DNA of 64,000 bases from a virus, in the IMG/VR virus record IMGVR_UViG_3300046753_000522, positions 1-64,000 of that record; one strand, written 5' to 3'. This document shows, piece after piece, positions 1-64,000 of the stretch (within the stretch, counting starts at the first letter, position 1; each line of letters opens with the position of its first letter). The notes under the pieces were generated by a model. The model had not been told where the DNA came from, searched no databases, and worked only from the letters and a program-made list of their open reading frames with translations. The translations under genes were made by a program, and so were the position numbers.

Positions 1-28
1 TGACCCCCCCCCCCCTTTCTGCAGGCAT
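1..28. other. Homopolymer C tract at the window edge
   Basis: Twelve consecutive C (4-15) lie just beyond the terminator, reading as G12 on the minus strand. No gene is visible here. The tract could belong to the leader of the next gene downstream, or its length may be uncertain because homopolymers are often misread. Confidence 0.5.
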
Positions 29-58
29 AAAAAACCCCCCACTGTTTCCAGTGGGGGG
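29..58 (-). terminator. Intrinsic terminator after the major capsid gene
   Basis: A perfect 10-bp inverted repeat (CCCCCCACTG at 35-44 and CAGTGGGGGG at 49-58) encloses a 4-base loop. On the minus strand the loop reads GAAA, a GNRA tetraloop, and the stem is followed directly by six T at 34-29. This is a textbook rho-independent terminator for transcription coming out of the capsid gene, whose stop codon is at 138. It probably ends the head-gene transcription unit. Confidence 0.92.
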
Positions 59-137
59 CAAGGTGTCGGGTAAGTTCCGTTTCCGGTTGTTTTTATTATA
101 AATCCTTTGTACTCTGGATCCCGATCTTTTTAGTATC

Positions 138-1508
138 TTACACAGTTACCAGCAGGTTGTCTACGCGGAAGATTCTGTAGTACTGGTTAGTCTTAGGTGC
201 TGCAAGACCGTCAGCAGGAGTGTCACCAACGAAGGGGTTGGATGCCATTCCGTAACGAGTCTTAAACCCGATACGTGGTTGGAAGTCATTCTCGCCAACG
301 GCACGTACCATCTGCAGAGGAACGTATGGGCAGTAGAAAACACCTGCGTCATATGGGTTAGTTCCCTTGTAACCGACAGTTACATAGTCAGCAACCGCAT
401 AGGGGTCGATGTAGACCTTGATGCGACCGTTCAGAACACCAGCAAAAGTGTTACCAGTGTCATCTACTTGCAACTGAGTTGACAGAGCAGGAGCGTAGTC
501 CAGAGTACCAGAGGCAACAAGAGCAGTCGCTACGTCAGAAGAACAGATAACGATGTTACCCTTCCCGCGACGAGTTTCTTTTGCGATTGCGTTGCACTCG
601 CGATCCAGTTGAACCAGCAGACCTTTGAACTTCTCAACAGACCAACGACCATCAGCGTCCGTAGACAGGTCGAAGATTCCAGGAGTGGTGCAGTTTGCAG
701 TTTGAGCACCAGTCTTTGCTTGACTGTTGATAGTACGGATAACCTCACGGTTGATCTCAGCAAGAATCTCTACTGACAAGATGTTAGCGAGTTCTGCTTC
801 AGCGTCCAGACCGTGGATTGCCTTCAGGTCTTGAGCAAGTTCGATGGTGTATTCTGCTTTCAGCGCACGAGACTTGGCAGTTACAGTTGCCTTCTCGATG
901 GTGAAACCCATCTCGCCCCACTCAGTGCCTGTGTTACCCAGTGCTTCTGCATCTTGAGTAGGCATGCCGATACCGAAGTCGTCTACGCGACGGTTGTCTT
1001 CGATCGGAGCAGAGATTCCGTCAAGACCAGAAGGACCACCAGCGTGCGGAGCACCAGCAGTAGCACCAATTGAGTCATTGGGGATACCAGCGTAGGCAGT
1101 TTCTGCTTCTTGGAACAATGCTTCTGAGTCAGGACCAGTACCGTGGTGTGCTTGCATACCACCATTACCATCTTTCTCGCCTTCATAGCGTGACTTCATG
1201 GCGAAGATCAGACCAGTAGGACCAGACATTGGTTGTACACCACAAACATCGTATGCCATCAGGTTAGGCATAGCACGTCGAACGAGACTAATCAGAACGG
1301 GGTTCCAGTTATCTACGTTGCCAGTGTTGTTAGCAGCAGTTTCCATAAGGAAAGACTGTTGACTGCCTTCAGCAATCATCGCCTTCTCTTGGTTTTCAAG
1401 AACAGCAGCAGTTACGTTACGACGATGTCGCTCTTCGATCTTGCCTGCAGTTTCTTCGTTAAGTACTGGACTCCACTTCTGGACCAGTGATTCGTAGTTA
1501 AGTTCCAT
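138..1508 (-). CDS. 23: Major capsid protein, T4 gp23-like
   Basis: The 456-residue protein is the main shell subunit of the phage head (T4 gp23 has 521 residues). The stretch around residues 75-108 (LVRRAMPNLMAYDVCGVQPM, then SGPTGLIFAMKSRYEG) is the signature conserved across T4-like capsids. T4 gp23 loses an N-terminal propeptide to the gp21 protease, which cuts after an L/I-x-E motif. A matching FLME at residues 53-56 is the likely site here and would leave a mature protein of about 400 residues. The ATG follows an AGGAG ribosome site by a normal spacing. It sits last in the order gp20, core proteins, gp21, gp22, gp23 and is followed by the strong terminator at 29-58. A separate vertex protein (gp24) is not present in this window. 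Confidence 0.97.
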   Translation of the reverse strand: MELNYESLVQKWSPVLNEETAGKIEERHRRNVTAAVLENQEKAMIAEGSQQSFLMETAANNTGNVDNWNPVLISLVRRAMPNLMAYDVCGVQPMSGPTGLIFAMKSRYEGEKDGNGGMQAHHGTGPDSEALFQEAETAYAGIPNDSIGATAGAPHAGGPSGLDGISAPIEDNRRVDDFGIGMPTQDAEALGNTGTEWGEMGFTIEKATVTAKSRALKAEYTIELAQDLKAIHGLDAEAELANILSVEILAEINREVIRTINSQAKTGAQTANCTTPGIFDLSTDADGRWSVEKFKGLLVQLDRECNAIAKETRRGKGNIVICSSDVATALVASGTLDYAPALSTQLQVDDTGNTFAGVLNGRIKVYIDPYAVADYVTVGYKGTNPYDAGVFYCPYVPLQMVRAVGENDFQPRIGFKTRYGMASNPFVGDTPADGLAAPKTNQYYRIFRVDNLLVTV

Positions 1509-1526
1509 TTGTTATTCTCCTAAAAC

Positions 1527-2570
1527 TTACTTGGGTTGAGTGTTGCGAATAGCAGTCAGGTATCGTTCCATAGAGGGAGCAACGTCTTCAGTTACTGCGC
1601 CAACAGCATCCTGATCGAGTTGATCTTCTTCTACTTCTTCAGATACGACAGATTGGTTAAAGAACGATTCCTTGACGGTTTCTACCTTGTCACGGAACTG
1701 CTCTTCGGTTTCAAAGTCTAATGATGCTACCAATGCAGTTAACTTCTCTGCTTGAGTGTCAGCAAGGTCACTTACAGACTCGGCGATAATCGCCTCACGC
1801 TGAAGTTCCTCGATCTTCTCAGACATTTGAATTGCATCAGTAGTAGTCTTGTTGAGTGCTTCCTCGAGTTCCTCAACTTGATCAGCGAGGTCGTCGACGA
1901 GGTCAACTTTGGTTTCTGGTACGTCGATGTAAGACTCAACGAACAGGTCTTTCATACCTGTCATAAAGGTCTCAGCGATCTCGGTACGCAGACCGTTGTG
2001 AATGGCGACTTTGTTGTCTTCCATCCACTGCTCAACAACATAGTTAAGGTAGGAATCTACTTTTTCAACAAGGTCAGTGCGATGAGATTCTACTTCCTCA
2101 TCTAACTTCTCTTGATAAGCAGACTCGATCCTCTCCACTTCTTCAGACAGTTTGCTCTTCAGAGTTGCCTCGAAGATCACGGCAGTTTTTGCTTTGAACT
2201 CATCGCTGAGTGTCGCTTCAGACTCAACCAACGCGTCGAGATCTTGGGTGTAAGACACTTCACTTTCGTCAAAGTCTTCATCCAGATCGACGGATTCGCC
2301 CATCAGTTTACCGTAGGCATCAGAAAGGTCTTGCTTCTTCATGCCGTTCAATTTACCGTACATAGCGTTGATCATACCTGCCTTTGTCTTTGGAAGATGT
2401 GAAGGTTCGCTGTTCTTCTTGTCGCCCTTACGTGCTGGCGCTTGAGAAGTGCCATCTGCTGCCTTGTCTACAGACGCAACAGATTGTGCTTCAGCGTTCT
2501 TCATATCATGCCCTTCTTCCACGGAAATTTCACTCTCAGCGTGGAGTTCAGGATTTTCGATGTTATCCAT
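1527..2570 (-). CDS. 22: Prohead scaffold core protein, T4 gp22-like
   Basis: This protein fills the procapsid as the internal scaffold and is then degraded by the gp21 protease. It is highly charged, acidic and lysine-rich, with long helical coiled-coil stretches through the middle and C-terminal half, as expected for a scaffold. I place the start at the ATG at 2570 (MDNIENPELH, 347 residues) because an AAGGAG site lies six bases upstream. The frame stays open to an ATG at 2639, but that start would overlap the protease gene and has no better ribosome site. T4 gp22 is shorter (269 residues). The position between the gp21 and gp23 genes is the T4 arrangement and is the main support for the name. 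Confidence 0.88.
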   Translation of the reverse strand: MDNIENPELHAESEISVEEGHDMKNAEAQSVASVDKAADGTSQAPARKGDKKNSEPSHLPKTKAGMINAMYGKLNGMKKQDLSDAYGKLMGESVDLDEDFDESEVSYTQDLDALVESEATLSDEFKAKTAVIFEATLKSKLSEEVERIESAYQEKLDEEVESHRTDLVEKVDSYLNYVVEQWMEDNKVAIHNGLRTEIAETFMTGMKDLFVESYIDVPETKVDLVDDLADQVEELEEALNKTTTDAIQMSEKIEELQREAIIAESVSDLADTQAEKLTALVASLDFETEEQFRDKVETVKESFFNQSVVSEEVEEDQLDQDAVGAVTEDVAPSMERYLTAIRNTQPK

Positions 2571-2580
2571 ATTGGACTCC

Positions 2581-3240
2581 TTAAAAGGTTCTCTTAATAG
2601 ATGAGAGGAAATTTTTGAACTCCCGTGCCTGATCCTCATAAGAGTATTCAGGAGAAGTTATGATTTCAGTCTCTTGTTCTTCACATATCTCTTGAGCGGT
2701 AAGTACGCCATTGTCCCAGACCCAATCTACACCTTCCATGATACCATTAACAAATGCTCCTGGTGCGGATGGATCTTGCACGATGTCAACCGTGCTGAGG
2801 ACAAAGTCGTCTTTGACATACATGGATCCACCACGCTGCTCAAGACTACCCATTCCACGAGTTGAGACACCAAGGTTGACACCACCCTCAAGGAGACCTT
2901 TTACAATCTTACCCATAGGAGTGTCTAGTATTGATGCCTTTCCGACCACATCATTGCCCTCAAAGTGGAGGTCAGTGATAAGGTGCGAAACTTTGTCGAG
3001 GTTGACGGTTGGACCTTCAGGGTGGTTCAACTCGCCTACTGCTCGATTCTTTGATACTTGCTCATCAACATACTTTGCTACTGCGTTCTCCATGATCTTG
3101 CGAGGATAAACGCGACCGTTGCGATTCTTCTGCTCTGCTTGAGCAAAGACGCCTTCAATGACATAAGACTTCTCACCGTTCTTATTTTTCTCGACAATGC
3201 ATTGTACATTGTTCTCATTGAATTCTGCGATAAGTTTCAT
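2581..3240 (-). CDS. 21: Prohead maturation protease, T4 gp21-like
   Basis: This is the serine protease that cleaves scaffold and capsid proteins inside the prohead (T4 gp21, assemblin-like fold). The 219-residue length matches T4 gp21 (212). His73 in GELNHPEG and Ser126 in LGVSTRGMG are in the conserved contexts of the catalytic His and Ser. KNRNGRVYPR at 38-47 is another family hallmark. The start codon overlaps the stop of the upstream 69-residue gene, so the two are probably translationally coupled. The gene lies just before the scaffold and capsid genes, its expected substrates. Confidence 0.94.
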   Translation of the reverse strand: MKLIAEFNENNVQCIVEKNKNGEKSYVIEGVFAQAEQKNRNGRVYPRKIMENAVAKYVDEQVSKNRAVGELNHPEGPTVNLDKVSHLITDLHFEGNDVVGKASILDTPMGKIVKGLLEGGVNLGVSTRGMGSLEQRGGSMYVKDDFVLSTVDIVQDPSAPGAFVNGIMEGVDWVWDNGVLTAQEICEEQETEIITSPEYSYEDQAREFKNFLSSIKRTF

Positions 3241-3446
3241 GTAAGTTCCTTGATGGCAGTATCGATTGACTTTTTTGCGTCCCTTGCATTACGAAACTTG
3301 TCGAGGTAATCACCATCAATGTAGGCATGGTAACCCCGAGAGTCTTTAGAGATTTCCCACTTGACCCTTTTGGTTCTACCAGAGTCAACAGGCGTTCCCT
3401 TTATTCTCGTTCTAGTTCTTTCTCGTAATGCGCGAAATGCAATCAT
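3237..3446 (-). CDS. Small basic protein between core and protease genes
   Basis: This 69-residue protein is strongly basic in its first half (Arg- and Lys-rich around residues 5-30). I do not recognise the family. By position it occupies the gp67/gp68 slot between portal and protease genes, so it may be a small prohead-core component, but no sequence signature proves that. It overlaps the start of gp21. The late-promoter-like TATAAATA at 3453-3460 ends only six bases before the ATG, so a transcript from it would have almost no leader. No strong ribosome site is visible. Confidence 0.7.
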   Translation of the reverse strand: MIAFRALRERTRTRIKGTPVDSGRTKRVKWEISKDSRGYHAYIDGDYLDKFRNARDAKKSIDTAIKELT

Positions 3447-3452
3447 AGTCTT

Positions 3453-3460
3453 TATTTATA
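3453..3460 (-). promoter_or_regulatory. T4-type late promoter core TATAAATA
   Basis: The minus strand reads GTATAAATA immediately after the stop codon of the acidic core protein. It is an exact match to the T4 late promoter core read by gp55-programmed RNA polymerase. It could drive gp21, gp22 and gp23. It lies too close to the 69-residue gene for a normal leader on that gene. Confidence 0.6.
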
Positions 3461-3871
3461 CTATTCCGTTTCTTCTAATTCATCTTCTTCAGCAAAGATT
3501 TCGTCAACCTCTGCCTGGATTTCCTCATCAGAAATATCAAGATCGACATCTTCATCGTCCATCTCGTCTACGACCTCACCCTCATCGTCCATTTCCATAT
3601 CAGGATCGGTATTCTCTCCGTCAAAGGGTTCGGGTTCAGGTGCGCCATTGAATACCGTGTCCGCAATTGCGATCTTTTCTGCATCAAGTGCAGCATCAAC
3701 CTTTTGTGCCAGCAGGTCGGCAAGTTCTTTCCCGCCCCGAGTAAGGTCGCCACTACCGATAGAACCGACAAGGTCTTCAACAGAGACAACAACAGGGTCT
3801 TGGGTTACGTTGGCATGTGGGTTCATCTCTACTTCTGGGACTGTTCCCTGTTCCATAATTTCTTCACTCAT
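3461..3871 (-). CDS. Acidic prohead core protein (gp67/gp68 position)
   Basis: The protein has 136 residues and is extremely acidic, with the last 55 residues almost a run of Asp and Glu. A helical segment at about residues 30-75 (EDLVGSIGSGDLTRGGKELA and onward) resembles small core proteins I associate with cyanophage-type T4-like phages. T4 places the acidic gp67 and then gp68 between portal and protease genes, and this gene is in the same place. A role as a proteolysed internal core protein is an inference from position and charge. Confidence 0.72.
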   Translation of the reverse strand: MSEEIMEQGTVPEVEMNPHANVTQDPVVVSVEDLVGSIGSGDLTRGGKELADLLAQKVDAALDAEKIAIADTVFNGAPEPEPFDGENTDPDMEMDDEGEVVDEMDDEDVDLDISDEEIQAEVDEIFAEEDELEETE

Positions 3872-3874
3872 TAT

Positions 3875-5467
3875 CTACTCCTTTGCATTATCGTCATGGT
3901 CGTCAGGATTAACTTCTCCCGACTCAATTTCTTTCTTCATTTGACGGTTCATTGCATCAATCTCTTCCTTATTGAACCGGAAGATTTTCTGCATCACCCA
4001 ATCTTTAGATAGGTACTCTCCAACATACTGTGCTGCCTGATCCATTACATTCAGTCTCTCACGGAATACTTCAGCATCCTTCAGTTCAGTATAGTGGTTG
4101 TCCTTATAGAAGTCTACCATAATTTTGTTGTGGAACAACTCCAACCAGTCACTGTCAGTAATGATACCTTTGAGGATCAACTGCTGTCGTAGTGGTTGTA
4201 GAAGCACCTTTGCAAAACGCAATCTCAATCGAGTGATAAACTTCTGGAACTTAATTTCTTCTCGGTTTATCTCAGTAGCACGACCAAGAGAGTATGCTTG
4301 CTCCTGCTCAAGGCGAGACACAGGTACGTTGAGTGCCTGATACACCTTGCGCTGGAAGTATTTGATATCGTCGATCTCACCGAGGTTCTGACCGCCTGGA
4401 AGCGTAGTCACTTCAGTACCACGACCACCTTCACGACGAGGCAACCAGAAGTCGTCAAGCATGGACATATGCTTACGAGTGTCCTTCAGTTCGCCCGTGC
4501 TGTTATCATACACCAACTTGTTTCGGTATCGCGACATCAGTGTGTTGACGTATGCTTCTGCCTTACCCTTGGGCAAGTTACCAACGTCGACATAAAAGAT
4601 ACGACGTTCGGGAGCACGTGCCAGACGGTAGATGATCAACGAGTCTTCCATCATACGCAACTGGTTAATAGGGCGCAGTGCCTTCTGTAGATGAGAGATG
4701 ACCTTTGACTTCATCTCGTCGAGCAGACCAGAGGTTACATAGACCACTGAGTCGTTGCTCAACTTGACAGCAGTGTTAGTGTTCTGTGCTGCTGCTACTC
4801 CACCTGGACCACATCCACCTGCATTCTCTGCATAGATGTAGAACTCTTCAACCGTATGTACTATCTTGACGCCAGTCTCTTTATCCTTCTTCTTCTTTAC
4901 ATTCTTGACCTTACGGATCTTGACTGAGTCGATGTAGCGGATTTCTTTCAGACCTTGCTTCGGGTTATCTTCCTCGATTACAAGGTGGTGGTACAGACGA
5001 CCGTCGATGTACCAGTTACGGAACATGTCGTGTGCCCTTTCTTCGAACGACAGCATTTTACGGATGTTCTTGAATTCTTCCTCAACCTTCTTTTTAATTG
5101 AAGATGAGATTTCCACTGCGTCAAGGTTTAGTTTGACGAGTGGCATTAGAGATTCTTGTGGGTTGACAATTGCTTCGTTAACAATCTCTTCGATTGCCAT
5201 GTCCACTTCTGGGTGAACCGCAACTGCTCTGTATTTGCGAATTAGATCTGCCTGATCTTTGATTTGGAGATCAGCATAGATGTCCATGTATGTACCATAG
5301 TGGTACGATGGGGACGTAACATAACCAGCGCCATCATCATCTGTGGGAGCAACAACCGAAGCATCCTTTACAGGTTCAATTGCTTCTTGGTCTTTCTTTG
5401 CTCGCCTAATCTCAAAACCAAATATCTTCAAATTCTTTCCGACGTTTGGGTTACTGATTTCTGCCAT
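3875..5467 (-). CDS. 20: Portal vertex protein, T4 gp20-like
   Basis: The portal is a dodecameric ring at one vertex of the head, through which DNA enters and to which the neck attaches. The length of 530 residues is almost that of T4 gp20 (524). Family segments visible include YADLQIKDQADLIRKYR near residue 65, the IDGRLYHH motif near 150, LMEDSLIIYRLARAPERRIF in the region near 270-290 and the EINREEIKFQKFI segment near 400. The C-terminal tail is acidic. The gene precedes the core, protease, scaffold and capsid genes in one block, and a GC-rich hairpin lies between it and the tail-tube gene. Confidence 0.96.
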   Translation of the reverse strand: MAEISNPNVGKNLKIFGFEIRRAKKDQEAIEPVKDASVVAPTDDDGAGYVTSPSYHYGTYMDIYADLQIKDQADLIRKYRAVAVHPEVDMAIEEIVNEAIVNPQESLMPLVKLNLDAVEISSSIKKKVEEEFKNIRKMLSFEERAHDMFRNWYIDGRLYHHLVIEEDNPKQGLKEIRYIDSVKIRKVKNVKKKKDKETGVKIVHTVEEFYIYAENAGGCGPGGVAAAQNTNTAVKLSNDSVVYVTSGLLDEMKSKVISHLQKALRPINQLRMMEDSLIIYRLARAPERRIFYVDVGNLPKGKAEAYVNTLMSRYRNKLVYDNSTGELKDTRKHMSMLDDFWLPRREGGRGTEVTTLPGGQNLGEIDDIKYFQRKVYQALNVPVSRLEQEQAYSLGRATEINREEIKFQKFITRLRLRFAKVLLQPLRQQLILKGIITDSDWLELFHNKIMVDFYKDNHYTELKDAEVFRERLNVMDQAAQYVGEYLSKDWVMQKIFRFNKEEIDAMNRQMKKEIESGEVNPDDHDDNAKE

Positions 5468-5492
5468 TAGGAATTACCTTGTTAGTGAAATT

Positions 5493-5516
5493 GGGGAGGA
5501 GGTTTCCCCCCTCCCC
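5493..5516 (-). terminator. GC-rich hairpin between tube and portal genes
   Basis: GGGGAGGAGG (5493-5502) pairs with CCCCCTCCCC (5507-5516) with one A-C mismatch. On the minus strand the loop reads GAAA, as in the terminator at 29-58. The following bases (AATTTCAC) hold only a short T run, so this is probably a partial terminator or an RNA stability element that lowers portal relative to tube expression. Confidence 0.5.
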
Positions 5517-5532
5517 AGTACTTATACCACCA

Positions 5533-6078
5533 TTAGTTGGTGTTATCGTTGACCCAGTAATCGTATTCGATTGTAACCTGGAACTGCTCGATTTCGCCAA
5601 CCTGCGCGAAGTCGAGGTCGATAGCAGCAACGTTGGTCGGAAAAGCATTACGCAGGAAATAAGTCATTACCTGCTTGCCCTTCTGATCCAACTGGTGTAC
5701 TTCGATGTTTGACGCATAGCGTCCGAGACCCGAGTTGTTTGACTGCTCGCCTTCGTTACCGATATGGGTGTTCAGTCCGTCCATCCATTTTTCGAATGCA
5801 CTTCGAACAGCGAAGTCCGTATCGTTATAGACGGTGATCGTCCAAGGTTCGAAGGTACGGTCACCTGCTAACTTAACGATTCGTCCACGGAAGGGTACTT
5901 CAACCAGACCAATGATTGACGCGGGCAACTGTGCACTACGACACATGAAACTCGTGATTTCGGTATCACCACCTGCATAACCAGGGAAGGTGACATCGAC
6001 AGAGAACATGTTGGAGCGTGCACCGCCACCAGTCAGTTTGCTTCGGAAATCGTCGACTCTAATTGGAACTTGTGCCAT
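5533..6078 (-). CDS. 19: Tail tube protein, T4 gp19-like
   Basis: This is the subunit of the inner tail tube through which DNA passes, polymerised on the baseplate and surrounded by the sheath. The 181-residue length compares with 163 in T4 gp19. The opening (VDDFRSKLTGGGARSNMFSV), the FMCRSAQLPAS motif and the 'FEPWTITVYNDTDF' segment are typical of gp19-like tubes in marine T4-like phages. It lies directly downstream of the sheath gene with a 14-base gap, as in T4. Confidence 0.95.
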   Translation of the reverse strand: MAQVPIRVDDFRSKLTGGGARSNMFSVDVTFPGYAGGDTEITSFMCRSAQLPASIIGLVEVPFRGRIVKLAGDRTFEPWTITVYNDTDFAVRSAFEKWMDGLNTHIGNEGEQSNNSGLGRYASNIEVHQLDQKGKQVMTYFLRNAFPTNVAAIDLDFAQVGEIEQFQVTIEYDYWVNDNTN

Positions 6079-6092
6079 TTTTCAATTCTCCT

Positions 6093-7871
6093 TTAGAAGT
6101 TGACTCGCTGAACGATCTCTTCAAAGTCTGCACCAGTACGTGTTGCCACGAAGTTCAGAGTGATGAAGTTGATAGAACGTGCGGGTTTGACGAAAATCGT
6201 AGCAACCATCTCGTTACGATCGATGACTTCAGGTGTGTTGTTCTGCTCATCACACTGTACAAAGAAGTCTTGAATACCACGACGACCTTGAATCTCGCGA
6301 AGGAGCGGTTCAACAATACCTACGAACTCGGAGCGAGTAAACTCGTCGTTGAATTCGAACAGGAAGTTACGAGCAGCAACAGAGATAGACTTCTCGAGGG
6401 CAAGGAACAAACGACGGACGTTGATGCGATCAAACGCAGACGGACGCGCTAGTTTAGTCTTGTCTCCCCACAGAAGCATACCACGACCAGCATATTGGAT
6501 AATCGGGTTTACGCCCTTCTTATACAATTCGTCTCGGTCTGCTTTACGGGCATTGTATGCCAAGTTTGTTGCACCGAAATACTCACCACGTCGCTCACCA
6601 GCAGGTGAGTACCACGGACCGTAGTTGTAATCGGTTGCCGCCATAATACCAGCAGTGGTAGAGGCAGCGGGAATGTAGATGTAGTTGTCATTGTACTTGT
6701 CGTAAACACGCAAGTAGTTATTGTCAACCGCCAAGTAGGAGGACGCCGAGAAACGATTGGTCGTTGCCAGAGTATCCTGTACAGGGTTGATTGAACCAAC
6801 TACAGCACTACGGTTAGGTGACGCAACTGCCAGACAATCCTTACGGATAGTAGCAGCAATGCTGGTCAGGTCATTTACAATCGTAACCTGATCATCGGGG
6901 TCGTTGAAACCAGGAGCGATCAACATTGAGACGTCAAGAGTTTCTGCGTCTTCAAAGTTATCCCAACCGATCATGTAGTCGCCTACGTCGAGTGCTTGGT
7001 GATCTTGTCCACCGCCCAAAGTAATTGCTGCGGAGTCAGCGGACCACGATACGTTGTCAGCATAGTTTGTTGTTCCAGTGATAGAAGGTGCACTACCCCA
7101 GTTATCGCCATTGGCGAAGTTATCTGAGTCGTACTTACCAAACCAAAGGAAATTAGAGAAACCATTTAGTACGTTGGGGAGATAGTTCTCGCCACCGTCT
7201 ACAGTCTTCGCTCCTTTGGCGACTGAAACGTATGAGAAAGTTTCCAGAACAGTATTCTTAGTGCCAGAGATCAAACCGTTCTCGTCAATGATAGCGACGT
7301 GAGTCTCATCGTTCAATACTGTTCCAGGTTGATTTTTCGCCCATTCGGAAGTTCCAGGAATTGCGTCGAACTTGTCGGCGTATTCCCAATTATCCCATGC
7401 TACAATGGTGTTTGCTGATTCTGCGCTTTCGCCAGACTCAATTGCAAACATAGCAACTTTGATAGAACTCCCAACCAGTCCAGGGTACTTTGCTACGAAC
7501 ATATGAAGAATGCTTTGAGATTCAAAGTCCTCTTCGTTCTTTACAAGCAAACCACCACCGCCTGATGTGGCGTTGAGTGCAGAGTCACCAGTTATTTGAC
7601 CCGTAGGAACTGTCCTGTTGACTATCAAATTTCCTGAATAACGAAGAAACTGTGCTGCGGAGAAATAGTCCACTGCTCGTTCTTCATCAGGAACGCCAAA
7701 CACAGAAGCAAGTTGCTCCTCAGTTTGGACGATAGTCGGAACATCCACGGGACCCCATTTGAATTGCCCAACATATCCCGAAAGAGAGGTGTCGACGTTC
7801 GGGACTACAGGAGTCAGGTCGAATTCTCGGACGATGATTGCAGGAGACAATGAAGGTGCTGTTAATGCCAT
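6093..7871 (-). CDS. 18: Contractile tail sheath protein, T4 gp18-like
   Basis: The sheath subunit contracts to drive the tube into the host envelope. The 592 residues compare with 659 in T4 gp18. The N-terminus (PSLSPAIIVREFDLTPVVPN) and the C-terminal domain (from about residue 470, with INVRRLFLALEKSISVAARN and ATIFVKPARSINFITLNFVA) are strongly conserved sheath segments. The central part is the variable, surface-exposed region. An AGAGGAT ribosome site precedes the ATG. A TATAAATA late promoter lies 73 bases upstream, which suggests independent high-level late expression of sheath and tube. Confidence 0.96.
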   Translation of the reverse strand: MALTAPSLSPAIIVREFDLTPVVPNVDTSLSGYVGQFKWGPVDVPTIVQTEEQLASVFGVPDEERAVDYFSAAQFLRYSGNLIVNRTVPTGQITGDSALNATSGGGGLLVKNEEDFESQSILHMFVAKYPGLVGSSIKVAMFAIESGESAESANTIVAWDNWEYADKFDAIPGTSEWAKNQPGTVLNDETHVAIIDENGLISGTKNTVLETFSYVSVAKGAKTVDGGENYLPNVLNGFSNFLWFGKYDSDNFANGDNWGSAPSITGTTNYADNVSWSADSAAITLGGGQDHQALDVGDYMIGWDNFEDAETLDVSMLIAPGFNDPDDQVTIVNDLTSIAATIRKDCLAVASPNRSAVVGSINPVQDTLATTNRFSASSYLAVDNNYLRVYDKYNDNYIYIPAASTTAGIMAATDYNYGPWYSPAGERRGEYFGATNLAYNARKADRDELYKKGVNPIIQYAGRGMLLWGDKTKLARPSAFDRINVRRLFLALEKSISVAARNFLFEFNDEFTRSEFVGIVEPLLREIQGRRGIQDFFVQCDEQNNTPEVIDRNEMVATIFVKPARSINFITLNFVATRTGADFEEIVQRVNF

Positions 7872-7943
7872 CTTGTTATCCTCTTATCGATTAGATATTA
7901 TATGATTCATTATAAGGTCGACACCAGAGTGTTCAATACCCAT

Positions 7944-7951
7944 TATTTATA
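7944..7951 (-). promoter_or_regulatory. Late promoter TATAAATA before the sheath gene
   Basis: An exact T4 late promoter core lies in the 82-base gap between the terminase stop (7954) and the sheath start (7871), giving a leader of about 65 bases. Placement in a real intergenic gap before a highly expressed virion gene makes this one of the most credible promoters in the window. Confidence 0.8.
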
Positions 7952-7953
7952 AG

Positions 7954-9591
7954 TTACCAGTTTTCCTCAAGTTGACCCTGATTATCGTAGAGTAGACCCC
8001 AAGGGTGCATCTTCTCTTCATACGTTATCTCATCGACCCCACCATTATCGTGCGCACCAAATGGTGGGACATCTGCCTCGATCTCTTGCATTCTCTGATC
8101 AAACATCATCTTCTTGACGTCGATGTCTGTCATCTCCGCGAAGTAGGAGGTTTGTATTAGGTATCCGAACATCACGAGGTTCATTACCAAGTCATCGTGA
8201 CAACCCTCCTTCGCTTCGTAGGAGTTGCCCTTTGCCTCAAAAGTTGAGATCTCGATAATTGAATCTTCGTCTACAACTTCCAAGCGGTTGGTTTCCAGCA
8301 CGTCTTTGAATCCAGAACAACCAAGTCTCTTGGTCTTACGGTTCATCTCCACGCCGATACCTGTCGCCTTCACAGAAGAAGTCATGTGCACGTTCTCATA
8401 CTCCCGCTCATGGTACAGTCCATTGCAGACAAGTTGTCCCGCATCGTTTGATTCAATGACGACATATGCCTCATTGTAGACATTTGCGTACTTATAGATA
8501 ATGTCAGGGAAGAGTAGTGGAGATATCGTGTTATTGCGATACACAGCGACCTGCTTAAATGGTCTGCTGCTAATATCGATTACCGTGAAGGTAGAATAAT
8601 CCTGTCCTCGACCTTTTGCAACATCGACAGTCATGACGTATTGAGATCCCTTACGGGATTCGTCATAGACAAGTAAGTCGCCACCCTCCAAAATTCGTTT
8701 TGGGCGGGATGCCTTTAGATTCAGTAGACAGTCTGCTGAGATAAGTGTATTTCCAGTACCAAAGAAAGTGTTCCCAAACTCCTGATCAAACTGCAACTGT
8801 GAAGTATTATTGACCGTGGTTTCTTTCCACTTCTCGTCTCTTCCAGGAACATCCCACCAGTCAACACGGAACGGAGTAAACTCGTTCACTCCCTGTACCG
8901 CACCTTCCCAAATCTTATGAAACGGATTGCCAATACCATTTGCAGTAGAGGTGATGATCACCTTGGTTTCCTTACCAGATGAGATTACTGGATAGGTCGA
9001 GGTGTAGAACTCGGCAGCACGTTCAACGAACGCAAACTCATCAAGGAACAGCAGGTTGACCGACTGACCACGAATAGAAGAACCAGAAGTAGAAGAGGCG
9101 AATATCTTTGAGTTGTTACTAAACTCGATGCTACCCTTGTTGAGTACCTTACATCCAGGTTGTAGGTAGAAAGGGATGTTCTCCAGCATCAGAGTGATCC
9201 GAGACAGCATTTCCCTCGCAGTTTGACCCTTGTTAGCGAGTATCGCGACATTCTTCTCTGGGTTGAAGAGGGCGTACCAGAGGAGGTATGCAACAGAGGA
9301 GATAGACTTACCTGACTGGCGGCAGGCGAGCACGACGTTAAATCGATTGGAGTTGAAGTGTGTGAACATCTCCTCTTGATACGGATACAGGTCAAAGGGG
9401 ACCAGTCCGTCGTCGAGGTTGATTACCTTGAGGTGAGTTCGGGCAAAGTGGGATGGGTCTGCCATACATCTGGCATACTCAGCAACCTTATCAGTGGTCC
9501 AGTCCTCTTCGATCCCATCCTTTTTAACATTGACATTGCCGAGATAATGAGAATCGTTCCGACTTTTAGTTGTGTCCTGAATCGATTGCAT
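7954..9591 (-). CDS. 17: Terminase large subunit, T4 gp17-like
   Basis: This is the packaging motor ATPase and nuclease that pumps DNA through the portal. The ATPase half has a Walker A at 90-97 (CRQSGKS) and a Walker B ending in D184-E185 (NLLFLDEFAF). The C-terminal RNase H-like nuclease shows the acidic residues D323 and D331 (TVDVAKGRGQDYST) and a late CHDDLVMN motif. The length of 545 compares with 610 in T4. The start overlaps the end of the small terminase gene by 26 bases, with an AAGGA site upstream. Confidence 0.97.
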   Translation of the reverse strand: MQSIQDTTKSRNDSHYLGNVNVKKDGIEEDWTTDKVAEYARCMADPSHFARTHLKVINLDDGLVPFDLYPYQEEMFTHFNSNRFNVVLACRQSGKSISSVAYLLWYALFNPEKNVAILANKGQTAREMLSRITLMLENIPFYLQPGCKVLNKGSIEFSNNSKIFASSTSGSSIRGQSVNLLFLDEFAFVERAAEFYTSTYPVISSGKETKVIITSTANGIGNPFHKIWEGAVQGVNEFTPFRVDWWDVPGRDEKWKETTVNNTSQLQFDQEFGNTFFGTGNTLISADCLLNLKASRPKRILEGGDLLVYDESRKGSQYVMTVDVAKGRGQDYSTFTVIDISSRPFKQVAVYRNNTISPLLFPDIIYKYANVYNEAYVVIESNDAGQLVCNGLYHEREYENVHMTSSVKATGIGVEMNRKTKRLGCSGFKDVLETNRLEVVDEDSIIEISTFEAKGNSYEAKEGCHDDLVMNLVMFGYLIQTSYFAEMTDIDVKKMMFDQRMQEIEADVPPFGAHDNGGVDEITYEEKMHPWGLLYDNQGQLEENW

Positions 9592-9922
9592 CTGGAGTTA
9601 TATCCTTCTCACTATTTACATCTTTCAACAACCTTTGTAGGTCAGTTGTTGAACCGATGAATACATTATTTGTAGTTTCTGCTTTGGGAAGGGCAGCAAC
9701 ATCTTCTTTTTCGATGTCTTTTTTCTGCTTGTGTAGTGTCAACAGTTGATTCGATACGTCAGAAGTATCCTTCAACAGTTTAGAGAGCACCTCGTATGCA
9801 CGAGGGTGCTCGCTCTGTTTGGCAACTTCAAGCATCTCTTCAACACCTTCACGACCCTTACAGATCATGTCATAGAGAGTTTCTCTTGCAAACTCGTAGT
9901 CATTATCTTTATCATCATTCAT
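9566..9922 (-). CDS. 16: Terminase small subunit, T4 gp16-like
   Basis: The small subunit recognises phage DNA and regulates the large subunit. It is 118 residues, shorter than T4 gp16 (164). The N-terminal helix EFARETLYDMICKGREGVEE and the segment AKQSEHPRAYEVLSKLLK are characteristic of gp16 in marine T4-like phages. The middle is a predicted coiled coil (residues 50-75), which in T4 mediates ring assembly. It overlaps the large-subunit gene directly downstream. Confidence 0.93.
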   Translation of the reverse strand: MNDDKDNDYEFARETLYDMICKGREGVEEMLEVAKQSEHPRAYEVLSKLLKDTSDVSNQLLTLHKQKKDIEKEDVAALPKAETTNNVFIGSTTDLQRLLKDVNSEKDITPDAIDSGHN

Positions 9923-9926
9923 TATA

Positions 9927-10589
9927 TTATATAGACACCTTTAAATCGCCGTGATGGACCCACAGTTTTCCAACAACTTCTGGATCTGTTGTGGGCAATC
10001 CGCTGAAGTCAAGGTACTGTAAGGAAGTAACATCCTCAACAATGGATGTTGTTGCCAGATAGTCTTGATCCAGAGTAGGAAATCCAGTATCAATTCCTTG
10101 AGACAAGTCATATGCGAGACTAAAGATGTCACTATCCGATGCACTGAAGTTGCCTGCTAATGACGCAGCAGAATCAGAGAGAGAAAGGGCATTGTAACTC
10201 AAGGCAAGAGACGCGCCAGCAACACGTGCCATTCGGTCGGCGGTCTCTTCAAATACAACTTTCTTTGCAGAGATCAGCGTCGTTTCTTTGGCACTGTCTG
10301 AAAGAGATACGATGTTCCTTTCGCCGAAATATGCAGGGAAATATGAAGTATCGTATGCAATCGCACCTGGATTAGCAACACGGAAGTCTGAGTCCGTGGT
10401 GTACTTTGTCCAAGTCGTTGTTGAGAGTGTGTGAGTGTACGGATTGTACTCATATCTCACATTGCTTGCTGGAAAGAGTCCAAGTTCTTGCTTTCTTTCT
10501 TCTGACCAGTCGAGGACATCTGCCCCAAGTGTGCTCTTGACCGCATGATTGCTGAGGTAAGAACTGGTCTTTTCGTAGTAATAAGACAT
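9927..10589 (-). CDS. Unknown virion-type protein
   Basis: The 220-residue protein has a family I do not recognise. It is rich in Ser, Asp and Tyr, with a helical, Ala/Ser-rich central part (about residues 100-165) and a C-terminus ending GKLWVHHGDLKVSI, which is reminiscent of closing strands in phage tail-fibre domains. The gene sits between the propeller protein and the small terminase, four bases from the latter. A good AGGAG site precedes the ATG at 10589. Its position at the end of the fibre island suggests a fibre-associated or structural role, but that is inference. Confidence 0.72.
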   Translation of the reverse strand: MSYYYEKTSSYLSNHAVKSTLGADVLDWSEERKQELGLFPASNVRYEYNPYTHTLSTTTWTKYTTDSDFRVANPGAIAYDTSYFPAYFGERNIVSLSDSAKETTLISAKKVVFEETADRMARVAGASLALSYNALSLSDSAASLAGNFSASDSDIFSLAYDLSQGIDTGFPTLDQDYLATTSIVEDVTSLQYLDFSGLPTTDPEVVGKLWVHHGDLKVSI

Positions 10590-10630
10590 TTTGCTGTTTC
10601 TCCTATTTAGGATTCATATTTTGTATTTGT

Positions 10631-12802
10631 TTATGATGAGGTGGCGCAGTATCCATAATCACCAACTGCGCAGTACTGAGTTCCATCCCATACGACTGCC
10701 CTCATAATTCCTTTTTTATCGGAACTACCCGCCACCGCTGCACCCAGACTCGGTTGATTTGTCCAAGTAACTCCATCAGATGAGGTGGCACATAAACCAT
10801 CTCGACCTACTGCTATGAAATGGTTCGCGTCGCTATTCCATATGACTTGCCCCCCAGAATTATAAGATACTGGGGGCGTCTGTCCCCCAGTAAATGGGGG
10901 AGAAACGTCGTTGCCCCATGCTGAAGCAAGACTCGGTTGATTTGTCCAAGTGGTTCCATCTGGTGAGGTGGCACATTCTCCACCTTCACCTACTGTACAG
11001 AATATAGAGAGTTCTGGAGACCATGCAATTGACGTCATAAGGGTCTCCTTCGCGCCTACTGCTGTTTCGAGATTATCATTTCCTGGCGTCCAATTAACTC
11101 CATCAGTAGAAGTTTTGAACTTTTTTTCTCCGATATTGGTCATATCCCAACTGCCCTGAGGTACTTTTCCACCAACTGCGCAGAACATACTACCATTCCA
11201 TGCAACATCGAATAAAACTTGACCATAGGCACTGCCGGACGCCGCAGTCCAAGTGATACCATCGCTTGAATAAGAAATTGCTCCCCCATCACCAACTGAG
11301 ACGAATAGAGAAAGTTCTGGTGCCCATATCACAGAATGTCTGGACGCCTCGGTGACCCCTGGGGGGGAGGCAACTGACGTCCAAGTCACTCCATCAGAGG
11401 AGGTATAGGTGGACCCCCACCATCCTTGCGCGACGAATAGAGAGAGTTCTGGGGAGTATGCCACAGTAATCAGCGGAGTGGAAAGATATTTGTCATTCAG
11501 AGTCCAAGTGACTCCATCGGGTGAGTTGAGGATCATACCCCCTGGCCAATTCTGCTGGTGGAGGTTTTCGCCTCCTCCAACTGCGACGAACTGGGTGCCA
11601 GACCATGCGATTCCCTTTGCGCTGGTTATACCGCTTGACATGGCAATCCCGAGATTATCTTGGAATGTCCATTTCTGTCCAGGTAGGTAATCAGTCCTAA
11701 ACGACCTTTCTTCTGACCACTCAGAGTTCAGACTCGCAGTATGGTGCTTGACTTTAACTGTGTAGTCTTTATTTCCTTCCAGACCAGTGGGTTCCCACGA
11801 TGTCAGGGCAGTGGCGTCTGAGTCGAGAGATGCTGCGACATTTCCAGAAAGGTCCACGATTGCCCAACTCGACGCAGTGTGAGTATCTGTTCCTTCTGCC
11901 ATCTCGAAGTCAGATGATCGGAAAGGTCCATTAGGTGAGATACTGAGTTCACCGTCAGTGGCAGGAGACTCAATAGTAGGTTGTAGAATAGTTGGTACTA
12001 TGTCAGCAGTTACTGTGGTCCAGTCTGCTGAGTCGCCTGCCGCCTTGAAAGTGTATGTGCTTGCAGTATTGTTTGATGAAGCATTTGTGTGACGGAGTTG
12101 TACCTCGTCTCCGGCAATCAGGTTGAAGTTTGGTTTCAGTACTGGATTGACCGAAATTGGTAATCCGCGGAAGTCGCCACCATTTGTAGCATATTGGGCA
12201 TCGCTGGTTGGCGCAGTGGTTGACCCATAAGGGTAAACATAACTGTTTACGCTATGAACAGTCACCACTCTTGATTCTGAAGCACCCCCCACGGGTTGGT
12301 CACTATCAACGGAGTTTTGGAATACAAATGAGGTCTCTTTCGCAATGGTGAGTTCGAAGGATTGGGATCCACCGAGACCATCACTTACAGTACCAGTAAT
12401 TGTTGTACCGTGTGGACCGTCGATACCGTTATTAGATCCAGGTTCGCCTGCCCACTTGGTCCAGATTTCGGTGTCGTTGTCAGTGGTCTCAATTTTATCA
12501 GTGAAGTTGTATCCATCATCCGAAATCACTAAAGGATAAGAGGCAGTAAGAATTCGACCACCAGCACCTTTCCATTCCACTGGTCCTGCTGGTTGAGTGT
12601 TTGTGGGTTCAGAAAGGATCGTTCCACCTTCCAATGGTCTGATTTCTATTTCGCCAATAAGAGGGATTACTTCTCCATCAGCATCTTTGGTGTACAAGAT
12701 CCGGTCAGGAAAGTTGATCGCCAGTTCACCAACAGCAATTTGGGTATCGTCTGGTTTGTTGCCAGCAATACTGGATCGTTTATGTTGTATAGTTTTAGAC
12801 AT
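10631..12802 (-). CDS. Fibre protein with FN3-like domain and seven-bladed propeller
   Basis: The protein has 723 residues. The first ~250 residues are nearly identical in pattern to the neighbouring protein at 12842-15754 (opening MSKTIQHKRSS, then NKPDDTQIAVGELAINFPDR). This opening resembles the attachment heads of phage fibre proteins. Residues ~270-375 look FN3-like, ending with NSEWSEERSFRT. From about residue 375 to the end there are seven repeats of 35-60 residues, each closing on an 'SxDGxTW' Asp-box-like motif, as expected for one seven-bladed beta-propeller. I infer a receptor-binding or decoration role at the virion surface. No catalytic sialidase residues could be assigned, so binding rather than cleavage is more likely. 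Confidence 0.85.
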   Translation of the reverse strand: MSKTIQHKRSSIAGNKPDDTQIAVGELAINFPDRILYTKDADGEVIPLIGEIEIRPLEGGTILSEPTNTQPAGPVEWKGAGGRILTASYPLVISDDGYNFTDKIETTDNDTEIWTKWAGEPGSNNGIDGPHGTTITGTVSDGLGGSQSFELTIAKETSFVFQNSVDSDQPVGGASESRVVTVHSVNSYVYPYGSTTAPTSDAQYATNGGDFRGLPISVNPVLKPNFNLIAGDEVQLRHTNASSNNTASTYTFKAAGDSADWTTVTADIVPTILQPTIESPATDGELSISPNGPFRSSDFEMAEGTDTHTASSWAIVDLSGNVAASLDSDATALTSWEPTGLEGNKDYTVKVKHHTASLNSEWSEERSFRTDYLPGQKWTFQDNLGIAMSSGITSAKGIAWSGTQFVAVGGGENLHQQNWPGGMILNSPDGVTWTLNDKYLSTPLITVAYSPELSLFVAQGWWGSTYTSSDGVTWTSVASPPGVTEASRHSVIWAPELSLFVSVGDGGAISYSSDGITWTAASGSAYGQVLFDVAWNGSMFCAVGGKVPQGSWDMTNIGEKKFKTSTDGVNWTPGNDNLETAVGAKETLMTSIAWSPELSIFCTVGEGGECATSPDGTTWTNQPSLASAWGNDVSPPFTGGQTPPVSYNSGGQVIWNSDANHFIAVGRDGLCATSSDGVTWTNQPSLGAAVAGSSDKKGIMRAVVWDGTQYCAVGDYGYCATSS

Positions 12803-12815
12803 TTGTCAATTCCTC

Positions 12816-12829
12816 AGAATATGTATTCT
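12816..12829. repeat. Palindromic leader element, copy 1
   Basis: AGAATATGTATTCT is a palindrome with a 2-base centre, placed immediately upstream of the ribosome site of the gene at 10631-12802. The same element with the same flanks occurs at 15768-15781 before the paralogous gene. It may be a regulatory hairpin, or simply part of the duplicated segment. Confidence 0.6.
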
Positions 12830-12841
12830 GTTTGTATTTGT

Positions 12842-13740
12842 TTATGGTGATGTGGCACATTTGCCTTCATAACCAACTACACACAACTGAGTGCCAGACC
12901 ATGTGATTGATTCCATCCTTTCACCTCCCACCGCTGCATTGAGACTCGGTTGTTCGGTCCAAGTAACTCCATCAGGGGATGTGGCACATTTGCCATCACC
13001 ACCAACTGCACAGAATTGAGCGCCAGTCCATATGACTGATTCCATCCTTTCACCTCCCACCGCTGCATTGAGACTCGGTTGAAGTGTCCAAGTGACTCCG
13101 TCAGGGGATGTGGCACATTTACCACCACTACCAACTGCACAGAATTGAGCGCCAGTCCATATGACTGATTTCACCCATGCATCACCCACTGCTGAAGTGA
13201 AACTCGGTTGGTTTGTCCAAGTAACTCCATCTGGGGATGTGGCACATTTACCATCGAGACCGACTGCGACAAACTGTGTGCCGTCCCATGTGACTGAGTA
13301 CATACTTTGACCTCCCACTACTGATGCGAGACTCGGTTGATTTGTCCAAGTAACTCCATCAGGGGATGTGGCACATAGACCGTCATAACCAACTGCGCAG
13401 AACTGAGTTCCAGACCATGTGACTGAGTACATATCGTATGGACTCGCTATTGTAGTGAGACTCGGTTGTGCTGTCCAAGTGACTCCATCAGGTGATGTGG
13501 CACATCTACCTTTCCAACCAACTGCGCAGAACTGACTGCCGTCCCATACGACTGATAACATGAACCCACCGGTCGTTGCTGAATTGAAACTCCGTTGTCT
13601 TGTCCAAGTAACTCCATCAGGAGAGGTGGCACACATACCAGGTCCACCAACTGCGCAGAACTGAGTGCCGTCCCATGTGACTCCGTTCATACTTTTGTTA
13701 CCCACTACTGATGCGAGACTCGGTTGACGTGTCCATTTCT
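12842..13740 (-). repeat. Propeller repeats 8-14 (about 123-129 bp unit)
   Basis: Seven tandem copies of a unit of roughly 41 codons lie here. They are highly similar at DNA level; the phrase 'ggggatgtggcacatttacc' or close variants recur once per unit. Such similarity makes the array prone to recombination and to assembly collapse. Confidence 0.88.
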
Positions 13741-15754
13741 CTCCGATAAGATTCTGAGTCCTAAACGACCTTTCTTCTGACCACTCAGAGTTTAATGTAG
13801 CAGTATGATGCTTGACTCTGATTTTGTAATCTGCATTTCCGTCCAGACCAGTGGGTTCCCAAGAGGTCAGAGCAGAGGTGTCTGAGTCGAGAGATGCTGC
13901 TACTGATTGAGATCCAGTGGCACATGTACCACCTTGCCCAACTGTGCAGAACTGAGTGCCAGACCATATGACAGAGTTCAACTCTGTATAACCCACTGCT
14001 GAATTGAGACTCGGTTGAAGTGTCCAAGTAATTCCGTCTGGAGATGTGACACATTTGCCATCCCAACCACCAACTGCGCAGAACTGACTGCCATCCCATG
14101 CAATTGAGTGCATATATGTTGAATCCACTGCTGTAGTGAAATTCGGTTGGTTTGTCCAAGTGACTCCATCAGGTGATGTGACGCATTTACCATCATAACC
14201 AACTACGCAGAACTGAGTTCCAGACCATATGACTGACCTCATCTGTCTATAACCCACTGATGATTCGAAATCCGATTGATTTGTCCAAGTAACTCCATCA
14301 GGCGATGTGGCACATTTACCATTCATTCCAACTGCACAGAACTGAGTTCCAGACCATGTGACTGAGTTCATCAACGCGTAAGTCACTGCTGGTTTGAAAC
14401 TCGGTTGATTTGTCCAAGTAACTCCATCAGGCGATGTGGCACATCCCTCACCAACTGCACAGAACTGAGTGCCAGACCATGTGACTGAGCGCATACCCTC
14501 AGAGAGACTGCCCCCCAATGCTGATGCGAGACTCGGTTGATTTGTCCAAGTGACTCCATCAGGGGATGTGGCACATTTACCACTCTCACCAACTGCACAG
14601 AACTGAGAACCATTCCATACGACTGATTTCATTACCCCCGATCCTACTGCTGATTTGAGACTCGGTTGATTTGTCCAAGTAACTCCATCTGGGGATGTGG
14701 CACATTTACCATCGAGACCGACTGCGCAGAACTGAGTGCCAGACCATGCGACTGCATTCATATCTTTGTTATCCACTACTGATGCGAGACTCGGTTGATT
14801 TGTCCACACCAGTTCACCCATTATCTCCCAACTGGATGCAGTGTGAGTATCTGTTCCTTCTGCCATTTCGAAGTCTGATGAGACGAATGGTCCATCAGGC
14901 GAGATACTGAGTTCACCGTCAGTAGCAGGTGATGCTATCTTAGGTTGTAGAATAGTTGGTACTATGTCAGCAGTTACTGTGGTCCAGTCTGCTGAGTCAC
15001 CTGCCATGATAAAATTGTAGGTGCTTGCGGTATTGTTTGTTGAGGCATCTTGATGTCGGAGTTGGAATTCATCTCCCTCGGTTATGTAGTCTGTCGCACT
15101 ACCAGCATTTGTTGCTGGCATCGCAGTCCATGAACCACCATTCTTGGCGTACTCAGGAGAGGTGCCAGTGGTCGTTCCGGAGGGATAGACATAACTGTTC
15201 ACACTATAGGCAGTTACTACTCTCGATTCTGAAACACCACCGACTGTTTGGTCACTATCAACGAAGTTGTGGAATACAAACGAGGTCTCTTTGTCGATGG
15301 TCAACTCAAATGATTGAGATCCACCGATATCATCGGTCACACTACCGCTAATGACTGTACCATGTGGACCGTCGATACCATCACCAGATCCAGGTTCGCC
15401 TGCCCACTTCGTCCAAATTTCGGTATCGTTATTAGTGGTCTCAATTTTATCAGTGAAGTTATATCCATCATCTGAAATTGTCATAGGATAAAAGGCAGTG
15501 AGTAATACGCCACCAGAACCTTTCCATTCCACTGGTCCTGCAGGGTGAGTGTTTATGGGTTCAGAAAGGATCGTTCCACCTTCCAACGGAAGGTCTTCTG
15601 TTTCTCTAATAAGAGGAATTACTTCTCCGTCAGCAGTTTTGGTGTACAAGGTCCGATCAGGAAAGTTTATTGCCAATTCGCCAACAGCAATTTGGGTATC
15701 GTCTGGTTTGTTTCCTGCTACACTTGAGCGTTTGTGCTGTATAGTCTTCGACAT
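12842..15754 (-). CDS. Fibre protein with two seven-bladed propellers
   Basis: The 970-residue protein is a paralogue of the protein at 10631-12802, sharing the N-terminal ~250 residues and the FN3-like segment. I count fourteen repeats of about 41 residues, with consensus WTNQPSL-x-SAVG-x-MxSVxWSGTQFCAVGxxGKCATSPDGVT. Seven lie at residues ~315-610 and seven at ~662-970. Two groups of seven fit two seven-bladed beta-propellers. The first group interrupts the FN3-like domain: HTASSW lies before it and SVAASLDSD after it, two segments close together in the paralogue. Nearly every blade carries two Cys (QFC...GKC), 27 in the repeats by my count, which is unusual. A surface binding role is inferred. 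Confidence 0.87.
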   Translation of the reverse strand: MSKTIQHKRSSVAGNKPDDTQIAVGELAINFPDRTLYTKTADGEVIPLIRETEDLPLEGGTILSEPINTHPAGPVEWKGSGGVLLTAFYPMTISDDGYNFTDKIETTNNDTEIWTKWAGEPGSGDGIDGPHGTVISGSVTDDIGGSQSFELTIDKETSFVFHNFVDSDQTVGGVSESRVVTAYSVNSYVYPSGTTTGTSPEYAKNGGSWTAMPATNAGSATDYITEGDEFQLRHQDASTNNTASTYNFIMAGDSADWTTVTADIVPTILQPKIASPATDGELSISPDGPFVSSDFEMAEGTDTHTASSWEIMGELVWTNQPSLASVVDNKDMNAVAWSGTQFCAVGLDGKCATSPDGVTWTNQPSLKSAVGSGVMKSVVWNGSQFCAVGESGKCATSPDGVTWTNQPSLASALGGSLSEGMRSVTWSGTQFCAVGEGCATSPDGVTWTNQPSFKPAVTYALMNSVTWSGTQFCAVGMNGKCATSPDGVTWTNQSDFESSVGYRQMRSVIWSGTQFCVVGYDGKCVTSPDGVTWTNQPNFTTAVDSTYMHSIAWDGSQFCAVGGWDGKCVTSPDGITWTLQPSLNSAVGYTELNSVIWSGTQFCTVGQGGTCATGSQSVAASLDSDTSALTSWEPTGLDGNADYKIRVKHHTATLNSEWSEERSFRTQNLIGEKWTRQPSLASVVGNKSMNGVTWDGTQFCAVGGPGMCATSPDGVTWTRQRSFNSATTGGFMLSVVWDGSQFCAVGWKGRCATSPDGVTWTAQPSLTTIASPYDMYSVTWSGTQFCAVGYDGLCATSPDGVTWTNQPSLASVVGGQSMYSVTWDGTQFVAVGLDGKCATSPDGVTWTNQPSFTSAVGDAWVKSVIWTGAQFCAVGSGGKCATSPDGVTWTLQPSLNAAVGGERMESVIWTGAQFCAVGGDGKCATSPDGVTWTEQPSLNAAVGGERMESITWSGTQLCVVGYEGKCATSP
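13921..14812 (-). repeat. Propeller repeats 1-7, inserted in an FN3-like domain
   Basis: Seven tandem copies of the same unit as at 12842-13740 lie between the two halves of an FN3-like domain that is uninterrupted in the paralogue at 10631-12802. The edges are marked by HTASSWEIMGELVWTNQ on one side and GSQSVAASLDSD on the other. Confidence 0.85.
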
Positions 15755-15767
15755 TTGTCAATTCCTA

Positions 15768-15781
15768 AGAATATGTATTCT
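15768..15781. repeat. Palindromic leader element, copy 2
   Basis: This is an identical copy of the 14-base palindrome at 12816-12829, with matching flanks (ATTCCT on the gene side). It lies just upstream of the ATG at 15754. The shared leader shows that the duplication of the two fibre genes included their translation-start regions. Confidence 0.6.
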
Positions 15782-15793
15782 GGTTTATTATTA

Positions 15794-15817
15794 ATGGACC
15801 ACCATATGGTGGTCCAT
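15794..15817 (-). terminator. Perfect 24-bp palindrome in a fibre-gene gap
   Basis: ATGGACCACCAT is followed directly by its reverse complement. As RNA it would form a stem of about 10 bp with a short ATAT loop. It lies 22 bases past the stop of the gene at 15840. On the minus strand the following bases are TAATAATAAACC, without a T run, so it is a weak terminator candidate, an mRNA-stabilising hairpin or a dimeric protein site. Confidence 0.5.
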
Positions 15818-15839
15818 GTAATGTTGTACTATATGTATA

Positions 15840-18476
15840 TCAGAAATCGTCACCGCCGCTACCAGCATCAATGGTGGTAAGTACAATGCTGTTGCCGTTC
15901 AGGTCCTGGTAGTCGGACGCTCGAATAGGCGCTCCGTCAAAAAGAAACTTGTCGTTGTACTGAACATACTGAGACTGTTTGCCATAACCAGATACCAGCA
16001 TTTCAATTGGAACATTCATCCCCCAATTATTCGAGGTCATGATCGTCACGATCTCGCCGTTTGGACCTTCATTGCCGCTAATGGACACAGTGCCACCACC
16101 GCCTCCGTTTGTGATACTTATGCTGTTCGATCCTACGACAGTACCACCAGCGTCCGTAACTGCTTGACCCGTACCAAAATCAGTTGTACGGACGGACATC
16201 CAGTCGCTAGACCAAACCGAATCGTAAAGAACAACAAACTCTGGAAGGTTCGATATGTCCGTTGTGTTCTGGTCAATACTTGCTTGGAGTGTATTATGCT
16301 CAGTTACGTTCCAAGCATGCTCAGAGTCGAGACTTGCTTGTAGTGCGACATACTCAGTTACATTCTGACTTCTTTCAGAGTCAAAGAGTGCATCTACCTG
16401 TGACTGGGTGTAGTACCAACCGTCGGTGATATCCTGCCTAACCGAAACGGTAGGTCGGACAGGGTCAGTTTCGTCGACTTCGATTGCTGTGCCTGCTTGA
16501 ACGCGAACAACGGAGGCAGAGTTAATGCTTCCGACATTCTGCCAAGTGGAACCGTCTGAATCCCAGACAAGTCCGTCACCAGAGTCGACAGTTGACAGTC
16601 CAACCCAACTCGCGTCTGCTGTACCAGAGGAAGTGTTGATGTACATATCCCCGTTGCCAGCATCAGGAGCAGTAGAGTAACCTGAAATGTTATCAGTAGC
16701 ATCAACCGTTCCTTTGAAACTAACCGTCGAGGCGATACCGATATTCGAGTTTGTCCAAACACTTCCGTTCCATTGCAACACGTCATCGCCTGCGAGGGTC
16801 GGAGTGTTGATCTGCACATCAGAAAGATTATCAATTGACATTCTCTCATCAAGGAAGGCAGAATCAATTGCCGTAGTTATACGGGCGTCTACGCGAGCAT
16901 CAGTATAGTAGAGGTTCGAACCTTCATCAACATCGGTAGTAGTCAGTTCGTCTATCCTTTGGTTGATAGAACCGTTCTCAGTTACGTTCCAAGCATGCTC
17001 TGAGTCTAAACTTGCTTGTAGTGCAGCATGGTCAGTTGCATTCTGCGATTCATTCGTATCGATATTTGCTTGAAGTGTATTATGTTCTGCTACATTCCAA
17101 GCATGCTCTGAGTCGAGACTTGCCTGAAGAGCAGCATCAGCAGTTGTCCTGTCCGTGACTTCTGTGTCTACCCTAACTCCTAAATCGGAGTCAGCGTTCG
17201 AACGAGTTGTTGCTTCAGCATCGATGTTGGTCTGCAAAGTCGCATCATCTGATACGCTCTGTCCTCTTTCAGAATCGAGGAGAGCATCAACTTCTGTTTT
17301 GCTATAAGCATCAGTCGGAACAGGTAATCCTGTCACTGTTGCTCCAGTGAAGTCAACATCTCCAGTCGCCGTAATGTTAGCGATATCCAGAGTACCATCA
17401 GTCTGGTCAGTACCAGCGTCGATGATTGTGTGTAACCCGTCTGGAGTAGTTACATCACCAGCAGTAGCACCATATACTGTTCCGGAGAAGATTGCATTTT
17501 CAGCATCGACGATCACATTTGCACTACCGTCAATCAAGTTGCCTTTGTATGTGGCAGCGGTATTGACATCCCCAGCATCGAGGACAATAGCAGTAGTGTC
17601 AGTTGGGTCAGCAAGGTTATATCCAACCTTTGTGACATAGTCGACCTGTGCTGGTATACCATCTATGCTTGCCTGAAGTGCAACATGTTCTCCTACGTTC
17701 CAAGCATGCTCAGAGTCGATGCTTGCCTGTAGTGCGGCGTGGTCTGTTGCGTTCTGCGATTCATTAGAATCAATGCTTGCCTGTAGTGCGGCACGTGCTT
17801 CTAGATTATCGCTATCCTTATCATCAATCTCTGCCTGTGTATAGTACCAACCGTCAGTGACAGTCTTGTCAACAGAAACCGTGGGACGAGAAGGATCAGT
17901 TTCATCAACTTCGACACCCGTTCCTGGTTGAACCTGGACTACAGAACCACTGTTAATGTTTCCTACGTTTCTCCAAGTTGAGTCGTCGTTATCCCAAACA
18001 ATGGCGTCACCAGCGGTTACAGATCCTAAACCTGTCCAACTGGCATCTGCTGTACCGTCAACGGTATTGATATAGAGATCACCATTCGATGCAGAAGGGG
18101 CAGTTTCAGTAGTAGCATCTACTGAACCTTTGAACTCAACTGTCGAGGTGATACCGAGGTTTGCGTTTGTCCAAACACTTCCGTTCCACTGCAGTATATC
18201 AGTAGCATTAAGCGTTGGTGAGTTGATTTGCACATCCGAAAGATTGTCAATTGGCATTCTCTCATCGAGGAAGGCAGAATCAATTGCCGTGTTTATATGG
18301 GCATCTACTCGTGCATCAGTATAGTAGAGATTAGATCCCTCTGCCACTGAATCCGTAGTGAGATTATCAATCCTCTGTGCGAGTTCATCTTCGGCGGTTG
18401 ACTCCTCCCACACCCATTTTCCATTGACAAGTACCCATCCATTTTGGGCGGGGTCTGTAATCGATTCACTGGTCAT
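15840..18476 (-). CDS. Repetitive tail fibre protein
   Basis: The 878-residue fibre-type protein starts with a short 'WVLVNGKWVWE' segment. A module of about 190 residues follows (LAQRIDNLTTDSVAEGSNLY to VTDGWYYTQ). Next comes a central region with repeats of the LQASIDSEHAWNVAEH kind, which should form trimeric coiled coil, then a second copy of the 190-residue module near residues 505-695. A C-terminal domain (from ~730) contains GGGGGTVSISGNEGPNGEIV and ends in GSGGDDF. The same module occurs in the large fibre at 19399-24720. These repeats are common in tail fibres of environmental T4-like phages. I infer part of the long-fibre or receptor-binding apparatus. Confidence 0.85.
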   Translation of the reverse strand: MTSESITDPAQNGWVLVNGKWVWEESTAEDELAQRIDNLTTDSVAEGSNLYYTDARVDAHINTAIDSAFLDERMPIDNLSDVQINSPTLNATDILQWNGSVWTNANLGITSTVEFKGSVDATTETAPSASNGDLYINTVDGTADASWTGLGSVTAGDAIVWDNDDSTWRNVGNINSGSVVQVQPGTGVEVDETDPSRPTVSVDKTVTDGWYYTQAEIDDKDSDNLEARAALQASIDSNESQNATDHAALQASIDSEHAWNVGEHVALQASIDGIPAQVDYVTKVGYNLADPTDTTAIVLDAGDVNTAATYKGNLIDGSANVIVDAENAIFSGTVYGATAGDVTTPDGLHTIIDAGTDQTDGTLDIANITATGDVDFTGATVTGLPVPTDAYSKTEVDALLDSERGQSVSDDATLQTNIDAEATTRSNADSDLGVRVDTEVTDRTTADAALQASLDSEHAWNVAEHNTLQANIDTNESQNATDHAALQASLDSEHAWNVTENGSINQRIDELTTTDVDEGSNLYYTDARVDARITTAIDSAFLDERMSIDNLSDVQINTPTLAGDDVLQWNGSVWTNSNIGIASTVSFKGTVDATDNISGYSTAPDAGNGDMYINTSSGTADASWVGLSTVDSGDGLVWDSDGSTWQNVGSINSASVVRVQAGTAIEVDETDPVRPTVSVRQDITDGWYYTQSQVDALFDSERSQNVTEYVALQASLDSEHAWNVTEHNTLQASIDQNTTDISNLPEFVVLYDSVWSSDWMSVRTTDFGTGQAVTDAGGTVVGSNSISITNGGGGGTVSISGNEGPNGEIVTIMTSNNWGMNVPIEMLVSGYGKQSQYVQYNDKFLFDGAPIRASDYQDLNGNSIVLTTIDAGSGGDDF

Positions 18477-18556
18477 TGTGAAACTCCTGAGTTCTATTGT
18501 AGTTTTTACTTATCCTGGGTATTGGGTGCGAATTTGGCGCCATACATAATGCCACA

Positions 18557-19399
18557 TTAAGCGTACCCGAAAACAGTTGCAGCGATAGCGCACCTGGGCG
18601 ACGATCCAGCAGTCGTATTTGTTAATGTTATACTTGGATTAGATGCTCCTGTGATTACAGCGAACCTACCTGAACCCAAGGAATTATCGACTCCAGCATA
18701 GGTAGATACTGATCCAGTGCTGGTTGTTATTTGCATGCTCGATGTGGTGCCAAAGTCGGTGTATCCAGCGATGAAGATTATATCATCGGTAGTTGCAGTC
18801 ATCTGAAGGGAGATAGGTGAACCCGAACCCTTTGCTGTGGTCTTTGACTGAAGTGCTGTTGAACCTCTGTTACCATTAACAAGTCTAAACGCAGCAGCAC
18901 CACCACGGAATCCACCCGAGTTAGTGGTTTGTGCGACTGTAAGAGTACTATCCCCTATCAGGTTACCACTTGCTGCGCGACTTCCCACATATACACTGGT
19001 CTGATCCGCAGATGACATCGGCGTGCGGGCATGGTGAGTGCAGTTATTGGAGTTCAAGGTGTAAGTCTGATCGGAGGTACCAGTACCCTCCACTCCACCG
19101 CAGACAACAATGGTGTCGTCGGCGGTTACAGTTGAACCATTCACACTCCCGCTGAAAAATGAAGAGGTGGCGTTGATCACACTACCCAAGTATACGAAAC
19201 TTAAAGGAACTTCCGCTGATGCACCTTGCCACTCATTAAACCCCATCTGAGTGGCATCGCCTTTGCCAATGATTGCTCGTATATCAGCATCATTTATTCC
19301 GCACTGAGTGCCCGTTACGCCGCCTGCTTCAATATGTATCTCATTCAGAGATATCTGACCAGTCGGTAGTGCACTTGTTGTTGCAGAATCGCCACTCAT
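18557..19399 (-). CDS. Putative fibre tip or adhesin-like protein
   Basis: The 280-residue protein opens with GQISLNEIHIEAGGVTGTQC and then GINDADIRAIIG, a start found in small fibre or tip proteins of marine myoviruses. A Gly/Ser/Thr-rich beta domain follows (residues 65-280) with no charged clusters, ending RCAIAATVFGYA. The start codon overlaps the stop of the large S74 fibre gene at 19399, suggesting coupled expression with it. A cap or tip for that fibre is a reasonable guess, not shown by the sequence. Confidence 0.75.
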   Translation of the reverse strand: MSGDSATTSALPTGQISLNEIHIEAGGVTGTQCGINDADIRAIIGKGDATQMGFNEWQGASAEVPLSFVYLGSVINATSSFFSGSVNGSTVTADDTIVVCGGVEGTGTSDQTYTLNSNNCTHHARTPMSSADQTSVYVGSRAASGNLIGDSTLTVAQTTNSGGFRGGAAAFRLVNGNRGSTALQSKTTAKGSGSPISLQMTATTDDIIFIAGYTDFGTTSSMQITTSTGSVSTYAGVDNSLGSGRFAVITGASNPSITLTNTTAGSSPRCAIAATVFGYA

Positions 19400-22300
19400 T
19401 ACTTTTTCAACTCCTCAATCTCTGCGGAGAGTTGTTTGATACTCTCAATCAGAAGTGGCACAAGTCTGGCGTAGTCCACAGTGAGGTATTCTTCACCGGA
19501 CACACTTCCACCCTCGCCGTCATCATCCACTGGGGCGCGATGGATTACCTCTGGCACCACTTCCATTACAGACTGTGCACTCACACCGACTTCTTTCTTG
19601 TCACCCTCGTAACCCAACTCGTGTGCTTTGTCGTTGGGAGTGTAGTAGAAAGTTTCGATTGACTTGACCTTCTCTATTGGGTCTTCGATACTGCCAACCA
19701 CATTCTTGAGTCTCTCATCAGAGTAGTAGGCGACAATATTCGATGTACACCTGAGTTCGGAAGTGAACCTCTTGATACCACCGACATCTTGAGCACCAGA
19801 AGTCTTCACTGCATCGGAACCAGTATACAGCGTTGGTTTACCTGTCAGGTCATCATAAGCACCACTAAAGGTGCTGACAGTGACAGCACCAGTGCTACCA
19901 TTCACACTGGACACATAAGAAGTTGTATCCGCGAGAGCGCCAACATCTGCGGCATCGAGGACAACCGTCCCCGTCTGACCGTTGACAGTGTCAATCGGTG
20001 CGGAGACTATCTCAGATGCATTTGCTAGTCTCACCCAATTTCCTGCATGAGCAAAGTATCCTGCTCCAGTGCCGTGGACGTGAGCAAACATGCCGTGGTT
20101 GTCTGTAGCAGATGGTAGGTCACCCTCCGCAGAGTACACATTGGAGAAGAGAACTTTGTTTCCTCCCATGTCTAGAGTGCTCGATGTGACCGCACTGATT
20201 GCATCTGCTGAATCAAATCCAGTCGGGATACTTATCAGAGCATTTACATATGCTGAGTCGACAACTGTTTCTACACGCTCATCGGTGAAGTACAAGTTGT
20301 TTGACCCTTCATCGATGTTATCTGTTGTCGCATTATTGACAATCAGTGTTGCCCTGACATCTGCTCGAGCATCCGTGTAGTACAGGTTGGTTGAACCTTC
20401 TGCCAGATCATCCGTGCTTGCGATAGAACTACCGTCAACTCCGTCCCTGCCTGCTGCTCCGTCTCTACCTGTTGGACTCTCCAACCAGTAGACTCCATCC
20501 CAGATCCACATGACTGCGTCGCCACTATCGGGTGTCTCTAACCATTGTTGTCCCATGTTAGGGGCAGTGGGCGCGTCCTTATTAATGTAAACGACACCCG
20601 CACTATCAAAGTTGACACGTGCTTGTACATATGCCGAGTCTACGAATGTTTCAACACGAGCATCAGTATAGAAAAGATTGGTTGAACCTTCTGCTAGGTC
20701 ATCTGTAGACTTCTGCGCAAAGTTAGAGTCTACCCTCGCATCCGTGTAATAGAGGTTCGAACCTTCTGCCACTGAATCCGTGGTGAGGTTATCAATCCTC
20801 TGACCAAGGTCAGCATCTTCGCTTGACAACGCTGCGATAGCAGAGTCGACATACTTCTTATGTGGGATGTCGAGGTCGTCGGTAACTCCATAGTCGGCAT
20901 TGTATGTTGCCTTTTGGAAGTTCTTGTTTGCGCCACTAATGATCTGTATTGCTGCGCTGGTGTTTCTCTGTATGGTGAGATTGCTATCACCAACACTGGA
21001 GATCTTATTGGTTCTGATCTTACCCTGATCATACACCTCAATGTTTCCATTATTGACATAGATAGAGTTACCACTATCGAAAATGAGGTTACCAGTCATG
21101 GTGTCGCCCGACTTATTAACCTTATCACTGTCGCTGACACCCGCCGTAATAGCATTCAATGCACTGTCGACGTATTGTTTATTAGTCGCGTGATGATCCA
21201 TATTAGGATACTTCACATGGTATAAACCCAGAGATCCATTGCTTACCGATATGAACACATCATTTGTGTCTGAATCGGCGATCTTGAATTCTTCTTTCAC
21301 CATGTTGCGTTTCGATTTGTGCAGTAATTCGTTGGTCTCAGTTTCAAGATCGCCCAACTTCTGGAACATTGGTTGCAGATTCTGTTCTGTTGCGACTAAC
21401 TCATCGTCGAAGTAGAGTCCAACTTGATGCTTATCCCATACGAGTCTCTGGAAACTACCGTCATCAACACTAAGGAGGAACGAATTGTCGAGAGGGGAGA
21501 ATGCTGCGCCCCACATTGAACTTTTAAATTGCCTATTGACAAGGGTCCAGTTGATGCCATCCTTTGACACCATTATCTTGGAACTTCCACTGGATTCCCG
21601 ACTACCTGCTACCCAAAGTCCGTTACCATATGCCACAGATACCCAACGTTTTTCGGATGCTGCAGATGCCGCAGTCCAGTTGATACCATCGGTCGAGTAC
21701 ATGACTCGGTTTGTGCCATCAGATGATACTGCTACGAACTTTCCGTCGCCGTATGTTATACCGAACCATTGATTTTCTTCTACTCCCGCTGTTGCCGTGT
21801 TCCAGTTTACACCATCGGTAGAGTAGATGACAAAACCATTATTGGTTGGGAAATCATCGTATGCTACTGCTACAAAAGTGCCATTGCCATATGCAATGTC
21901 TTGGAACTCTGCTGCCAGTGCATTGTGGTTGTTCCAATTGATACCGTCTGTCGAGGTAGAAACTTGATATGTGCCTCTACTCGTTACTGCTACAAACTTG
22001 CCATCACCGTATGTGACTGCTGAGTATCCACCGTAGTCGTTTCCGTCACCTGGAGCATAACCTGTTGCTTCCTGCCATGTTTCTGCGTTGTCTGTTGAAT
22101 AGAGAATCTTGTTTGTGAAACTGTAGATTACTGTTACCCAAGTTCCGTTACCATCTGTTGCGACATCATAGTATCCGCTTTTCTCATGGGCAGTGGTTGC
22201 AGTGGTCCAATTAATTCCGTCATCGGAGTAGATGATACCTTCGAAGTCGTCATTCTTTGAAATGGATACTGCTACCCATCTACCATTAGCATATTCAACT

Positions 22301-24720
22301 GCCCTTAAACTCTGACCAGTCTTGGTCGACAAGTGGCGCATCCAAGCATCGGTGAAATTCGCCTCTGTCTTCATTTCTAAATCGAAGTCTGAGTCGGAAC
22401 CACCCGCGAAGGTTACTGCAGATCTGAAGGCATTGGACGAATCTCGATACATTCGAACTTCAGGCAATGACAGTTTACCAGTCATCGTATCGCCAGTCAC
22501 ATCTACAAACTGTGATGAATCCATTTGGTCGAATGAAATGTTAGCGAAAGCAGAGTCGAGCATTCTCTTGTTGACCGCGTCATATGAATCAACGGCATCT
22601 GCCACATCGGTGATACGATGACTGTTCATGCTGATGTTTACATTGTAATCTATCGATGCGTCTGCATTGAAACTTACCATGTCCACATTAACAGTAGAAC
22701 TGTCTTTAGTCTCTACATCCAGATTGTCCTGAGTGAAGAATGTCATTCCCGATCCAACAGTCTGGATGTGATTGACATCCATGACCCAGAATGATCCATC
22801 TACCGTGACAGAAGAAACTCCATAGTCCGCATACTGACCTGCCTTGTACAATCGAATGATGGTCCCTATGGTGGGAGTGTTGATCGTATTACCATCGGGG
22901 CGACTGGTGAAACTCAATTTCCATTGAGTGATTTCTGACGGGTCTCGAGAACCACCCAGATTTGCCTGGATATCTCCTGCACCGACTGTATCCGTCGATC
23001 TCCTATAGACGATCTTTCCAAATGGTAAAAATTCTGACTCGGTTCCTCGAATCTTCAGACTGTTGCCAGAACTTCCTCCTGTGAGTCGAACTGTAACATC
23101 AGATGCTGATGGGTTGTTGTTGAAGAGATCGATGTGCTGGGCAGAATCAGGATCAATGGTCATGATGGTCTGATGGGCACCATTAAATGCTAAAGTCCCC
23201 GACATAGCATCACCAGACTTTGAGACCTTGCCACTGTCAAGAGCAGCATGTTCTGCTACGTTCCACGCATGCTCAGAGTCGACAGTGGCATCTAAATATG
23301 CTTTGTGTATCAAGTCATACTCATGATTTCCCGCCGATTGAGAAGCAAGGTAGTTGTATCTTGCTGGTCTATTACTAAACTCTGTCACACTGCTCGAAAG
23401 TATGATACCTGAAGATCCTGATTTCTGAAGGCGCAGATCTTCGCCAGTGAGACTGGACACTATACTTGAAGCAACTTCACCTTCTACAATTACCGAACCT
23501 GTCACTGTTCCGCCAGTGAGGGGAAGGTATCCGGCGAGATCCGAGTCGACTTGTGACTGCGTATAGTACCAACCGTCGGTTACAGTCTTGTTGATAGAAA
23601 CCGTGGGGCGAGCAGGATCAGTCTCGTCGACTTCAATACCCGTTCCAGGTTGAACACGAACAATAGAACCGCTGTTAATGTGCCCTACGTTTCTCCAACT
23701 TGTATCATCTTCGTCCCAAACAAGACCGTCACCAGAATCTACGCTCGTCAGTCCGACCCAACTCGCGACTGCCGTACCAGAGGAGGTGTTGATATAGAGG
23801 TCGCCATTATCCGCTGATGGAGCAGTCTCGACGGTTGCGTCGGTTGTTCCCCTAAAAGTGACAGTAGTTGCGATACCAATATTCGTGTTTGTCCAGACAC
23901 TACCATTCCACTGAAGAACGTCAGTAGCATCGAGAGTAGGGAAGTTTATTTGAACGTCAGAAAGATTGTCAATTGGCATCCGTTCATCAAGGAAGTCCGA
24001 GTCAATTGCCACATCAATGCGGGCATCTACTCGAGCATCGGTATAGTAGAGGTTCGAACCTTCTGCCACTGAATCCGTGGTGAGGTTATCAATCCTCTGC
24101 CCAAGTTCTACATGCTCTGTTGCGTTTTGTGCTTCGTTTGAGTCAATACTTGATTGCATCGAATCAATACTTGATTGCAGTGCGTTATGTTCTGCTACGT
24201 TCCAAGCATGCTCAGAGTCTAGACTTGCTTGTATTGCGGAAGTATCGGACAGGTCTGAATCAAGCGAGTCAATGCTTGCTTGAAGTGCAGCGTGTTCTGC
24301 TGCATTTCGTGCTTCGTTTGAGTCAATGCTTGCTTGTAGTGCAGCATGCTCTGCTACGTTCCATGCATGCTCAGAGTCTAAATGGTCAGAGGGATCATGG
24401 GCAGCAAAGTCGCTATCGAACCTTGCAGTAGTATAGTACAGGTTGGTTGAACCTTCTGCTAGGTCATCTGTAGACTTCTGCGCAAAGTTAGAGTCTACCC
24501 TCGCATCCGTGTAGTACAGGTTGGTTGAACCTTCTGCCAGATCATCCGTAGTTGAGGATTCAATTGTTGAAGAAGAATCGGCGCCAAGGATGTAATCTGT
24601 TAGTCCTTGGATCGATACTTTCTTCGTTCGCATTGTCTCATTATCGACGAATGGTACTACGTCGAGTGGAGATATATCGGAATCTCCAGGTGGCAGTTGC
24701 GAAATCTTAATGAGTGCCAT
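19399..24720 (-). CDS. Large tail fibre with propeller and C-terminal S74 chaperone
   Basis: The protein has 1773 residues. The N-terminus (MALIKISQLPPGDSDISPLD) is followed by YTDAR and LQASIDSEHAWNVAEH repeats and one copy of the 190-residue module shared with the neighbouring fibre. Seven repeats at roughly residues 792-1100, with 'YSTDGINW' motifs, fit a seven-bladed propeller. More fibre repeats follow, including a short Gly-rich GRDGAAGRDGVDGS collagen-like stretch. The last ~107 residues are a peptidase S74 domain beginning SDERLKNVVG, with Ser1667 and Lys1672. S74 domains trimerise fibres and then cut themselves off before the Ser, so the mature fibre probably ends near residue 1666. 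This is the best candidate for the main receptor-binding fibre. Confidence 0.9.
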   Translation of the reverse strand: MALIKISQLPPGDSDISPLDVVPFVDNETMRTKKVSIQGLTDYILGADSSSTIESSTTDDLAEGSTNLYYTDARVDSNFAQKSTDDLAEGSTNLYYTTARFDSDFAAHDPSDHLDSEHAWNVAEHAALQASIDSNEARNAAEHAALQASIDSLDSDLSDTSAIQASLDSEHAWNVAEHNALQSSIDSMQSSIDSNEAQNATEHVELGQRIDNLTTDSVAEGSNLYYTDARVDARIDVAIDSDFLDERMPIDNLSDVQINFPTLDATDVLQWNGSVWTNTNIGIATTVTFRGTTDATVETAPSADNGDLYINTSSGTAVASWVGLTSVDSGDGLVWDEDDTSWRNVGHINSGSIVRVQPGTGIEVDETDPARPTVSINKTVTDGWYYTQSQVDSDLAGYLPLTGGTVTGSVIVEGEVASSIVSSLTGEDLRLQKSGSSGIILSSSVTEFSNRPARYNYLASQSAGNHEYDLIHKAYLDATVDSEHAWNVAEHAALDSGKVSKSGDAMSGTLAFNGAHQTIMTIDPDSAQHIDLFNNNPSASDVTVRLTGGSSGNSLKIRGTESEFLPFGKIVYRRSTDTVGAGDIQANLGGSRDPSEITQWKLSFTSRPDGNTINTPTIGTIIRLYKAGQYADYGVSSVTVDGSFWVMDVNHIQTVGSGMTFFTQDNLDVETKDSSTVNVDMVSFNADASIDYNVNISMNSHRITDVADAVDSYDAVNKRMLDSAFANISFDQMDSSQFVDVTGDTMTGKLSLPEVRMYRDSSNAFRSAVTFAGGSDSDFDLEMKTEANFTDAWMRHLSTKTGQSLRAVEYANGRWVAVSISKNDDFEGIIYSDDGINWTTATTAHEKSGYYDVATDGNGTWVTVIYSFTNKILYSTDNAETWQEATGYAPGDGNDYGGYSAVTYGDGKFVAVTSRGTYQVSTSTDGINWNNHNALAAEFQDIAYGNGTFVAVAYDDFPTNNGFVIYSTDGVNWNTATAGVEENQWFGITYGDGKFVAVSSDGTNRVMYSTDGINWTAASAASEKRWVSVAYGNGLWVAGSRESSGSSKIMVSKDGINWTLVNRQFKSSMWGAAFSPLDNSFLLSVDDGSFQRLVWDKHQVGLYFDDELVATEQNLQPMFQKLGDLETETNELLHKSKRNMVKEEFKIADSDTNDVFISVSNGSLGLYHVKYPNMDHHATNKQYVDSALNAITAGVSDSDKVNKSGDTMTGNLIFDSGNSIYVNNGNIEVYDQGKIRTNKISSVGDSNLTIQRNTSAAIQIISGANKNFQKATYNADYGVTDDLDIPHKKYVDSAIAALSSEDADLGQRIDNLTTDSVAEGSNLYYTDARVDSNFAQKSTDDLAEGSTNLFYTDARVETFVDSAYVQARVNFDSAGVVYINKDAPTAPNMGQQWLETPDSGDAVMWIWDGVYWLESPTGRDGAAGRDGVDGSSIASTDDLAEGSTNLYYTDARADVRATLIVNNATTDNIDEGSNNLYFTDERVETVVDSAYVNALISIPTGFDSADAISAVTSSTLDMGGNKVLFSNVYSAEGDLPSATDNHGMFAHVHGTGAGYFAHAGNWVRLANASEIVSAPIDTVNGQTGTVVLDAADVGALADTTSYVSSVNGSTGAVTVSTFSGAYDDLTGKPTLYTGSDAVKTSGAQDVGGIKRFTSELRCTSNIVAYYSDERLKNVVGSIEDPIEKVKSIETFYYTPNDKAHELGYEGDKKEVGVSAQSVMEVVPEVIHRAPVDDDGEGGSVSGEEYLTVDYARLVPLLIESIKQLSAEIEELKK
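21420..22345 (-). repeat. Seven propeller repeats in the S74 fibre
   Basis: Seven units of about 42-47 codons each carry a pattern of aromatic-Gly-x-Gly-x-[FW]-V-A-V, then [YM]-S-x-D-G-[IV]-N-W. I count seven, consistent with a single closed propeller placed mid-fibre. Confidence 0.8.
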
Positions 24721-24743
24721 GGGTGCCCCTTTTTATTATGCTA

Positions 24744-25919
24744 TTATGGTGACGAGTCCTCGAGTACAATTGCTACAGGTTCGCCTGAGTCGTTTGACAT
24801 TTCGAGAACAACGATATCTGCATCTGTTGGGTTTTCTGTTGTCAACATCTGCGAGAGGTCTGCGGAATACACAACGGCATACCCGTCAATTTCCGTTCCT
24901 CTTGGATTCAATACAGTGTATTTAGTCAAATCAACTGCTGGGATTTCAGTAGAATTTGCTGATAATAAACCTGCTGTAGAAATATTCAACACAGTGCCCA
25001 CATCAGGTTTGAGGTTGTTGATGTCAGAGTCGACCAAGGTGTATGCTGTTGTGCCAGAGTCATACTTTGAGTTGATCCGGAGGTCGAAAGTAGCACTACT
25101 GAAATAAGGAACTGGCACCTCAACTGGATTCTGTATAAATGCATCGTTAATATCAATTACATCGATGTTGACGTTGTAGTCGCTATCGGGACTGACGGGG
25201 CGAGGTTCGGTCTCGACCCTGAGAGTCTCGAGATAATACTCGGGATCCATGTTCCAGAAGTCCACGTCGATACGATTGATGATCGCACCCTCGTCTGGTT
25301 TCGGTCCGAAGAAAGAGATCTTCATCTCGAAGGACAAGGTGTACACAATCGTTCGACGATTCTCTAGTGGTCCTTCATAGTCATCAGCGAAAGCAACCGA
25401 CGTTAGGATTACGGGGACGTCCTCGACGATGTCTGGATAATCTTCGATCGGTTTTACAGGAACGGTATACTGTGGTGCAAAGTAGGGTAGGATTTGCTCT
25501 ACGATTTGTAGGGCATCGTCCTGTTGCTTTGCATAAACATTCAACTCAAAAGAGATAATGTATGGTGTCGACACCTGAAACTTTGCGCCTGACTGATCGT
25601 TATCCACATGCTTCTTGTGAAAGTAATTCATCTTGGGCAACTGTCGTTGCGGGTCGTATGCGATGTTAGTGATCTCGAATGACATTCGTGGCAACTTAAT
25701 TGCCAACTGCCTTTCTTCTTCCTCACCATCAAACATCTCTGCGATTCGTTCGAGGAACTTTCTTTGGGGACCATATGCCAGAGGCACCTTCATCTGAGAA
25801 AGCGTCTCCCTTTCTTTGCTCTTCGCCTTTGTGGTTCTCACAACGTAGATGTTGTTGAACATCGCGCCAAAGATTGCGACAGACTTTCGGACTCTCTCGT
25901 GATAGAAATGCTTAAACAT
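24744..25919 (-). CDS. 15: Tail sheath stabiliser, T4 gp15-like
   Basis: gp15 caps the top of the tail and joins it to the neck. The N-terminal MFKHFYHERVRKSVAIFGAM and the segment FNNIYVVRTT, then MKVPLAYGPQRKFLERIAE, are diagnostic of the family. The protein has 391 residues, against 272 in T4. The extra ~150 residues are C-terminal, after about residue 235, and look like a separate beta-rich domain. The ATG is one base from the gp14 stop. Unlike T4, the next gene downstream is a fibre rather than gp16. Confidence 0.93.
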   Translation of the reverse strand: MFKHFYHERVRKSVAIFGAMFNNIYVVRTTKAKSKERETLSQMKVPLAYGPQRKFLERIAEMFDGEEEERQLAIKLPRMSFEITNIAYDPQRQLPKMNYFHKKHVDNDQSGAKFQVSTPYIISFELNVYAKQQDDALQIVEQILPYFAPQYTVPVKPIEDYPDIVEDVPVILTSVAFADDYEGPLENRRTIVYTLSFEMKISFFGPKPDEGAIINRIDVDFWNMDPEYYLETLRVETEPRPVSPDSDYNVNIDVIDINDAFIQNPVEVPVPYFSSATFDLRINSKYDSGTTAYTLVDSDINNLKPDVGTVLNISTAGLLSANSTEIPAVDLTKYTVLNPRGTEIDGYAVVYSADLSQMLTTENPTDADIVVLEMSNDSGEPVAIVLEDSSP

Positions 25920-26848
25920 TATATGATATCCCCAAACGGATTACTCTCGTTGAAGTCAACGAACTCAAAGGCAGAAATATCGAAGTCGTCTGGCGCAGTC
26001 GGATTCGATCCTCCAGGACTTCCAGGTTGCACATTCTGCATTTCTTTTACAAGCAGTGGCGTAACAATGCTGTTAAACGTACCGCCTGTGATCGGGATAT
26101 TGCGCTGGAAGTTTCTGAGTTCGCCCGTATCGTTATGAATGTTGGTCAGTCTCAAAACATTGTCTGAGTCTGACCAGTGGACAACCTCTCCAGAGATTTC
26201 ATATGTGTTGTTCTGTTGAGTAACGATCTCGCCACGAAGGAAACCATTGCTTGCAGAGTCTGTATGAAGTTCGTACTGATAGGCAGCAAACTCTTCCACT
26301 CGATCGATCTCTGGTACGAGGGTATCGAATACCTCATTAGAGAATTCGAACAACTCGCAACGGAGTTTAAATGTGGGCAGTTGACCCAACTGATAGAATG
26401 GATTCTCGTCGATGACCGACTGAACTTCGAAGGTTTGATTCGACAGAGGCAGGTGTATAAGGTCACCTTCTCTTGGTCGATAGTATTTCTTATCAGCAGT
26501 GACTCGATCAAGTCCGTCATTATCGTTGAGAGCATGACGACGGATCTCTGTATTCCAACGCCGACGTGCCATCGTAAACGTGACAGCGTCTCGGATCTCA
26601 ACGCCAAACTTCTGAAAGAGATTCCCGTCACCGTCAAACCCATCGATGTTATCAATGTAGCATTCAACGACATAGGAGTACTTGAACTTGGATAGAACTT
26701 CATCGTTGAAGATCATGTCACTGTGGACAACTTCACGAGGAAGATAATAAATGTCGACACCGTAGAACTTCATGGACTCTACAATCAAGTCCTCGTAAAG
26801 ATCCTGTTCAGATTTTACATTGTGTCGGAAAAATGGTGAGGTTGCCAT
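25919..26848 (-). CDS. 14: Neck protein, T4 gp14-like
   Basis: gp14 forms, with gp13, the neck that closes the filled head and joins it to the tail. The length of 309 compares with 256 in T4. The start (FFRHNVKSEQDLYEDLIVES), the 'YYLPREVV' segment and FQKFGVEIRDAVTFTMARRR are strongly conserved. It lies between gp13 and gp15 with four bases to the gp13 stop and a one-base overlap with gp15, so the three neck genes form a tight block. Confidence 0.95.
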   Translation of the reverse strand: MATSPFFRHNVKSEQDLYEDLIVESMKFYGVDIYYLPREVVHSDMIFNDEVLSKFKYSYVVECYIDNIDGFDGDGNLFQKFGVEIRDAVTFTMARRRWNTEIRRHALNDNDGLDRVTADKKYYRPREGDLIHLPLSNQTFEVQSVIDENPFYQLGQLPTFKLRCELFEFSNEVFDTLVPEIDRVEEFAAYQYELHTDSASNGFLRGEIVTQQNNTYEISGEVVHWSDSDNVLRLTNIHNDTGELRNFQRNIPITGGTFNSIVTPLLVKEMQNVQPGSPGGSNPTAPDDFDISAFEFVDFNESNPFGDII

Positions 26849-26852
26849 TAGA

Positions 26853-27626
26853 TCAACCTACAAAAAATTCGGGCGGGCATTCCTGTTCGAGTCGCATGCG
26901 ATCGCGCAGCATCTCGATTTCTGACCTTGCGTCCTCGAGTATCTGACGACCAGATATCGTAACGCCACCTGGAAGTTGCATTCCTTCGAATTTCGACATA
27001 TTCATACCCCACTGCTCTTTAATTAGGGCAGTTGTAAAGTCCTTCATGAACATATCATTGTAGATAGCAGTGTGGGTTTCGGGGTCTAGTGCTCGGTAGC
27101 ATTCGAATGCCATATGCTGACCGACCTTCATACCACCAGAGTCAACCTCTCCCTGAATGTGAAGGCGGTTTGCTCTTCGAACAAACTCGATAAGAGGTGC
27201 ACCATTGAGGACAGTGTCAATCATACTCATGTACATGTATGACTGGACCATCATATTCATGCCACCATACATCTGGTTGCCGCCACAGGAACTACCGCCC
27301 ATGCCTCCCATCTGAGAGGTCCACCATTGATAGGGGAAGTTGTGCCAACCGCCACCCATCATTCCCATACCACCTTTCATCATCCTTGTCACATACAAAA
27401 CGTCAGAAGGAATGGTAACGTACTCATCCTCCATGTTCTGTTCAGTTACAATAGTAGTGTAGTATGTTCGGTATGTGGCGTCGGAGTGAAACTCTTGATA
27501 CACTTGAAGCGCATCGTCTACTTTATCTTCGACTTGATCTTCGTCTACATTGACCTCGATGACAGGTTCACCGAGTTTCCGCAGGCAGTAGTTGATCAGT
27601 CCGAGTCTTGACGAAATTGCTGCCAT
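26853..27626 (-). CDS. 13: Neck protein, T4 gp13-like
   Basis: gp13 is the head-closure partner of gp14. The opening SRLGLINYCLRKLGEPVIEV, then NVDEDQVEDKVDDALQVYQE, is typical of gp13. The length is 257 (T4: 309). Residues ~82-137 form an unusual Met- and Gly-rich stretch with many Trp and Tyr (for example MMKGGMGMMGGGWHNF). The C-terminal part is conserved (AFECYRALDPETHTAIYND). It is the first gene of the neck block. Confidence 0.93.
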   Translation of the reverse strand: MAAISSRLGLINYCLRKLGEPVIEVNVDEDQVEDKVDDALQVYQEFHSDATYRTYYTTIVTEQNMEDEYVTIPSDVLYVTRMMKGGMGMMGGGWHNFPYQWWTSQMGGMGGSSCGGNQMYGGMNMMVQSYMYMSMIDTVLNGAPLIEFVRRANRLHIQGEVDSGGMKVGQHMAFECYRALDPETHTAIYNDMFMKDFTTALIKEQWGMNMSKFEGMQLPGGVTISGRQILEDARSEIEMLRDRMRLEQECPPEFFVG

Positions 27627-27632
27627 TGGATA

Positions 27633-28505
27633 TTATGCTCCGTTCAATAAGGTTCCAACTGAATCGTAGATACCAATTCCGTTGAATCCGTCGACACTTG
27701 CGGCATTGACTCCAAGAGCATCGACAAAACTTTTAGTCACCCGAACATCAATATCGCTATCAACTCGAGTACTCGTATAGTAGAGGTTATTAGAACCTTC
27801 TGGTGTATCGTCCGTTGCATAGTTGTGGACAATGCGAGTATGTATTCGACCAGTTGTGGCGTCCGACCTTACCACAATTCCCAATTCAATAACAGGATCG
27901 GGCGGTGTGGGAACAGTCTTTGTTAGTCCACCAGGTGTGGTAGGATCAAGATAAACAATATCACCGACAATGAAGGCACTTGTGTCTATGTTCGAAAGGT
28001 TGCCTTCTTCGACAACGTATCCGTATGCTCCCGAAGAGATGTCATCAGCAGCGAAACCGAGCACTCTGTCTCGATTGAAATCAGAATCACCAGTCTCATC
28101 TGCAAGGATGATGATTGGCGTATCGTTCTCTGCTGAGTCGAGGTATACTACTTCGCCCTTAGAGATTGCTGTGTCTGATTTGGCATAGAACCAGTTCGAT
28201 CCCATGTCCAGTGTAACCCCGTCTTGTAAAACCTGCAAAACGTGGTCTGTAGAATTATAACTGATTGTAGCAGAGTCGTTGAGTGTCAGTAGGTCTGTGC
28301 CGATACTGTCTGCTGTAAGATTGCCGATGATAGTTTTATCGGCAGTAATAGTTTGCTCGGTTCCGAGGGTCACATAAGATTGATTCAGATTAACAATACT
28401 GTTGAGGGTATTATTAATTGAAGAATCAAGGGCAAGGAAGTTTGAATCTAACTCATCGAATGTTAGAGTTTCGCCTTTTTCATTTCGTAGAGTTAAAGTG
28501 GTCAT
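27633..28505 (-). CDS. Fibre-like structural protein
   Basis: The 290-residue protein begins MTTLTLRNEKGETLTFDELD, an N-terminus seen in fibre-like proteins of environmental T4-like phages. The middle holds a beta-rich domain (WFYAKSDTAISKGEVVYLDS to LGIVVRSDATTGRIHTRIVH). Near the end is one copy of the EGSNNLYYTSTRVDSDID repeat shared with the large fibres. It lies seven bases upstream of the gp13 gene. I infer a short fibre or an adaptor. Confidence 0.78.
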   Translation of the reverse strand: MTTLTLRNEKGETLTFDELDSNFLALDSSINNTLNSIVNLNQSYVTLGTEQTITADKTIIGNLTADSIGTDLLTLNDSATISYNSTDHVLQVLQDGVTLDMGSNWFYAKSDTAISKGEVVYLDSAENDTPIIILADETGDSDFNRDRVLGFAADDISSGAYGYVVEEGNLSNIDTSAFIVGDIVYLDPTTPGGLTKTVPTPPDPVIELGIVVRSDATTGRIHTRIVHNYATDDTPEGSNNLYYTSTRVDSDIDVRVTKSFVDALGVNAASVDGFNGIGIYDSVGTLLNGA

Positions 28506-28539
28506 TTCCTTTCCTTAAAAAGATATAGAATTAGATAGA

Positions 28540-28575
28540 GGGGACATAAGTCCCCCCGTTTCTCGATAAATCGAG
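28540..28575 (-). terminator. Paired hairpins, possible weak terminator
   Basis: Two short inverted repeats lie in the 78-base gap after the 126-residue gene: CTCGAT/ATCGAG (28562-28575) and GGGGAC/GTCCCC (28540-28555). On the minus strand the second is followed by TCTATCTAATTC, which is U-rich but not a clean T run. It may reduce read-through into the gene at 28505. Confidence 0.4.
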
Positions 28576-28583
28576 TGTCTAAC

Positions 28584-28964
28584 TCAGTTCGGTGCTTCGT
28601 ACGTCAAAGACGAGATTGAGATGGTATCGCCTTGTCCGATTGAAGTAGATGACAAGATGATGTCACCACCGCCACCAGTGGCGGTAACTGAACCAGTGAA
28701 GCAAGAATCGCCTGCACCAGAGAATACGGTGAACTTACCTACCGTACCTGCGTGACAATCAGTGTCATCAGTAATGGTTGCTGCAGTAGCAATACCATTT
28801 GCTGCTCCACCAAATGCGGGGTTAGAGAATGCCAGCGTCGCAATGTCGCTGTCGTTTTGGGTTGCGTCTTGAAAGACGATGCTGCCTGCACCACCGTTGT
28901 CAATAAGGTCGACAACGTAGTTTGCAACACCATTTCGGACGTCTACGGGATGTGTTACTGCCAT
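28584..28964 (-). CDS. Small Gly/Ser/Thr-rich virion-type protein
   Basis: The 126-residue protein is rich in Gly, Ala, Ser and Thr, with predicted beta strands throughout and only two Cys (DTDCHAG and GDSCFTG). I do not recognise a named family. The texture resembles small head-decoration or fibre-associated proteins of marine phages. It lies between the 63-residue gene and a fibre-like gene, within the late gene block, followed by possible terminator hairpins. Confidence 0.72.
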   Translation of the reverse strand: MAVTHPVDVRNGVANYVVDLIDNGGAGSIVFQDATQNDSDIATLAFSNPAFGGAANGIATAATITDDTDCHAGTVGKFTVFSGAGDSCFTGSVTATGGGGDIILSSTSIGQGDTISISSLTYEAPN

Positions 28965-28979
28965 AATGGAACTCCTTAA

Positions 28980-29171
28980 TTAAGTGTCGTTGTTGGTTAC
29001 TTCTTTTGACCGCGTTGCCTTGGTCTTTTCATTCCCTTTCAAGTATTTATCCACTTGATCAGGATGTACATTGTCGACAACGAAGGGAACCTCTTCAACC
29101 GAACCGTCTTTACGACTGACCGTGGCAACGCCTCGAAGTTTACCAAATTTGTCTTTTGATTGTACAACCAT
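28980..29171 (-). CDS. Small basic protein of unknown function
   Basis: The protein has 63 residues, with a Lys-rich C-terminus (KYLKGNEKTKATRSKE). No family was recognised. The gene looks real because a GAGGAG ribosome site lies at good distance from the ATG and the gaps to its neighbours are short. The spacer between ribosome site and ATG is exactly TATAAATA, the late promoter core. A transcript started there would begin inside this gene. Confidence 0.65.
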   Translation of the reverse strand: MVVQSKDKFGKLRGVATVSRKDGSVEEVPFVVDNVHPDQVDKYLKGNEKTKATRSKEVTNNDT

Positions 29172-29179
29172 TATTTATA
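29172..29179 (-). promoter_or_regulatory. TATAAATA between ribosome site and ATG
   Basis: An exact late promoter core abuts the ATG at 29171 and lies inside the translation-initiation region. If active it could serve only the downstream genes (28964 onward), because its transcript would lack the start codon of the 63-residue gene. Confidence 0.45.
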
Positions 29180-29205
29180 CTCCTCAAATCTTTAAAATAA
29201 ATCCA

Positions 29206-29583
29206 TCATGCAATTCTTGGTGTTCCTGATCCTGTGCCACGCGGCGAACGACTTACCAGAAGATTACCTTCTAAAACTCGCTCCACGATCTCAGAATCAG
29301 AATCACCTTTTACCAATTCAACATCATATATGTATCGCCTACGAACGAGACCTTCGGTTTCATTCGGTGATAGACTGATATCTATAATACCTTTCGACGG
29401 GGGTGCATCGATATTTGTAAGGAAGTAAGTTGCCTCGGAACTGTCTGCGTATTGAGAACGATTGATTGTTCCCCTCACTCGGAAGTCACTGAGGTCACGG
29501 ATACTTCCGTCGGGTGACAGTAATTGTAGTCTGTATCTGACGGATGCTCCCTGATCGACAGATAGGTCTTCATAATGCGCCAT
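29206..29583 (-). CDS. Beta-sandwich virion protein, possibly BppU-like fold
   Basis: The 125-residue protein carries the pattern DQGASVRYRLQLLSPDG, then DFRVRGTINRSQYADS, ISLSPNET and RYIYDVELVKGDSD with a final VLEGNLLVS. This is the arrangement of a small Ig-like beta-sandwich that I associate with phage structural proteins linking fibres to baseplates or tails. The name is an inference from pattern. A TATAAATA late promoter lies 31 bases upstream. The gene follows the giant repeat protein. Confidence 0.75.
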   Translation of the reverse strand: MAHYEDLSVDQGASVRYRLQLLSPDGSIRDLSDFRVRGTINRSQYADSSEATYFLTNIDAPPSKGIIDISLSPNETEGLVRRRYIYDVELVKGDSDSEIVERVLEGNLLVSRSPRGTGSGTPRIA

Positions 29584-29613
29584 AAGATTTCTCTACGCAG
29601 TTTAATTTGTATG

Positions 29614-29621
29614 TATTTATA
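29614..29621 (-). promoter_or_regulatory. Late promoter TATAAATA after the giant gene
   Basis: An exact core lies in the 44-base gap between the stop of the 2884-residue gene and the start at 29583, leaving a leader of about 25 bases. This is the expected geometry for a T4-type late promoter. Confidence 0.8.
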
Positions 29622-29627
29622 CTGGTT

Positions 29628-32600
29628 TTATGCGGCAGTGCGAACTAGAATTGTTCGAACTTCTTCTTCCATTATTCGTAATGTAGAAGATGGCGGGATG
29701 TCTTGCTGCTCGCCCAGAGTCTGGTAGATTGTACACTCAACTTTCGAGTCGCTACACTGAAGCGCAGCATCAACATCGATCTCACGTTCAGCGTTACCAA
29801 CAACTCGCGAGTCGCCTGACTGAACTGCCTGACCCAGACCGTCATTATTAAGTATACGCTCAGCAACACCAACGACAGTAGAAGGTTGCGCCTGTAGAGC
29901 ATGAGTAGCGCCATTGTCTTCAACCGTGCGTTTAGCAACACCAACAACCGTGGAGGGTTGCGCCTGCGGAGAAGCATCGAGAGCATTACTTGTTCTCTCT
30001 ACGACTGCAGTTACATGCGCGTCTTGTGCTTTCGGAGAGGCATCAATGTCATTGCTTGTACGTTCTACAACCGCAGTTACATGCGAGGGACCAGACTTGA
30101 GACGTATGGGTCGCTGCAGAGGTACAATAATGTTTTCACTGGTGCCGAATACCTGCGAATCAGAACACTTCAGTGCTGCTTCGATTGGGAGGCGACTTAT
30201 CTTACCATTGCCCTCAACGAGCGAGTCAGTGGTTGTGAGGGCAGTGATGACCTCGTCAGGTTCTTCAGTGACGATTCTCTCAGCAACACCAGTGACGATG
30301 TGATACTCTGTGGGTCGTAGGTTTGCACCACCCTGATCATCGGAGACGCGATCCATGTCACCGACAACGATCGAGTCAGAGGCAACCAGAACACCAGCAC
30401 CTGTGATGATTCTTTCAGCAATACCCTCGACGATGCAGTCAGATGCGACGAGAGGATGAGTCCTACCGCCATCCTTGACTGTTCTCTTGACGACAGCAGT
30501 AACGGTGGAGGGACCAGACTCAACTGATTGGCCAAGACCGTCATTGTTGAGCGTTCTCTCGCCAAGACCAACAACGCGCGAGTCACCTGACTGCACCGCC
30601 TGACCCAATCCGTCGTTGTTAAGGAGTCGCTCGGCGACACCAGTGACGATGTGGTATTCAGTCGGACGCAGGGCAGCAGACGTTCTAATCTCGCGTTCAG
30701 CATCGCAGACGACCTGACTATCAGAGGCAACCAGTACGCCAGCGCCGACGATCGTTCTTTCGGCAACGCCAGTGACGATAGAGTCACTAACTGTGAGTTC
30801 GTGTATCGTGCCGTTGTCTTCAACTGTTCTCTCTGCAAGACCAACAACCTTGGAATCGTCAGAAACGATATGATTAAATCCTGGAAGCAGAGTAATGCTA
30901 CGCTCAGCAAGACCAGTAACGATTGAATCTGTTAATACAAGAGCATTTATAAAGTCATCTGGATGCTCTTCAATAATACGTTCCGCGAGACCAGTGACCT
31001 TCGAATCTCCAGATACAGGATCATCACCCTGATCATCTGGATGCTCTTCAATAATACGCTCAGCAAGACCAGTAACAATCGAATCTGTAACGGTGAGCAC
31101 CTGACCCAATCCGTCGTTATTGATGATGCGTTCTGCAACACCGACAACGATGTTAAATTCGGTCGGGCGAAGTGCAATATCTTCTGCTGGTATAATTCTC
31201 TCAGCAACGCCACTAACGATTGAGTCCGTGACGGTGAGGGCATGAGTAGTGCCACCGTCTTCGACTATGCGTTCAGCAACACCTGTGACGATATGCTCAA
31301 TGTTCGGTCGGAATGCAGCATTAAGTTCGTTCTGTTCAATGATGCGCTCAGCAACACCAACGACAATATTATTCTCGGTTGGTTTGAGTGCGTGATTCGC
31401 GAGGTTGTCTTCAACAGTACGTTCAGCAAGACCTGTAACGAGTGAGTCCGTGACCGTGAGAGCATTGGCAAAGTCTTCTGGGAATTCTTTGACCGTTCTC
31501 TCACCGAGACCAGTAACGGTAGAGTTGCCACTGACGAGTCGTTGCTTATCAGTACCGAATCCAGGTTTGCGAATAATTCTTTCAGCAATGCCCGTTACAA
31601 CAGCGTTGCCATCGACAACGAGATCCTGATTAATGTCATTTGTATCAATCGACCTTTCAGCACGTCCGCGTACAATAGCATCGGATGCGACGAGATTATG
31701 CTCAGAGGTATGGTCTTTCGATGTTCGGAAACCAGAACCGACGACGATTGAGTCGGTAGTGACCAACTCCTCGTAGATGTCTTCGATACCGAACGCGAAA
31801 CCTCTGGTGCGCGAGTCGCTACACTTGAGTGCGCCCGATGCCTTGCGGATAAGTTGCGTGACCGAAGTGGTGCGACAGTCAGTCGACTTGATGTTGAACG
31901 ACTGTTGGTCCGGATGTTCTTCAATGACACGTTCCGCACGCCCAACAATGATCGAATCAGAAGCAATTATATCGCCCGTACCATTAATGGTTCTTTCGGC
32001 GACACCCACAACAGTAGATTCGCCGGACTCAATAGATTGCCCAAGTCCATCATTGTTGAGCGCACGTTCCGCTACACCAACGACAACCGATTCTGAAGCA
32101 CGTAGAGCAGCAGTTTGCTCTTGCTGATCAATTACGCGCTCAGCATTACATACAATTACGGCATCAGATGCCTGCAGGTTTGCAGAACTCAGAAGATTAG
32201 AAGTAATCTCTGTGACCGCAGTTACAATAGAATCTGTACACTCAAGAGTTGCATCAATTGGCAGTCTTGATACCTTACCAACGCCAACGACCAGAGAGTC
32301 TGTGGTTACGAGGTCAGCACGTATCTTACGTTCTACAATGCCCTCACCGAATACAATAGAATCAGTGGTAGTGAGTTGCTGACCAAGACCATGGTTATTC
32401 AGTTTACGTTCAGCGACACCGCGAACGATAGAGTCAGATGCGACGAGAGCAAATGATTGCTCGTCTGGATCTTCTGTGATAAGACGTTCAGCGACACCAG
32501 TAACAATAGAGTCAGATGCGACGAGAGCAAACGACTGATCGTCTGGATCTTCTGTGATAAGACGTTCAGCGACACCGACGACTATTGAATCAGACGCCTT

Positions 32601-35600
32601 GATGTTGACGGGCAGATCATTGATCTCAACTATACGTGTACCAACACCATTAACTGTAGAATCAGATGCCTTCAGTATAATTGGTTCTGCCAGAGTCTTG
32701 ATGATATCTGCTGTGCCAGTAACGGTTGAGTTGCCAGAGACGAGAGCATGAGTAGCACCCGCATCATCGATTACTCTATCGCCAACGCCAACAACCAGTA
32801 CATCAGAGGCAACCAGTTTAACGTCACCGACGTTGTGTATCGTTCTCGATACTTCACCAGTAACTGTAGACGGACCAGACTGTAGTGCGTGAGTTACGCC
32901 ATTATCTTCGACGATACGTTTGGCGAGACCAACAACCTTAGAGTCACCAGACTGTATAGTTTCGTACAGATCCTCGATACCAATAGCGATACCGTTGACT
33001 TTCGAGTCACTCGTCTTCAGTGCGGCACTAATCGAATTAATGGTTCTCTCGACGACTGCTGTTACATGAGCATTACCTGCCTTGAGGTTTGCCGAACTTA
33101 GCAGGTTAGAACCGATCTCTACAGTAGCAGATACCGTGGCGTCTTGTGCCTTGACAGGATTGAAACCACCAGTGAGTCGGTCTCTGTACATAGAGACTGT
33201 TTCGATTTCTACTTCTTCTGTCTGAGCATCTCCGAGGATGCCGTAACCACTGTTGACAGCATTGTACAGAGTCTTCGGATCGTATCCTGTTTCGGTGACG
33301 TACCAGTGATTCGCGAAGTGACCATTGCCACTGGTTGCTTCCGAATAGACGACAATGTACCACAGAGAAGCACTAACCTTTCTGTGATAGAAGTTGTAAT
33401 CATTGTCTACTGCTAATGTGTAATCACCATCGCTCTGAGAATCTACAACAAATCCATGCTCAGGCAGAAGTTCGTATGTACCGTTGAACTTGGCGTTCGT
33501 GGTAGTGAATCCGCTCAGTACCAGTTTGCTGCCAGTGTAACTTACTTTGCTATTCGTATTCGACGGTGACAGTGCACTCTCGACTTCGTCGGGTACACGG
33601 ACGACCGTGCGTTCTGCCAGACCAGTGACCTGTGCATCCTGTGCCTTGACTCCAGCACTGCTGAGTATGTTACCGCCTCTTGCTCCCTGCCCTTCGACAG
33701 AGGAGTCTCCAGAAACGATATCGCCAGACCCAACAGATGCCCTTTCTGCGACACCAACGACCGTGGAGGGACTAGAGGCGAGTTCTCCAGTACTGTTTGA
33801 ACCACGGATACCGAGACCTGTGACCTGAGATGGTCCGGACTCTAGAGTTAGTCCTGGATCGCCATCTACGACTCGGTCGCCATTACCAAAGACGACTGCG
33901 TCAGACGCTTTGAGGTTGGAAGAACTGAGAGAGTTGCTCGTAATCTCTACAACTGCCGTTACAGTGGCATCGCCTGACTTGAGTGTGATCGTTTGAGATT
34001 CATAACCTATGAAACCGCGACCAACTACGGCAGCATCACCAGACACCAGTCGATGCGTTCGACCTTCATCATCAACTCCACGATCACCAGCACCTACCAC
34101 TTGCGAGTCGCCAGTTACAAGGTCCGCTGATTGGACTGTGATAACACGTTCGGCACGACCAGTGACTAACGCAACACCGTTACCAAGTTGTTGACCCAAC
34201 CCATAGTGCCAGATAGTTCTTTCCGCGACACCGACTATAGTTGCATCGCCAGATTGTACAGCAGCATCGTCTCCGTCGATCTGACGTTCGGCGATACCAA
34301 ATGCCTCAACGTTGAACGGAGTCATGCGAATATCTACTGCTGTGCGCATTACACGCTCGGCAACACCCACTACAATGGCATCGCTCGCCTGTAGGTCGGT
34401 AGATTCGAGAAGGTTACTTGATAATTCAGTGGTGGCAGTTACACTTGCGGCGCCAGACTTGAGGGCAGCAGATACTGTTCTCTTGACCTGTATGAAGTCA
34501 TCAGAGTAATCGACGTTAGAGGCATGAATTACAAAGTTGTCTGCCTGAAGTTCTACATCAATTCCAGGATAAGATCGACTAACGGTGGCATTTACGTGTG
34601 CGTCTTGTGCCTTCAGAGCAATACGGATTTCAAACTCTTGATCCACGTCAGCATTTACGGTGGCGTCGCCTGCCTTCAATGCCCCCGAAGCAATGATCCT
34701 TCGATAGATCTCAGAAGCATTTACAGTTGAGTCACCTGCCTTGAGTTGTACTGCTGTCCTGTGTTCTCTCTCAGCAACACCGACGACAGTTGAGTCGCCA
34801 ACCTCTAGCGCATGGGTGGCAACGTTGTCATCAACTCCACGAATACCTTCGCCTGTTACTTGTGAGTCACCAGAAACGAGAGTATCCGTGCCATTCACGG
34901 TTCTCTCGGCAACGCCAGTGACGAGGCAATCGGTTGTGGTCAGTCTTTGTGTACCAACGGTATAATGGACAACGTCTGCTACACCAACAACAGTGGCGTC
35001 TTGTGCCTTCAGAGCAATATCATTCGTTACGCGACCAATGTTGGCAAGACCGACAATGGTAGAATCGCCTGACTGTAGTTGTTGTCCGACCGGAGCATTG
35101 TTCAGTAGTCTCTCGCCAAGACCAACAACAGTAGCATCTTGTGCCTTGAGCGCAGGATTACCTGCACCCTTCTCTACTTCACTTAATGCAGTGACGGTAG
35201 ATGGTCCGGACTCAAGAGTGGCAACAATCGGTTTACGGGAAATCTCATAAGTAGCAACTACTTTCGAATCTCCGGAATATACTGCCTGACCTAATCCATC
35301 GTTATTGAGTAATCTTTCTCCATCACCTTCTATAAGTGCAGAAGAAGTTGTCTCGCCAGTTTCAGTATGGTCCTGAGTGTAACCTGTAATCTTGGGTGGA
35401 GTTCCCGAATAGGTAAACCATGGTGTTCTGAGACCTTCCGGCGCACCACCATAGTCAAACGTGGTCTCCCAATTTTGGGGAACTTTGAGTGTTATGATGC
35501 CGACCCACTCATCATTATTTGTATCGTAGATAATGCTCTTGTATCCACCCAACAAGAGGTAACTGATACGACTGGTGAATACAATGTAAGTTGAAGTGGT

Positions 35601-38282
35601 GTCGACTGAAACAGAATTATCTGTTGTGTCGATTGTGTAGTATAGCGGTTGCCTCAGATACTCACCAACAAAGGTTTCTGCTTCGTCCGTATAACCAACG
35701 GCGAATAACTGAATTTCATACGGATATAGAATCTTGGCGTCGTTAGATATATCAGTGTCCCCAAATTGGGGTCTCTTATATGATAGTGATATACCAGATC
35801 CGATACCAGTAACGAGATGAATTGTTCGAGAAGTTGCACCGACTACGGTTGAGTCGCCCGATACCAATGCTCCAGTAGCATCCTGACCTCGGTCGGCACC
35901 ATCTGCACTAACTGATGATTCTCCGGATTGTAGGGCACCAGAACCAAAGACAGATCGTTTGGTTGCGCCAACTACCTGAGAATCATAGCACTGTAGTTCA
36001 ATCGAAGATACTGTTGGTTGACGAGCAGCAACACCAACAACAGTGGAATTTGAAGCAACGAGATCAGCAGAGGTGGTTTCCCTTACAACACTTGATGATC
36101 CTACAACGATAGAGTCTCCGGAAACCAGTGCATGTGTCACGCCACCATCTTCGATAATGCGTTCAGCAACACCTACAACCTGACAGTCAGATGCAATCAA
36201 CTCAACGTCAGTTGACCTGAGTCCTGTCGTTTCTCCGTGCACCTCAGCGTCGCTACATTGAAGTTGACCAGTGCCGTGAATCGTTCTTTCGATGACGGTA
36301 GTGACCTTCGAGTCACTGCATACAAGGACACCCGATCCGGATATCTTTGCTGTTGCTGAACCAGTAACAGTACTATCAGAACAAACGAGAGTACCAGAAC
36401 CATTTATTTCTCTCTCAACAGCACCAACGACAATTGAGTCGCTGCACTTTAAGACAACGGCATCTTCGAACTTCCTGAAGGCAACGCCTATTACTTCGGC
36501 ATCTTGTGCCTCAACAGTTGCGTCGATCGGGTTTCGAGAAATTGAGTATTCAATCTCGACCCGAGATTGTCCTGAGTAAAGTGCTACAGCAGGAAGGAAA
36601 GAAGATGCATCGGCATAAGCAAGATACCCATTAGTACCTGAGACAACCCAATTGGTGCCATTGAAGGCAATTCCTTTAAGATCTCTTTGGTTGGGATCTG
36701 AAGTGTTCTGATATGACCAAGCAGTTCCACCACTCTTTCCGATGAGTATGCTGCCACCTGTACCACCCACTGCCCATGTATTTTTTTCTGCATTGTAATC
36801 AAGACATTGTAGTCTTACAGAGGCGAGGGCATCTTCCTGTACAAGAACGTCAACGGAGGTGCCATTGTCAGTTTTACAGACAGCGCCGTCAGAACCTACG
36901 ATGAGGAAGTGGTCATCACCATATGCAATACCGAATGGGTTGCTTGCTCTGGTTTTTTCAGCACCAACTGTCCATGTAGAACCATTCGAAGAATATGCTG
37001 TGCGGAAGTTTTGCGTGGAAATAACAAACCGATCATCGCCATAGGCGACGTACATCGCTAAAGAGGCATTGAGAGGAATGGTAGGTGACCATTGAGGTGT
37101 ATCGACCAGAGTCCAAGAAGTCAGATCAGAAGTAGATGCAACAAGGACAATACCGAAATTACCAGTAACAACAACCTTGCCCCCACCAACAGCAACAGAG
37201 ACAAGTTTTAGTGTATCACCAAATGATTCTTGGTTTCCATTACCTTTATGTACATCGGCAAGTACGGTGTCAAGGTCGATGCTTGACATTGTTGAGAAGT
37301 TATCAGTGGTTAAGAATAACCTCGCCCCAACTATCGTCCCCTGAGGGGAACGATTTCCTCCACCGACCAAGACGAATGCATTGTTCGATACTTGCGCAAG
37401 TGACTGTACTATAGCGAGAGTATTACTGTTAGCAGAAATACCAGTCGGACGAGAAGTTGTCCAGGTTTCTCCATCGTCGGTCGATCTGAAGATCTGAGGA
37501 AGTTGACTCGCCCCGCCTTGGGTAGCAATAAACTCTCCGGAACTGGTGGCGATCATGTTGTTGATGGCACCGTTGCCGTGTGGTCCTTCAATGCCGTCCA
37601 AATCGATGTCATTGAGGGCGAGACCCTCTTTTCCGGCGACAACCGTTCTCTCGGTGACACCCGTAACCTTGGATGCCTGAGACCTGATTTCACCTTCGAC
37701 GGTGGAAATAGTTCGTTCCGTTGTCCCTACAACTACTGACTCTTGTGCTTGTACAGCAGCAACAATCGGTTTGCGGGTTATCTTGGTTGTGCCAACGACA
37801 ACGCAGTCAGATGCTTTGAGTGTTCCAGTATCACCTGCTGTGGCGAATGCGTCGGTAGTGCTGTCGCTACATTTGAGGGCACCCGAACCAAAGACAGATC
37901 GCTTAGTGGTGCCAACTAGGAGAGAATCGGTAGACTGGAGGGAACCAGATGCAACATGAACAAGGTCAGCAGAACCTGTTACCTCGGAATCAGAGCAAGT
38001 GAGGTCGCCAGCAGCGACTGCCTTATTTTCAGCAACGCCGTTGACAGTAGAATCGCCTGATACGAGTGTACCAGGACCGATGCTCCTAGATCCACCCTTG
38101 CCATGAACAAAGGAGGGACTGCTAAACAGTTGTACTTTAGCGTCTCCTGGACCGTTACGTGCCTCTGCTGAAACAGAAGCATCCTGAGCATCGAGTGTAA
38201 CCCCCAAAATGTGTATGCGTTTAACATACCCGTGGGTTACATATCCGTCTTCAATGTATTCTATCAGTTGGTAAGTTGACAC
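29628..38282 (-). CDS. Giant 2884-residue repeat protein with embedded propeller
   Basis: This is the largest gene in the window. By hand I count about 95 repeats of a unit like ALVASDSIVTGVAER, separated by 8-18 residue linkers; in places they are perfect 26-residue tandems. The pattern (hydrophobic, x, x, Asp-Ser, x, Val, x, Gly, x, Ala, x, Arg) suggests a beta-solenoid or fibre shaft. Three other domains interrupt the array. Residues ~215-565 hold seven Asp-box-type repeats (one reads FRSTDDGETW), a likely seven-bladed propeller. Residues ~830-980 and ~1565-1710 are unique beta-rich inserts. The start is GTG (38282). A long fibre or whisker is inferred from size, repetition and position. 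Confidence 0.85.
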   Translation of the reverse strand: MSTYQLIEYIEDGYVTHGYVKRIHILGVTLDAQDASVSAEARNGPGDAKVQLFSSPSFVHGKGGSRSIGPGTLVSGDSTVNGVAENKAVAAGDLTCSDSEVTGSADLVHVASGSLQSTDSLLVGTTKRSVFGSGALKCSDSTTDAFATAGDTGTLKASDCVVVGTTKITRKPIVAAVQAQESVVVGTTERTISTVEGEIRSQASKVTGVTERTVVAGKEGLALNDIDLDGIEGPHGNGAINNMIATSSGEFIATQGGASQLPQIFRSTDDGETWTTSRPTGISANSNTLAIVQSLAQVSNNAFVLVGGGNRSPQGTIVGARLFLTTDNFSTMSSIDLDTVLADVHKGNGNQESFGDTLKLVSVAVGGGKVVVTGNFGIVLVASTSDLTSWTLVDTPQWSPTIPLNASLAMYVAYGDDRFVISTQNFRTAYSSNGSTWTVGAEKTRASNPFGIAYGDDHFLIVGSDGAVCKTDNGTSVDVLVQEDALASVRLQCLDYNAEKNTWAVGGTGGSILIGKSGGTAWSYQNTSDPNQRDLKGIAFNGTNWVVSGTNGYLAYADASSFLPAVALYSGQSRVEIEYSISRNPIDATVEAQDAEVIGVAFRKFEDAVVLKCSDSIVVGAVEREINGSGTLVCSDSTVTGSATAKISGSGVLVCSDSKVTTVIERTIHGTGQLQCSDAEVHGETTGLRSTDVELIASDCQVVGVAERIIEDGGVTHALVSGDSIVVGSSSVVRETTSADLVASNSTVVGVAARQPTVSSIELQCYDSQVVGATKRSVFGSGALQSGESSVSADGADRGQDATGALVSGDSTVVGATSRTIHLVTGIGSGISLSYKRPQFGDTDISNDAKILYPYEIQLFAVGYTDEAETFVGEYLRQPLYYTIDTTDNSVSVDTTSTYIVFTSRISYLLLGGYKSIIYDTNNDEWVGIITLKVPQNWETTFDYGGAPEGLRTPWFTYSGTPPKITGYTQDHTETGETTSSALIEGDGERLLNNDGLGQAVYSGDSKVVATYEISRKPIVATLESGPSTVTALSEVEKGAGNPALKAQDATVVGLGERLLNNAPVGQQLQSGDSTIVGLANIGRVTNDIALKAQDATVVGVADVVHYTVGTQRLTTTDCLVTGVAERTVNGTDTLVSGDSQVTGEGIRGVDDNVATHALEVGDSTVVGVAEREHRTAVQLKAGDSTVNASEIYRRIIASGALKAGDATVNADVDQEFEIRIALKAQDAHVNATVSRSYPGIDVELQADNFVIHASNVDYSDDFIQVKRTVSAALKSGAASVTATTELSSNLLESTDLQASDAIVVGVAERVMRTAVDIRMTPFNVEAFGIAERQIDGDDAAVQSGDATIVGVAERTIWHYGLGQQLGNGVALVTGRAERVITVQSADLVTGDSQVVGAGDRGVDDEGRTHRLVSGDAAVVGRGFIGYESQTITLKSGDATVTAVVEITSNSLSSSNLKASDAVVFGNGDRVVDGDPGLTLESGPSQVTGLGIRGSNSTGELASSPSTVVGVAERASVGSGDIVSGDSSVEGQGARGGNILSSAGVKAQDAQVTGLAERTVVRVPDEVESALSPSNTNSKVSYTGSKLVLSGFTTTNAKFNGTYELLPEHGFVVDSQSDGDYTLAVDNDYNFYHRKVSASLWYIVVYSEATSGNGHFANHWYVTETGYDPKTLYNAVNSGYGILGDAQTEEVEIETVSMYRDRLTGGFNPVKAQDATVSATVEIGSNLLSSANLKAGNAHVTAVVERTINSISAALKTSDSKVNGIAIGIEDLYETIQSGDSKVVGLAKRIVEDNGVTHALQSGPSTVTGEVSRTIHNVGDVKLVASDVLVVGVGDRVIDDAGATHALVSGNSTVTGTADIIKTLAEPIILKASDSTVNGVGTRIVEINDLPVNIKASDSIVVGVAERLITEDPDDQSFALVASDSIVTGVAERLITEDPDEQSFALVASDSIVRGVAERKLNNHGLGQQLTTTDSIVFGEGIVERKIRADLVTTDSLVVGVGKVSRLPIDATLECTDSIVTAVTEITSNLLSSANLQASDAVIVCNAERVIDQQEQTAALRASESVVVGVAERALNNDGLGQSIESGESTVVGVAERTINGTGDIIASDSIIVGRAERVIEEHPDQQSFNIKSTDCRTTSVTQLIRKASGALKCSDSRTRGFAFGIEDIYEELVTTDSIVVGSGFRTSKDHTSEHNLVASDAIVRGRAERSIDTNDINQDLVVDGNAVVTGIAERIIRKPGFGTDKQRLVSGNSTVTGLGERTVKEFPEDFANALTVTDSLVTGLAERTVEDNLANHALKPTENNIVVGVAERIIEQNELNAAFRPNIEHIVTGVAERIVEDGGTTHALTVTDSIVSGVAERIIPAEDIALRPTEFNIVVGVAERIINNDGLGQVLTVTDSIVTGLAERIIEEHPDDQGDDPVSGDSKVTGLAERIIEEHPDDFINALVLTDSIVTGLAERSITLLPGFNHIVSDDSKVVGLAERTVEDNGTIHELTVSDSIVTGVAERTIVGAGVLVASDSQVVCDAEREIRTSAALRPTEYHIVTGVAERLLNNDGLGQAVQSGDSRVVGLGERTLNNDGLGQSVESGPSTVTAVVKRTVKDGGRTHPLVASDCIVEGIAERIITGAGVLVASDSIVVGDMDRVSDDQGGANLRPTEYHIVTGVAERIVTEEPDEVITALTTTDSLVEGNGKISRLPIEAALKCSDSQVFGTSENIIVPLQRPIRLKSGPSHVTAVVERTSNDIDASPKAQDAHVTAVVERTSNALDASPQAQPSTVVGVAKRTVEDNGATHALQAQPSTVVGVAERILNNDGLGQAVQSGDSRVVGNAEREIDVDAALQCSDSKVECTIYQTLGEQQDIPPSSTLRIMEEEVRTILVRTAA
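32431..32586 (-). repeat. Near-perfect 78-bp tandem repeat
   Basis: Two adjacent 78-base units (26 codons, ALVASDSIVTGVAERLITED and onward) differ at only a few positions. This is the most recent-looking duplication in the giant repeat gene and shows how the array may grow. Confidence 0.85.
36590..37640 (-). repeat. Seven propeller repeats inside the giant protein
   Basis: Seven diverged units are each bounded by motifs such as STDDGETW, SSNGSTW and SGGTAW. They are far less alike than those at 12842-14812, but the count and strand pattern match a closed seven-bladed propeller placed between short-repeat arrays. Confidence 0.72.
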
Positions 38283-38323
38283 TTACTGACCTATTTCTTA
38301 TTATTGCGGTCCATGAGATCTAT

Positions 38324-39016
38324 TTAGGGAGTTTGAATTTCCTCCAGCAACATCTCAACCATTTTTTTGCCTGTTTCATCTACATTGAATATAAAAGCGA
38401 CTGTTGCTCTGAGGCACTCCGTTTCTGCCATATGATATACTATTTCCTTTCCATCAGGAGAGGTCTCATATGCGCCATAATAACCAAACTTGCATTGCCA
38501 TCCAGGTGTATCCTCGATGGTTACTATTTCTCTTTTCTTTGGGTCCCAGTGTTTCCACCGACCCTTGCCCCCTTCAGACCAAGTGAAGAGGACGTTGTAT
38601 GCATCGCAGTTTGCATTATTGTGCCAAGAGATATAACCTCCAGGTGGATAAATGGCAAACAGCGCATTTCTTTTTGAACCAGTCCAAGAGTTGAGTTTAG
38701 ACATCAGGCGAACATATTCTGCCATAAGTTCGCCTCTATCGCAATCTAACTCTGGCGCTCTACCGCCTTCAAACCCAACTCCCGTCAAAAGTTCTGGATA
38801 CCCATCATGGGCATTCCACAGTTTACGGATTCGATGTAGATACTCATCCGAGCAGAATTCATCGCGCCTTTCCAACATATCTTGTTGGCAATTTCTGTGA
38901 GTCTCAATGGGTGTAGATTTGAAGAACTGCACAAACTCTTCCAAAATTTCTAAAAGTTCTTCATTATGTATTTCGACAGATTGCATCATATCTGTCTTCT
39001 CAATTGTTTCGATCAT
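38324..39016 (-). CDS. Putative 2-oxoglutarate/Fe(II)-dependent oxygenase
   Basis: The 230-residue protein has a helical N-terminal half. Its C-terminal half resembles the double-stranded beta-helix of 2OG-Fe(II) oxygenases: PPGGYISWHNNANCDAYNVL (from residue 124), then GKGRWKHWD, PGWQCKFGYYG and YHMAETECLRATVAF. Candidate iron ligands are His132 and His195, with Arg203 to bind 2-oxoglutarate. The usual acidic ligand two residues after the first His is Asn134 here, so activity is uncertain. Marine phages often carry such enzymes beside fibre genes, and prolyl or similar hydroxylation of fibre proteins is a possible role. It lies between the giant repeat gene and an aromatic-repeat gene. Confidence 0.62.
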   Translation of the reverse strand: MIETIEKTDMMQSVEIHNEELLEILEEFVQFFKSTPIETHRNCQQDMLERRDEFCSDEYLHRIRKLWNAHDGYPELLTGVGFEGGRAPELDCDRGELMAEYVRLMSKLNSWTGSKRNALFAIYPPGGYISWHNNANCDAYNVLFTWSEGGKGRWKHWDPKKREIVTIEDTPGWQCKFGYYGAYETSPDGKEIVYHMAETECLRATVAFIFNVDETGKKMVEMLLEEIQTP

Positions 39017-39018
39017 GA

Positions 39019-41625
39019 TTAACTCACTCTGACGTATAATGTAAATGTTTCTATTGTTTCGGAAGTATCTATAAGAGTGTCACCAGCATATTGCCCAGTG
39101 TACTGGTTGGTATAGGATCCAGCGTAATCTCCGCTGTATGTGCGATCACCAGAGAAATACCGAAGTCCTGTGAACGCGCTCGCGCCAGTATACTGCGAAG
39201 AGAATACACGATCGCCTTGATACTGTATGTTTCCGACAAACTGGTTATCTGCTGTGTAATCGGTCGAGAATGTTCTCACTCCAGCGAATTGTCTTGTTCC
39301 TTGGAAGTTGGCAGATGTGCTGAAAGTATCTGGTTTGGTTCGACTTCCAGAGTATTGTCTCGGACCAGTGAAGTCTCCTGGAGTACTGAATGCTTGCGAC
39401 GGCGCACGATCGCCAGAGTAGTTACGAGGTCCAACGAAGTTTTCTGGTCGACCAAATGGTTGCGTCCTTGACCTACTACCAGAATATTGTCGAGGTCCAG
39501 TAAAGTCTCCTGGTCGACCAAATGGTTGCGTCCTTGACCTACTACCAGCAAATTGTCGACTTCCAGTGAAGTTACCTGGACCCGTGAAAGCATAATCCCT
39601 AACCCCAAGATACTGTACTGCGCGGTTTCCACCAAATGGTTGGTACACTACTCCAGGACGATACCAAGTTGTGTATCCGAGGTACTGGAATGGTCGATTC
39701 CCAGCAAAGACTCCAGGTCGAACGAATTGAGCAGGAACATTTTGGGTATAATAGACCACCCTAGGACCAGCAAAAGACCTTGGTGCAGTGAAGGAAGAAT
39801 TTCTTGCAAAACTTCCAGGACTTGGTGCTCCAGGTCGAACACCAGACCAGTTTAGCACAATTGTGCGACTCCCCGCGAAACTACGTGTGCCAGAAAATAC
39901 CGAGACGATAGGTTGTCCGCTAAGGTTGACCAGGGGACTGGAAATCGGTGGAACATAGTACACCGAACTAAAAGATCTTTGTCCCACAAACGATCCGTTT
40001 GGGAAGTAGTACACGGCGGTGAACGACCCATTCGAGGGTGAACCACCACGAACGCCCGAAAAATACCGTATCCCTTGAAAGACTTGTTGCCCACCAGCAA
40101 AATTTTGCGATACCACTCCAGGTCGGAAAATGATCTGGTATCCAGCAAATTGTCGCTGACCATTAAACTGCTGGGGCAAATACGCAGGGCGATAGTATGC
40201 AACTCCCCGAGAGTAATTTATCCCACGCGGTCCCGCAAAATATTGATATATTACTGCAGGTCTGTATGCTGGTCTTGGTCCTGAAAATGCCCGCTGTCCA
40301 CCAAAGGGTTGTGGACTTCTCGCGTATTGGTCAGAAAATGTTCTTGGTCCCGAAAAGGATCGAACCCCACCAAATGGTTGTTGACCTCCCGCGTACTCGC
40401 CAGAAAATGTTCTTGGTCCAGAATAGGATCGAACCCCAGCAAAGGTTTCTGGTGCACTAGCATACTGGCCAGAAAATGTTCTTGGACCCGAAAAGGTACG
40501 AACCCCAGCAAAGGTTTGAGGACTTCCTGCATAGTCTCCGGCAAAGTCACGCGTGCCAGCAAAAGAACGAACCCCAGCAAAGTCTGTTAGGGCAGAAGTG
40601 AAGTCGCCTGGATTATCTCTGAAACCAGAGAATCCCCGAACTCCAGAAAATTGTTCGGGAGGAGCACCATAAGCAGAGGAATACGTTCTGTCTCCAGCAA
40701 ATTGCCTCGTTCCCGCAAAGTCAGTGGGGTCAGAAGCATAGTCGCCAGCATAAGTTCTATCACCGCTGTACTGTACAGAAGAGAATCCGCTATACTGCCC
40801 AGCATACTGTTGACTCTCAGTAGTGTATCGAGTATCTACTGCTGCTCCTCTCGAAACCCAAGTTCCTGTATCTGTCGGTGCACCCTGCGCTGAACTTCTC
40901 AACTGGTAAGAACCAACCTGCCCTTGATCAAACTGTTTCCTGATCATTTGGCCAAAGGTGGTTGACACTTGGTCTTGGGTCATCGCCTGCAGACCATCGT
41001 TGTAGTCTGCCATTGGAATGACACCGTATGCGTCCCTGCGCACGTACATAGGAGAGCATGAGTCTGGCATAGTTCCAGAGGTTCTCTGCCAGATTGTATA
41101 TGAGGTTACTGCGCCATCAGTAGTTGTATCGGTGAATACATCACTAATAGAGGCGGTCCAGTCAGCACTTGGGGCAGATGCAGAGAGTCTGTATACTCCA
41201 GGATATTCTTGAGTTTCGATAATAGAAAGCAGAGAATTGCCGAGGGTTGACATTGTAGTCGAATTCATGTCACGAATACTTGTGGCAGAATCGGAATCCA
41301 CCACTGGACGACGGAACGCCGACAACTCATCAGTTTCTACCGTACCATCCTTTCTTTGAAAGAGATTGGTGGTTGTTGTTCCCACCGTGAGGGATGATGC
41401 TGGGTGCGTGCCCACAGGTTGCTCATAGAAAGTATTGACGAAACTGCCTATGAGGTTGTCGGAAGTGTCTCCCTCAACATTCAACGTAATTGAGGTGGCA
41501 GAATCTACGTCGGTTGCCAGATGTAACCCTGCTTGGTATGCAAGGTAATTGGCGTCCGAAGAAGATGCCCTCTTTAGATTACCGTTGTTATCCTTTAATA
41601 CGACCGGAGTTGAACTTTGAGACAT
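39019..41625 (-). CDS. Aromatic/Gly/Arg repeat structural protein A
   Basis: The 868-residue protein has a globular N-terminal domain (about residues 1-190, with IGSFVNTFYEQPVGTHPASS). Next comes a linker YQLRSSAQGAPTDTGTWVSR. From about residue 270 the rest is a low-complexity array of FAG, YSG and FSG repeats with Arg and Pro, such as FAGVRSFSGPRTFSGQYASA. It ends ETIETFTLYVRVS. The protein at 42914-45313 shares the N-terminal domain, linker and C-terminus, so the two are paralogues. The composition (Phe/Tyr, Gly, Arg, Ser) resembles elastic or phase-separating proteins. A virion surface role is inferred from the gene neighbourhood. Confidence 0.8.
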   Translation of the reverse strand: MSQSSTPVVLKDNNGNLKRASSSDANYLAYQAGLHLATDVDSATSITLNVEGDTSDNLIGSFVNTFYEQPVGTHPASSLTVGTTTTNLFQRKDGTVETDELSAFRRPVVDSDSATSIRDMNSTTMSTLGNSLLSIIETQEYPGVYRLSASAPSADWTASISDVFTDTTTDGAVTSYTIWQRTSGTMPDSCSPMYVRRDAYGVIPMADYNDGLQAMTQDQVSTTFGQMIRKQFDQGQVGSYQLRSSAQGAPTDTGTWVSRGAAVDTRYTTESQQYAGQYSGFSSVQYSGDRTYAGDYASDPTDFAGTRQFAGDRTYSSAYGAPPEQFSGVRGFSGFRDNPGDFTSALTDFAGVRSFAGTRDFAGDYAGSPQTFAGVRTFSGPRTFSGQYASAPETFAGVRSYSGPRTFSGEYAGGQQPFGGVRSFSGPRTFSDQYARSPQPFGGQRAFSGPRPAYRPAVIYQYFAGPRGINYSRGVAYYRPAYLPQQFNGQRQFAGYQIIFRPGVVSQNFAGGQQVFQGIRYFSGVRGGSPSNGSFTAVYYFPNGSFVGQRSFSSVYYVPPISSPLVNLSGQPIVSVFSGTRSFAGSRTIVLNWSGVRPGAPSPGSFARNSSFTAPRSFAGPRVVYYTQNVPAQFVRPGVFAGNRPFQYLGYTTWYRPGVVYQPFGGNRAVQYLGVRDYAFTGPGNFTGSRQFAGSRSRTQPFGRPGDFTGPRQYSGSRSRTQPFGRPENFVGPRNYSGDRAPSQAFSTPGDFTGPRQYSGSRTKPDTFSTSANFQGTRQFAGVRTFSTDYTADNQFVGNIQYQGDRVFSSQYTGASAFTGLRYFSGDRTYSGDYAGSYTNQYTGQYAGDTLIDTSETIETFTLYVRVS

Positions 41626-41655
41626 TTTTTCAATGACCTAATCTATGCTAGTCCT

Positions 41656-41663
41656 TATTTATA
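41656..41663 (-). promoter_or_regulatory. Late promoter TATAAATA before repeat protein A
   Basis: An exact core lies in the 48-base gap between the glycosyltransferase stop (41674) and the start at 41625, leaving a leader of about 25 bases. Confidence 0.8.
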
Positions 41664-41673
41664 CAGGTCTAGT

Positions 41674-42435
41674 TTAGGGATTATCGTCCTCCTGATCGAA
41701 TTTCTTTGCTTGACAGGAGAGGTGATATACAACAGTGTTCTCTGGCATCGGTTGCTTCGTTCTATCAAGGATTGCCCAGTAGTTCCAGCGCAAATCATTT
41801 TCGAAGATTCCGACCTTTAGGTCTTTATACTTGGGTTCTTTCTCAGTTAACCACCAAAGGGTAAATTGATCCCACATCGAAAGGTTTTCACGAGGATACA
41901 ATTCGTCGTCAGGTTCGCCCTGTTCGTTAGTTGGCCACCACTGATTCTTATTTTGTTTAATAAAGTACTCGTGCCAGTCTTTCATAAACTCCATCACCAA
42001 CGGATTGCTGCTATCATACAGGCAGACAGCACCACAAAGCGTGAAGGTTCCTCCAGGGAACTCAGTATCCTTGAACACATACCACCGATCCCTCGGCAAT
42101 CCCGTGAACATCATATCGTGGTCGCCAAGTTCGTCCCACACCTTTGCGATATCTTCGTGGATAACCTCAGAGTCAGCATCGATATAGAATGTGAGGTCGT
42201 ATGGAGTGTTCGCCATTCCCCACAACTTTTCTCGCACGCCGTTACCGCAAAGCAGAAGATCATCTGCTAGATCTGCTCTCTGGTCTAGAAATCTTTCTTC
42301 AGTTACGAGACAAACCTTTGCTTCAGGGTGATAGTCTTTAATTGACTCAACAACATTACAGGCAAAGGAGTAGTAGCGATAGTGCCTTGATCCGACTACA
42401 ACATAACCCCTAGTCTTTGATTGTGAACTCGACAC
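41674..42435 (-). CDS. GT-A type glycosyltransferase
   Basis: The 253-residue enzyme has a Rossmann-like start (YVVVGSRHYRYYSFACNVVE). A DxD motif at residues 86-88 (FYIDADSEV) should bind metal and nucleotide sugar. A late His (VVYHLSC, His238) sits as in GT8-like enzymes. The start is GTG at 42435, supported by a GGAGG site six bases upstream and a 26-base overlap with the coiled-coil gene, so translation is coupled. Sitting between the two repeat-protein genes, it may glycosylate virion proteins, most simply those repeat proteins. The sugar and acceptor cannot be told from sequence. Confidence 0.8.
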   Translation of the reverse strand: MSSSQSKTRGYVVVGSRHYRYYSFACNVVESIKDYHPEAKVCLVTEERFLDQRADLADDLLLCGNGVREKLWGMANTPYDLTFYIDADSEVIHEDIAKVWDELGDHDMMFTGLPRDRWYVFKDTEFPGGTFTLCGAVCLYDSSNPLVMEFMKDWHEYFIKQNKNQWWPTNEQGEPDDELYPRENLSMWDQFTLWWLTEKEPKYKDLKVGIFENDLRWNYWAILDRTKQPMPENTVVYHLSCQAKKFDQEDDNP

Positions 42436-42871
42436 CGATTTCCTCCATCATAATCAATTGTGCATAACATTGCATCTCGAGCAAACTTTTAGATCTTCGA
42501 AGTTTACTCTTCAATTTCTTATTCTCGGTGTTTTTGACTTCTTCGATTTCGAGGATCCTTATCTTGGCATCAAATAGTTCTTCAAGTTCCCTTGCTTTTT
42601 GATTTGCCTTGCGTTCTTGTTCCTCGACTTCTTGCTCTTTTGCCTTACGAATTCGGCGCTCTTCAGTACTCGTGTCGATCGCCTCTTCACCGACCTGTTC
42701 CATCAACTCTTCCCAATCGGGGTTGACGTTCATTTCGGTGTCGAATTTACGGACCGTGAGAACCTGAGAAATTTCCCGACCTTCAGAGTCTGTGATGACG
42801 AGAATCGCTTCTGCGATCTCTTTCTCTTCATTATGCCAGAAGGCATTGTCTAACCACTTTCTTTTGCTCAT
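42410..42871 (-). CDS. Coiled-coil protein of unknown function
   Basis: The 153-residue protein has a short N-terminal beta-type segment (residues 1-45, EAILVITDSEGREISQVLTV). A long charged helix follows (about 65-130), rich in Glu, Lys and Arg and likely a coiled coil, and then a short hydrophobic end (YAQLIMMEEIGVEF). No family was recognised. It overlaps the glycosyltransferase start and follows repeat protein B, so it could be an assembly partner or chaperone for those products. That is inference from position alone. Confidence 0.7.
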   Translation of the reverse strand: MSKRKWLDNAFWHNEEKEIAEAILVITDSEGREISQVLTVRKFDTEMNVNPDWEELMEQVGEEAIDTSTEERRIRKAKEQEVEEQERKANQKARELEELFDAKIRILEIEEVKNTENKKLKSKLRRSKSLLEMQCYAQLIMMEEIGVEFTIKD

Positions 42872-42913
42872 TTCATTCTCCTATCATAAAGCAATGATGT
42901 AGTGTTATGTATA

Positions 42914-45313
42914 TCAGGTATCGGATACCCTACAGTACAGAGTGAAGGTGTCGATTGTCTGAATTTGTGATGTGATCGTTTGACCAGTATACTGGTTTGA
43001 ATACTGTGAAGTGTAGTTTCCAGCATAGACGCCAGTGTAAGTTCCACTGTATTGCGCAGTGTATGTAGTTGGAACTTGACCCGTAAACTGATTGTCACGA
43101 GGACCAGCGTAGGTTCCGATATAGTTTCTATCGCCCTGATACTGGTCCCCGCGCGAGGCAAAATTTCTGTCCCCTTGGTACTGCTTACCGTATGTCCTTT
43201 TACCTTGGAACTGAGTAGATCTGACGAATTGTTGTGTCGGAGAAGTAAAATCTCCAGGTTTTATTCTTGTGCCAGAGAAACTTCGGACACCAGCATATTG
43301 AATAGGCACAAGAGTATAGAATAATTGGTTTCTCACGTAGTTATTACTGAAACTTCTTTGCCCAGCAAATTGCTGCGGAGTGTTTCTTTGTCGACTTCCC
43401 TGGAAGGGGTATGGGAACGGACCGCCAAAGTTATTAGCATAATTGTATAATCTGTAACCTTGGTATGGTCTTGGATAGTAATACTCAACAGGGTAATTGG
43501 AGATGAAATTACGTTGACCTGTAAAGAAACTTGGAACGAATCTCACCCCAGCAAAGGCACGTGATCCTGCATAATATCCTGGAGAAGAATATAACACATT
43601 CCGTTGACCGTTATAGTATACGACTGAATAAGTCGAAAAAGATTCCCTGACACTAACAGGTTGATATGTTTCTCGACCCTGAATCGGAACGCCACCACTG
43701 GAGAAATTGAGGTTGTCATCCCCTTCGTCAACCACGGGGATGATCGGGTTGAAGAAGTAGTAAAACGGAGTTGGGGTTGGAGTTGGAGTTGGTCTTGGAC
43801 TTGGAGTTGGAGAACTATTGTAGCGGACTCCAGTATAAGACTGTGTAACTCCTCTTCCAAAGGGTAATTGTCCAGGACGATATAGTCCTTGGAACTGCTG
43901 AGGTCCGCCACCGAAATTGCTACCTACTGTGCGTTGAGCAGGCGTTGCCCTGTTTCCAGCAAAGGGGTATGGACCCAGTGTTCTATAGTTTGTGGCATAG
44001 GAAGATGTGACCCCGAACCCAGCGAATGGTTGAAGTCCTCCAGGTTGAACCCTGTATCCGCTAAATGCCCTTGTACGAAATCCGGCATAGTCGCCACCGT
44101 ATGAGATCTGGCGCACCCCAGCAAATGTTCTGTCTTTCTGGCGCGCACCAGAATAATATGAGGTTACGAAATTCGTAAGTGGTGTAAGACCCCCACGCTG
44201 AATTGGTCTTGTATAATCATCACTAAAAGATCTTTGCCCCGAAAACTGTCTGGTTCCGGCGAACTGCCTTGTTCCAGCATAGTCACCACTATAGTCTCTC
44301 TGTCCAGCATAGGTGCCTACAAAGTTCCGAGAACCTTGATAACTGCCAGTGTAGTTTCTGTCACCTTGGAAATTAAATGTTCGGAATCCAGAGTATTGAG
44401 TGTCGACGTCAGCGAAAGAGACGCCTGTATACTGACCAGTGTACTGCCCAGTGTATTGCCTCGTGTATTGAGGACTTGTAAACTGTACCGTGGCATACTG
44501 CAAATCTTGTACGATATGTTGTGTGTCAGTTGCTGTACCTCTTGCAACCCACGTACCGCTTGCTGTAGGCGCTCCCTGCGCCGAGGAGCGTAGTTCGTAA
44601 TCGCCCACCCCAGTTGTTGATTGACCGATCAAAAGGATCTCTCGTGCTATCTCCTTCGCCTCCTCCTTCGTTATCTCTCTTAGGTCAGGACTGACGCCAT
44701 CATTGAGAGCAACGGGGAAGTGCACGGGAATATTCGGTTCTTCTACAATAGAATTTTGTGTCAGTCTCCAGATATGATAGATGATATCGCCGGAAGTGCG
44801 AGTATCGGTGAAAGCAGAATCAATCCACTTTGTCCAACCAGAACCTGGAGATGACTGAGAGAGTTTAAAGGCACCAGCAAATGTGTTTACATGAACCTGC
44901 CCTGCGATTCTCTGCGCTAACTCGAGTATTCCCGCATCTTGCATTTCATATATTTCGCCGTCACTATCTGTTACGACAGGAATGGGGTAGGAACGGATAT
45001 ATCGAGTAGTGCTGGCAGAGTCTGCCATTTGATATAGGTTGGTGCTGATTGTCCCTTCACTGATAGAAGTTCCAGGGTGAGTCCCGACAGGTTCGTTATA
45101 GAAGGTATCGACATATGTGCCGATGAGATCCGCATTGTCAGAGTCAAGGGTTAGACTCTTGCTGTATCGGTCAGTCGTATTAGGATAAGTTGTGATTATC
45201 TTTTCCGATGCCCAATACGCCATCCATTCTTCTAATGCGGCATCAGACTGCTGTACACTTCCGTCTCCAGCGCCCGTCTTTAGAGTCAGCGGTATTGATT
45301 CATATGATGACAT
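42914..45313 (-). CDS. Aromatic/Gly/Arg repeat structural protein B
   Basis: The 799-residue protein is a paralogue of the protein at 39019-41625. The N-terminal domain has GTYVDTFYNEPVGTHPGTSI, the linker YELRSSAQGAPTASGTWVAR is shared, and the C-terminus IDTFTLYCRVSDT is alike. The rest is an array of YTGQYTGQY, FAGxR and YQGDRNF repeats. Residues ~500-520 are a Pro-Thr run (SPTPSPRPTPTPTPTPF), a typical flexible or O-glycosylated linker. It lies upstream of the coiled-coil protein and glycosyltransferase in the same unit. A surface or fibre role is inferred. Confidence 0.8.
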   Translation of the reverse strand: MSSYESIPLTLKTGAGDGSVQQSDAALEEWMAYWASEKIITTYPNTTDRYSKSLTLDSDNADLIGTYVDTFYNEPVGTHPGTSISEGTISTNLYQMADSASTTRYIRSYPIPVVTDSDGEIYEMQDAGILELAQRIAGQVHVNTFAGAFKLSQSSPGSGWTKWIDSAFTDTRTSGDIIYHIWRLTQNSIVEEPNIPVHFPVALNDGVSPDLREITKEEAKEIAREILLIGQSTTGVGDYELRSSAQGAPTASGTWVARGTATDTQHIVQDLQYATVQFTSPQYTRQYTGQYTGQYTGVSFADVDTQYSGFRTFNFQGDRNYTGSYQGSRNFVGTYAGQRDYSGDYAGTRQFAGTRQFSGQRSFSDDYTRPIQRGGLTPLTNFVTSYYSGARQKDRTFAGVRQISYGGDYAGFRTRAFSGYRVQPGGLQPFAGFGVTSSYATNYRTLGPYPFAGNRATPAQRTVGSNFGGGPQQFQGLYRPGQLPFGRGVTQSYTGVRYNSSPTPSPRPTPTPTPTPFYYFFNPIIPVVDEGDDNLNFSSGGVPIQGRETYQPVSVRESFSTYSVVYYNGQRNVLYSSPGYYAGSRAFAGVRFVPSFFTGQRNFISNYPVEYYYPRPYQGYRLYNYANNFGGPFPYPFQGSRQRNTPQQFAGQRSFSNNYVRNQLFYTLVPIQYAGVRSFSGTRIKPGDFTSPTQQFVRSTQFQGKRTYGKQYQGDRNFASRGDQYQGDRNYIGTYAGPRDNQFTGQVPTTYTAQYSGTYTGVYAGNYTSQYSNQYTGQTITSQIQTIDTFTLYCRVSDT

Positions 45314-45324
45314 AATCTACGCTC

Positions 45325-46494
45325 TTATGGATTCAACAACACGCCAGAACGATCGTATACGTTTGGAATCCTCGCATTTAATTCGTCGACTATTTCGTGG
45401 ATAGTAATCGAACTGATGTTTCCATTAGTTATACTACCAGGACCAGAAGATGGGATAGTTATCTCTCCCAAGAACTCTGCGTTGGCGCCAGTGAAATCGA
45501 TGGCAGTTGTTGTACCAGATTGTATCCTAAGTTCGCCATTGTTATCGACTAGTCTCGCATAGGTAGTGCCATCCTCTTTCAAAGTGAGGAACCCGTCGCC
45601 GTTGTCAAGGGTGATTCCTGAGGAGGCATCGACCACAAATGCGCCTGTCACATATCCAGTGTTAGTGGCACCCAGAGTCCAGTTGATTCTTTCTTGACCG
45701 CCATGCCTAAACTTGATGTTATTGCCACCAGCATCGAGAATGATATCATCTTCGGCATCGATTTCGACACCATCGTCGCCGCTGATCCTCATATACCCAA
45801 CCGCCTCAATAGTGGTAGAGTTTAAGAGGAAACGGAAGACGTCTACATTATCGTCTTTGAATACAATTGTGCCTGCGTCAGCATCGAGAACGATGTCTTC
45901 AGTGGCATCAATGACATAGTTGCCATTTGATGCGACAGTGTTAGTTGGACCCATCGTGTGAGTCAGTCTTGTTGCGGCACCATCGCGGAAGTAGATATGA
46001 TTTCCGTCAGCATCAAGAGTGATGTTTCCAGTGACGTCGAGTATGAAGTCGCCGTTGACCGTATTCTTCCAATCACCGTTCGTGATAATGTCTAACGCAG
46101 AGTCAGTAATGATCTGCCCAGCGTTTGCATCAAAGACTGCTTCGATCTCGTTGATAGCACCAACAACAGTCTTTGCTTCTGTGTGAGTCAATTGAGCAAA
46201 GTTACCGCCACCTGCGCCGTGCAGGTCACTATCCAACTCATTGATGGCGACTACCAGATCAGTCTTGCCATGGATAGGAAGCATGTCGGTCGTACAACCA
46301 TATCGGTCGACCGTTGACAATGCTTCTGTGGTGAGCATGTTACGATCACCAATAGCACTATCCAAGTATCGCAGATCGCTATCAACCACATCAGCGTTAT
46401 CGTTCATGTGGAAGATCATCTGCTGGAAAGTATCAGTTGTCTCGTATATAATATGAGGAACTTTTACTGCTTCTGTAGGATTGCTCGATGCCAT
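45325..46494 (-). CDS. Fibre-like protein with 'GNITLDADG' repeats
   Basis: The 389-residue protein has an N-terminal half that is helical (KVPHIIYETTDTFQQMIFHM, VVAINELDSDLHG). The central part carries three or four repeats of about 45 residues (DFILDVTGNITLDADGNHIY, YVIDATEDIVLDADAGTIVF, VEIDAEDDIILDAGGNNIKF). They suggest a beta-solenoid shaft and are common in fibre proteins of marine T4-like phages. A short C-terminal helix-forming segment ends in YDRSGVLLNP, similar to the end of the protein at 27633-28505 (IYDSVGTLLNGA). I infer a fibre or whisker component. Confidence 0.8.
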   Translation of the reverse strand: MASSNPTEAVKVPHIIYETTDTFQQMIFHMNDNADVVDSDLRYLDSAIGDRNMLTTEALSTVDRYGCTTDMLPIHGKTDLVVAINELDSDLHGAGGGNFAQLTHTEAKTVVGAINEIEAVFDANAGQIITDSALDIITNGDWKNTVNGDFILDVTGNITLDADGNHIYFRDGAATRLTHTMGPTNTVASNGNYVIDATEDIVLDADAGTIVFKDDNVDVFRFLLNSTTIEAVGYMRISGDDGVEIDAEDDIILDAGGNNIKFRHGGQERINWTLGATNTGYVTGAFVVDASSGITLDNGDGFLTLKEDGTTYARLVDNNGELRIQSGTTTAIDFTGANAEFLGEITIPSSGPGSITNGNISSITIHEIVDELNARIPNVYDRSGVLLNP

Positions 46495-46495
46495 T

Positions 46496-46720
46496 TTATT
46501 TTACCAATTCCTTGACAAGTTCTTTGAGTTCTGCGATCTCAGAACGGAGTTCTTGAACCTCCGACTTCATTCTCGCGTCCTCTATCTTCTTTAGTTTCTT
46601 TTGTTCCTTGCGCTCACGGGCGCGTTGTATCTCTCTCACATTGGTATTTATAATAGCACCCGTGGTCTCATCCTTATATAGATTTGGATGATGCACAATT
46701 TTCTTGTACTGTGAACCCAT
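46496..46720 (-). CDS. Small coiled-coil protein
   Basis: This 74-residue protein has an entirely helical, charged C-terminal half (ARERKEQKKLKKIEDARMKS, EIAELKELVKELVK), likely a coiled coil. The N-terminus HHPNLYKDETTGAIINTN resembles small virion proteins that occur beside baseplate genes in T4-like phages. The start overlaps the stop of the DUF4815-like gene (TGATG), implying coupled translation. Function is unknown. Confidence 0.7.
   Translation of the reverse strand: MGSQYKKIVHHPNLYKDETTGAIINTNVREIQRARERKEQKKLKKIEDARMKSEVQELRSEIAELKELVKELVK
46645..46652 (-). promoter_or_regulatory. Late-promoter-like TATAAATA inside a small gene
   Basis: An exact core lies within the 5' part of the 74-residue gene, about 150 bases before the gene starting at 46494. 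It may be an internal late promoter, or a chance match in coding sequence. Confidence 0.35.
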
Positions 46721-49700
46721 CAGATTACCGCAATTGCTCGAATGTTTCGGAGAACTGGTGTCTGAGTGGTATTCGTAGTCTTGAATACAACCTTCATCTG
46801 ATACTGCACAAAGTCAGGAAGATCTCCTCCAGGACCACCCGCCAACCAAGTGTACTCACTGAAGATGAGAGGATCAATTACCTCAGTCATCTCAGGATTA
46901 GCACGAGGGTAGACTTCTGGTTCGAGGTAAGTCCAAGGCACACTATAAAGGTCAGTATCTAAGTCCGCTGCAACTCGATAGTAGAAGTCGATGTTTGCTG
47001 CTGGGGGTCGATAGATCTGGGCAAAGACCCGTAATCCATTCGCGGCACTCGGCACACCGATGATTCGAGTGATGTGCTTCGATGGCGATGTACCCGCCAC
47101 AGGGTGTGTTTCAGGAACATAGATCGTAGGCACGTTGGGGAACAACTCGCCTGCCGTATTAGCAGAGTCGCGAGGTTGATTATCGATGAGACTATTTTTC
47201 ATCGTATAACCCATACCCTGTAGATCAATGAACGGCGAAACATCAGAAATAAACCCACGACCAAATAGACCCTGACTCGAGTCATCATTGATGCCAAAGT
47301 TTGAAGACTGTACACTGTTTAGCGTAGTGCCGACAATCAGCGATGGTTGGTTCTTACCCTCTTGCACATCATTCTCTGCATCCTCGCATGCCATGTATCG
47401 AGGTTTGATAAAGCGATGCACCATACGGTTCTGGATCAACTGATTCTTAACATCGTAACGGGGGTCGTTGTTCTCAGTCAGATATGCCTCTGCCCAAGAG
47501 TATCCAGTAATGAACGATGCATCATATTGAATAAACGTGCTGGTCAGTTCAACTGCTTCCATGTTCATAGAACCGAGGTCGAAGTTGAAACCGTAGTTGG
47601 TGCGAACGGAGTCACTACCAAAGAATCCAGAATTGGCAGTGAATGTATCACCACCTGCGAGTTCTACAAAGTACCCACCAATGTCTGCTTCGGCAACTTG
47701 GTTGATTGGATTCATAATCTCTGAACCAGTAACTCCAGCGTATTCTTCGGTAGAGTCAAGACCAGTCATACCCACAACATCACCTACACCCAGACCATGA
47801 CCATAGTGATTTACTCGGAACCTTGTCAGATCGTTCTCGTCAACGTTGAGTGTAGTCGGTCTGTTGTGACGGAACTTCGGCAACGGTGCGTTGTAGAAGT
47901 TGGTCGTACCGCTTGGTTTGAATTTAGCGGTCTTAATTCGATATGCCAAGTCTTGGTTCTGCTTCGGCGTCCAAGTTGAACCGTTCTGCGACAGGAACAA
48001 TGAACCCTTCGCTGGTTGCTTGTGCACTCGGCGGTTTGTCTTACCGAGGTGCAGGTCATAGGTCGTGGCACAAAATGCTTGATACTTGTCGCACTCTGCG
48101 AGCAGCACGAACGCAAACTCAGCACCTGCCTGTAAGTAGAATGGTTCGGGGAACGTGAAGGTGACAGGGTTTGCCAGAACCTCATCAAGATCTTCGAGTC
48201 CGGCACCGTCTTTAATTCTTTGTACGACTTCGTAAACTTCGTCAGCACTAACGTATGCACGATGCTGCTCGCTGATAAAGTTATTGACGGGCACTCCGTT
48301 CTCAACGGGTCGGATTTGTATCTGTAATGGGATAGCAGGATCCATTCCACCGTTAGTGGAAGTCTTTGGCGCACTACGGATGAATACATCAATAGAAGTA
48401 ACGAACACTCCTGGAACTCCAAGAGAAGGATCGACCGTAAACGATTGTGCCAGAGGATCAAACCATCGTACTGTCTCTTCCCTGTCGAGGAAGAATTCAT
48501 TGGTGATCACTCGAGTTGATAGAACCTGTCTCTGAAGAATATTCAGTGAACCCTGACCACTGTAGGTCGTTCGTGCGCGCGAGAGAGCAAACTCTTCAGC
48601 GTTGTCAGAAACGTCAAGTAGTTTGACAGTCTGTGTGCCAGCACGGAACTTCCAACCGATATCGTTCATGACGCGAGCATCTTTAGAACCTTCGTATCTT
48701 GCTGATGCGTTTCTTTGTGCGGCAATCCAACCTTCCCACTCATCAAGGGTAGTGAACGTGTCGCCGCCAGGAACACGTGCTGTGTTGGGCAACCAGAAGT
48801 CAAACCAGAGTTTACCTTCTTCATCTGTCTTCAAGACATTAGAGGTCGCTGCGGTTGCAAAGGGGTGACGGTTAAGTGTTACGTCCACGTCCTCGTAGTT
48901 GCGGTTCATCACACCCTGGTTAAAGAGTGCCTGATATCCAGACTCGTCGGGAATAGAGATTACCCACTGAGATACGTCAACGTCGCCAAAGTACAACCAA
49001 AAACGAGTGTACGGACGCAGACCCTTTGCAGATCCGATAATGCGTCTCTGTCGCAAGAAGGGTAGGGCACCAAGAGATACTGTAACGTCACCAAGATCTT
49101 GTTGTACTACCTGATCGCTGACTACCTCGCTACGGATCGTTTCACGAACTGTTCGTACTCCTGGTTGCCAGAATTCAAAACCGTTCCAACGAATAACTCT
49201 TCTTCCTGGTTCACCACCCTGACTCTGCCCAGCACCTTGACCAGCACGAGGTCCGGCAATGTGTAGGGCAGGAATCTGTTCTTCCCAAGTTCTGGGGATA
49301 ACATCAACAGCGCCGATGTTTACGACTTGTGTACCACCATTGATAATATTATCGGGCAGTCTTCGTTGATCGATCCACCTATCAACAGATGGACGTACCT
49401 GTAAGAAACCCTCATTAGCAAATACGTTGAATGGGTTTACGTTGTAGTAACCACGCTCTTCGTAACTGCGGTCGTCCGAGTACCAAGAGATAACTTCCTG
49501 CTTCATGGTCTCGTCAAGCACTTCTTCGTGCTCGAGCATGATCAGGTCACCTTTGCGTACAATATCTTGATTTGTCAGTGTGGTTCTTTGTCTCTCGATA
49601 CCAATCCAGTTATCGGTTAGGGCAAGGTTATCTGAGTCCCACATTAAGTTGGTCTGCGACAACAACTGCTTGGGATAGATTTGCCTCTGCATCGGATCAA

Positions 49701-52446
49701 TTGCGCTGGTTGTTACGCCTCGATCTTCAATGTACCGATTCTCTCGGACGGATGCTGTCAGAGCATAACCCTTGGTGAAGTCGTCAGCAAAGAAACCTGA
49801 CTTGACACGGACGTTACCGTCTGAGTCATATTCAATGAAAGTGCTTGCCTCTTGCTCTAACAGTGTGAGCGAAAGAGTATCCTCAAGGTTGGTGATTCTC
49901 TTGTCGAGTTTTGCGATCTCAGTCATGCGATATCGCTTGTGAGACATCTTCACGATGTCCATGTCCTCGACGTTCTTAGTGTTACCGTTCATATAGACGG
50001 TATACAGAATCATCTCATTTGGTTTCTTCGCGGGGGGAAGTGGTTGCAACGCGGGAATGCCCTTGTTGTAGATCATCTTCCTTCGGAAATTCTGCCTACT
50101 ATATCCGATACAAACGTGGTCGATTCTTTGATGATACCACTGAACATCATAAGTAATTTGATCGCCATCGCGCGGCAACTCAAAACGATCACCGTCTGGC
50201 ATAGTATCAGAGGCGGGATCAAGTTTGCTACGGAAATCAAAGTAGTCATGAAGAGGTATGCGTTGACCTGTTCGACGAGACTGGTATGTCGGAATGTCAC
50301 CATAGTCGAATATGTTACGGTCAGACAGGTCGTATGAGTTGACCGAGAAGTAATCTCCGTCGTTACCCCAATCAAAGTAAGAGACCTTCGCGAAAAGAGT
50401 GGTTACTCCCTGAGGGATCAACGTGCTCTTGACCACAGCAGGTTGATAGAAGTTATCTCTCGCGCCGCCATCAAACGTAACGGCATTGATGTAGTTTGTC
50501 CCTGCTGAGTCGACTTCCGTCAGACTCAACAATTGGAGACCGTCATACAGAGGGTCATCAAATTCAAACGTATCTGCTTGAAGGTCGGGGTCAGAAGAAC
50601 GAGTCAACGTCACCCAATCTTCTGTATAAGTCTTGGACTTAGCAGTTGCGTTGTTCTTTCGCACGTATGCCCAAACAACATAGTCGGAACCTGCGGCACC
50701 AGAAGTAGTAATTACTGCGTCTTGATTAGTTATCTTGACCTTGCCCGCAGGGAGATATTCAGTACTGTTGGTGGTAACATTCAACAGAGTCCACTGACCT
50801 TCGTCTTCAAACGACTCGTTAGCACCACAACGAATGCTTACAGTGACGGTGCCGTCAGGATTATTGACTGACTGATCAAAGAACTGGCGTTGCACAACAA
50901 ACTGCACATCTGTTGCCGATTTAACTCTACCTCCAGGAATCAAATACAGAGAATCGTTCTCGCGAGGTTCCACAACGTAGAGGTTATTGTCCTCGAGATA
51001 GGGTTCCATTACTGCCGCAGAACCATCGGTGTATTGACTGATACCAGTCACGTTCCGCAAGTTTTTATTATCTTGCATCTGTATGTCATATAGGTGAACG
51101 CGGATATGATCTTCGTCCTGAGTACCCATATTTCGGATAGTTTTAATCCTTGCGGTCCCGACCTCTTCGGTGCCGTCCCAAAGTTTATGATTTGTCTGAA
51201 GTTTTAGGTCGCCGCCATTATAGAGGTCGAGTCCTGTATTCGAATCGTCGATATAAGGTATCTGTACATAGTTCTTATACTCAACGTCAGAAGTAGTATC
51301 TGAGTCGTTGGAGAACGTCAGGGGTTTCTCGACACTCATTTCCTTAGGAAGGTCATGTATCAGTCGGAAACCGTCAACGTATGCAATAGGGTTGTTACCC
51401 GCAACCATGTGCGGAATATCGAGAGTGAACGTGTCGCTATCATCTTCCTCGAATCGAATCAAGAAATCCTGCGCAATGAAGTCGCCGGAGGTTTCCTTTG
51501 AACGAATCGCCAATCTTTCTTCGACTTTATTGAATCCACTGCTCGCGTCTTTCTGTGCAATGATTGTACCCTTACGGATCCAAGCGAATGAAACAAAGTT
51601 AGAAACGTCAGCGACGTCTACCTTCTTAATCAACTCCATCTGTATGCGATATCGATCAGCACCTGGAGCAGACAGGTTGGGTCTTGCACCTTGGTTGTCG
51701 TAGAGATTATTGTCGTCGAGTACCGTTACAACATCTTGTGATACCTCAAACCCAACGATTGCGTCTGGGTCTTGGATATATTCGCCAACAATGATTTTCT
51801 GTGAGGGGGCATAGACAAAGTGCTCTTGAACATAGAACTCAGCACTCTGCATACCGTATGCGAGACCCTGACCGACAGACTCGAGAAGGGAGTTGGCGGG
51901 TTTAGTTCGTACAACCAACTCACCAACCTGCGGTACGAAACCAGAGAGAGTTCGGATGTCGGTGATTGTGTCGCCTTCAGAGAAACGCAGAGTTTGCGGT
52001 TGAATGTCGTCGTTTTCTTGACCTTGATTGTTAGAAACGTATCGACCGTACAGCGTTGTGTACTCAGTGTTATCATCTTCGTAGAAGTTAGTCTGTTGAT
52101 GCGTTACCTCAAACTGCAAACCGCCCGTGATACCAGGAATCGCCGGACCTTGGAAAATGACGCCAACATAACTTGAGGGGGTGCTATTGTTCCATTCTTC
52201 GACAATGACATACTCTACGTCGAATAGTGTTCCACCAGCAGAGGGCACAGAAGTTGCCGCACCATCCTGAAAGATATTATTCGCAAATCGACTGATCTGT
52301 CTCTGCAATATTGTTTGCAGAGTAGTAAGTTCCCTCGCTTGTAGAGAACGACCACTATTGAACAGAACTTTGTGGTATCCGTCGCTGTCGAGGAAGTCGT
52401 CTTTATAGACTTCCCTGAATGTTGTTCCTGTAAACTGCTCTGGCAT
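46720..52446 (-). CDS. Large DUF4815-like baseplate-region protein
   Basis: The 1908-residue protein has an N-terminus (FREVYKDDFLDSDGYHKVLF, then SGRSLQARELTTLQTILQRQ) that matches the opening of DUF4815 proteins known from cyanophages and other T4-like phages. Other recognisable parts are the 'YDLSDRNIFDYGDIPTYQ' segment, LDKRITNLEDTLSLTLLEQE and the C-terminal half with SFTVDPSLGVPGVFVTSIDV. It follows the gp8-like gene and precedes the fibre island, so it probably sits at the outer baseplate where fibres attach. T4 has no clear counterpart, though the location suggests the role of gp9 or gp10. It is longer than I expect for DUF4815 proteins. Confidence 0.8.
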   Translation of the reverse strand: MPEQFTGTTFREVYKDDFLDSDGYHKVLFNSGRSLQARELTTLQTILQRQISRFANNIFQDGAATSVPSAGGTLFDVEYVIVEEWNNSTPSSYVGVIFQGPAIPGITGGLQFEVTHQQTNFYEDDNTEYTTLYGRYVSNNQGQENDDIQPQTLRFSEGDTITDIRTLSGFVPQVGELVVRTKPANSLLESVGQGLAYGMQSAEFYVQEHFVYAPSQKIIVGEYIQDPDAIVGFEVSQDVVTVLDDNNLYDNQGARPNLSAPGADRYRIQMELIKKVDVADVSNFVSFAWIRKGTIIAQKDASSGFNKVEERLAIRSKETSGDFIAQDFLIRFEEDDSDTFTLDIPHMVAGNNPIAYVDGFRLIHDLPKEMSVEKPLTFSNDSDTTSDVEYKNYVQIPYIDDSNTGLDLYNGGDLKLQTNHKLWDGTEEVGTARIKTIRNMGTQDEDHIRVHLYDIQMQDNKNLRNVTGISQYTDGSAAVMEPYLEDNNLYVVEPRENDSLYLIPGGRVKSATDVQFVVQRQFFDQSVNNPDGTVTVSIRCGANESFEDEGQWTLLNVTTNSTEYLPAGKVKITNQDAVITTSGAAGSDYVVWAYVRKNNATAKSKTYTEDWVTLTRSSDPDLQADTFEFDDPLYDGLQLLSLTEVDSAGTNYINAVTFDGGARDNFYQPAVVKSTLIPQGVTTLFAKVSYFDWGNDGDYFSVNSYDLSDRNIFDYGDIPTYQSRRTGQRIPLHDYFDFRSKLDPASDTMPDGDRFELPRDGDQITYDVQWYHQRIDHVCIGYSRQNFRRKMIYNKGIPALQPLPPAKKPNEMILYTVYMNGNTKNVEDMDIVKMSHKRYRMTEIAKLDKRITNLEDTLSLTLLEQEASTFIEYDSDGNVRVKSGFFADDFTKGYALTASVRENRYIEDRGVTTSAIDPMQRQIYPKQLLSQTNLMWDSDNLALTDNWIGIERQRTTLTNQDIVRKGDLIMLEHEEVLDETMKQEVISWYSDDRSYEERGYYNVNPFNVFANEGFLQVRPSVDRWIDQRRLPDNIINGGTQVVNIGAVDVIPRTWEEQIPALHIAGPRAGQGAGQSQGGEPGRRVIRWNGFEFWQPGVRTVRETIRSEVVSDQVVQQDLGDVTVSLGALPFLRQRRIIGSAKGLRPYTRFWLYFGDVDVSQWVISIPDESGYQALFNQGVMNRNYEDVDVTLNRHPFATAATSNVLKTDEEGKLWFDFWLPNTARVPGGDTFTTLDEWEGWIAAQRNASARYEGSKDARVMNDIGWKFRAGTQTVKLLDVSDNAEEFALSRARTTYSGQGSLNILQRQVLSTRVITNEFFLDREETVRWFDPLAQSFTVDPSLGVPGVFVTSIDVFIRSAPKTSTNGGMDPAIPLQIQIRPVENGVPVNNFISEQHRAYVSADEVYEVVQRIKDGAGLEDLDEVLANPVTFTFPEPFYLQAGAEFAFVLLAECDKYQAFCATTYDLHLGKTNRRVHKQPAKGSLFLSQNGSTWTPKQNQDLAYRIKTAKFKPSGTTNFYNAPLPKFRHNRPTTLNVDENDLTRFRVNHYGHGLGVGDVVGMTGLDSTEEYAGVTGSEIMNPINQVAEADIGGYFVELAGGDTFTANSGFFGSDSVRTNYGFNFDLGSMNMEAVELTSTFIQYDASFITGYSWAEAYLTENNDPRYDVKNQLIQNRMVHRFIKPRYMACEDAENDVQEGKNQPSLIVGTTLNSVQSSNFGINDDSSQGLFGRGFISDVSPFIDLQGMGYTMKNSLIDNQPRDSANTAGELFPNVPTIYVPETHPVAGTSPSKHITRIIGVPSAANGLRVFAQIYRPPAANIDFYYRVAADLDTDLYSVPWTYLEPEVYPRANPEMTEVIDPLIFSEYTWLAGGPGGDLPDFVQYQMKVVFKTTNTTQTPVLRNIRAIAVI

Positions 52447-52457
52447 CTCTTCTTTCC

Positions 52458-53951
52458 TTAAAGGTCGATGACGATCTTAATGTCTTCGGTTTGTTCGTCG
52501 TCACGTTCAATTGGCGATCTATTGTCTATGTAGATAACTTTTCCAGAGAAGTTATTCACTTCTGCGGGTCGTAGGTTTGGACCGAATGCATTCTCACGAA
52601 TACTTGCAGTACCACCACCTTCATTAACAGTTACTTGCTCAGCACTATCATATGGTAGGAATCCTGTCCTTCCGTTTTGATGCACATAGAGAATGTTATT
52701 CTCATCATCAAAGTAGTTAATGATTGACTGCGCACCAGTAGTAGTTCCAGTCACAATCTGGTCGCCAGTAATGTTGTCTGCATTGAGACCACTGGTAACC
52801 CAAAGTTGCTTGTATGCCTGCGCGGTTGGGGCAGACAGTGCAGAGTCTCTTCCAGTCATCGGGAAGTCACCATACTGAGCGGAGTCGCGTAACGGATTCT
52901 GCACCAGACCGATCTGACGGAAGTCATTCTCTACGTTAAAGTCACCGCCCTCAACACCAGTCAGTGTGGTCTGGAACATCAGACCAGAGGAGTTGAGGTC
53001 ACGTCGAGGGTCAGCACCCATTCCTGGATTCTGCGAGGTGATGGCACGGAGTTCAGCACCGCTACCACCACCACCCGAAACGCGAATTGATGCGTGGTGA
53101 TAGTTTTGTCCGAATGAATACAACTCGTCTGATGAGTCATCCTTCATGATGATCTCACCAATGAGACCTCCTGGAGTGATATTGGCATATGCCTTTGCTT
53201 CGACAATCTGTGTTCCATAAATGGGAATGCCCACGATCTCGATTTGCGGACGGGAAGTATAACCCACACCTGCCGAGTCAATAGCAATACCCAATAGTTC
53301 TCCAGGGATTGCTTGCTTCTGAACCTCTAATTGCTTTTGGCGAGTTGTTGACAATTCGTCGTAGGGCGGTCCACCTTCTTCAGAATCTAAAACTCTCTCA
53401 ACAGGCATATAACCTGAAGTTAGATAGTTTCTTGCTTCAACAGTACCGACAGTGTACATGTATCTCCAGATGTATCCGTCGTCTCCAACCGAGAAGGGAT
53501 ACCCCGAAATATCGTTGGGTTTAAACAATGAGTTCTTTGGCGTTCCGTTTGATGCTCGACCTTGCTGTAAGCAGACGAATACGTTGTTCTCATCGGTGAG
53601 GACATAGTAGGGATACTGTATATCGCCAAAGGGTGCGATCTGAGTGTTCGAACCATAGTTGTTATCCCATGCTTCGTAGACCTGACCAGCAGTCCAGTTC
53701 CATCGCGGAACAACGTATGTTACGTTGGGAACCAACTTCATTGACTGGATGCTTTCTTGGAACCTCAGAGTCTCGCCACGAGAACTATTGGGGATAGGTG
53801 GTTGCGCATCGGAATCCCATTCCTCGGTACGACCAATCGCCATATAGAATCGATCAGAATCCTCGTCGGAATCCAAGTCCAGATTCAAATAATCTGCATA
53901 GATCCTATCGAGGATGTCCCACTTAAAAAAGTCTGATACTGTTGCTGCCAT
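52458..53951 (-). CDS. 8: Baseplate wedge protein, gp8-like
   Basis: The protein has 497 residues (T4 gp8 has 334). The N-terminal part FYMAIGRTEEWDSDAQPPIP, the YPYYVLTDENNVFVCLQQGR segment and the PFSVGDDGYIWRYMYTV segment follow the pattern of gp8-family wedge proteins in cyanophages and relatives. The C-terminal ~150 residues are less conserved (WVTSGLNADNITGDQIVTGT and onward). It lies between a fibre-like gene and the DUF4815-like gene, in line with baseplate wedge order 25, 6, (7), 8. Function: wedge subunit linking gp7 and the peripheral baseplate. Confidence 0.8.
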   Translation of the reverse strand: MAATVSDFFKWDILDRIYADYLNLDLDSDEDSDRFYMAIGRTEEWDSDAQPPIPNSSRGETLRFQESIQSMKLVPNVTYVVPRWNWTAGQVYEAWDNNYGSNTQIAPFGDIQYPYYVLTDENNVFVCLQQGRASNGTPKNSLFKPNDISGYPFSVGDDGYIWRYMYTVGTVEARNYLTSGYMPVERVLDSEEGGPPYDELSTTRQKQLEVQKQAIPGELLGIAIDSAGVGYTSRPQIEIVGIPIYGTQIVEAKAYANITPGGLIGEIIMKDDSSDELYSFGQNYHHASIRVSGGGGSGAELRAITSQNPGMGADPRRDLNSSGLMFQTTLTGVEGGDFNVENDFRQIGLVQNPLRDSAQYGDFPMTGRDSALSAPTAQAYKQLWVTSGLNADNITGDQIVTGTTTGAQSIINYFDDENNILYVHQNGRTGFLPYDSAEQVTVNEGGGTASIRENAFGPNLRPAEVNNFSGKVIYIDNRSPIERDDEQTEDIKIVIDL

Positions 53952-53966
53952 TTTCTATGCCCTTCC

Positions 53967-54794
53967 TTATGATGCGCCGACTACAGATTGTACGGTCACA
54001 CCTGTGTCACTTGATAGATGCCAGTTATTACCTGTCCATATTAAAGATACTACTGCGTTCTGCAGAACATCGATTTGTGCACCGTTTGCAAAGTTTACGG
54101 GTTCAAGGTAGCACTTTGCTACATTAATGTTCACAAACCTTTTAACGTCGCCGATATCAATGCCATCGTCGAGATAAACTCGGAACGGAGTAGATGATTT
54201 ATTAAGTAGAGTCGTCGCCTTTGCAAGTGATGCTCTTGCTTCGTGATTTACAATCGTCTCGTTGTCAAGAACAACCCGACCGTTGACGCGAACAATACCA
54301 CCATTCAAACCGCTCAGGAGGAGGTCAACATCTGCGCTGTCGCCACCGACCGTCAAACTAACGCCACTGATGCTGTCGCCGTTTGTCAGCACCACGTGGT
54401 TCGGTAGTGTTCCGCTACTCCGGAATGCTAAAAGTATGTCGCCGTCAGAGTCATGAATGTCGTCGACAACGGGGTGTAGCAGAGTCTTGTTTTCAAGAAT
54501 GTCAACTGTGTCCTTGAGTACCACAGTGCCCGATGCTGCTGGCAGAGTGATGTTGTAGTTGGCAGAAGTTGCGTCCTCCGCTACCAGTTTGGTGACGTAG
54601 TTGTTCGTGCCTTCGAATATAATTGCGCCCGCAGAGTCGAACGAAATGTTTTGGGACAAGTATGAGTCGGAAGATCCTAAAACTCTCCAAACATTTGCAA
54701 AGTTGTTATTGATCTTCGTAGCAGCATCACGGAGTGTATCACCCTTGCCGTCATTCGCGACTACCCCATTGTTTAGTATTGATCGTGTTGCCAT
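53967..54794 (-). CDS. Fibre-like structural protein
   Basis: The 275-residue protein opens MATRSILNNGVVANDGKGDT, then LRDAATKINNNFANVWRVLG, a very common start of phage fibre or spike proteins. The middle repeats (NITLPAASGTVVLKDTVDIL) are fibre type. The C-terminus ends in LIWTGNNWHLSSDTGVTVQS, similar to closing strands of beta-rich fibre heads. A late promoter lies just upstream. It sits within the baseplate gene block, so it may be a short fibre or a baseplate-attached spike. Confidence 0.78.
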   Translation of the reverse strand: MATRSILNNGVVANDGKGDTLRDAATKINNNFANVWRVLGSSDSYLSQNISFDSAGAIIFEGTNNYVTKLVAEDATSANYNITLPAASGTVVLKDTVDILENKTLLHPVVDDIHDSDGDILLAFRSSGTLPNHVVLTNGDSISGVSLTVGGDSADVDLLLSGLNGGIVRVNGRVVLDNETIVNHEARASLAKATTLLNKSSTPFRVYLDDGIDIGDVKRFVNINVAKCYLEPVNFANGAQIDVLQNAVVSLIWTGNNWHLSSDTGVTVQSVVGAS

Positions 54795-54821
54795 TACTGT
54801 TGTCCTGTAAATTTATGTTTG

Positions 54822-54829
54822 TATTTATA
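54822..54829 (-). promoter_or_regulatory. Late promoter TATAAATA before a fibre-like gene
   Basis: An exact core lies in the 39-base gap between the gp7-position gene (stop at 54834) and the ATG at 54794. The leader would be about 20 bases and contains an AGGA ribosome site. Confidence 0.8.
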
Positions 54830-54833
54830 CTGT

Positions 54834-56435
54834 TTACTCATCACTATCAAAGTAGGTGTGAGGATCTTCTTTGTAACTCCAGTTTGAGTTATCTTCTCTC
54901 AAATCTGAGTCTAGGATTCCAGGCGTCTGGTTGTAGTCGAGTATCGGGTTCGCATAACCTGCTTGCGAATATATCTCGGTCGTTAGGGCAATGGGATTCC
55001 CGAAGATATCGGCAAACTCAGTAGTAATATAATCTTCCTGCTCTGTAATTATTATCTCTCCGAATTCGCCGATTCTAGGCGTTCCAATCGGGGGTGTCGG
55101 ATAATTAACCCATTCTGAATTGTGATTAGAATTCCAAGCACTATCATAGTACGACCAGTGATAGTTGTTCTCATCCAACAAGTTCATAGTGTTGGAGAGG
55201 TCTGGCGCCACTTCGTCGAACGTTCGACCATCTGCGATATCCGCACGGTATACGCTTGGATACTGTAAGTGCCACTTCTCGACATTCCTGTAGGAGAACA
55301 TATCGTTTGGTTGCGTTCGTATCTGTGCACCACGCTCTTGTATGTCAGCAGGTCCAGGTCCGATCTCGGTGATATCAGTATGGAAGATAGGTCTCTTCCT
55401 GCGCCACTTGTCTCCGATCGGTGCCCTCTCGATAATCTCTACTGGCGGTGGCGGTTCGATGATGGAAGGTTGCGGTCCAAGGTTAAAGTCGTATTCCGAC
55501 AGAATAACAACCTGACCAGCAAGATACATTCCTGCTGGGTGGATAAATGTTTTGTATGCCTCTTTCCAAGTGTTGACGCCAACGGGTGTTTCGATCAACA
55601 GGGCATATAACTGATAGAATTTGTCGTTGGTAATCTTTTTGTCGGTAACGTCTGAACCGATAGTCGTGTACGGAGTATCCCGCACCGTAGTGATTTTCAA
55701 CTCGGCATCTTCGGGCAACCAAGCATTGTCGTTCATCTCTCGGATGATGGCATCGTTTGGCGCCAGATACTCTTCAGCAGGTTCTTTCTGAGAAGAGGAA
55801 GTTCCCACAAACACCAAGGTACGGTCGATTCTTCTCAGAGTGATGAATCGATTGGTGAAGTCCATGATGTAGTCAAGGTCTTGACGTAGTATGACCCACT
55901 CGCCCTTGGTGTTCTTAATTTCGACCGTTACATCGGCGCCCAAGAAAGTGTATGGGAAGTTACTGCCCCCCAACTGACCCTCACCTTCGTAGATGAGAAC
56001 TTCTTCCAGAGGATCACCAACGTAGAATATCTCGTCCTTACCGTACCGAACATCAATGTCAAACCCGTAGAAGATACGGAAGAACTGACGGATCGAATAC
56101 TCGGTGCCCTTTGACCGATACAGTAGGTTTGAGTATTGTAGTGCTGTTCTCTTGTCGTTGAATGACTCAAAGTATGGTTTGCCTAACAACAACTCGTTCG
56201 CAATGAACGTCAAGAACTCTTGCCGTGCTATTACAATATCTCTCGATATCAGGAGGTCATTGAGTGCCTCCGTCGGCATATTATTTTCTTCAAGTGCTTC
56301 ATAGTATTTGATCAGGAACTTGGTGAGTTCCGGATACTTATCATCAAAATGTCCTGGAAGAACTTCAAAGACGTGATACTTGTCAAAGTCAAGCGCGCGC
56401 CGATAGTTATCTGTTAGTGTCTTATCTAACGGCAT
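54834..56435 (-). CDS. Baseplate wedge protein at the gp7 position
   Basis: The protein has 533 residues. The N-terminal 200 residues (LPGHFDDKYPELTKFLIKYY, LLYRSKGTEYSIRQFFRIFY) form a conserved block of T4-like phages that in my recollection is annotated as gp7-like or simply as structural. T4 gp7 is about twice as long (1032). A Pro-rich segment near residues 325-345 (IEPPPPVEII) separates a shorter, Tyr/Asp/Asn-rich C-terminal half. The ATG overlaps the gp6 stop at 56435. Order after gp25 and gp6 supports a wedge role, but the assignment to gp7 rests mainly on position. Confidence 0.72.
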   Translation of the reverse strand: MPLDKTLTDNYRRALDFDKYHVFEVLPGHFDDKYPELTKFLIKYYEALEENNMPTEALNDLLISRDIVIARQEFLTFIANELLLGKPYFESFNDKRTALQYSNLLYRSKGTEYSIRQFFRIFYGFDIDVRYGKDEIFYVGDPLEEVLIYEGEGQLGGSNFPYTFLGADVTVEIKNTKGEWVILRQDLDYIMDFTNRFITLRRIDRTLVFVGTSSSQKEPAEEYLAPNDAIIREMNDNAWLPEDAELKITTVRDTPYTTIGSDVTDKKITNDKFYQLYALLIETPVGVNTWKEAYKTFIHPAGMYLAGQVVILSEYDFNLGPQPSIIEPPPPVEIIERAPIGDKWRRKRPIFHTDITEIGPGPADIQERGAQIRTQPNDMFSYRNVEKWHLQYPSVYRADIADGRTFDEVAPDLSNTMNLLDENNYHWSYYDSAWNSNHNSEWVNYPTPPIGTPRIGEFGEIIITEQEDYITTEFADIFGNPIALTTEIYSQAGYANPILDYNQTPGILDSDLREDNSNWSYKEDPHTYFDSDE

Positions 56436-58348
56436 TATCTGGTCTCTACAACAATTGCCTTCGTAAATGATTCTTCGGGGTCAAACTTAATGATATTGTT
56501 TAGTTCCGAAACCACCACTGATTCATTCGCAGGTACAGCGAACAGTTTTATGAAGTTCTTACCGCCTGGAACATTCTGTACATTTAGTCCAGTGATTGCA
56601 ACTCTACCCGTCTCAGGGAAATACTCGCCGACATTTTCTATGAGCACGCGACCTGACTGAGTTACAACCTCGAGTGCGCGCGAAGGACCAACACGAAATT
56701 GCGTGGGCGCATTTTCTTCGGTGAGTCGTACTCGGTCGAGCAACTTGTTGCGGATAAAGCAGATTTGATTCTTGTATGTAAACAGAGAAGAGTAAACAGA
56801 CGCTTCGTCAGATTCTTCAGGGATTTGTAATGGTGTCGGGAAAGTCTGCTCATAGTTAAACTCAAAGTTTAGCAGAGGTAGTATTCTTCGTTGTATAACT
56901 GTTCTCGATCTAGAAGAAAGAACTGACGGGTCAGTAGCGTCAACCTGTGTGAGCATGTTTGAGCGACGGAATACCTGATCGAACTTTCCTGTATTCTCTT
57001 CAAAATACTTTGCAATATTTCGTTCTACATTATTACGAATAGTAGAAGAGTTGATGCCAGTCAACGATGGGTTAAACTGGAAGAAAGTTTGTGTTGAAAT
57101 GTATGTTGTAACTGGATCAGTAAACTTCAGATCAAAGGAAACAATTGAGAAGTCATCAGCGAGGGCAAGAATCTTTTTACGGACGTCAGCGATAGTTGAA
57201 TTATCGAGACCCTCTTTCCAAACGATTGAGGTGAACACCTTTCCGTAATCGGGTTTGGGGTCGTCCTCACCGCCCCACGACTTGATGTCCTCAATGAAGG
57301 TGGAGTATCTTTTCAAGATCAAGGCAGAGTAGTCAAGTGATGTTACCATTCGATTCTGCGCAGCATATTGGAACGGTGCGTTCTTGCGCATTGATTCGAT
57401 TGTTTCTTTATCGCCACCCCCAGCGGTAGTAGACAACATTGTAACTGAGATGTTATCGGGACTGATTCCGGTTTCGTTGAGACTGATAGGAGTCTTTAGA
57501 ACCAGTGACCGAATACCGTTTGCTTCCTCACCTCTGGTGCGCAGGTAGTTTACGTTGACGACATTACCTGCTGTCGGTGCTTCACCGAGTGAGTTACCAT
57601 TACCGAACGTCAACTCGTAGTAACCATTCGGTGCCTCTCGCAGAACGTAGAGACGGGAAGTCTCGTCAATGGTAGTAGCATCCAGAAGGTTAGTGTAAAT
57701 GTTGAACGCTGAACCGCCGTCAACTACAGCAGAACCTTGGTCGGTGAACACTTTGATAAGTGCGGTTTCGATATCAATATTCGGATCAGGCACAACGTAC
57801 ACGGTATCTTCTTCTGTGCCAACGATAAAGTCTTGATTGCGCTCGATACCTTCATAAACTTTGATGGGTTCATCAGGCGCATCGAAGGGGGCGAAAGTAT
57901 AGACGCCTGTTCCCTGTGCGTTAGCGACCAACGAGTCACGGTTTGTGAACGTATAGTCGATGTCGTCCTTACTACCACGGAGCACCAACTCTCCAGGTTG
58001 AAGTACGGCGACTTCGGCAAGTCCAGGAACACCAACCGCGTTGATCGTTAGGTCGACCGTTGCTTCTGCTGACTTCTTTGAGTCAGGGATATAACCCAAT
58101 GACTCAGCGAGCGATACAACAGAGGGTCGCAACTGTGCGGTGACGAGGTATGACTCGTTGAGGGCAAAGTTTGCGATAAGTGCGCTGAGGTGAGTGTTGT
58201 GTGATAGAACGTCAAGGATGTTACTGAGACCTGCTCCCTCAAAGTCGTAATCCGCAAACTCTCCGCTTTCTTTCAGGAAAGTCTTGAGAGTTTCTTTGAG
58301 GTTCTGAAAGTCTAATTCTGACGATTTTATTGTTGTTGGTGTTGTCAT
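56435..58348 (-). CDS. 6: Baseplate wedge protein, T4 gp6-like
   Basis: gp6 dimers form the inner ring of the baseplate wedge. The length of 637 is close to T4 gp6 (660). The start (SSELDFQNLKETLKTFLKES, then YDFEGAGLSNILDVLSHNTH) and the segment LNESYLVTAQLRPSVVSLAE are highly conserved, as are the middle GNGNSLGEAPTAGNVVNVNY and APFQYAAQNRMVTSLDYSAL. It is one base downstream of gp25 and overlaps the next gene by one base, so the wedge genes form one translational unit. Confidence 0.95.
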   Translation of the reverse strand: MTTPTTIKSSELDFQNLKETLKTFLKESGEFADYDFEGAGLSNILDVLSHNTHLSALIANFALNESYLVTAQLRPSVVSLAESLGYIPDSKKSAEATVDLTINAVGVPGLAEVAVLQPGELVLRGSKDDIDYTFTNRDSLVANAQGTGVYTFAPFDAPDEPIKVYEGIERNQDFIVGTEEDTVYVVPDPNIDIETALIKVFTDQGSAVVDGGSAFNIYTNLLDATTIDETSRLYVLREAPNGYYELTFGNGNSLGEAPTAGNVVNVNYLRTRGEEANGIRSLVLKTPISLNETGISPDNISVTMLSTTAGGGDKETIESMRKNAPFQYAAQNRMVTSLDYSALILKRYSTFIEDIKSWGGEDDPKPDYGKVFTSIVWKEGLDNSTIADVRKKILALADDFSIVSFDLKFTDPVTTYISTQTFFQFNPSLTGINSSTIRNNVERNIAKYFEENTGKFDQVFRRSNMLTQVDATDPSVLSSRSRTVIQRRILPLLNFEFNYEQTFPTPLQIPEESDEASVYSSLFTYKNQICFIRNKLLDRVRLTEENAPTQFRVGPSRALEVVTQSGRVLIENVGEYFPETGRVAITGLNVQNVPGGKNFIKLFAVPANESVVVSELNNIIKFDPEESFTKAIVVETR

Positions 58349-58349
58349 A

Positions 58350-58895
58350 TCAGCGTAACCTGTTCATGTTGACTTTCGCTACGAAAGATTCTTGATAGTT
58401 GTCGATTTTAAATTCTACTTTGATCACAACAGTATTGTGTATCTGTTCTCGCAGGATAGTCATTCCCTGCGGTATCTTTTGATTGCTATCCCAGAATTCA
58501 ACATTAATGATCGTTGCTCTTGGTTCGTCCCTTTCAATCGCTCGTGTAATCTCTGTTCGCACTAATTCTTCGGTGTAGTTCTCAACCGTCTCAAAGAGCA
58601 TAGCACGGACGTTAGCGCCAAAGTAGGGATTGTATGGTTTCTCAAAGTAGTTTGTGAGAAGAATATTCTCGACAGACTGTACGACAGCAGCAGCATCTTC
58701 TTTCTTATAGATGTCGCCAACCATCTGACCATCAACCAGAACCATTCTTCCTGACCGTACATCCCATCGATAGACAGGGTCTTGTACAGTTCCAGGTTTT
58801 GGTTGGAATCGTAGATCGATATCCCTGTTTCTGCGGACTCTGGACGTCGCAAGAGTCTTGTTTTTTAATCCTGGTGATACCCGTTTGAGTGCCAT
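58350..58895 (-). CDS. 25: Baseplate wedge protein, T4 gp25-like (GPW/gp25 family)
   Basis: gp25 is the small wedge protein that starts sheath assembly at the baseplate. The protein has 181 residues (T4: 132), the extra being an N-terminal Arg-rich stretch. The family signature is visible from residue ~75: VQSVENILLTNYFEKPYNPY, GANVRAMLFETV, then LVRTEITRAIERDEPRATII. A late promoter core lies 25 bases upstream with an AAGGTGGG ribosome site. It is followed immediately by gp6, as in many T4-like phages. Confidence 0.93.
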   Translation of the reverse strand: MALKRVSPGLKNKTLATSRVRRNRDIDLRFQPKPGTVQDPVYRWDVRSGRMVLVDGQMVGDIYKKEDAAAVVQSVENILLTNYFEKPYNPYFGANVRAMLFETVENYTEELVRTEITRAIERDEPRATIINVEFWDSNQKIPQGMTILREQIHNTVVIKVEFKIDNYQESFVAKVNMNRLR

Positions 58896-58920
58896 TTCGT
58901 TATCCCACCTTGTATGGGTT

Positions 58921-58928
58921 TATTTATA
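58921..58928 (-). promoter_or_regulatory. Late promoter TATAAATA before gp25
   Basis: An exact core lies in the 39-base gap between the hub gene stop (58935) and the gp25 start (58895). It probably drives the wedge block gp25, gp6 and the gp7-position gene. Confidence 0.82.
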
Positions 58929-58934
58929 CGGTTA

Positions 58935-61415
58935 TCAGTCAGTTATCTCAACAAGGTCGGCACCAGAGAACATCTTCCTGTTGAAGTATGTGCAAACTTT
59001 TTGCTCGAAAGTCGCCTTGTAGTCTTTCTCGATCTTTGGCATAACGACAATCAACTGCTGAGACATATTCCCATCGGGGCGAGTGATATCATAATCGAGA
59101 CTCAACTGGTCGAAGAAGAAAGTGTCTCGGATATACAAAGAAAGGTCAAAGGTGGCGCGATAGTCGATCTTACCTCTTGTGTTATAGAGAGTGTATACGA
59201 CAGCACGACCTTCGTACTTCAGTTGGTTGATTGGGAAAGCACCAGCAACGATAGACTTCTGGGTACTTCCACCATCTTCTTTGCGATATGGTTCGCGCCA
59301 GTATCTCTTCTGTACTGGTTCTTTCTCTTTATACTTTCTTCGGATACCGTTGGCAGGATTATAGTATGCTTCGGTGACTTGTAATCTGTGGTGCTTGAAG
59401 TCTGCGCATCCAGCAATGCCTTCCATCAACCACGCATGCAGGTAATACTGACGGGCAAGGTCTTGTCGATGTTTGATGATTGGCACAAACTCAAGACTGG
59501 TCATGGATCCAGGAGCACCAAAGAACTTCGAAACCGTACAAGACTTCGACAACTTGGTGCTGCTCGTAATCGGGGCATCGTATCGGTCTGGGTTGTAGAT
59601 GGGATCTGCAAGAATCGTACGAGTCAGCGCCTGCTTGTTCTTGGGCAGGAAGGTCTTGCTCGCCCTCTCGACAGGGTTTCCGAGAAGCGTGTAACCGAAC
59701 CTTGGAATAGGTTCACTCTGACCTGTTCGTTTGACCTCGTACGGAGGAGGAGGTGCTCCGATATTATACAAGGGATTCAGGCGATTTTCGTTCAATAGGG
59801 ACTCAATACACTTCGGACCGTCGGTCTGCATCTCGGGTGCGGTAACGATATCGCTCGCCCCATCCATCGTACGCAACTTCGACCGTATCTCCATTGTGTT
59901 GGGAGTCCAGTTGAAGTAGTAACTGTATGTGTCGATCTTGGCGATCTTGTCCTCAAGATAACCATCCTCGTCAACTTCAACCATACGCACAGCATACGGT
60001 GAAGTTTTCTGCCACACTTCCCACCACTGAGGGGGATTGGCGTAGTTCTTGAACAGAGGTTCATGCGGTGCGTTGGCATCTGGCCATTGCGCCATCAGGT
60101 TGACCGCATCGGGATCCTTTGGAGTTGTCCAACCCTCAGACCACATATCAACAGATGCATAGACCACGTGATTGTTCTTTGCTTCCCAACCCCAGTCAAA
60201 GATGTACTCAGGTTTCTCTTCGCCCTTCATGTCTGAAGAACCGTCATGGGTGTCGTCCCAATCATTAGTTGCAATGGGAAGTGCGGGGTAGTCGTGGTCG
60301 ATAGGCAGGTTAATTGCACCTGGACTACCGCCGAGAGAAACCGCCATCAGAGAACGATCAGCAGCACGTGCATGTTCTGCCCTGTAGCAATCATCTGCTC
60401 GATCAGCGTAATTTGCATAGTTGGAAATATGCGCGCTGTGTGCCTCTTCAGAATACTTTGCGAACTTTGAGGTCCATGCCTCGAGTGCGCGACCGACGAG
60501 GTTTCCGTGGAATACCGTGTCCTTGCCCTGACCGTCTTCACCGCCAGTGTAAAGTGAACCAAAGTAATGGAAGTCCGGACCACCGATCTTTCCCTTCTTG
60601 CCGATCACGCGTGTGTCTTCAGAAGAGAATGTCATGAACCCGCCACTGGTAGCAGTGAAATGAGACATTGCAGAGAAACGAATACCGCGTTTTGCGTTGG
60701 GGATAATATCGTTACCAGAGATCAACCGTAGATCTTTCTTCGTGATGATCTTATGTTCACTTGAACCATAGTCAAGGCGATCGCCCCAAACCTTTGTGTC
60801 CATATTACCCCGAACAATGGTTGAGTGCGTGTCACCCGTTTCGGTGATCAACGTTCCGTGTACCGAGTGGTTTTGATTGGCACCGACAGTGACGTTATAA
60901 TTGCCACCGACATGCATATTATAGTTGCCATTGACCGTCAGGTTGAGGTCGCCGTCATAGGTCAGGTTGCCTTCTCCCTGCACCACAAGTTCGTGGTCGG
61001 CACCAACGACTTGTACTTGGTGTGAACGAGATGAGATCAGTACTGAACCGTCTTGCTTGAGTTCAACGCCTGCGCCCGTATGGTGTTTGATTAATATGCG
61101 CTGGTTTCCTGGAGTGTCGTCCATCTCGAACGAGTGTCCAGTCAGAGTCTCGTTTGCCTGATTGAATGGGTAGATGGAGGTTGTCGCCATGGGTACGTCG
61201 AAGTTTGTGCCAACCGTGCTGCCCCGACTCCAAACTTCATTAATCTTGATTCCCATACTCGCACGATTGAGACTTGTACCGAACCAGTTTCCTCTGCGGG
61301 GAAACTCTCCAGTGGGGTCAGCAAATCCATCGATGGGTATACCAGTGGTGAGTTCTTTCTCTTCACCACCTTCTTCTTTGGCGCGTTGCGTTATCTTGTT
61401 ATTTCCTGTTGTCAT
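58935..61415 (-). CDS. 5: Baseplate hub/needle protein, gp5-like without lysozyme
   Basis: The protein has 826 residues. It starts with an OB-fold-like segment (RRGNWFGTSLNRASMGIKIN). A beta-helix follows, built on repeats such as LTVNGNYNMHVGGNYNVTVG and onward (about residues 105-220), the hallmark of VgrG/gp5 membrane-piercing needles. A central Ala-rich helical stretch (AHISNYANYADRADDCYRAE) and a long C-terminal domain ending FSGADLVEITD have no T4 counterpart I know. The T4 gp5 lysozyme domain (about 190 residues) is not evident. The upstream gene encodes an amidase and ends one base from this start, so the cell-wall enzyme may be supplied separately. Confidence 0.85.
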   Translation of the reverse strand: MTTGNNKITQRAKEEGGEEKELTTGIPIDGFADPTGEFPRRGNWFGTSLNRASMGIKINEVWSRGSTVGTNFDVPMATTSIYPFNQANETLTGHSFEMDDTPGNQRILIKHHTGAGVELKQDGSVLISSRSHQVQVVGADHELVVQGEGNLTYDGDLNLTVNGNYNMHVGGNYNVTVGANQNHSVHGTLITETGDTHSTIVRGNMDTKVWGDRLDYGSSEHKIITKKDLRLISGNDIIPNAKRGIRFSAMSHFTATSGGFMTFSSEDTRVIGKKGKIGGPDFHYFGSLYTGGEDGQGKDTVFHGNLVGRALEAWTSKFAKYSEEAHSAHISNYANYADRADDCYRAEHARAADRSLMAVSLGGSPGAINLPIDHDYPALPIATNDWDDTHDGSSDMKGEEKPEYIFDWGWEAKNNHVVYASVDMWSEGWTTPKDPDAVNLMAQWPDANAPHEPLFKNYANPPQWWEVWQKTSPYAVRMVEVDEDGYLEDKIAKIDTYSYYFNWTPNTMEIRSKLRTMDGASDIVTAPEMQTDGPKCIESLLNENRLNPLYNIGAPPPPYEVKRTGQSEPIPRFGYTLLGNPVERASKTFLPKNKQALTRTILADPIYNPDRYDAPITSSTKLSKSCTVSKFFGAPGSMTSLEFVPIIKHRQDLARQYYLHAWLMEGIAGCADFKHHRLQVTEAYYNPANGIRRKYKEKEPVQKRYWREPYRKEDGGSTQKSIVAGAFPINQLKYEGRAVVYTLYNTRGKIDYRATFDLSLYIRDTFFFDQLSLDYDITRPDGNMSQQLIVVMPKIEKDYKATFEQKVCTYFNRKMFSGADLVEITD

Positions 61416-62894
61416 TTAAAACTTCTTATCCAGTACGTCGGGGTCTTTCTCTGATACCTGCGGACCTTCTCTTTCCAGTGCCTTCAGGATATCATCGGGT
61501 GAAAGGGCAGGGTCATTTAGCGGATCTGCATATAAACTCTGTTTATTGAAGTTGTTATATGCATAATCTCGAACGTCAAACCCTGGATCATCCTGTGAGG
61601 CATCTACGTCCATATGACCGAGTGCCTGACCTCCTGGGAATTGATCAAAGAAAGTCTTGAATACACAGTACAGGGTGCTGTACTGGGTAGAAGTAATTCC
61701 TCTCGCGCCAGACACTTCGTACAAATCTTCGGTGCCCGAGGCAACGTTCACGCCACCAACCAAGCACACACCAATAGAGTATGCGTTATGGTTGTTTGGT
61801 GGACAATGCGATCCTACTGAATTAACGGGAACACCTCTCTGTATCGAACCATCTCTCATAATAATTATGTGGTATGCGTTATCACCACTACCAGTCAGAT
61901 CTGTCAGGTTTTCTGCTGTCAGGTTTGCGTTAGTATATGTATCAGAATAATGAACAATGATTTCGCTGACGTCTCTTGTGATTGACGACATCTCTGATTC
62001 TAACTCTTCCAGCGAACTAATGTTATTGTCACCAAGTCCTGCTTGCAAACTACCGATACCGATCTCGTAGGGAGGAGGCATAGGAAGGTCATCGCTGGCA
62101 CCAACCGTACCAGCGAGGGTGGGAAGGTAGGATCCAAAAGTATTTGCCAAACTGTTTGTTGACACCACTGCGCCTGTCTGGGACTTAACTAATTCTGCGG
62201 CGACCGCATTTCTAAAACTCTGCGGAAGATTCTCAACAGGGATAGTGTCGGGGATGGGAGCACCACTCGGTGATGTCGTGCTCGTAAACTGACGAACTAC
62301 AGCAGCAGGTATTGCATCGGTGTTCAACGATCCGTTGCCACCCAAAAGGTCTGTCACTGCACTGGTAAGTTCGTTGTCAAAGCGAATTTGATTACCTTGA
62401 CCATCCAATATGCCCTGGACCGACTGATTCAATATCTTTCTCGTTTGGTTTGTTGCGTCCGCGACCATACCCTGCATAAATCCGTTGAAACCGAAGTTAT
62501 CGAGAACCTCGTCTACCTTGCCCGACTTCTCAAGAAGGTCAACGTTGTAACGACTTATCGCGGCATTCAGAGAACGAGAAACAACAAAGTCGATATCGGT
62601 TTCTACACCAAAGTTATTAAACACACCGTTAGACCTCAACGCATTCGTGAGGGTAGATCTAGTCATTCCAGGAGTTTGCGAGAGCAGAATGTCTGCTGCT
62701 CCCGTGTATGCCTCGTCAGGTATCTCACCGTTTGGTCCAATGCGATCTTGCATATCCGAGATGTAGTTGGTCAGGTTCGTCCTTGTTACGGGATCAAGGT
62801 TGCCATTAGAGAACTGATCAACGCCTGCCTTCGTGCCAGTCTTGATACTCTGAGCAATTATCTCGTTGAGATATGATTGATCTGGGATACTCAC
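61416..62894 (-). CDS. Virion-associated N-acetylmuramoyl-L-alanine amidase
   Basis: The protein has 492 residues. Residues 1-~300 are of unknown fold, helical with a Pro-rich linker near 210-225 and 270-276. Residues ~305-450 are an Amidase_2 (AmpD/T7 lysozyme/PGRP-like) domain. Predicted zinc ligands are His315 (IIVHYSDT), His427 (GHMDVDASQ) and Asp436 (DDPGFD), matching AmpD rather than the Cys of T7 lysozyme. YH at 341-342 and GSHC at 361-364 are family positions. It should cut the bond between the sugar chain and peptide stem of peptidoglycan. The start is GTG at 62894, overlapping the upstream stop. Being fused to a long N-terminal region and placed next to the hub gene, it is probably a baseplate enzyme for infection rather than an endolysin. 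Confidence 0.88.
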   Translation of the reverse strand: MSIPDQSYLNEIIAQSIKTGTKAGVDQFSNGNLDPVTRTNLTNYISDMQDRIGPNGEIPDEAYTGAADILLSQTPGMTRSTLTNALRSNGVFNNFGVETDIDFVVSRSLNAAISRYNVDLLEKSGKVDEVLDNFGFNGFMQGMVADATNQTRKILNQSVQGILDGQGNQIRFDNELTSAVTDLLGGNGSLNTDAIPAAVVRQFTSTTSPSGAPIPDTIPVENLPQSFRNAVAAELVKSQTGAVVSTNSLANTFGSYLPTLAGTVGASDDLPMPPPYEIGIGSLQAGLGDNNISSLEELESEMSSITRDVSEIIVHYSDTYTNANLTAENLTDLTGSGDNAYHIIIMRDGSIQRGVPVNSVGSHCPPNNHNAYSIGVCLVGGVNVASGTEDLYEVSGARGITSTQYSTLYCVFKTFFDQFPGGQALGHMDVDASQDDPGFDVRDYAYNNFNKQSLYADPLNDPALSPDDILKALEREGPQVSEKDPDVLDKKF

Positions 62895-64000
62895 GTGCCT
62901 TCACCATATGGAACATTGTTCGGATTAAATCCTCGCTGTGCTCTCTCTTCGACCGGAACTTCGTTCGGCGGGAAGGTGCTTGGGTCAGTGACGTCAACAC
63001 CCGTCCTGTAGAAGTAAGCACGAGCATACTCGACGCTGTTCTTACCGCCCGAACCAGAGGGCACTTCGTTGATCGGAGACAAGAAGTCGAGTATCGCCTT
63101 CTTACCGCCCTTGACGAATCTGTGTCCTGGAATTGGCGGGTATGTCCCAACCTCTTCAATGATCTCGGGGATTTTGCCATCGTACATACCATTCTTATAC
63201 TCGTCGACATATCGGTCGAGCATATCATTTATCGCTTCTGGAGAAGAGGCACAGAAAATTCTATAAGGAAAATGATTACGCTCGTTGCCGATATGATAGA
63301 TGGCATCATCATTATCTGCATCTGATGCCTCGCCGTTTTTCTCCTTTACGATATCACTGCCTGTATGATACGTGATGGTCTCCATCATCCAGCAATCTGG
63401 TTCGGAGTACGCTGCGGTCGTACCGCCCTTTGGTGTATCAGTTCCCTGTAGAATATCTTGGTCTACGTCAGGTGTGTCATGCCACAAGTAACCGTGCTCC
63501 CAACCCTGATCACCCCAGTCAGGTGCAGGACCGAGTCGTTTGGCAGGTCTGTCCTTTGTGGGTTCAGGTTCATACCAGAACACGGGAGGAGGATCGTTCT
63601 TTGTTCTTTGGAATATATGCTTCTGCGTTCCACTGTAGTTTGTCTGGTGAAACTCATCATCATAGATGTGATCACCCGCCTCACCGTATCCGTCTTTGCT
63701 CTGCTCTGGCCAATACAACGGGAGTTCCATCTCGCCATGTACATATAAAATACCTGTGCCGTATGTCAGGTGGTCAATGTCAGGAACTTCTTCCGTCAGG
63801 GAGACCCAACCGTCAGCACGGTCAAAGTGATTGGGGCGATTATCGTTGTATGGTTTACCTAAAGAATTGAGATTACCAAACCTCTCGAAATCCCTTACAG
63901 CATATCGTCCGACATTTGAAAGGTTGTTGACAAACCACTTGCGTATTCGATCAGCATGATGCGCCTCAAGATCCCGTAGATTGATTCTATCAAACAGGTT
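62891..64000 (-). CDS. Baseplate-region protein, 5' end beyond the window
   Basis: The reading frame is open to the window edge, giving at least 369 residues. An ATG at 63730 exists, but the frame continues upstream with coding-like sequence (for example WFVNNLSNVGRYAVRDFERF). The visible part has no repeats. It contains acidic and aromatic segments (ELPLYWPEQSKDGYGEAGDH) and a globular C-terminal half (VKEKNGEASDADNDDAIYHI, then FPYRIFCASSPEAINDMLDR). I do not recognise a T4 gene product with certainty. Its place upstream of the amidase and hub suggests a baseplate hub or central component. Confidence 0.75.
   Translation of the reverse strand, partial: NLFDRINLRDLEAHHADRIRKWFVNNLSNVGRYAVRDFERFGNLNSLGKPYNDNRPNHFDRADGWVSLTEEVPDIDHLTYGTGILYVHGEMELPLYWPEQSKDGYGEAGDHIYDDEFHQTNYSGTQKHIFQRTKNDPPPVFWYEPEPTKDRPAKRLGPAPDWGDQGWEHGYLWHDTPDVDQDILQGTDTPKGGTTAAYSEPDCWMMETITYHTGSDIVKEKNGEASDADNDDAIYHIGNERNHFPYRIFCASSPEAINDMLDRYVDEYKNGMYDGKIPEIIEEVGTYPPIPGHRFVKGGKKAILDFLSPINEVPSGSGGKNSVEYARAYFYRTGVDVTDPSTFPPNEVPVEERAQRGFNPNNVPYGEGT

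Follow-up and report, generated by a model that had tools for sequence, protein, structure and literature searches.

The 64,000-nucleotide window analysed here (positions 1 to 64,000 of the viral record IMGVR_UViG_3300046753_000522, a record of 101,940 bases) belongs to a marine phage that is, as its genes indicate, T4-like, and it carries four large open reading frames, all on the minus strand (10631-12802, 12842-15754, 19399-24720 and 29628-38282), in which five groups of Asp-box-like repeats are found. The portal, tail tube, terminase, sheath stabiliser, neck and baseplate wedge genes matched T4-like families as expected, and the terminase has its nearest counterpart among named phages in Phage C48C1 (Kyanoviridae), at 70% identity. 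No tRNA genes were found in the window, and reverse transcriptase, sought as a sign of hypervariation through a reverse-transcribing element, was found neither in the phage's own record (0 of 1) nor in related records (0 of 8), all of which are possibly fragments. At 39019-41625 lies an 868-aa open reading frame with DNA repeats of 66 and 69 bases and no PHROG or Pfam match.

The first fibre gene (10631..12802, minus strand) encodes P0001, a protein of 723 aa with a gp37-type N-terminus (residues 3-48 match phrog_1699, E 1.6e-15), an FnIII-like domain and a C-terminal propeller (propeller 1; residues 376-723, 10634..11677, minus strand) that gave seven unit matches, with six unit lengths, taken from W strand to W strand, of 41-61 aa. 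Its neighbour (12842..15754, minus strand) encodes P0002, a protein of 970 aa that matches phrog_1699 at E 2.3e-15, is 61% identical over residues 3-48 to gp37 of T4-like phages and bears two propellers, namely 2a (residues 315-616, 13907..14812, minus strand) and, at the C-terminal tip, 2b (residues 672-970, 12845..13741, minus strand), each with seven unit matches and seven blades in the structure model. The two proteins are adjacent paralogues, 77% identical over their first 313 residues, and the FnIII-like domain of both, recognised by weak Pfam matches only, is in P0002 the site into which propeller 2a is set; once the ring is omitted, one alignment joins its flanks to 105 residues of P0001 at 80% identity. 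No relatives of these two fibres were found in viral contigs. All 27 cysteines of P0002 lie within its rings, 14 in one and 13 in the other, or almost two to a blade, on strands B and C; the other three rings hold 6, 0 and 2.

The third fibre gene (19399..24720, minus strand) encodes P0003, of 1773 aa, which matches the tail fiber protein family phrog_5481 (E 9.3e-14), matches phrog_1699 over residues 846-1772 (E 1.3e-6) and not N-terminally, and carries a C-terminal Peptidase_S74 chaperone domain (residues 1667-1725, 19543-19722; 29.9 bits against a cut-off of 22) that was not found in P0001, P0002 or P0004. Propeller 3 sits in the middle of this fibre (residues 792-1105, 21406..22347, minus strand), with six unit matches and a degenerate seventh. 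It is 44-46% identical to the propellers of two other viral contigs (L007 and L009) as against 25% to ring 2b and, since it is nearer to other contigs than to fibres 1 and 2, the five propellers are probably of more than one origin. For the stretch after propeller 3 no relatives were found in viral contigs. A further viral contig (L036:3529-4714) is 86% identical to P0003 before the propeller and ends within a few residues of the point where the propeller begins, which looks like an assembly break in a variable region, in this one case only.

The fourth gene (29628..38282, minus strand) encodes the giant repeat protein P0004, of 2884 aa, whose repeats are mostly about 21-26 aa apart and whose propeller 4, the most diverged of the five, lies near the N-terminus (residues 213-575, 36558..37646, minus strand). 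P0004 has no phage family or named-phage match, its propeller has no relatives found in viral contigs, and it shares its gene position with a giant gene of Phage C48C1 (141011-151054) with quite different repeats; in positions 1-14000 and 106500-156191 of the 156191 bases of that phage there is no convincing propeller unit, the best full score being 2.5 bits. A sequence-only reading of this DNA had assigned all the repeat groups to fibre proteins, which family matches bear out for three genes, and P0004 is called a probable fibre from its position and repeats only.

All five groups of that reading, in four genes, were recovered on the minus strand at the positions it had given them, and the units of each group close with an Asp-box-like turn, S.DG.TW, which on reading the four proteins is variably decayed. 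Across the whole record, with E up to 10, a profile of alignment A3 hit five places (10640-11671, 12854-13735, 13901-14806, 21418-22350 and 36606-37640), partly by construction because the window's own propellers are in A3. The reading had also counted 7, 7+7, 7 and 7 units, and a model of the single unit, made with units taken from genes 1 to 3, gives 7 in gene 1, 14 in gene 2 (leaving out one negative-score stretch), 6 in gene 3 and a weak 3 in gene 4, the remainder being supplied by alignment or by eye: four units of gene 4 and the seventh of gene 3, all degenerate, owe their placement to inspection by eye and to alignment A3 with seven-unit relatives. Counts by eye, here and below, are those of a single reader who was not blind. 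The unit model is partly circular, and therefore a second profile was made from other viral contigs only, comprising 11 propellers that had themselves been found with the gene 3 propeller as query, so that its result for gene 3 is not fully independent. With HMMER filters off, this external profile gave whole-ORF E-values of 9.7e-61 for gene 3, 5.1e-44 for gene 2, 6.7e-16 for gene 1 and 2.4e-9 for gene 4, where no decoy out of 244, reversed or shuffled, did better than 0.086 and a forward plus-strand open reading frame (102-479) also scored 0.001; under default filters only genes 3 and 1 were listed. For the gene 4 group, hhalign returned 96.8% probability and a score of 76.5, and 20 shuffles scored at most 19.1.

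Structure prediction was applied to three of the rings. The propeller of P0004, modelled with 11 aligned relatives, reached a mean pLDDT of 71.3 and a pTM of 0.79 with 47 of 363 residues under pLDDT 50, and its strands group as seven blades in a model that may favour seven because its other alignment rows have seven units (by eye). The model of P0002 residues 262-970 contains two seven-bladed rings at a mean pLDDT of 72.1 and a pTM of 0.51 (126 of 709 residues under pLDDT 50), ring 2b being confident, with most 10-residue blocks at pLDDT 84-97, and ring 2a middling, with the FnIII-like halves around it not resolved in the model. Ring 2a has almost no aligned relatives, and its seven blades therefore come mainly from its own sequence; in both P0002 rings the last blade would take its outer strand from a short N-terminal W strand. 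Counting blades on predicted structures was the check that the sequence-only reading had put forward and, when grouped by reading DSSP strand lists, they number seven in each of the three modelled rings, which upholds its closed seven-bladed rings for 2a, 2b and 4 by models, and for propellers 1 and 3 by homology only. The modelled rings are thus predicted to be closed seven-bladed Asp-box propellers of the Ycf48/DUF6242 group, and it is very probable that all five repeat groups are seven-bladed propellers.

This kinship emerges from both structure and profile comparisons. With the P0004 propeller, Foldseek found its best PDB match in Ycf48 (E 1.8e-10) and VIA-align in virginiamycin B lyase (Z 30.2, rmsd 2.3, 276 aligned), which was also the best VIA-align match of the first ring of P0002 (Z 31.6, rmsd 2.4, 283 aligned), the P0002 list concerning mainly that ring. 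Against the PDB, profile A1 matched Ycf48 (2.1e-11), HCF136 (4.3e-7) and a DUF6242 protein (5.4e-5) and, more weakly, sialidases (0.0009-0.005) and 6p2l, a glycosyl hydrolase BNR protein (0.0092); profile A3 matched Ycf48 (4.3e-8) and 6n1a, a chain named carbohydrate-binding protein (2.6e-5). P0002 passes the Pfam cut-off of DUF6242 (57.4 against 29 bits), a family to which P0001, P0003 and P0004 were unmatched, and propeller 4 matched two NCBIfam models, Ycf48 (E 2e-6), far under its cut-off, and the F510_1955 glycosylhydrolase (E 6.2e-8), whose cut-off of 175 bits is far above the 32.2 scored. Ycf48/HCF136 is a seven-bladed propeller, and the sialidase ring is six-bladed, with an arginine triad and acid/nucleophile residues; the rings described here have seven units and seven blades, not the six-bladed ring of a catalytic sialidase.

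Homologous units in related phages, where the sequence-only reading had advised looking, were found in viral contigs as well as in named phages, with a unit model that was iterated over the same loci it then counted, at a threshold of 3 bits. A search of viral contigs with propeller 3 returned 17 loci, of which 14 have seven units over 3 bits, with some near-identical propellers among them, another has six and is cut by the contig end, and another has six by model and seven by eye, with its closing strand at the other end. Three of the propellers are identical (L012, L013 and L014) and a fourth is 98.6% identical to them (L020). The remaining locus, L023:3847-6675, does not enter the counts of seven, for it holds a propeller-like array of a different type in which a unit measures about 55 aa and ten units can be made out by eye, possibly as a pair of five-bladed rings. 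Among the named phages, B23, DSL-LC01 and RAS14 have seven units by model and seven by eye, S-CBWM1 has five by model and seven by eye, XacN1 six by model within the array and seven by eye, Phosso seven by model (one being the closing strand) and seven by eye, and DC31 12 by model and 14 by eye in two rings; for the gp7 proteins, the counts by model and by eye are 7 and 7 in S-CAM9, 6 and 7 in DSL-LC03, and 5 and 7 in S-8S55. The ring can also be present in one protein and absent from the next, as a pair of fibres with gp37-like N-termini (by eye) hints: L009 and L113 are 68% identical before the ring, which L009 possesses, whereas L113 continues there into other sequence, its contig ending soon after the point of divergence.

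The same pattern is far better seen in relatives of a 1060-aa protein of the contig L016, whose gene neighbours match major tail protein, tape measure protein and tail fibre protein, and whose closest counterparts among named phages, hosted by Cellulophaga, are 25% identical over the first 227 residues; this is a siphophage-like family, not that of the window phage. The search gave 73 loci, with 52 complete open reading frames and 21 cut by contig ends. Seven units are present in 35 of the 52 complete proteins and none in 16, the one remaining protein having six by model and seven by eye, so that selection for exactly seven, as the sequence-only reading had argued, is supported here; discounting duplicates, 33 of the 36 proteins with a ring and 12 of the 16 without are distinct. 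The ring-less proteins keep the rest of the protein and, in four aligned pairs, the gap falls at reference residues 253-539 or 257-544, the edges of the ring. Exchange is evident as well: among the 33 distinct ring-bearing proteins there are 30 pairs with flanks at least 97% identical, and in 26 of these the ring falls below the flanks in identity, whereas in 4 it does not. In the extreme pair (L061 and L074), aligned directly, the flanks are 96.9 and 98.4% identical and the ring 43.6%, and in a pair with partial flanks, both contigs being cut (L015 and L019), the flanks are 98-99% and the propeller 63% identical. Between L016 and L017 the flanks are 99% identical in amino acids with dS of 0.25 and 0.38, and the ring is 72% identical with a dS of 1.25, a jump that therefore speaks for replacement by a distant allele and not for point mutation. 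The reusable head of the earlier reading is accordingly supported in this family, where it can be exchanged as a whole ring.

Variation within the ring is unevenly spread. Across the 33 distinct L016-family proteins, the D-A and B-C loops have a mean entropy of 1.62 bits as against 0.61 for the A-B and C-D turns (Mann-Whitney p 2e-11, with related sequences treated as independent), strands A and D have 1.33 and 1.20, and the flanks 0.40 and 0.31. The 14 blades of P0002 follow the same loop trend (p 0.013); nearly all codon differences in their most variable loop columns change the residue, whereas in the Asp-box turn proline and aspartate persist and their codons change synonymously. The textbook blade order places the D-A and B-C loops together on one side of the ring, usually the side that holds the ligand.

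The history of the two P0002 rings can be read in part from their blades, which have a DNA identity of about 75% and fall, in a tree with no support values, into a single clade together with two P0001 blades. Duplication of a whole ring is not supported at the DNA level, where matching blade positions average 75.7% identity: displacing one ring by three blades gives the same figure, and of 5000 permuted orders 3726 do no worse. In protein, the unshifted register leads slightly (67.8% against 63.1-65.7% for shifted ones), so that an old ring duplication within P0002 is conceivable. Blade copy number in P0002 could drift, because its blades are so alike in DNA and its ring positions are not matched beyond chance there. 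Nature thereby puts the closure of the propeller to the test: recombination among blades so alike could yield other counts, yet seven or none is what the complete proteins examined contain.

What might five such rings do for the phage? They are carried by fibre-type proteins at rather different places, on two gp37-type tips, inside an FnIII-like domain, in the middle of an S74 fibre and towards the N-terminal end of a giant repeat protein, and the function best supported for them, which I regard as likely, is that of exchangeable heads for surface ligands. In the proposed mechanism, the framework of the blades would be constant, as would the A-B and C-D turns, the D-A and B-C loops would vary to fit a ligand on the host surface, and whole propellers would be gained, lost and swapped by recombination; the all-or-none presence and whole-unit swapping recorded elsewhere fit such host-gripping heads. 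I infer that binding is by the variable face, that the ligand is probably a host glycan, and that swapping of the L016 type also takes place in the window phage.

Other roles deserve consideration. The rings could instead be enzymes that cut host polysaccharide, whether depolymerases, sialidase-like or other glycosidases, given that Asp-box propellers include sialidases and glycosyl hydrolases and that sialidases, 6p2l and F510_1955 appear among the matches above; however, the better sequence matches in the PDB are Ycf48, an assembly factor, and the DUF6242 protein, and the loops of the presumed top face, the usual site of a pocket, are the most variable part both in the L016 family and in P0002, which leaves catalysis quite unlikely. 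Propellers also occur in the nozzle proteins of T7 and SU10, according to PMC10607447, and in cyanophage gp7, and one may ask whether these rings are structural spacers or assembly domains that bind nothing, as is possible for the gp7 baseplate wedge propellers. This is very unlikely when 16 of the 52 complete L016-family relatives dispense with the ring and keep the remainder, and when the ring is the less conserved part in 26 of the 30 pairs with near-identical flanks.

A weak and general adhesion or decoration, directed at particles or exopolysaccharide and not at a specific choice of host, would be well served by five propellers in one genome and by placement in mid-fibre, both of which suit avidity, and the presence and absence of rings among relatives suits an accessory role; yet loop diversification and the swapping of whole domains look like changes of specificity, and I consider this reading unlikely. 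Scarcely credible is the notion that seven is an accident of recent tandem duplication and closes no ring. The blades of P0002, alike in DNA, of one clade and without matched ring positions beyond chance, would lend themselves to it, but the count returns in rings that have diverged, seven units over 3 bits being present in 14 of 16 viral contigs, and complete relatives show no intermediate counts, bar one with a degenerate unit, so that the unit counts refute it in the main. Exchangeable heads for surface ligands thus remain the reading to build upon, and a wider conjecture can be attached to them, which I offer tentatively as a little less than evenly balanced: that Asp-box seven-bladed rings are a general exchange unit of aquatic phages, acquired, dropped and swapped whole between the tail proteins of unrelated phages, with a fixed framework, an antibody-like variable face and several specificities per virion, five in the window phage. 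If the variable face does bind host glycans, a handful of loop residues on a single stable scaffold could be enough to read the specificity of a phage, and a change of host would show in metagenomes as a natural swap of alleles.

Propellers on phage tails are a known kind, and the novelty implied by the sequence-only reading was too strong, since phiKZ gp131C, the annotated BNR protein of S-CBWM1 and gp7 of three T4-like cyanophages carry propellers too; what is new is five in one phage, a nested ring and all-or-none swapping. A literature search by title and abstract opening, with subscription journals mostly outside its scope, found no paper that describes several Asp-box propellers together in a single T4-like phage, and PMC7156551 and PMC10665884 make no mention of BNR or propeller. 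According to PMC4901313, gp131C of phiKZ (PDB 4GBF) is seven-bladed like the rings here, located at the baseplate periphery and suspected to be a receptor binder or an enzyme; phiKZ is a jumbo phage, unlike the window phage, and the absence of gp131C among the PDB matches listed (Foldseek, VIA-align and profile A3) proves nothing on kinship. Two other phages have related designs, in that the phi11 receptor-binding protein has a propeller, but a five-bladed one, and the K1F endosialidase has a tail propeller, but one that is six-bladed and an enzyme (PMC10607447 for the latter). Outside phages, the eBAP3 fibres of eCIS carry beta-propeller lectins on collagen-like shafts and so resemble the present fibres in using a propeller as the binding head of a contractile tail-derived fibre, whereas they belong to bacterial injection systems, with neither blade number nor Asp-box kinship given in the passages cited (PMC12923769).

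Ycf48/HCF136 (PSII_BNR, PF14870) supplies the best Foldseek and PDB profile match but is a cellular photosystem assembly factor and no virion protein, and the window matches lie under the family cut-offs; as for DUF6242 (PF19755), P0002 is over its cut-off and viral proteins so named match the model. Compared gene by gene, gp7 of the Kyanoviridae S-CAM9, DSL-LC03 and S-8S55 and gp119 of S-CBWM1, a phage with an annotated 'BNR repeat domain protein', share seven units by eye and a virion-type protein with the present fibres, and differ in being a baseplate wedge or a single BNR protein. The gp7-type baseplate wedge proteins of T4-like cyanophages at L031, L032 and L033 have their Asp-box propeller, of seven units by eye, near the C-terminus. 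Finally, in Synechococcus phage B23 (MN695335; L004:7941-8909) the plus-strand open reading frame of the seven-unit propeller is unannotated, and two antisense hypothetical open reading frames are annotated in its place.

Follow-up and report, generated by a model that had tools for sequence, protein, structure and literature searches.

The gp119 protein of Synechococcus phage S-CBWM1, annotated as 'BNR repeat domain protein' (ATW62803), contains an FN3-like domain and, after it, a C-terminal propeller. In the IMG/VR record 3300043406_000078 (L255), a tail-fibre-like gene (3373-8490) encodes seven tandem FN3-like domains and then a C-terminal BNR/DUF6242-like propeller. Three further loci (L097, 4954-6861; L099, 5077-7260; L107, 4591-6723) encode two propellers' worth of blades per chain, about 14, directly in tandem. 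In the integrin alpha subunits, the I domain is inserted into a propeller. These subunits gained the I domain in the course of their evolution (PMC12422189), and highly repetitive, recently amplified β-propellers have been described, propellers of similar blades arising continuously (PMC9218822); a word search of the text of the latter paper finds no mention of phages or insertion.

We analysed a window of 64,000 nucleotides (positions 1 to 64,000 of the IMG/VR virus record IMGVR_UViG_3300046753_000522), in which two adjacent paralogues, A and B, encode fibre proteins (Table 1). Protein A resembles S-CBWM1 gp119, whose FN3-like domain is homologous and whose C-terminal propeller has a related fold. 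B differs from gp119, which has an unbroken domain, a single propeller, about 30% identity and no gp37-like N terminus, and from L255, none of whose FN3-like domains is interrupted. The blades of L097, L099 and L107 are of B's type, but no propeller stands inside another domain in these proteins. As in the propellers of PMC9218822, blade identity is mostly > 60% in both B propellers, whereas in B a whole propeller sits within another fold. Like the integrin I domain, the insert of B would add a binding module to a receptor, its binding being probable; there, however, the I domain is what was gained, whereas in B the propeller itself is the insert. The locus cleanly exemplifies a familiar type of change rather than a new type of system, and its wider weight is limited since tail-fibre domain shuffling and propeller growth from similar blades are already known. 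It provides a before/after pair within one genome, with an empty site in A beside a filled site in B, and outgroups establish the direction of change. The pair suggests that a four-residue turn within a fibre domain can accommodate a fold of ~300 residues, and lends itself to the question of how phage adhesins gain additional heads.

Two fibre paralogues and the inserted propeller

A and B are 78% identical over their aligned N-terminal part. Both open with a gp37-like distal tail-fibre N terminus of ~45 residues. In B this stretch (first 45 residues, with the match at residues 3-48; phrog_1699, E about 2e-15; 61% identical to the gp37 proteins of T4-like phages) matches gp37, the distal subunit of the T4 long tail fibre, and no match to the shaft and tip of that fibre is found past residue ~50. 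B is probably a T4-like phage tail-fibre adhesin with two putative binding heads.

Table 1. Coordinates of the fibre paralogues A and B and of their domains in the window
Feature	Position	Strand	Remarks
Protein A, 723 aa	10631-12802	-	Paralogue; unbroken FN3-like domain, single C-terminal propeller
Protein B, 970 aa	12842-15754	-	Tail-fibre protein; gp37-like N terminus, split FN3-like domain, two propellers
FN3-like domain left part, B residues 270-312	14819-14947	-	QPKIASPATD...HTASSWEIM
Inserted seven-blade propeller (I1-I7), B residues L315-T613	13916-14812	-	AF2 pLDDT ~97 over most
FN3-like domain right part, B residues 614-668	13751-13915	-	GSQSVAASLDSD...ERSFRT
C-terminal seven-blade propeller (C1-C7), B residues 674-970	12845-13735	-	Second propeller of B
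FN3-like domain of A, unbroken	11678-12007	-	AF2; insertion site corresponds to turn L318-N321
C-terminal seven-blade propeller of A (A1-A7)	10634-11671	-	A5-A7 closest to B blades

Across the insertion site A is intact (SSWAIVDLSGNVAASLDSD) and reads HTASSW-AIVDLSGN-VAASLDSD. The corresponding segment of B reads HTASSW-EIM, then G313-T613 (301 aa, the propeller starting from L315), then GSQS-VAASLDSD; SSWEIM thus immediately precedes G313-T613 and GSQSVAASLDSD follows it. A reading made from the DNA letters alone (hereafter the sequence-only reading) had proposed a complete seven-repeat propeller lodged in a loop of an FN3-like domain. Both parts of this proposal hold, as the same segment is unbroken in A and split in B, and seven in-frame blades build a complete propeller in the AF2 model. 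Of the edges it had given, 13921-14812, the lower one falls about 5 bases short: the insert spans ~299 in-frame codons from window position 14812 (L315; 14818 when GE is counted) to 13916 (T613). It contains exactly seven blades (43, 43, 44, 43, 43, 44 and 37-39 aa, the last being shorter) of the approximate pattern WTNQPSLxSAVGxxxMxSVxWSGTQFCAVGxDGKCATSPDGVT, and Tandem Repeats Finder independently reports a period-129 array at 13917-14806. The insert and the C-terminal propeller have the same blade phase at both ends (GE then WT, to CAT), and the 14 B blades share 64-86% DNA identity with one another, which excludes a likeness by chance.

AF2 analysis of the insert, with an input alignment that included propellers of other loci, predicts a complete seven-blade propeller (pLDDT about 97). 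Foldseek analysis of this model reports YCF48 as the best PDB match (E 1.9e-12, probability 1.00), and the best viral matches are DUF6242/BNR phage proteins, S-CBWM1 gp119 among them. We assign the predicted fold with very high confidence to the seven-blade propellers, close to the solved Asp-box member YCF48. The Pfam family DUF6242 (PF19755; cut-off 29) scores 57.4 bits on B, in seven stretches, and only 15.8 bits on A. The SxDxGxTW motif, in the form given in PMC9218822, is absent from the B blades, which carry S-P-D-G-V-T-W, one residue shorter, and are therefore Asp-box-like and strictly no members.

When folded by AF2 with the homologous domains of L255 and L256, the FN3-like domain of A is a confidently predicted all-beta domain of seven strands (pLDDT mostly > 85), and the insertion site corresponds to a four-residue β-hairpin turn (L318-N321) flanked by strands 310-317 and 322-329. 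In the AF2 run of the inserted state, the split halves are poorly modelled (left half pLDDT < 50). The domain is called FN3-like because the Pfam fn3 cut-off of 25 is not reached in B (11.4 bits) and its relatives match FN3/Ig-like families only under the cut-off.

Direction and age of the insertion

The nine homologous FN3-like domains of other phages (S-CBWM1 and the two IMG/VR phages L255 and L256) are all unbroken, and A, S-CBWM1 and L255 all place the FN3-like domain ahead of a C-terminal propeller. A related FN3-like-domain motif is also present in P-HM1. Since the homologous domains are unbroken elsewhere and B holds the sole interrupted copy among those found, the insertion in B is the derived state, and not a loss from A. 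This agrees with the sequence-only reading, which had taken the split in B for an insertion, and no relative with an ancestral insertion appears among these nine domains. IMG/VR was queried with the complete protein and with its N-terminal and FN3 parts, and no close relative of this fibre came up. In 44 terminase-relative records, the FN3 part and the propeller are absent and at most the first ~50 residues match. The left-junction sequence pattern has zero matches and the right-junction pattern occurs in nine contigs, none with an FN3-like domain or blade. Searches from which records very near this genome were excluded revealed no other phage with this insertion; the junctions therefore rest on one metagenome contig, and close relatives may exist unseen.

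The synonymous divergence (pS) is 0.45 (0.39-0.52) between the N-terminal parts of A and B and 0.32 between their FN3 right parts. Between the inserted (I) and C-terminal (C) propellers of B it is 0.30, and within each propeller 0.31. The I-C value falls below the one for the N-terminal parts of A and B and thus suggests that the insertion followed the A/B duplication; an insert older than the duplication, which had been named as speaking against the sequence-only reading, fits these values less well, although blade exchange can mimic a low I-C pS. The dating is suggestive, since pS ranges from 0.15 to 0.64 across blade position classes, as frame exchange or loop saturation would give.

Source of the inserted blades

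Mean DNA identity is 74.5% between the I and C blades, 74.7% within C, 56% to the A blades and at most 59% to blades of other phages, the best outside group being that of L097 (mean 59%). By this measure B has a single pool of I and C blades, with ~75% DNA identity within and between propellers. In a blade tree of the B and A blades plus 47 outside blades, the smallest clade that holds all 14 B blades takes in just three further blades, all from A (which has seven), and every one of the 47 outside blades falls elsewhere. Since the I and C blades are far nearer each other than any outside blade, the donor most likely belonged to this fibre family and, most simply, would have been the C-terminal propeller of B itself or its direct ancestor. 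Within the propeller of A, blades are uneven: A5-A7 resemble the B blades and A2-A4 have diverged much further, as though the ring had been partly renewed.

The sequence-only reading had gone further and proposed that one complete cassette had probably been copied from the C-terminal propeller of B. The origin of the blades in this fibre family stands, and the copying of a cassette blade by blade is unproven. Register between the I and C blades gives a weak signal, with p = 0.009 for amino acids (0.06 when blade 1 is left out) and p = 0.135 for DNA. The tree of these blades, with 43 codons each, is weak. The AU test rejects strict I-C register pairing (0.005), which rules out a strict blade-by-blade descent of I from C, and does not reject the pairing of blades 1-5 (0.054) or of the two end blades (0.22). 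A clade of the I blades alone (0.14) or of the C blades alone (0.18) is not rejected, and both together are (0.018). A register common to the I, C and A blades is likewise ruled out (p 0.0016). No exact repeat between the two arrays is longer than the 57 bases identical in I1 and C4, which are evidence of a later out-of-register exchange between blades, and identities of 41 and 45 bases occur within C5-C7. The common blade phase, the variable-loop letters NK-x-MN common to I1 and C1, and the amino-acid register signal nevertheless favour the copying of a whole cassette, and a whole copy followed by blade exchange and local turnover of C5-C7 fits best.

We consider it probable that an A-like fibre was duplicated, that a propeller stretch of the family was inserted in frame into the FN3-like hairpin turn of B, and that blades were exchanged later. 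The ancestral gene would have encoded a gp37-like N terminus, linker domains, an FN3-like domain and a C-terminal propeller. Since the two ends of a propeller adjoin each other, the FN3-like domain could still close around the insert, and the fibre tip would then carry two propeller heads in series. Later exchange between the blades of the two propellers would have homogenised their frame, the loops of one face staying variable, and this variable face would probably bind the host surface.

Growth in place, in which a single blade or short segment entered the turn and was amplified to seven in parallel with C, is unlikely. Propeller growth from single blades is documented (PMC9218822), and the star-like blade tree with no clear register would suit it, but both blade phase and blade number match the C propeller at both ends. 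The amino-acid register, weak as it is, is positive, I1 and C1 share their loop letters, and an incomplete propeller at this site would probably not have folded along the way. An external origin, from a propeller gene of another phage or of a host, with the C propeller of B later homogenised to or replaced by the insert, appears still less plausible. The equal divergence of I and C within and between propellers means that the data do not fix the direction of copying, and tandem proteins of two times seven blades are known in other phages; however, the sampled outside blades are never near I, even those of L097, and the three blades from neighbouring gene A in the same clade indicate a pool resident in the fibre family.

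It is very unlikely that the ancestor of A and B already had the split domain and that A later lost the propeller by deletion. Strictly, no A/B orthologue was found to give polarity at close range, but the nine unbroken homologous domains, the lower synonymous divergence of I-C compared with A-B, and the precision required of a deletion restoring a four-residue turn all make a single insertion the likelier event. The least credible explanation is an assembly chimera of repeat-rich reads, which a metagenome contig with repeated blades from a single source might bring to mind. Both junctions lie in unique sequence outside the repeats, the reading frame of 970 codons is intact, and the longest exact repeat between the arrays reaches just 57 bases. 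Moreover, the right FN3 parts of B and A differ at synonymous sites, and the one in B is hence no copy of A's.

Loop variation and the fibre gene cluster

Replacement changes are most frequent at blade positions 12-17 (pN 0.51) and 31-34 (pN 0.42), while strand c and the Asp-box-like turn are nearly fixed (pN 0.04). The strand order of the AF2 model identifies these two variable stretches as the d-a and b-c loops. In the standard propeller topology, these loops lie on one face, which is the usual ligand face. This concentration of variation suggests that the variable face binds a ligand or the host surface. The loop variation, the gp37-like N terminus and the position of the gene among other fibre genes together point to a two-headed host-binding tip, and the insertion may drive receptor-binding diversity. 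A diversity-generating retroelement behind the loop variation was considered and dropped, as no reverse transcriptase (RVT_1) is present on the 101,940-base contig, which is possibly incomplete. It is conceivable, though we hold it only tentatively, that both B propellers and the last A blades form one exchangeable pool in which recombination homogenises the frames and the loops of one face stay variable. If so, a single fibre gene could use its own parts to assemble new binding faces and even new propeller heads.

The virus contig has a T4-like layout with portal, tube, sheath and terminase genes and, upstream of these, genes for a tail sheath stabiliser and for head closure. Among sequenced phages, the nearest terminase match is that of Phage C48C1 (Kyanoviridae), with 70% identity. 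The fibre gene cluster (9927-24720) has the tail sheath stabiliser (24744-25919) on one side and the terminase genes on the other. The stabiliser stands immediately before the terminase genes in Phage C48C1 and in most related contigs (59 out of the 65 with the stabiliser in view), and different fibre-like genes occupy this interval in L045 and L063; the cluster therefore looks like a variable adhesin island. Within it, a fibre ORF of 1773 aa (19399-24720) has a third propeller in its middle (21433-22311, minus strand), whose seven blades are more degenerate and which has fibre-like sequence on either side. No relative, whether with or without this propeller, was found. Finally, a segment at 36702-37187 (minus strand), within an ORF of 2884 aa (29628-38282), weakly matches the propeller of the 1773-aa fibre (28% identity, E 3.8e-5) and is possibly a fourth propeller.
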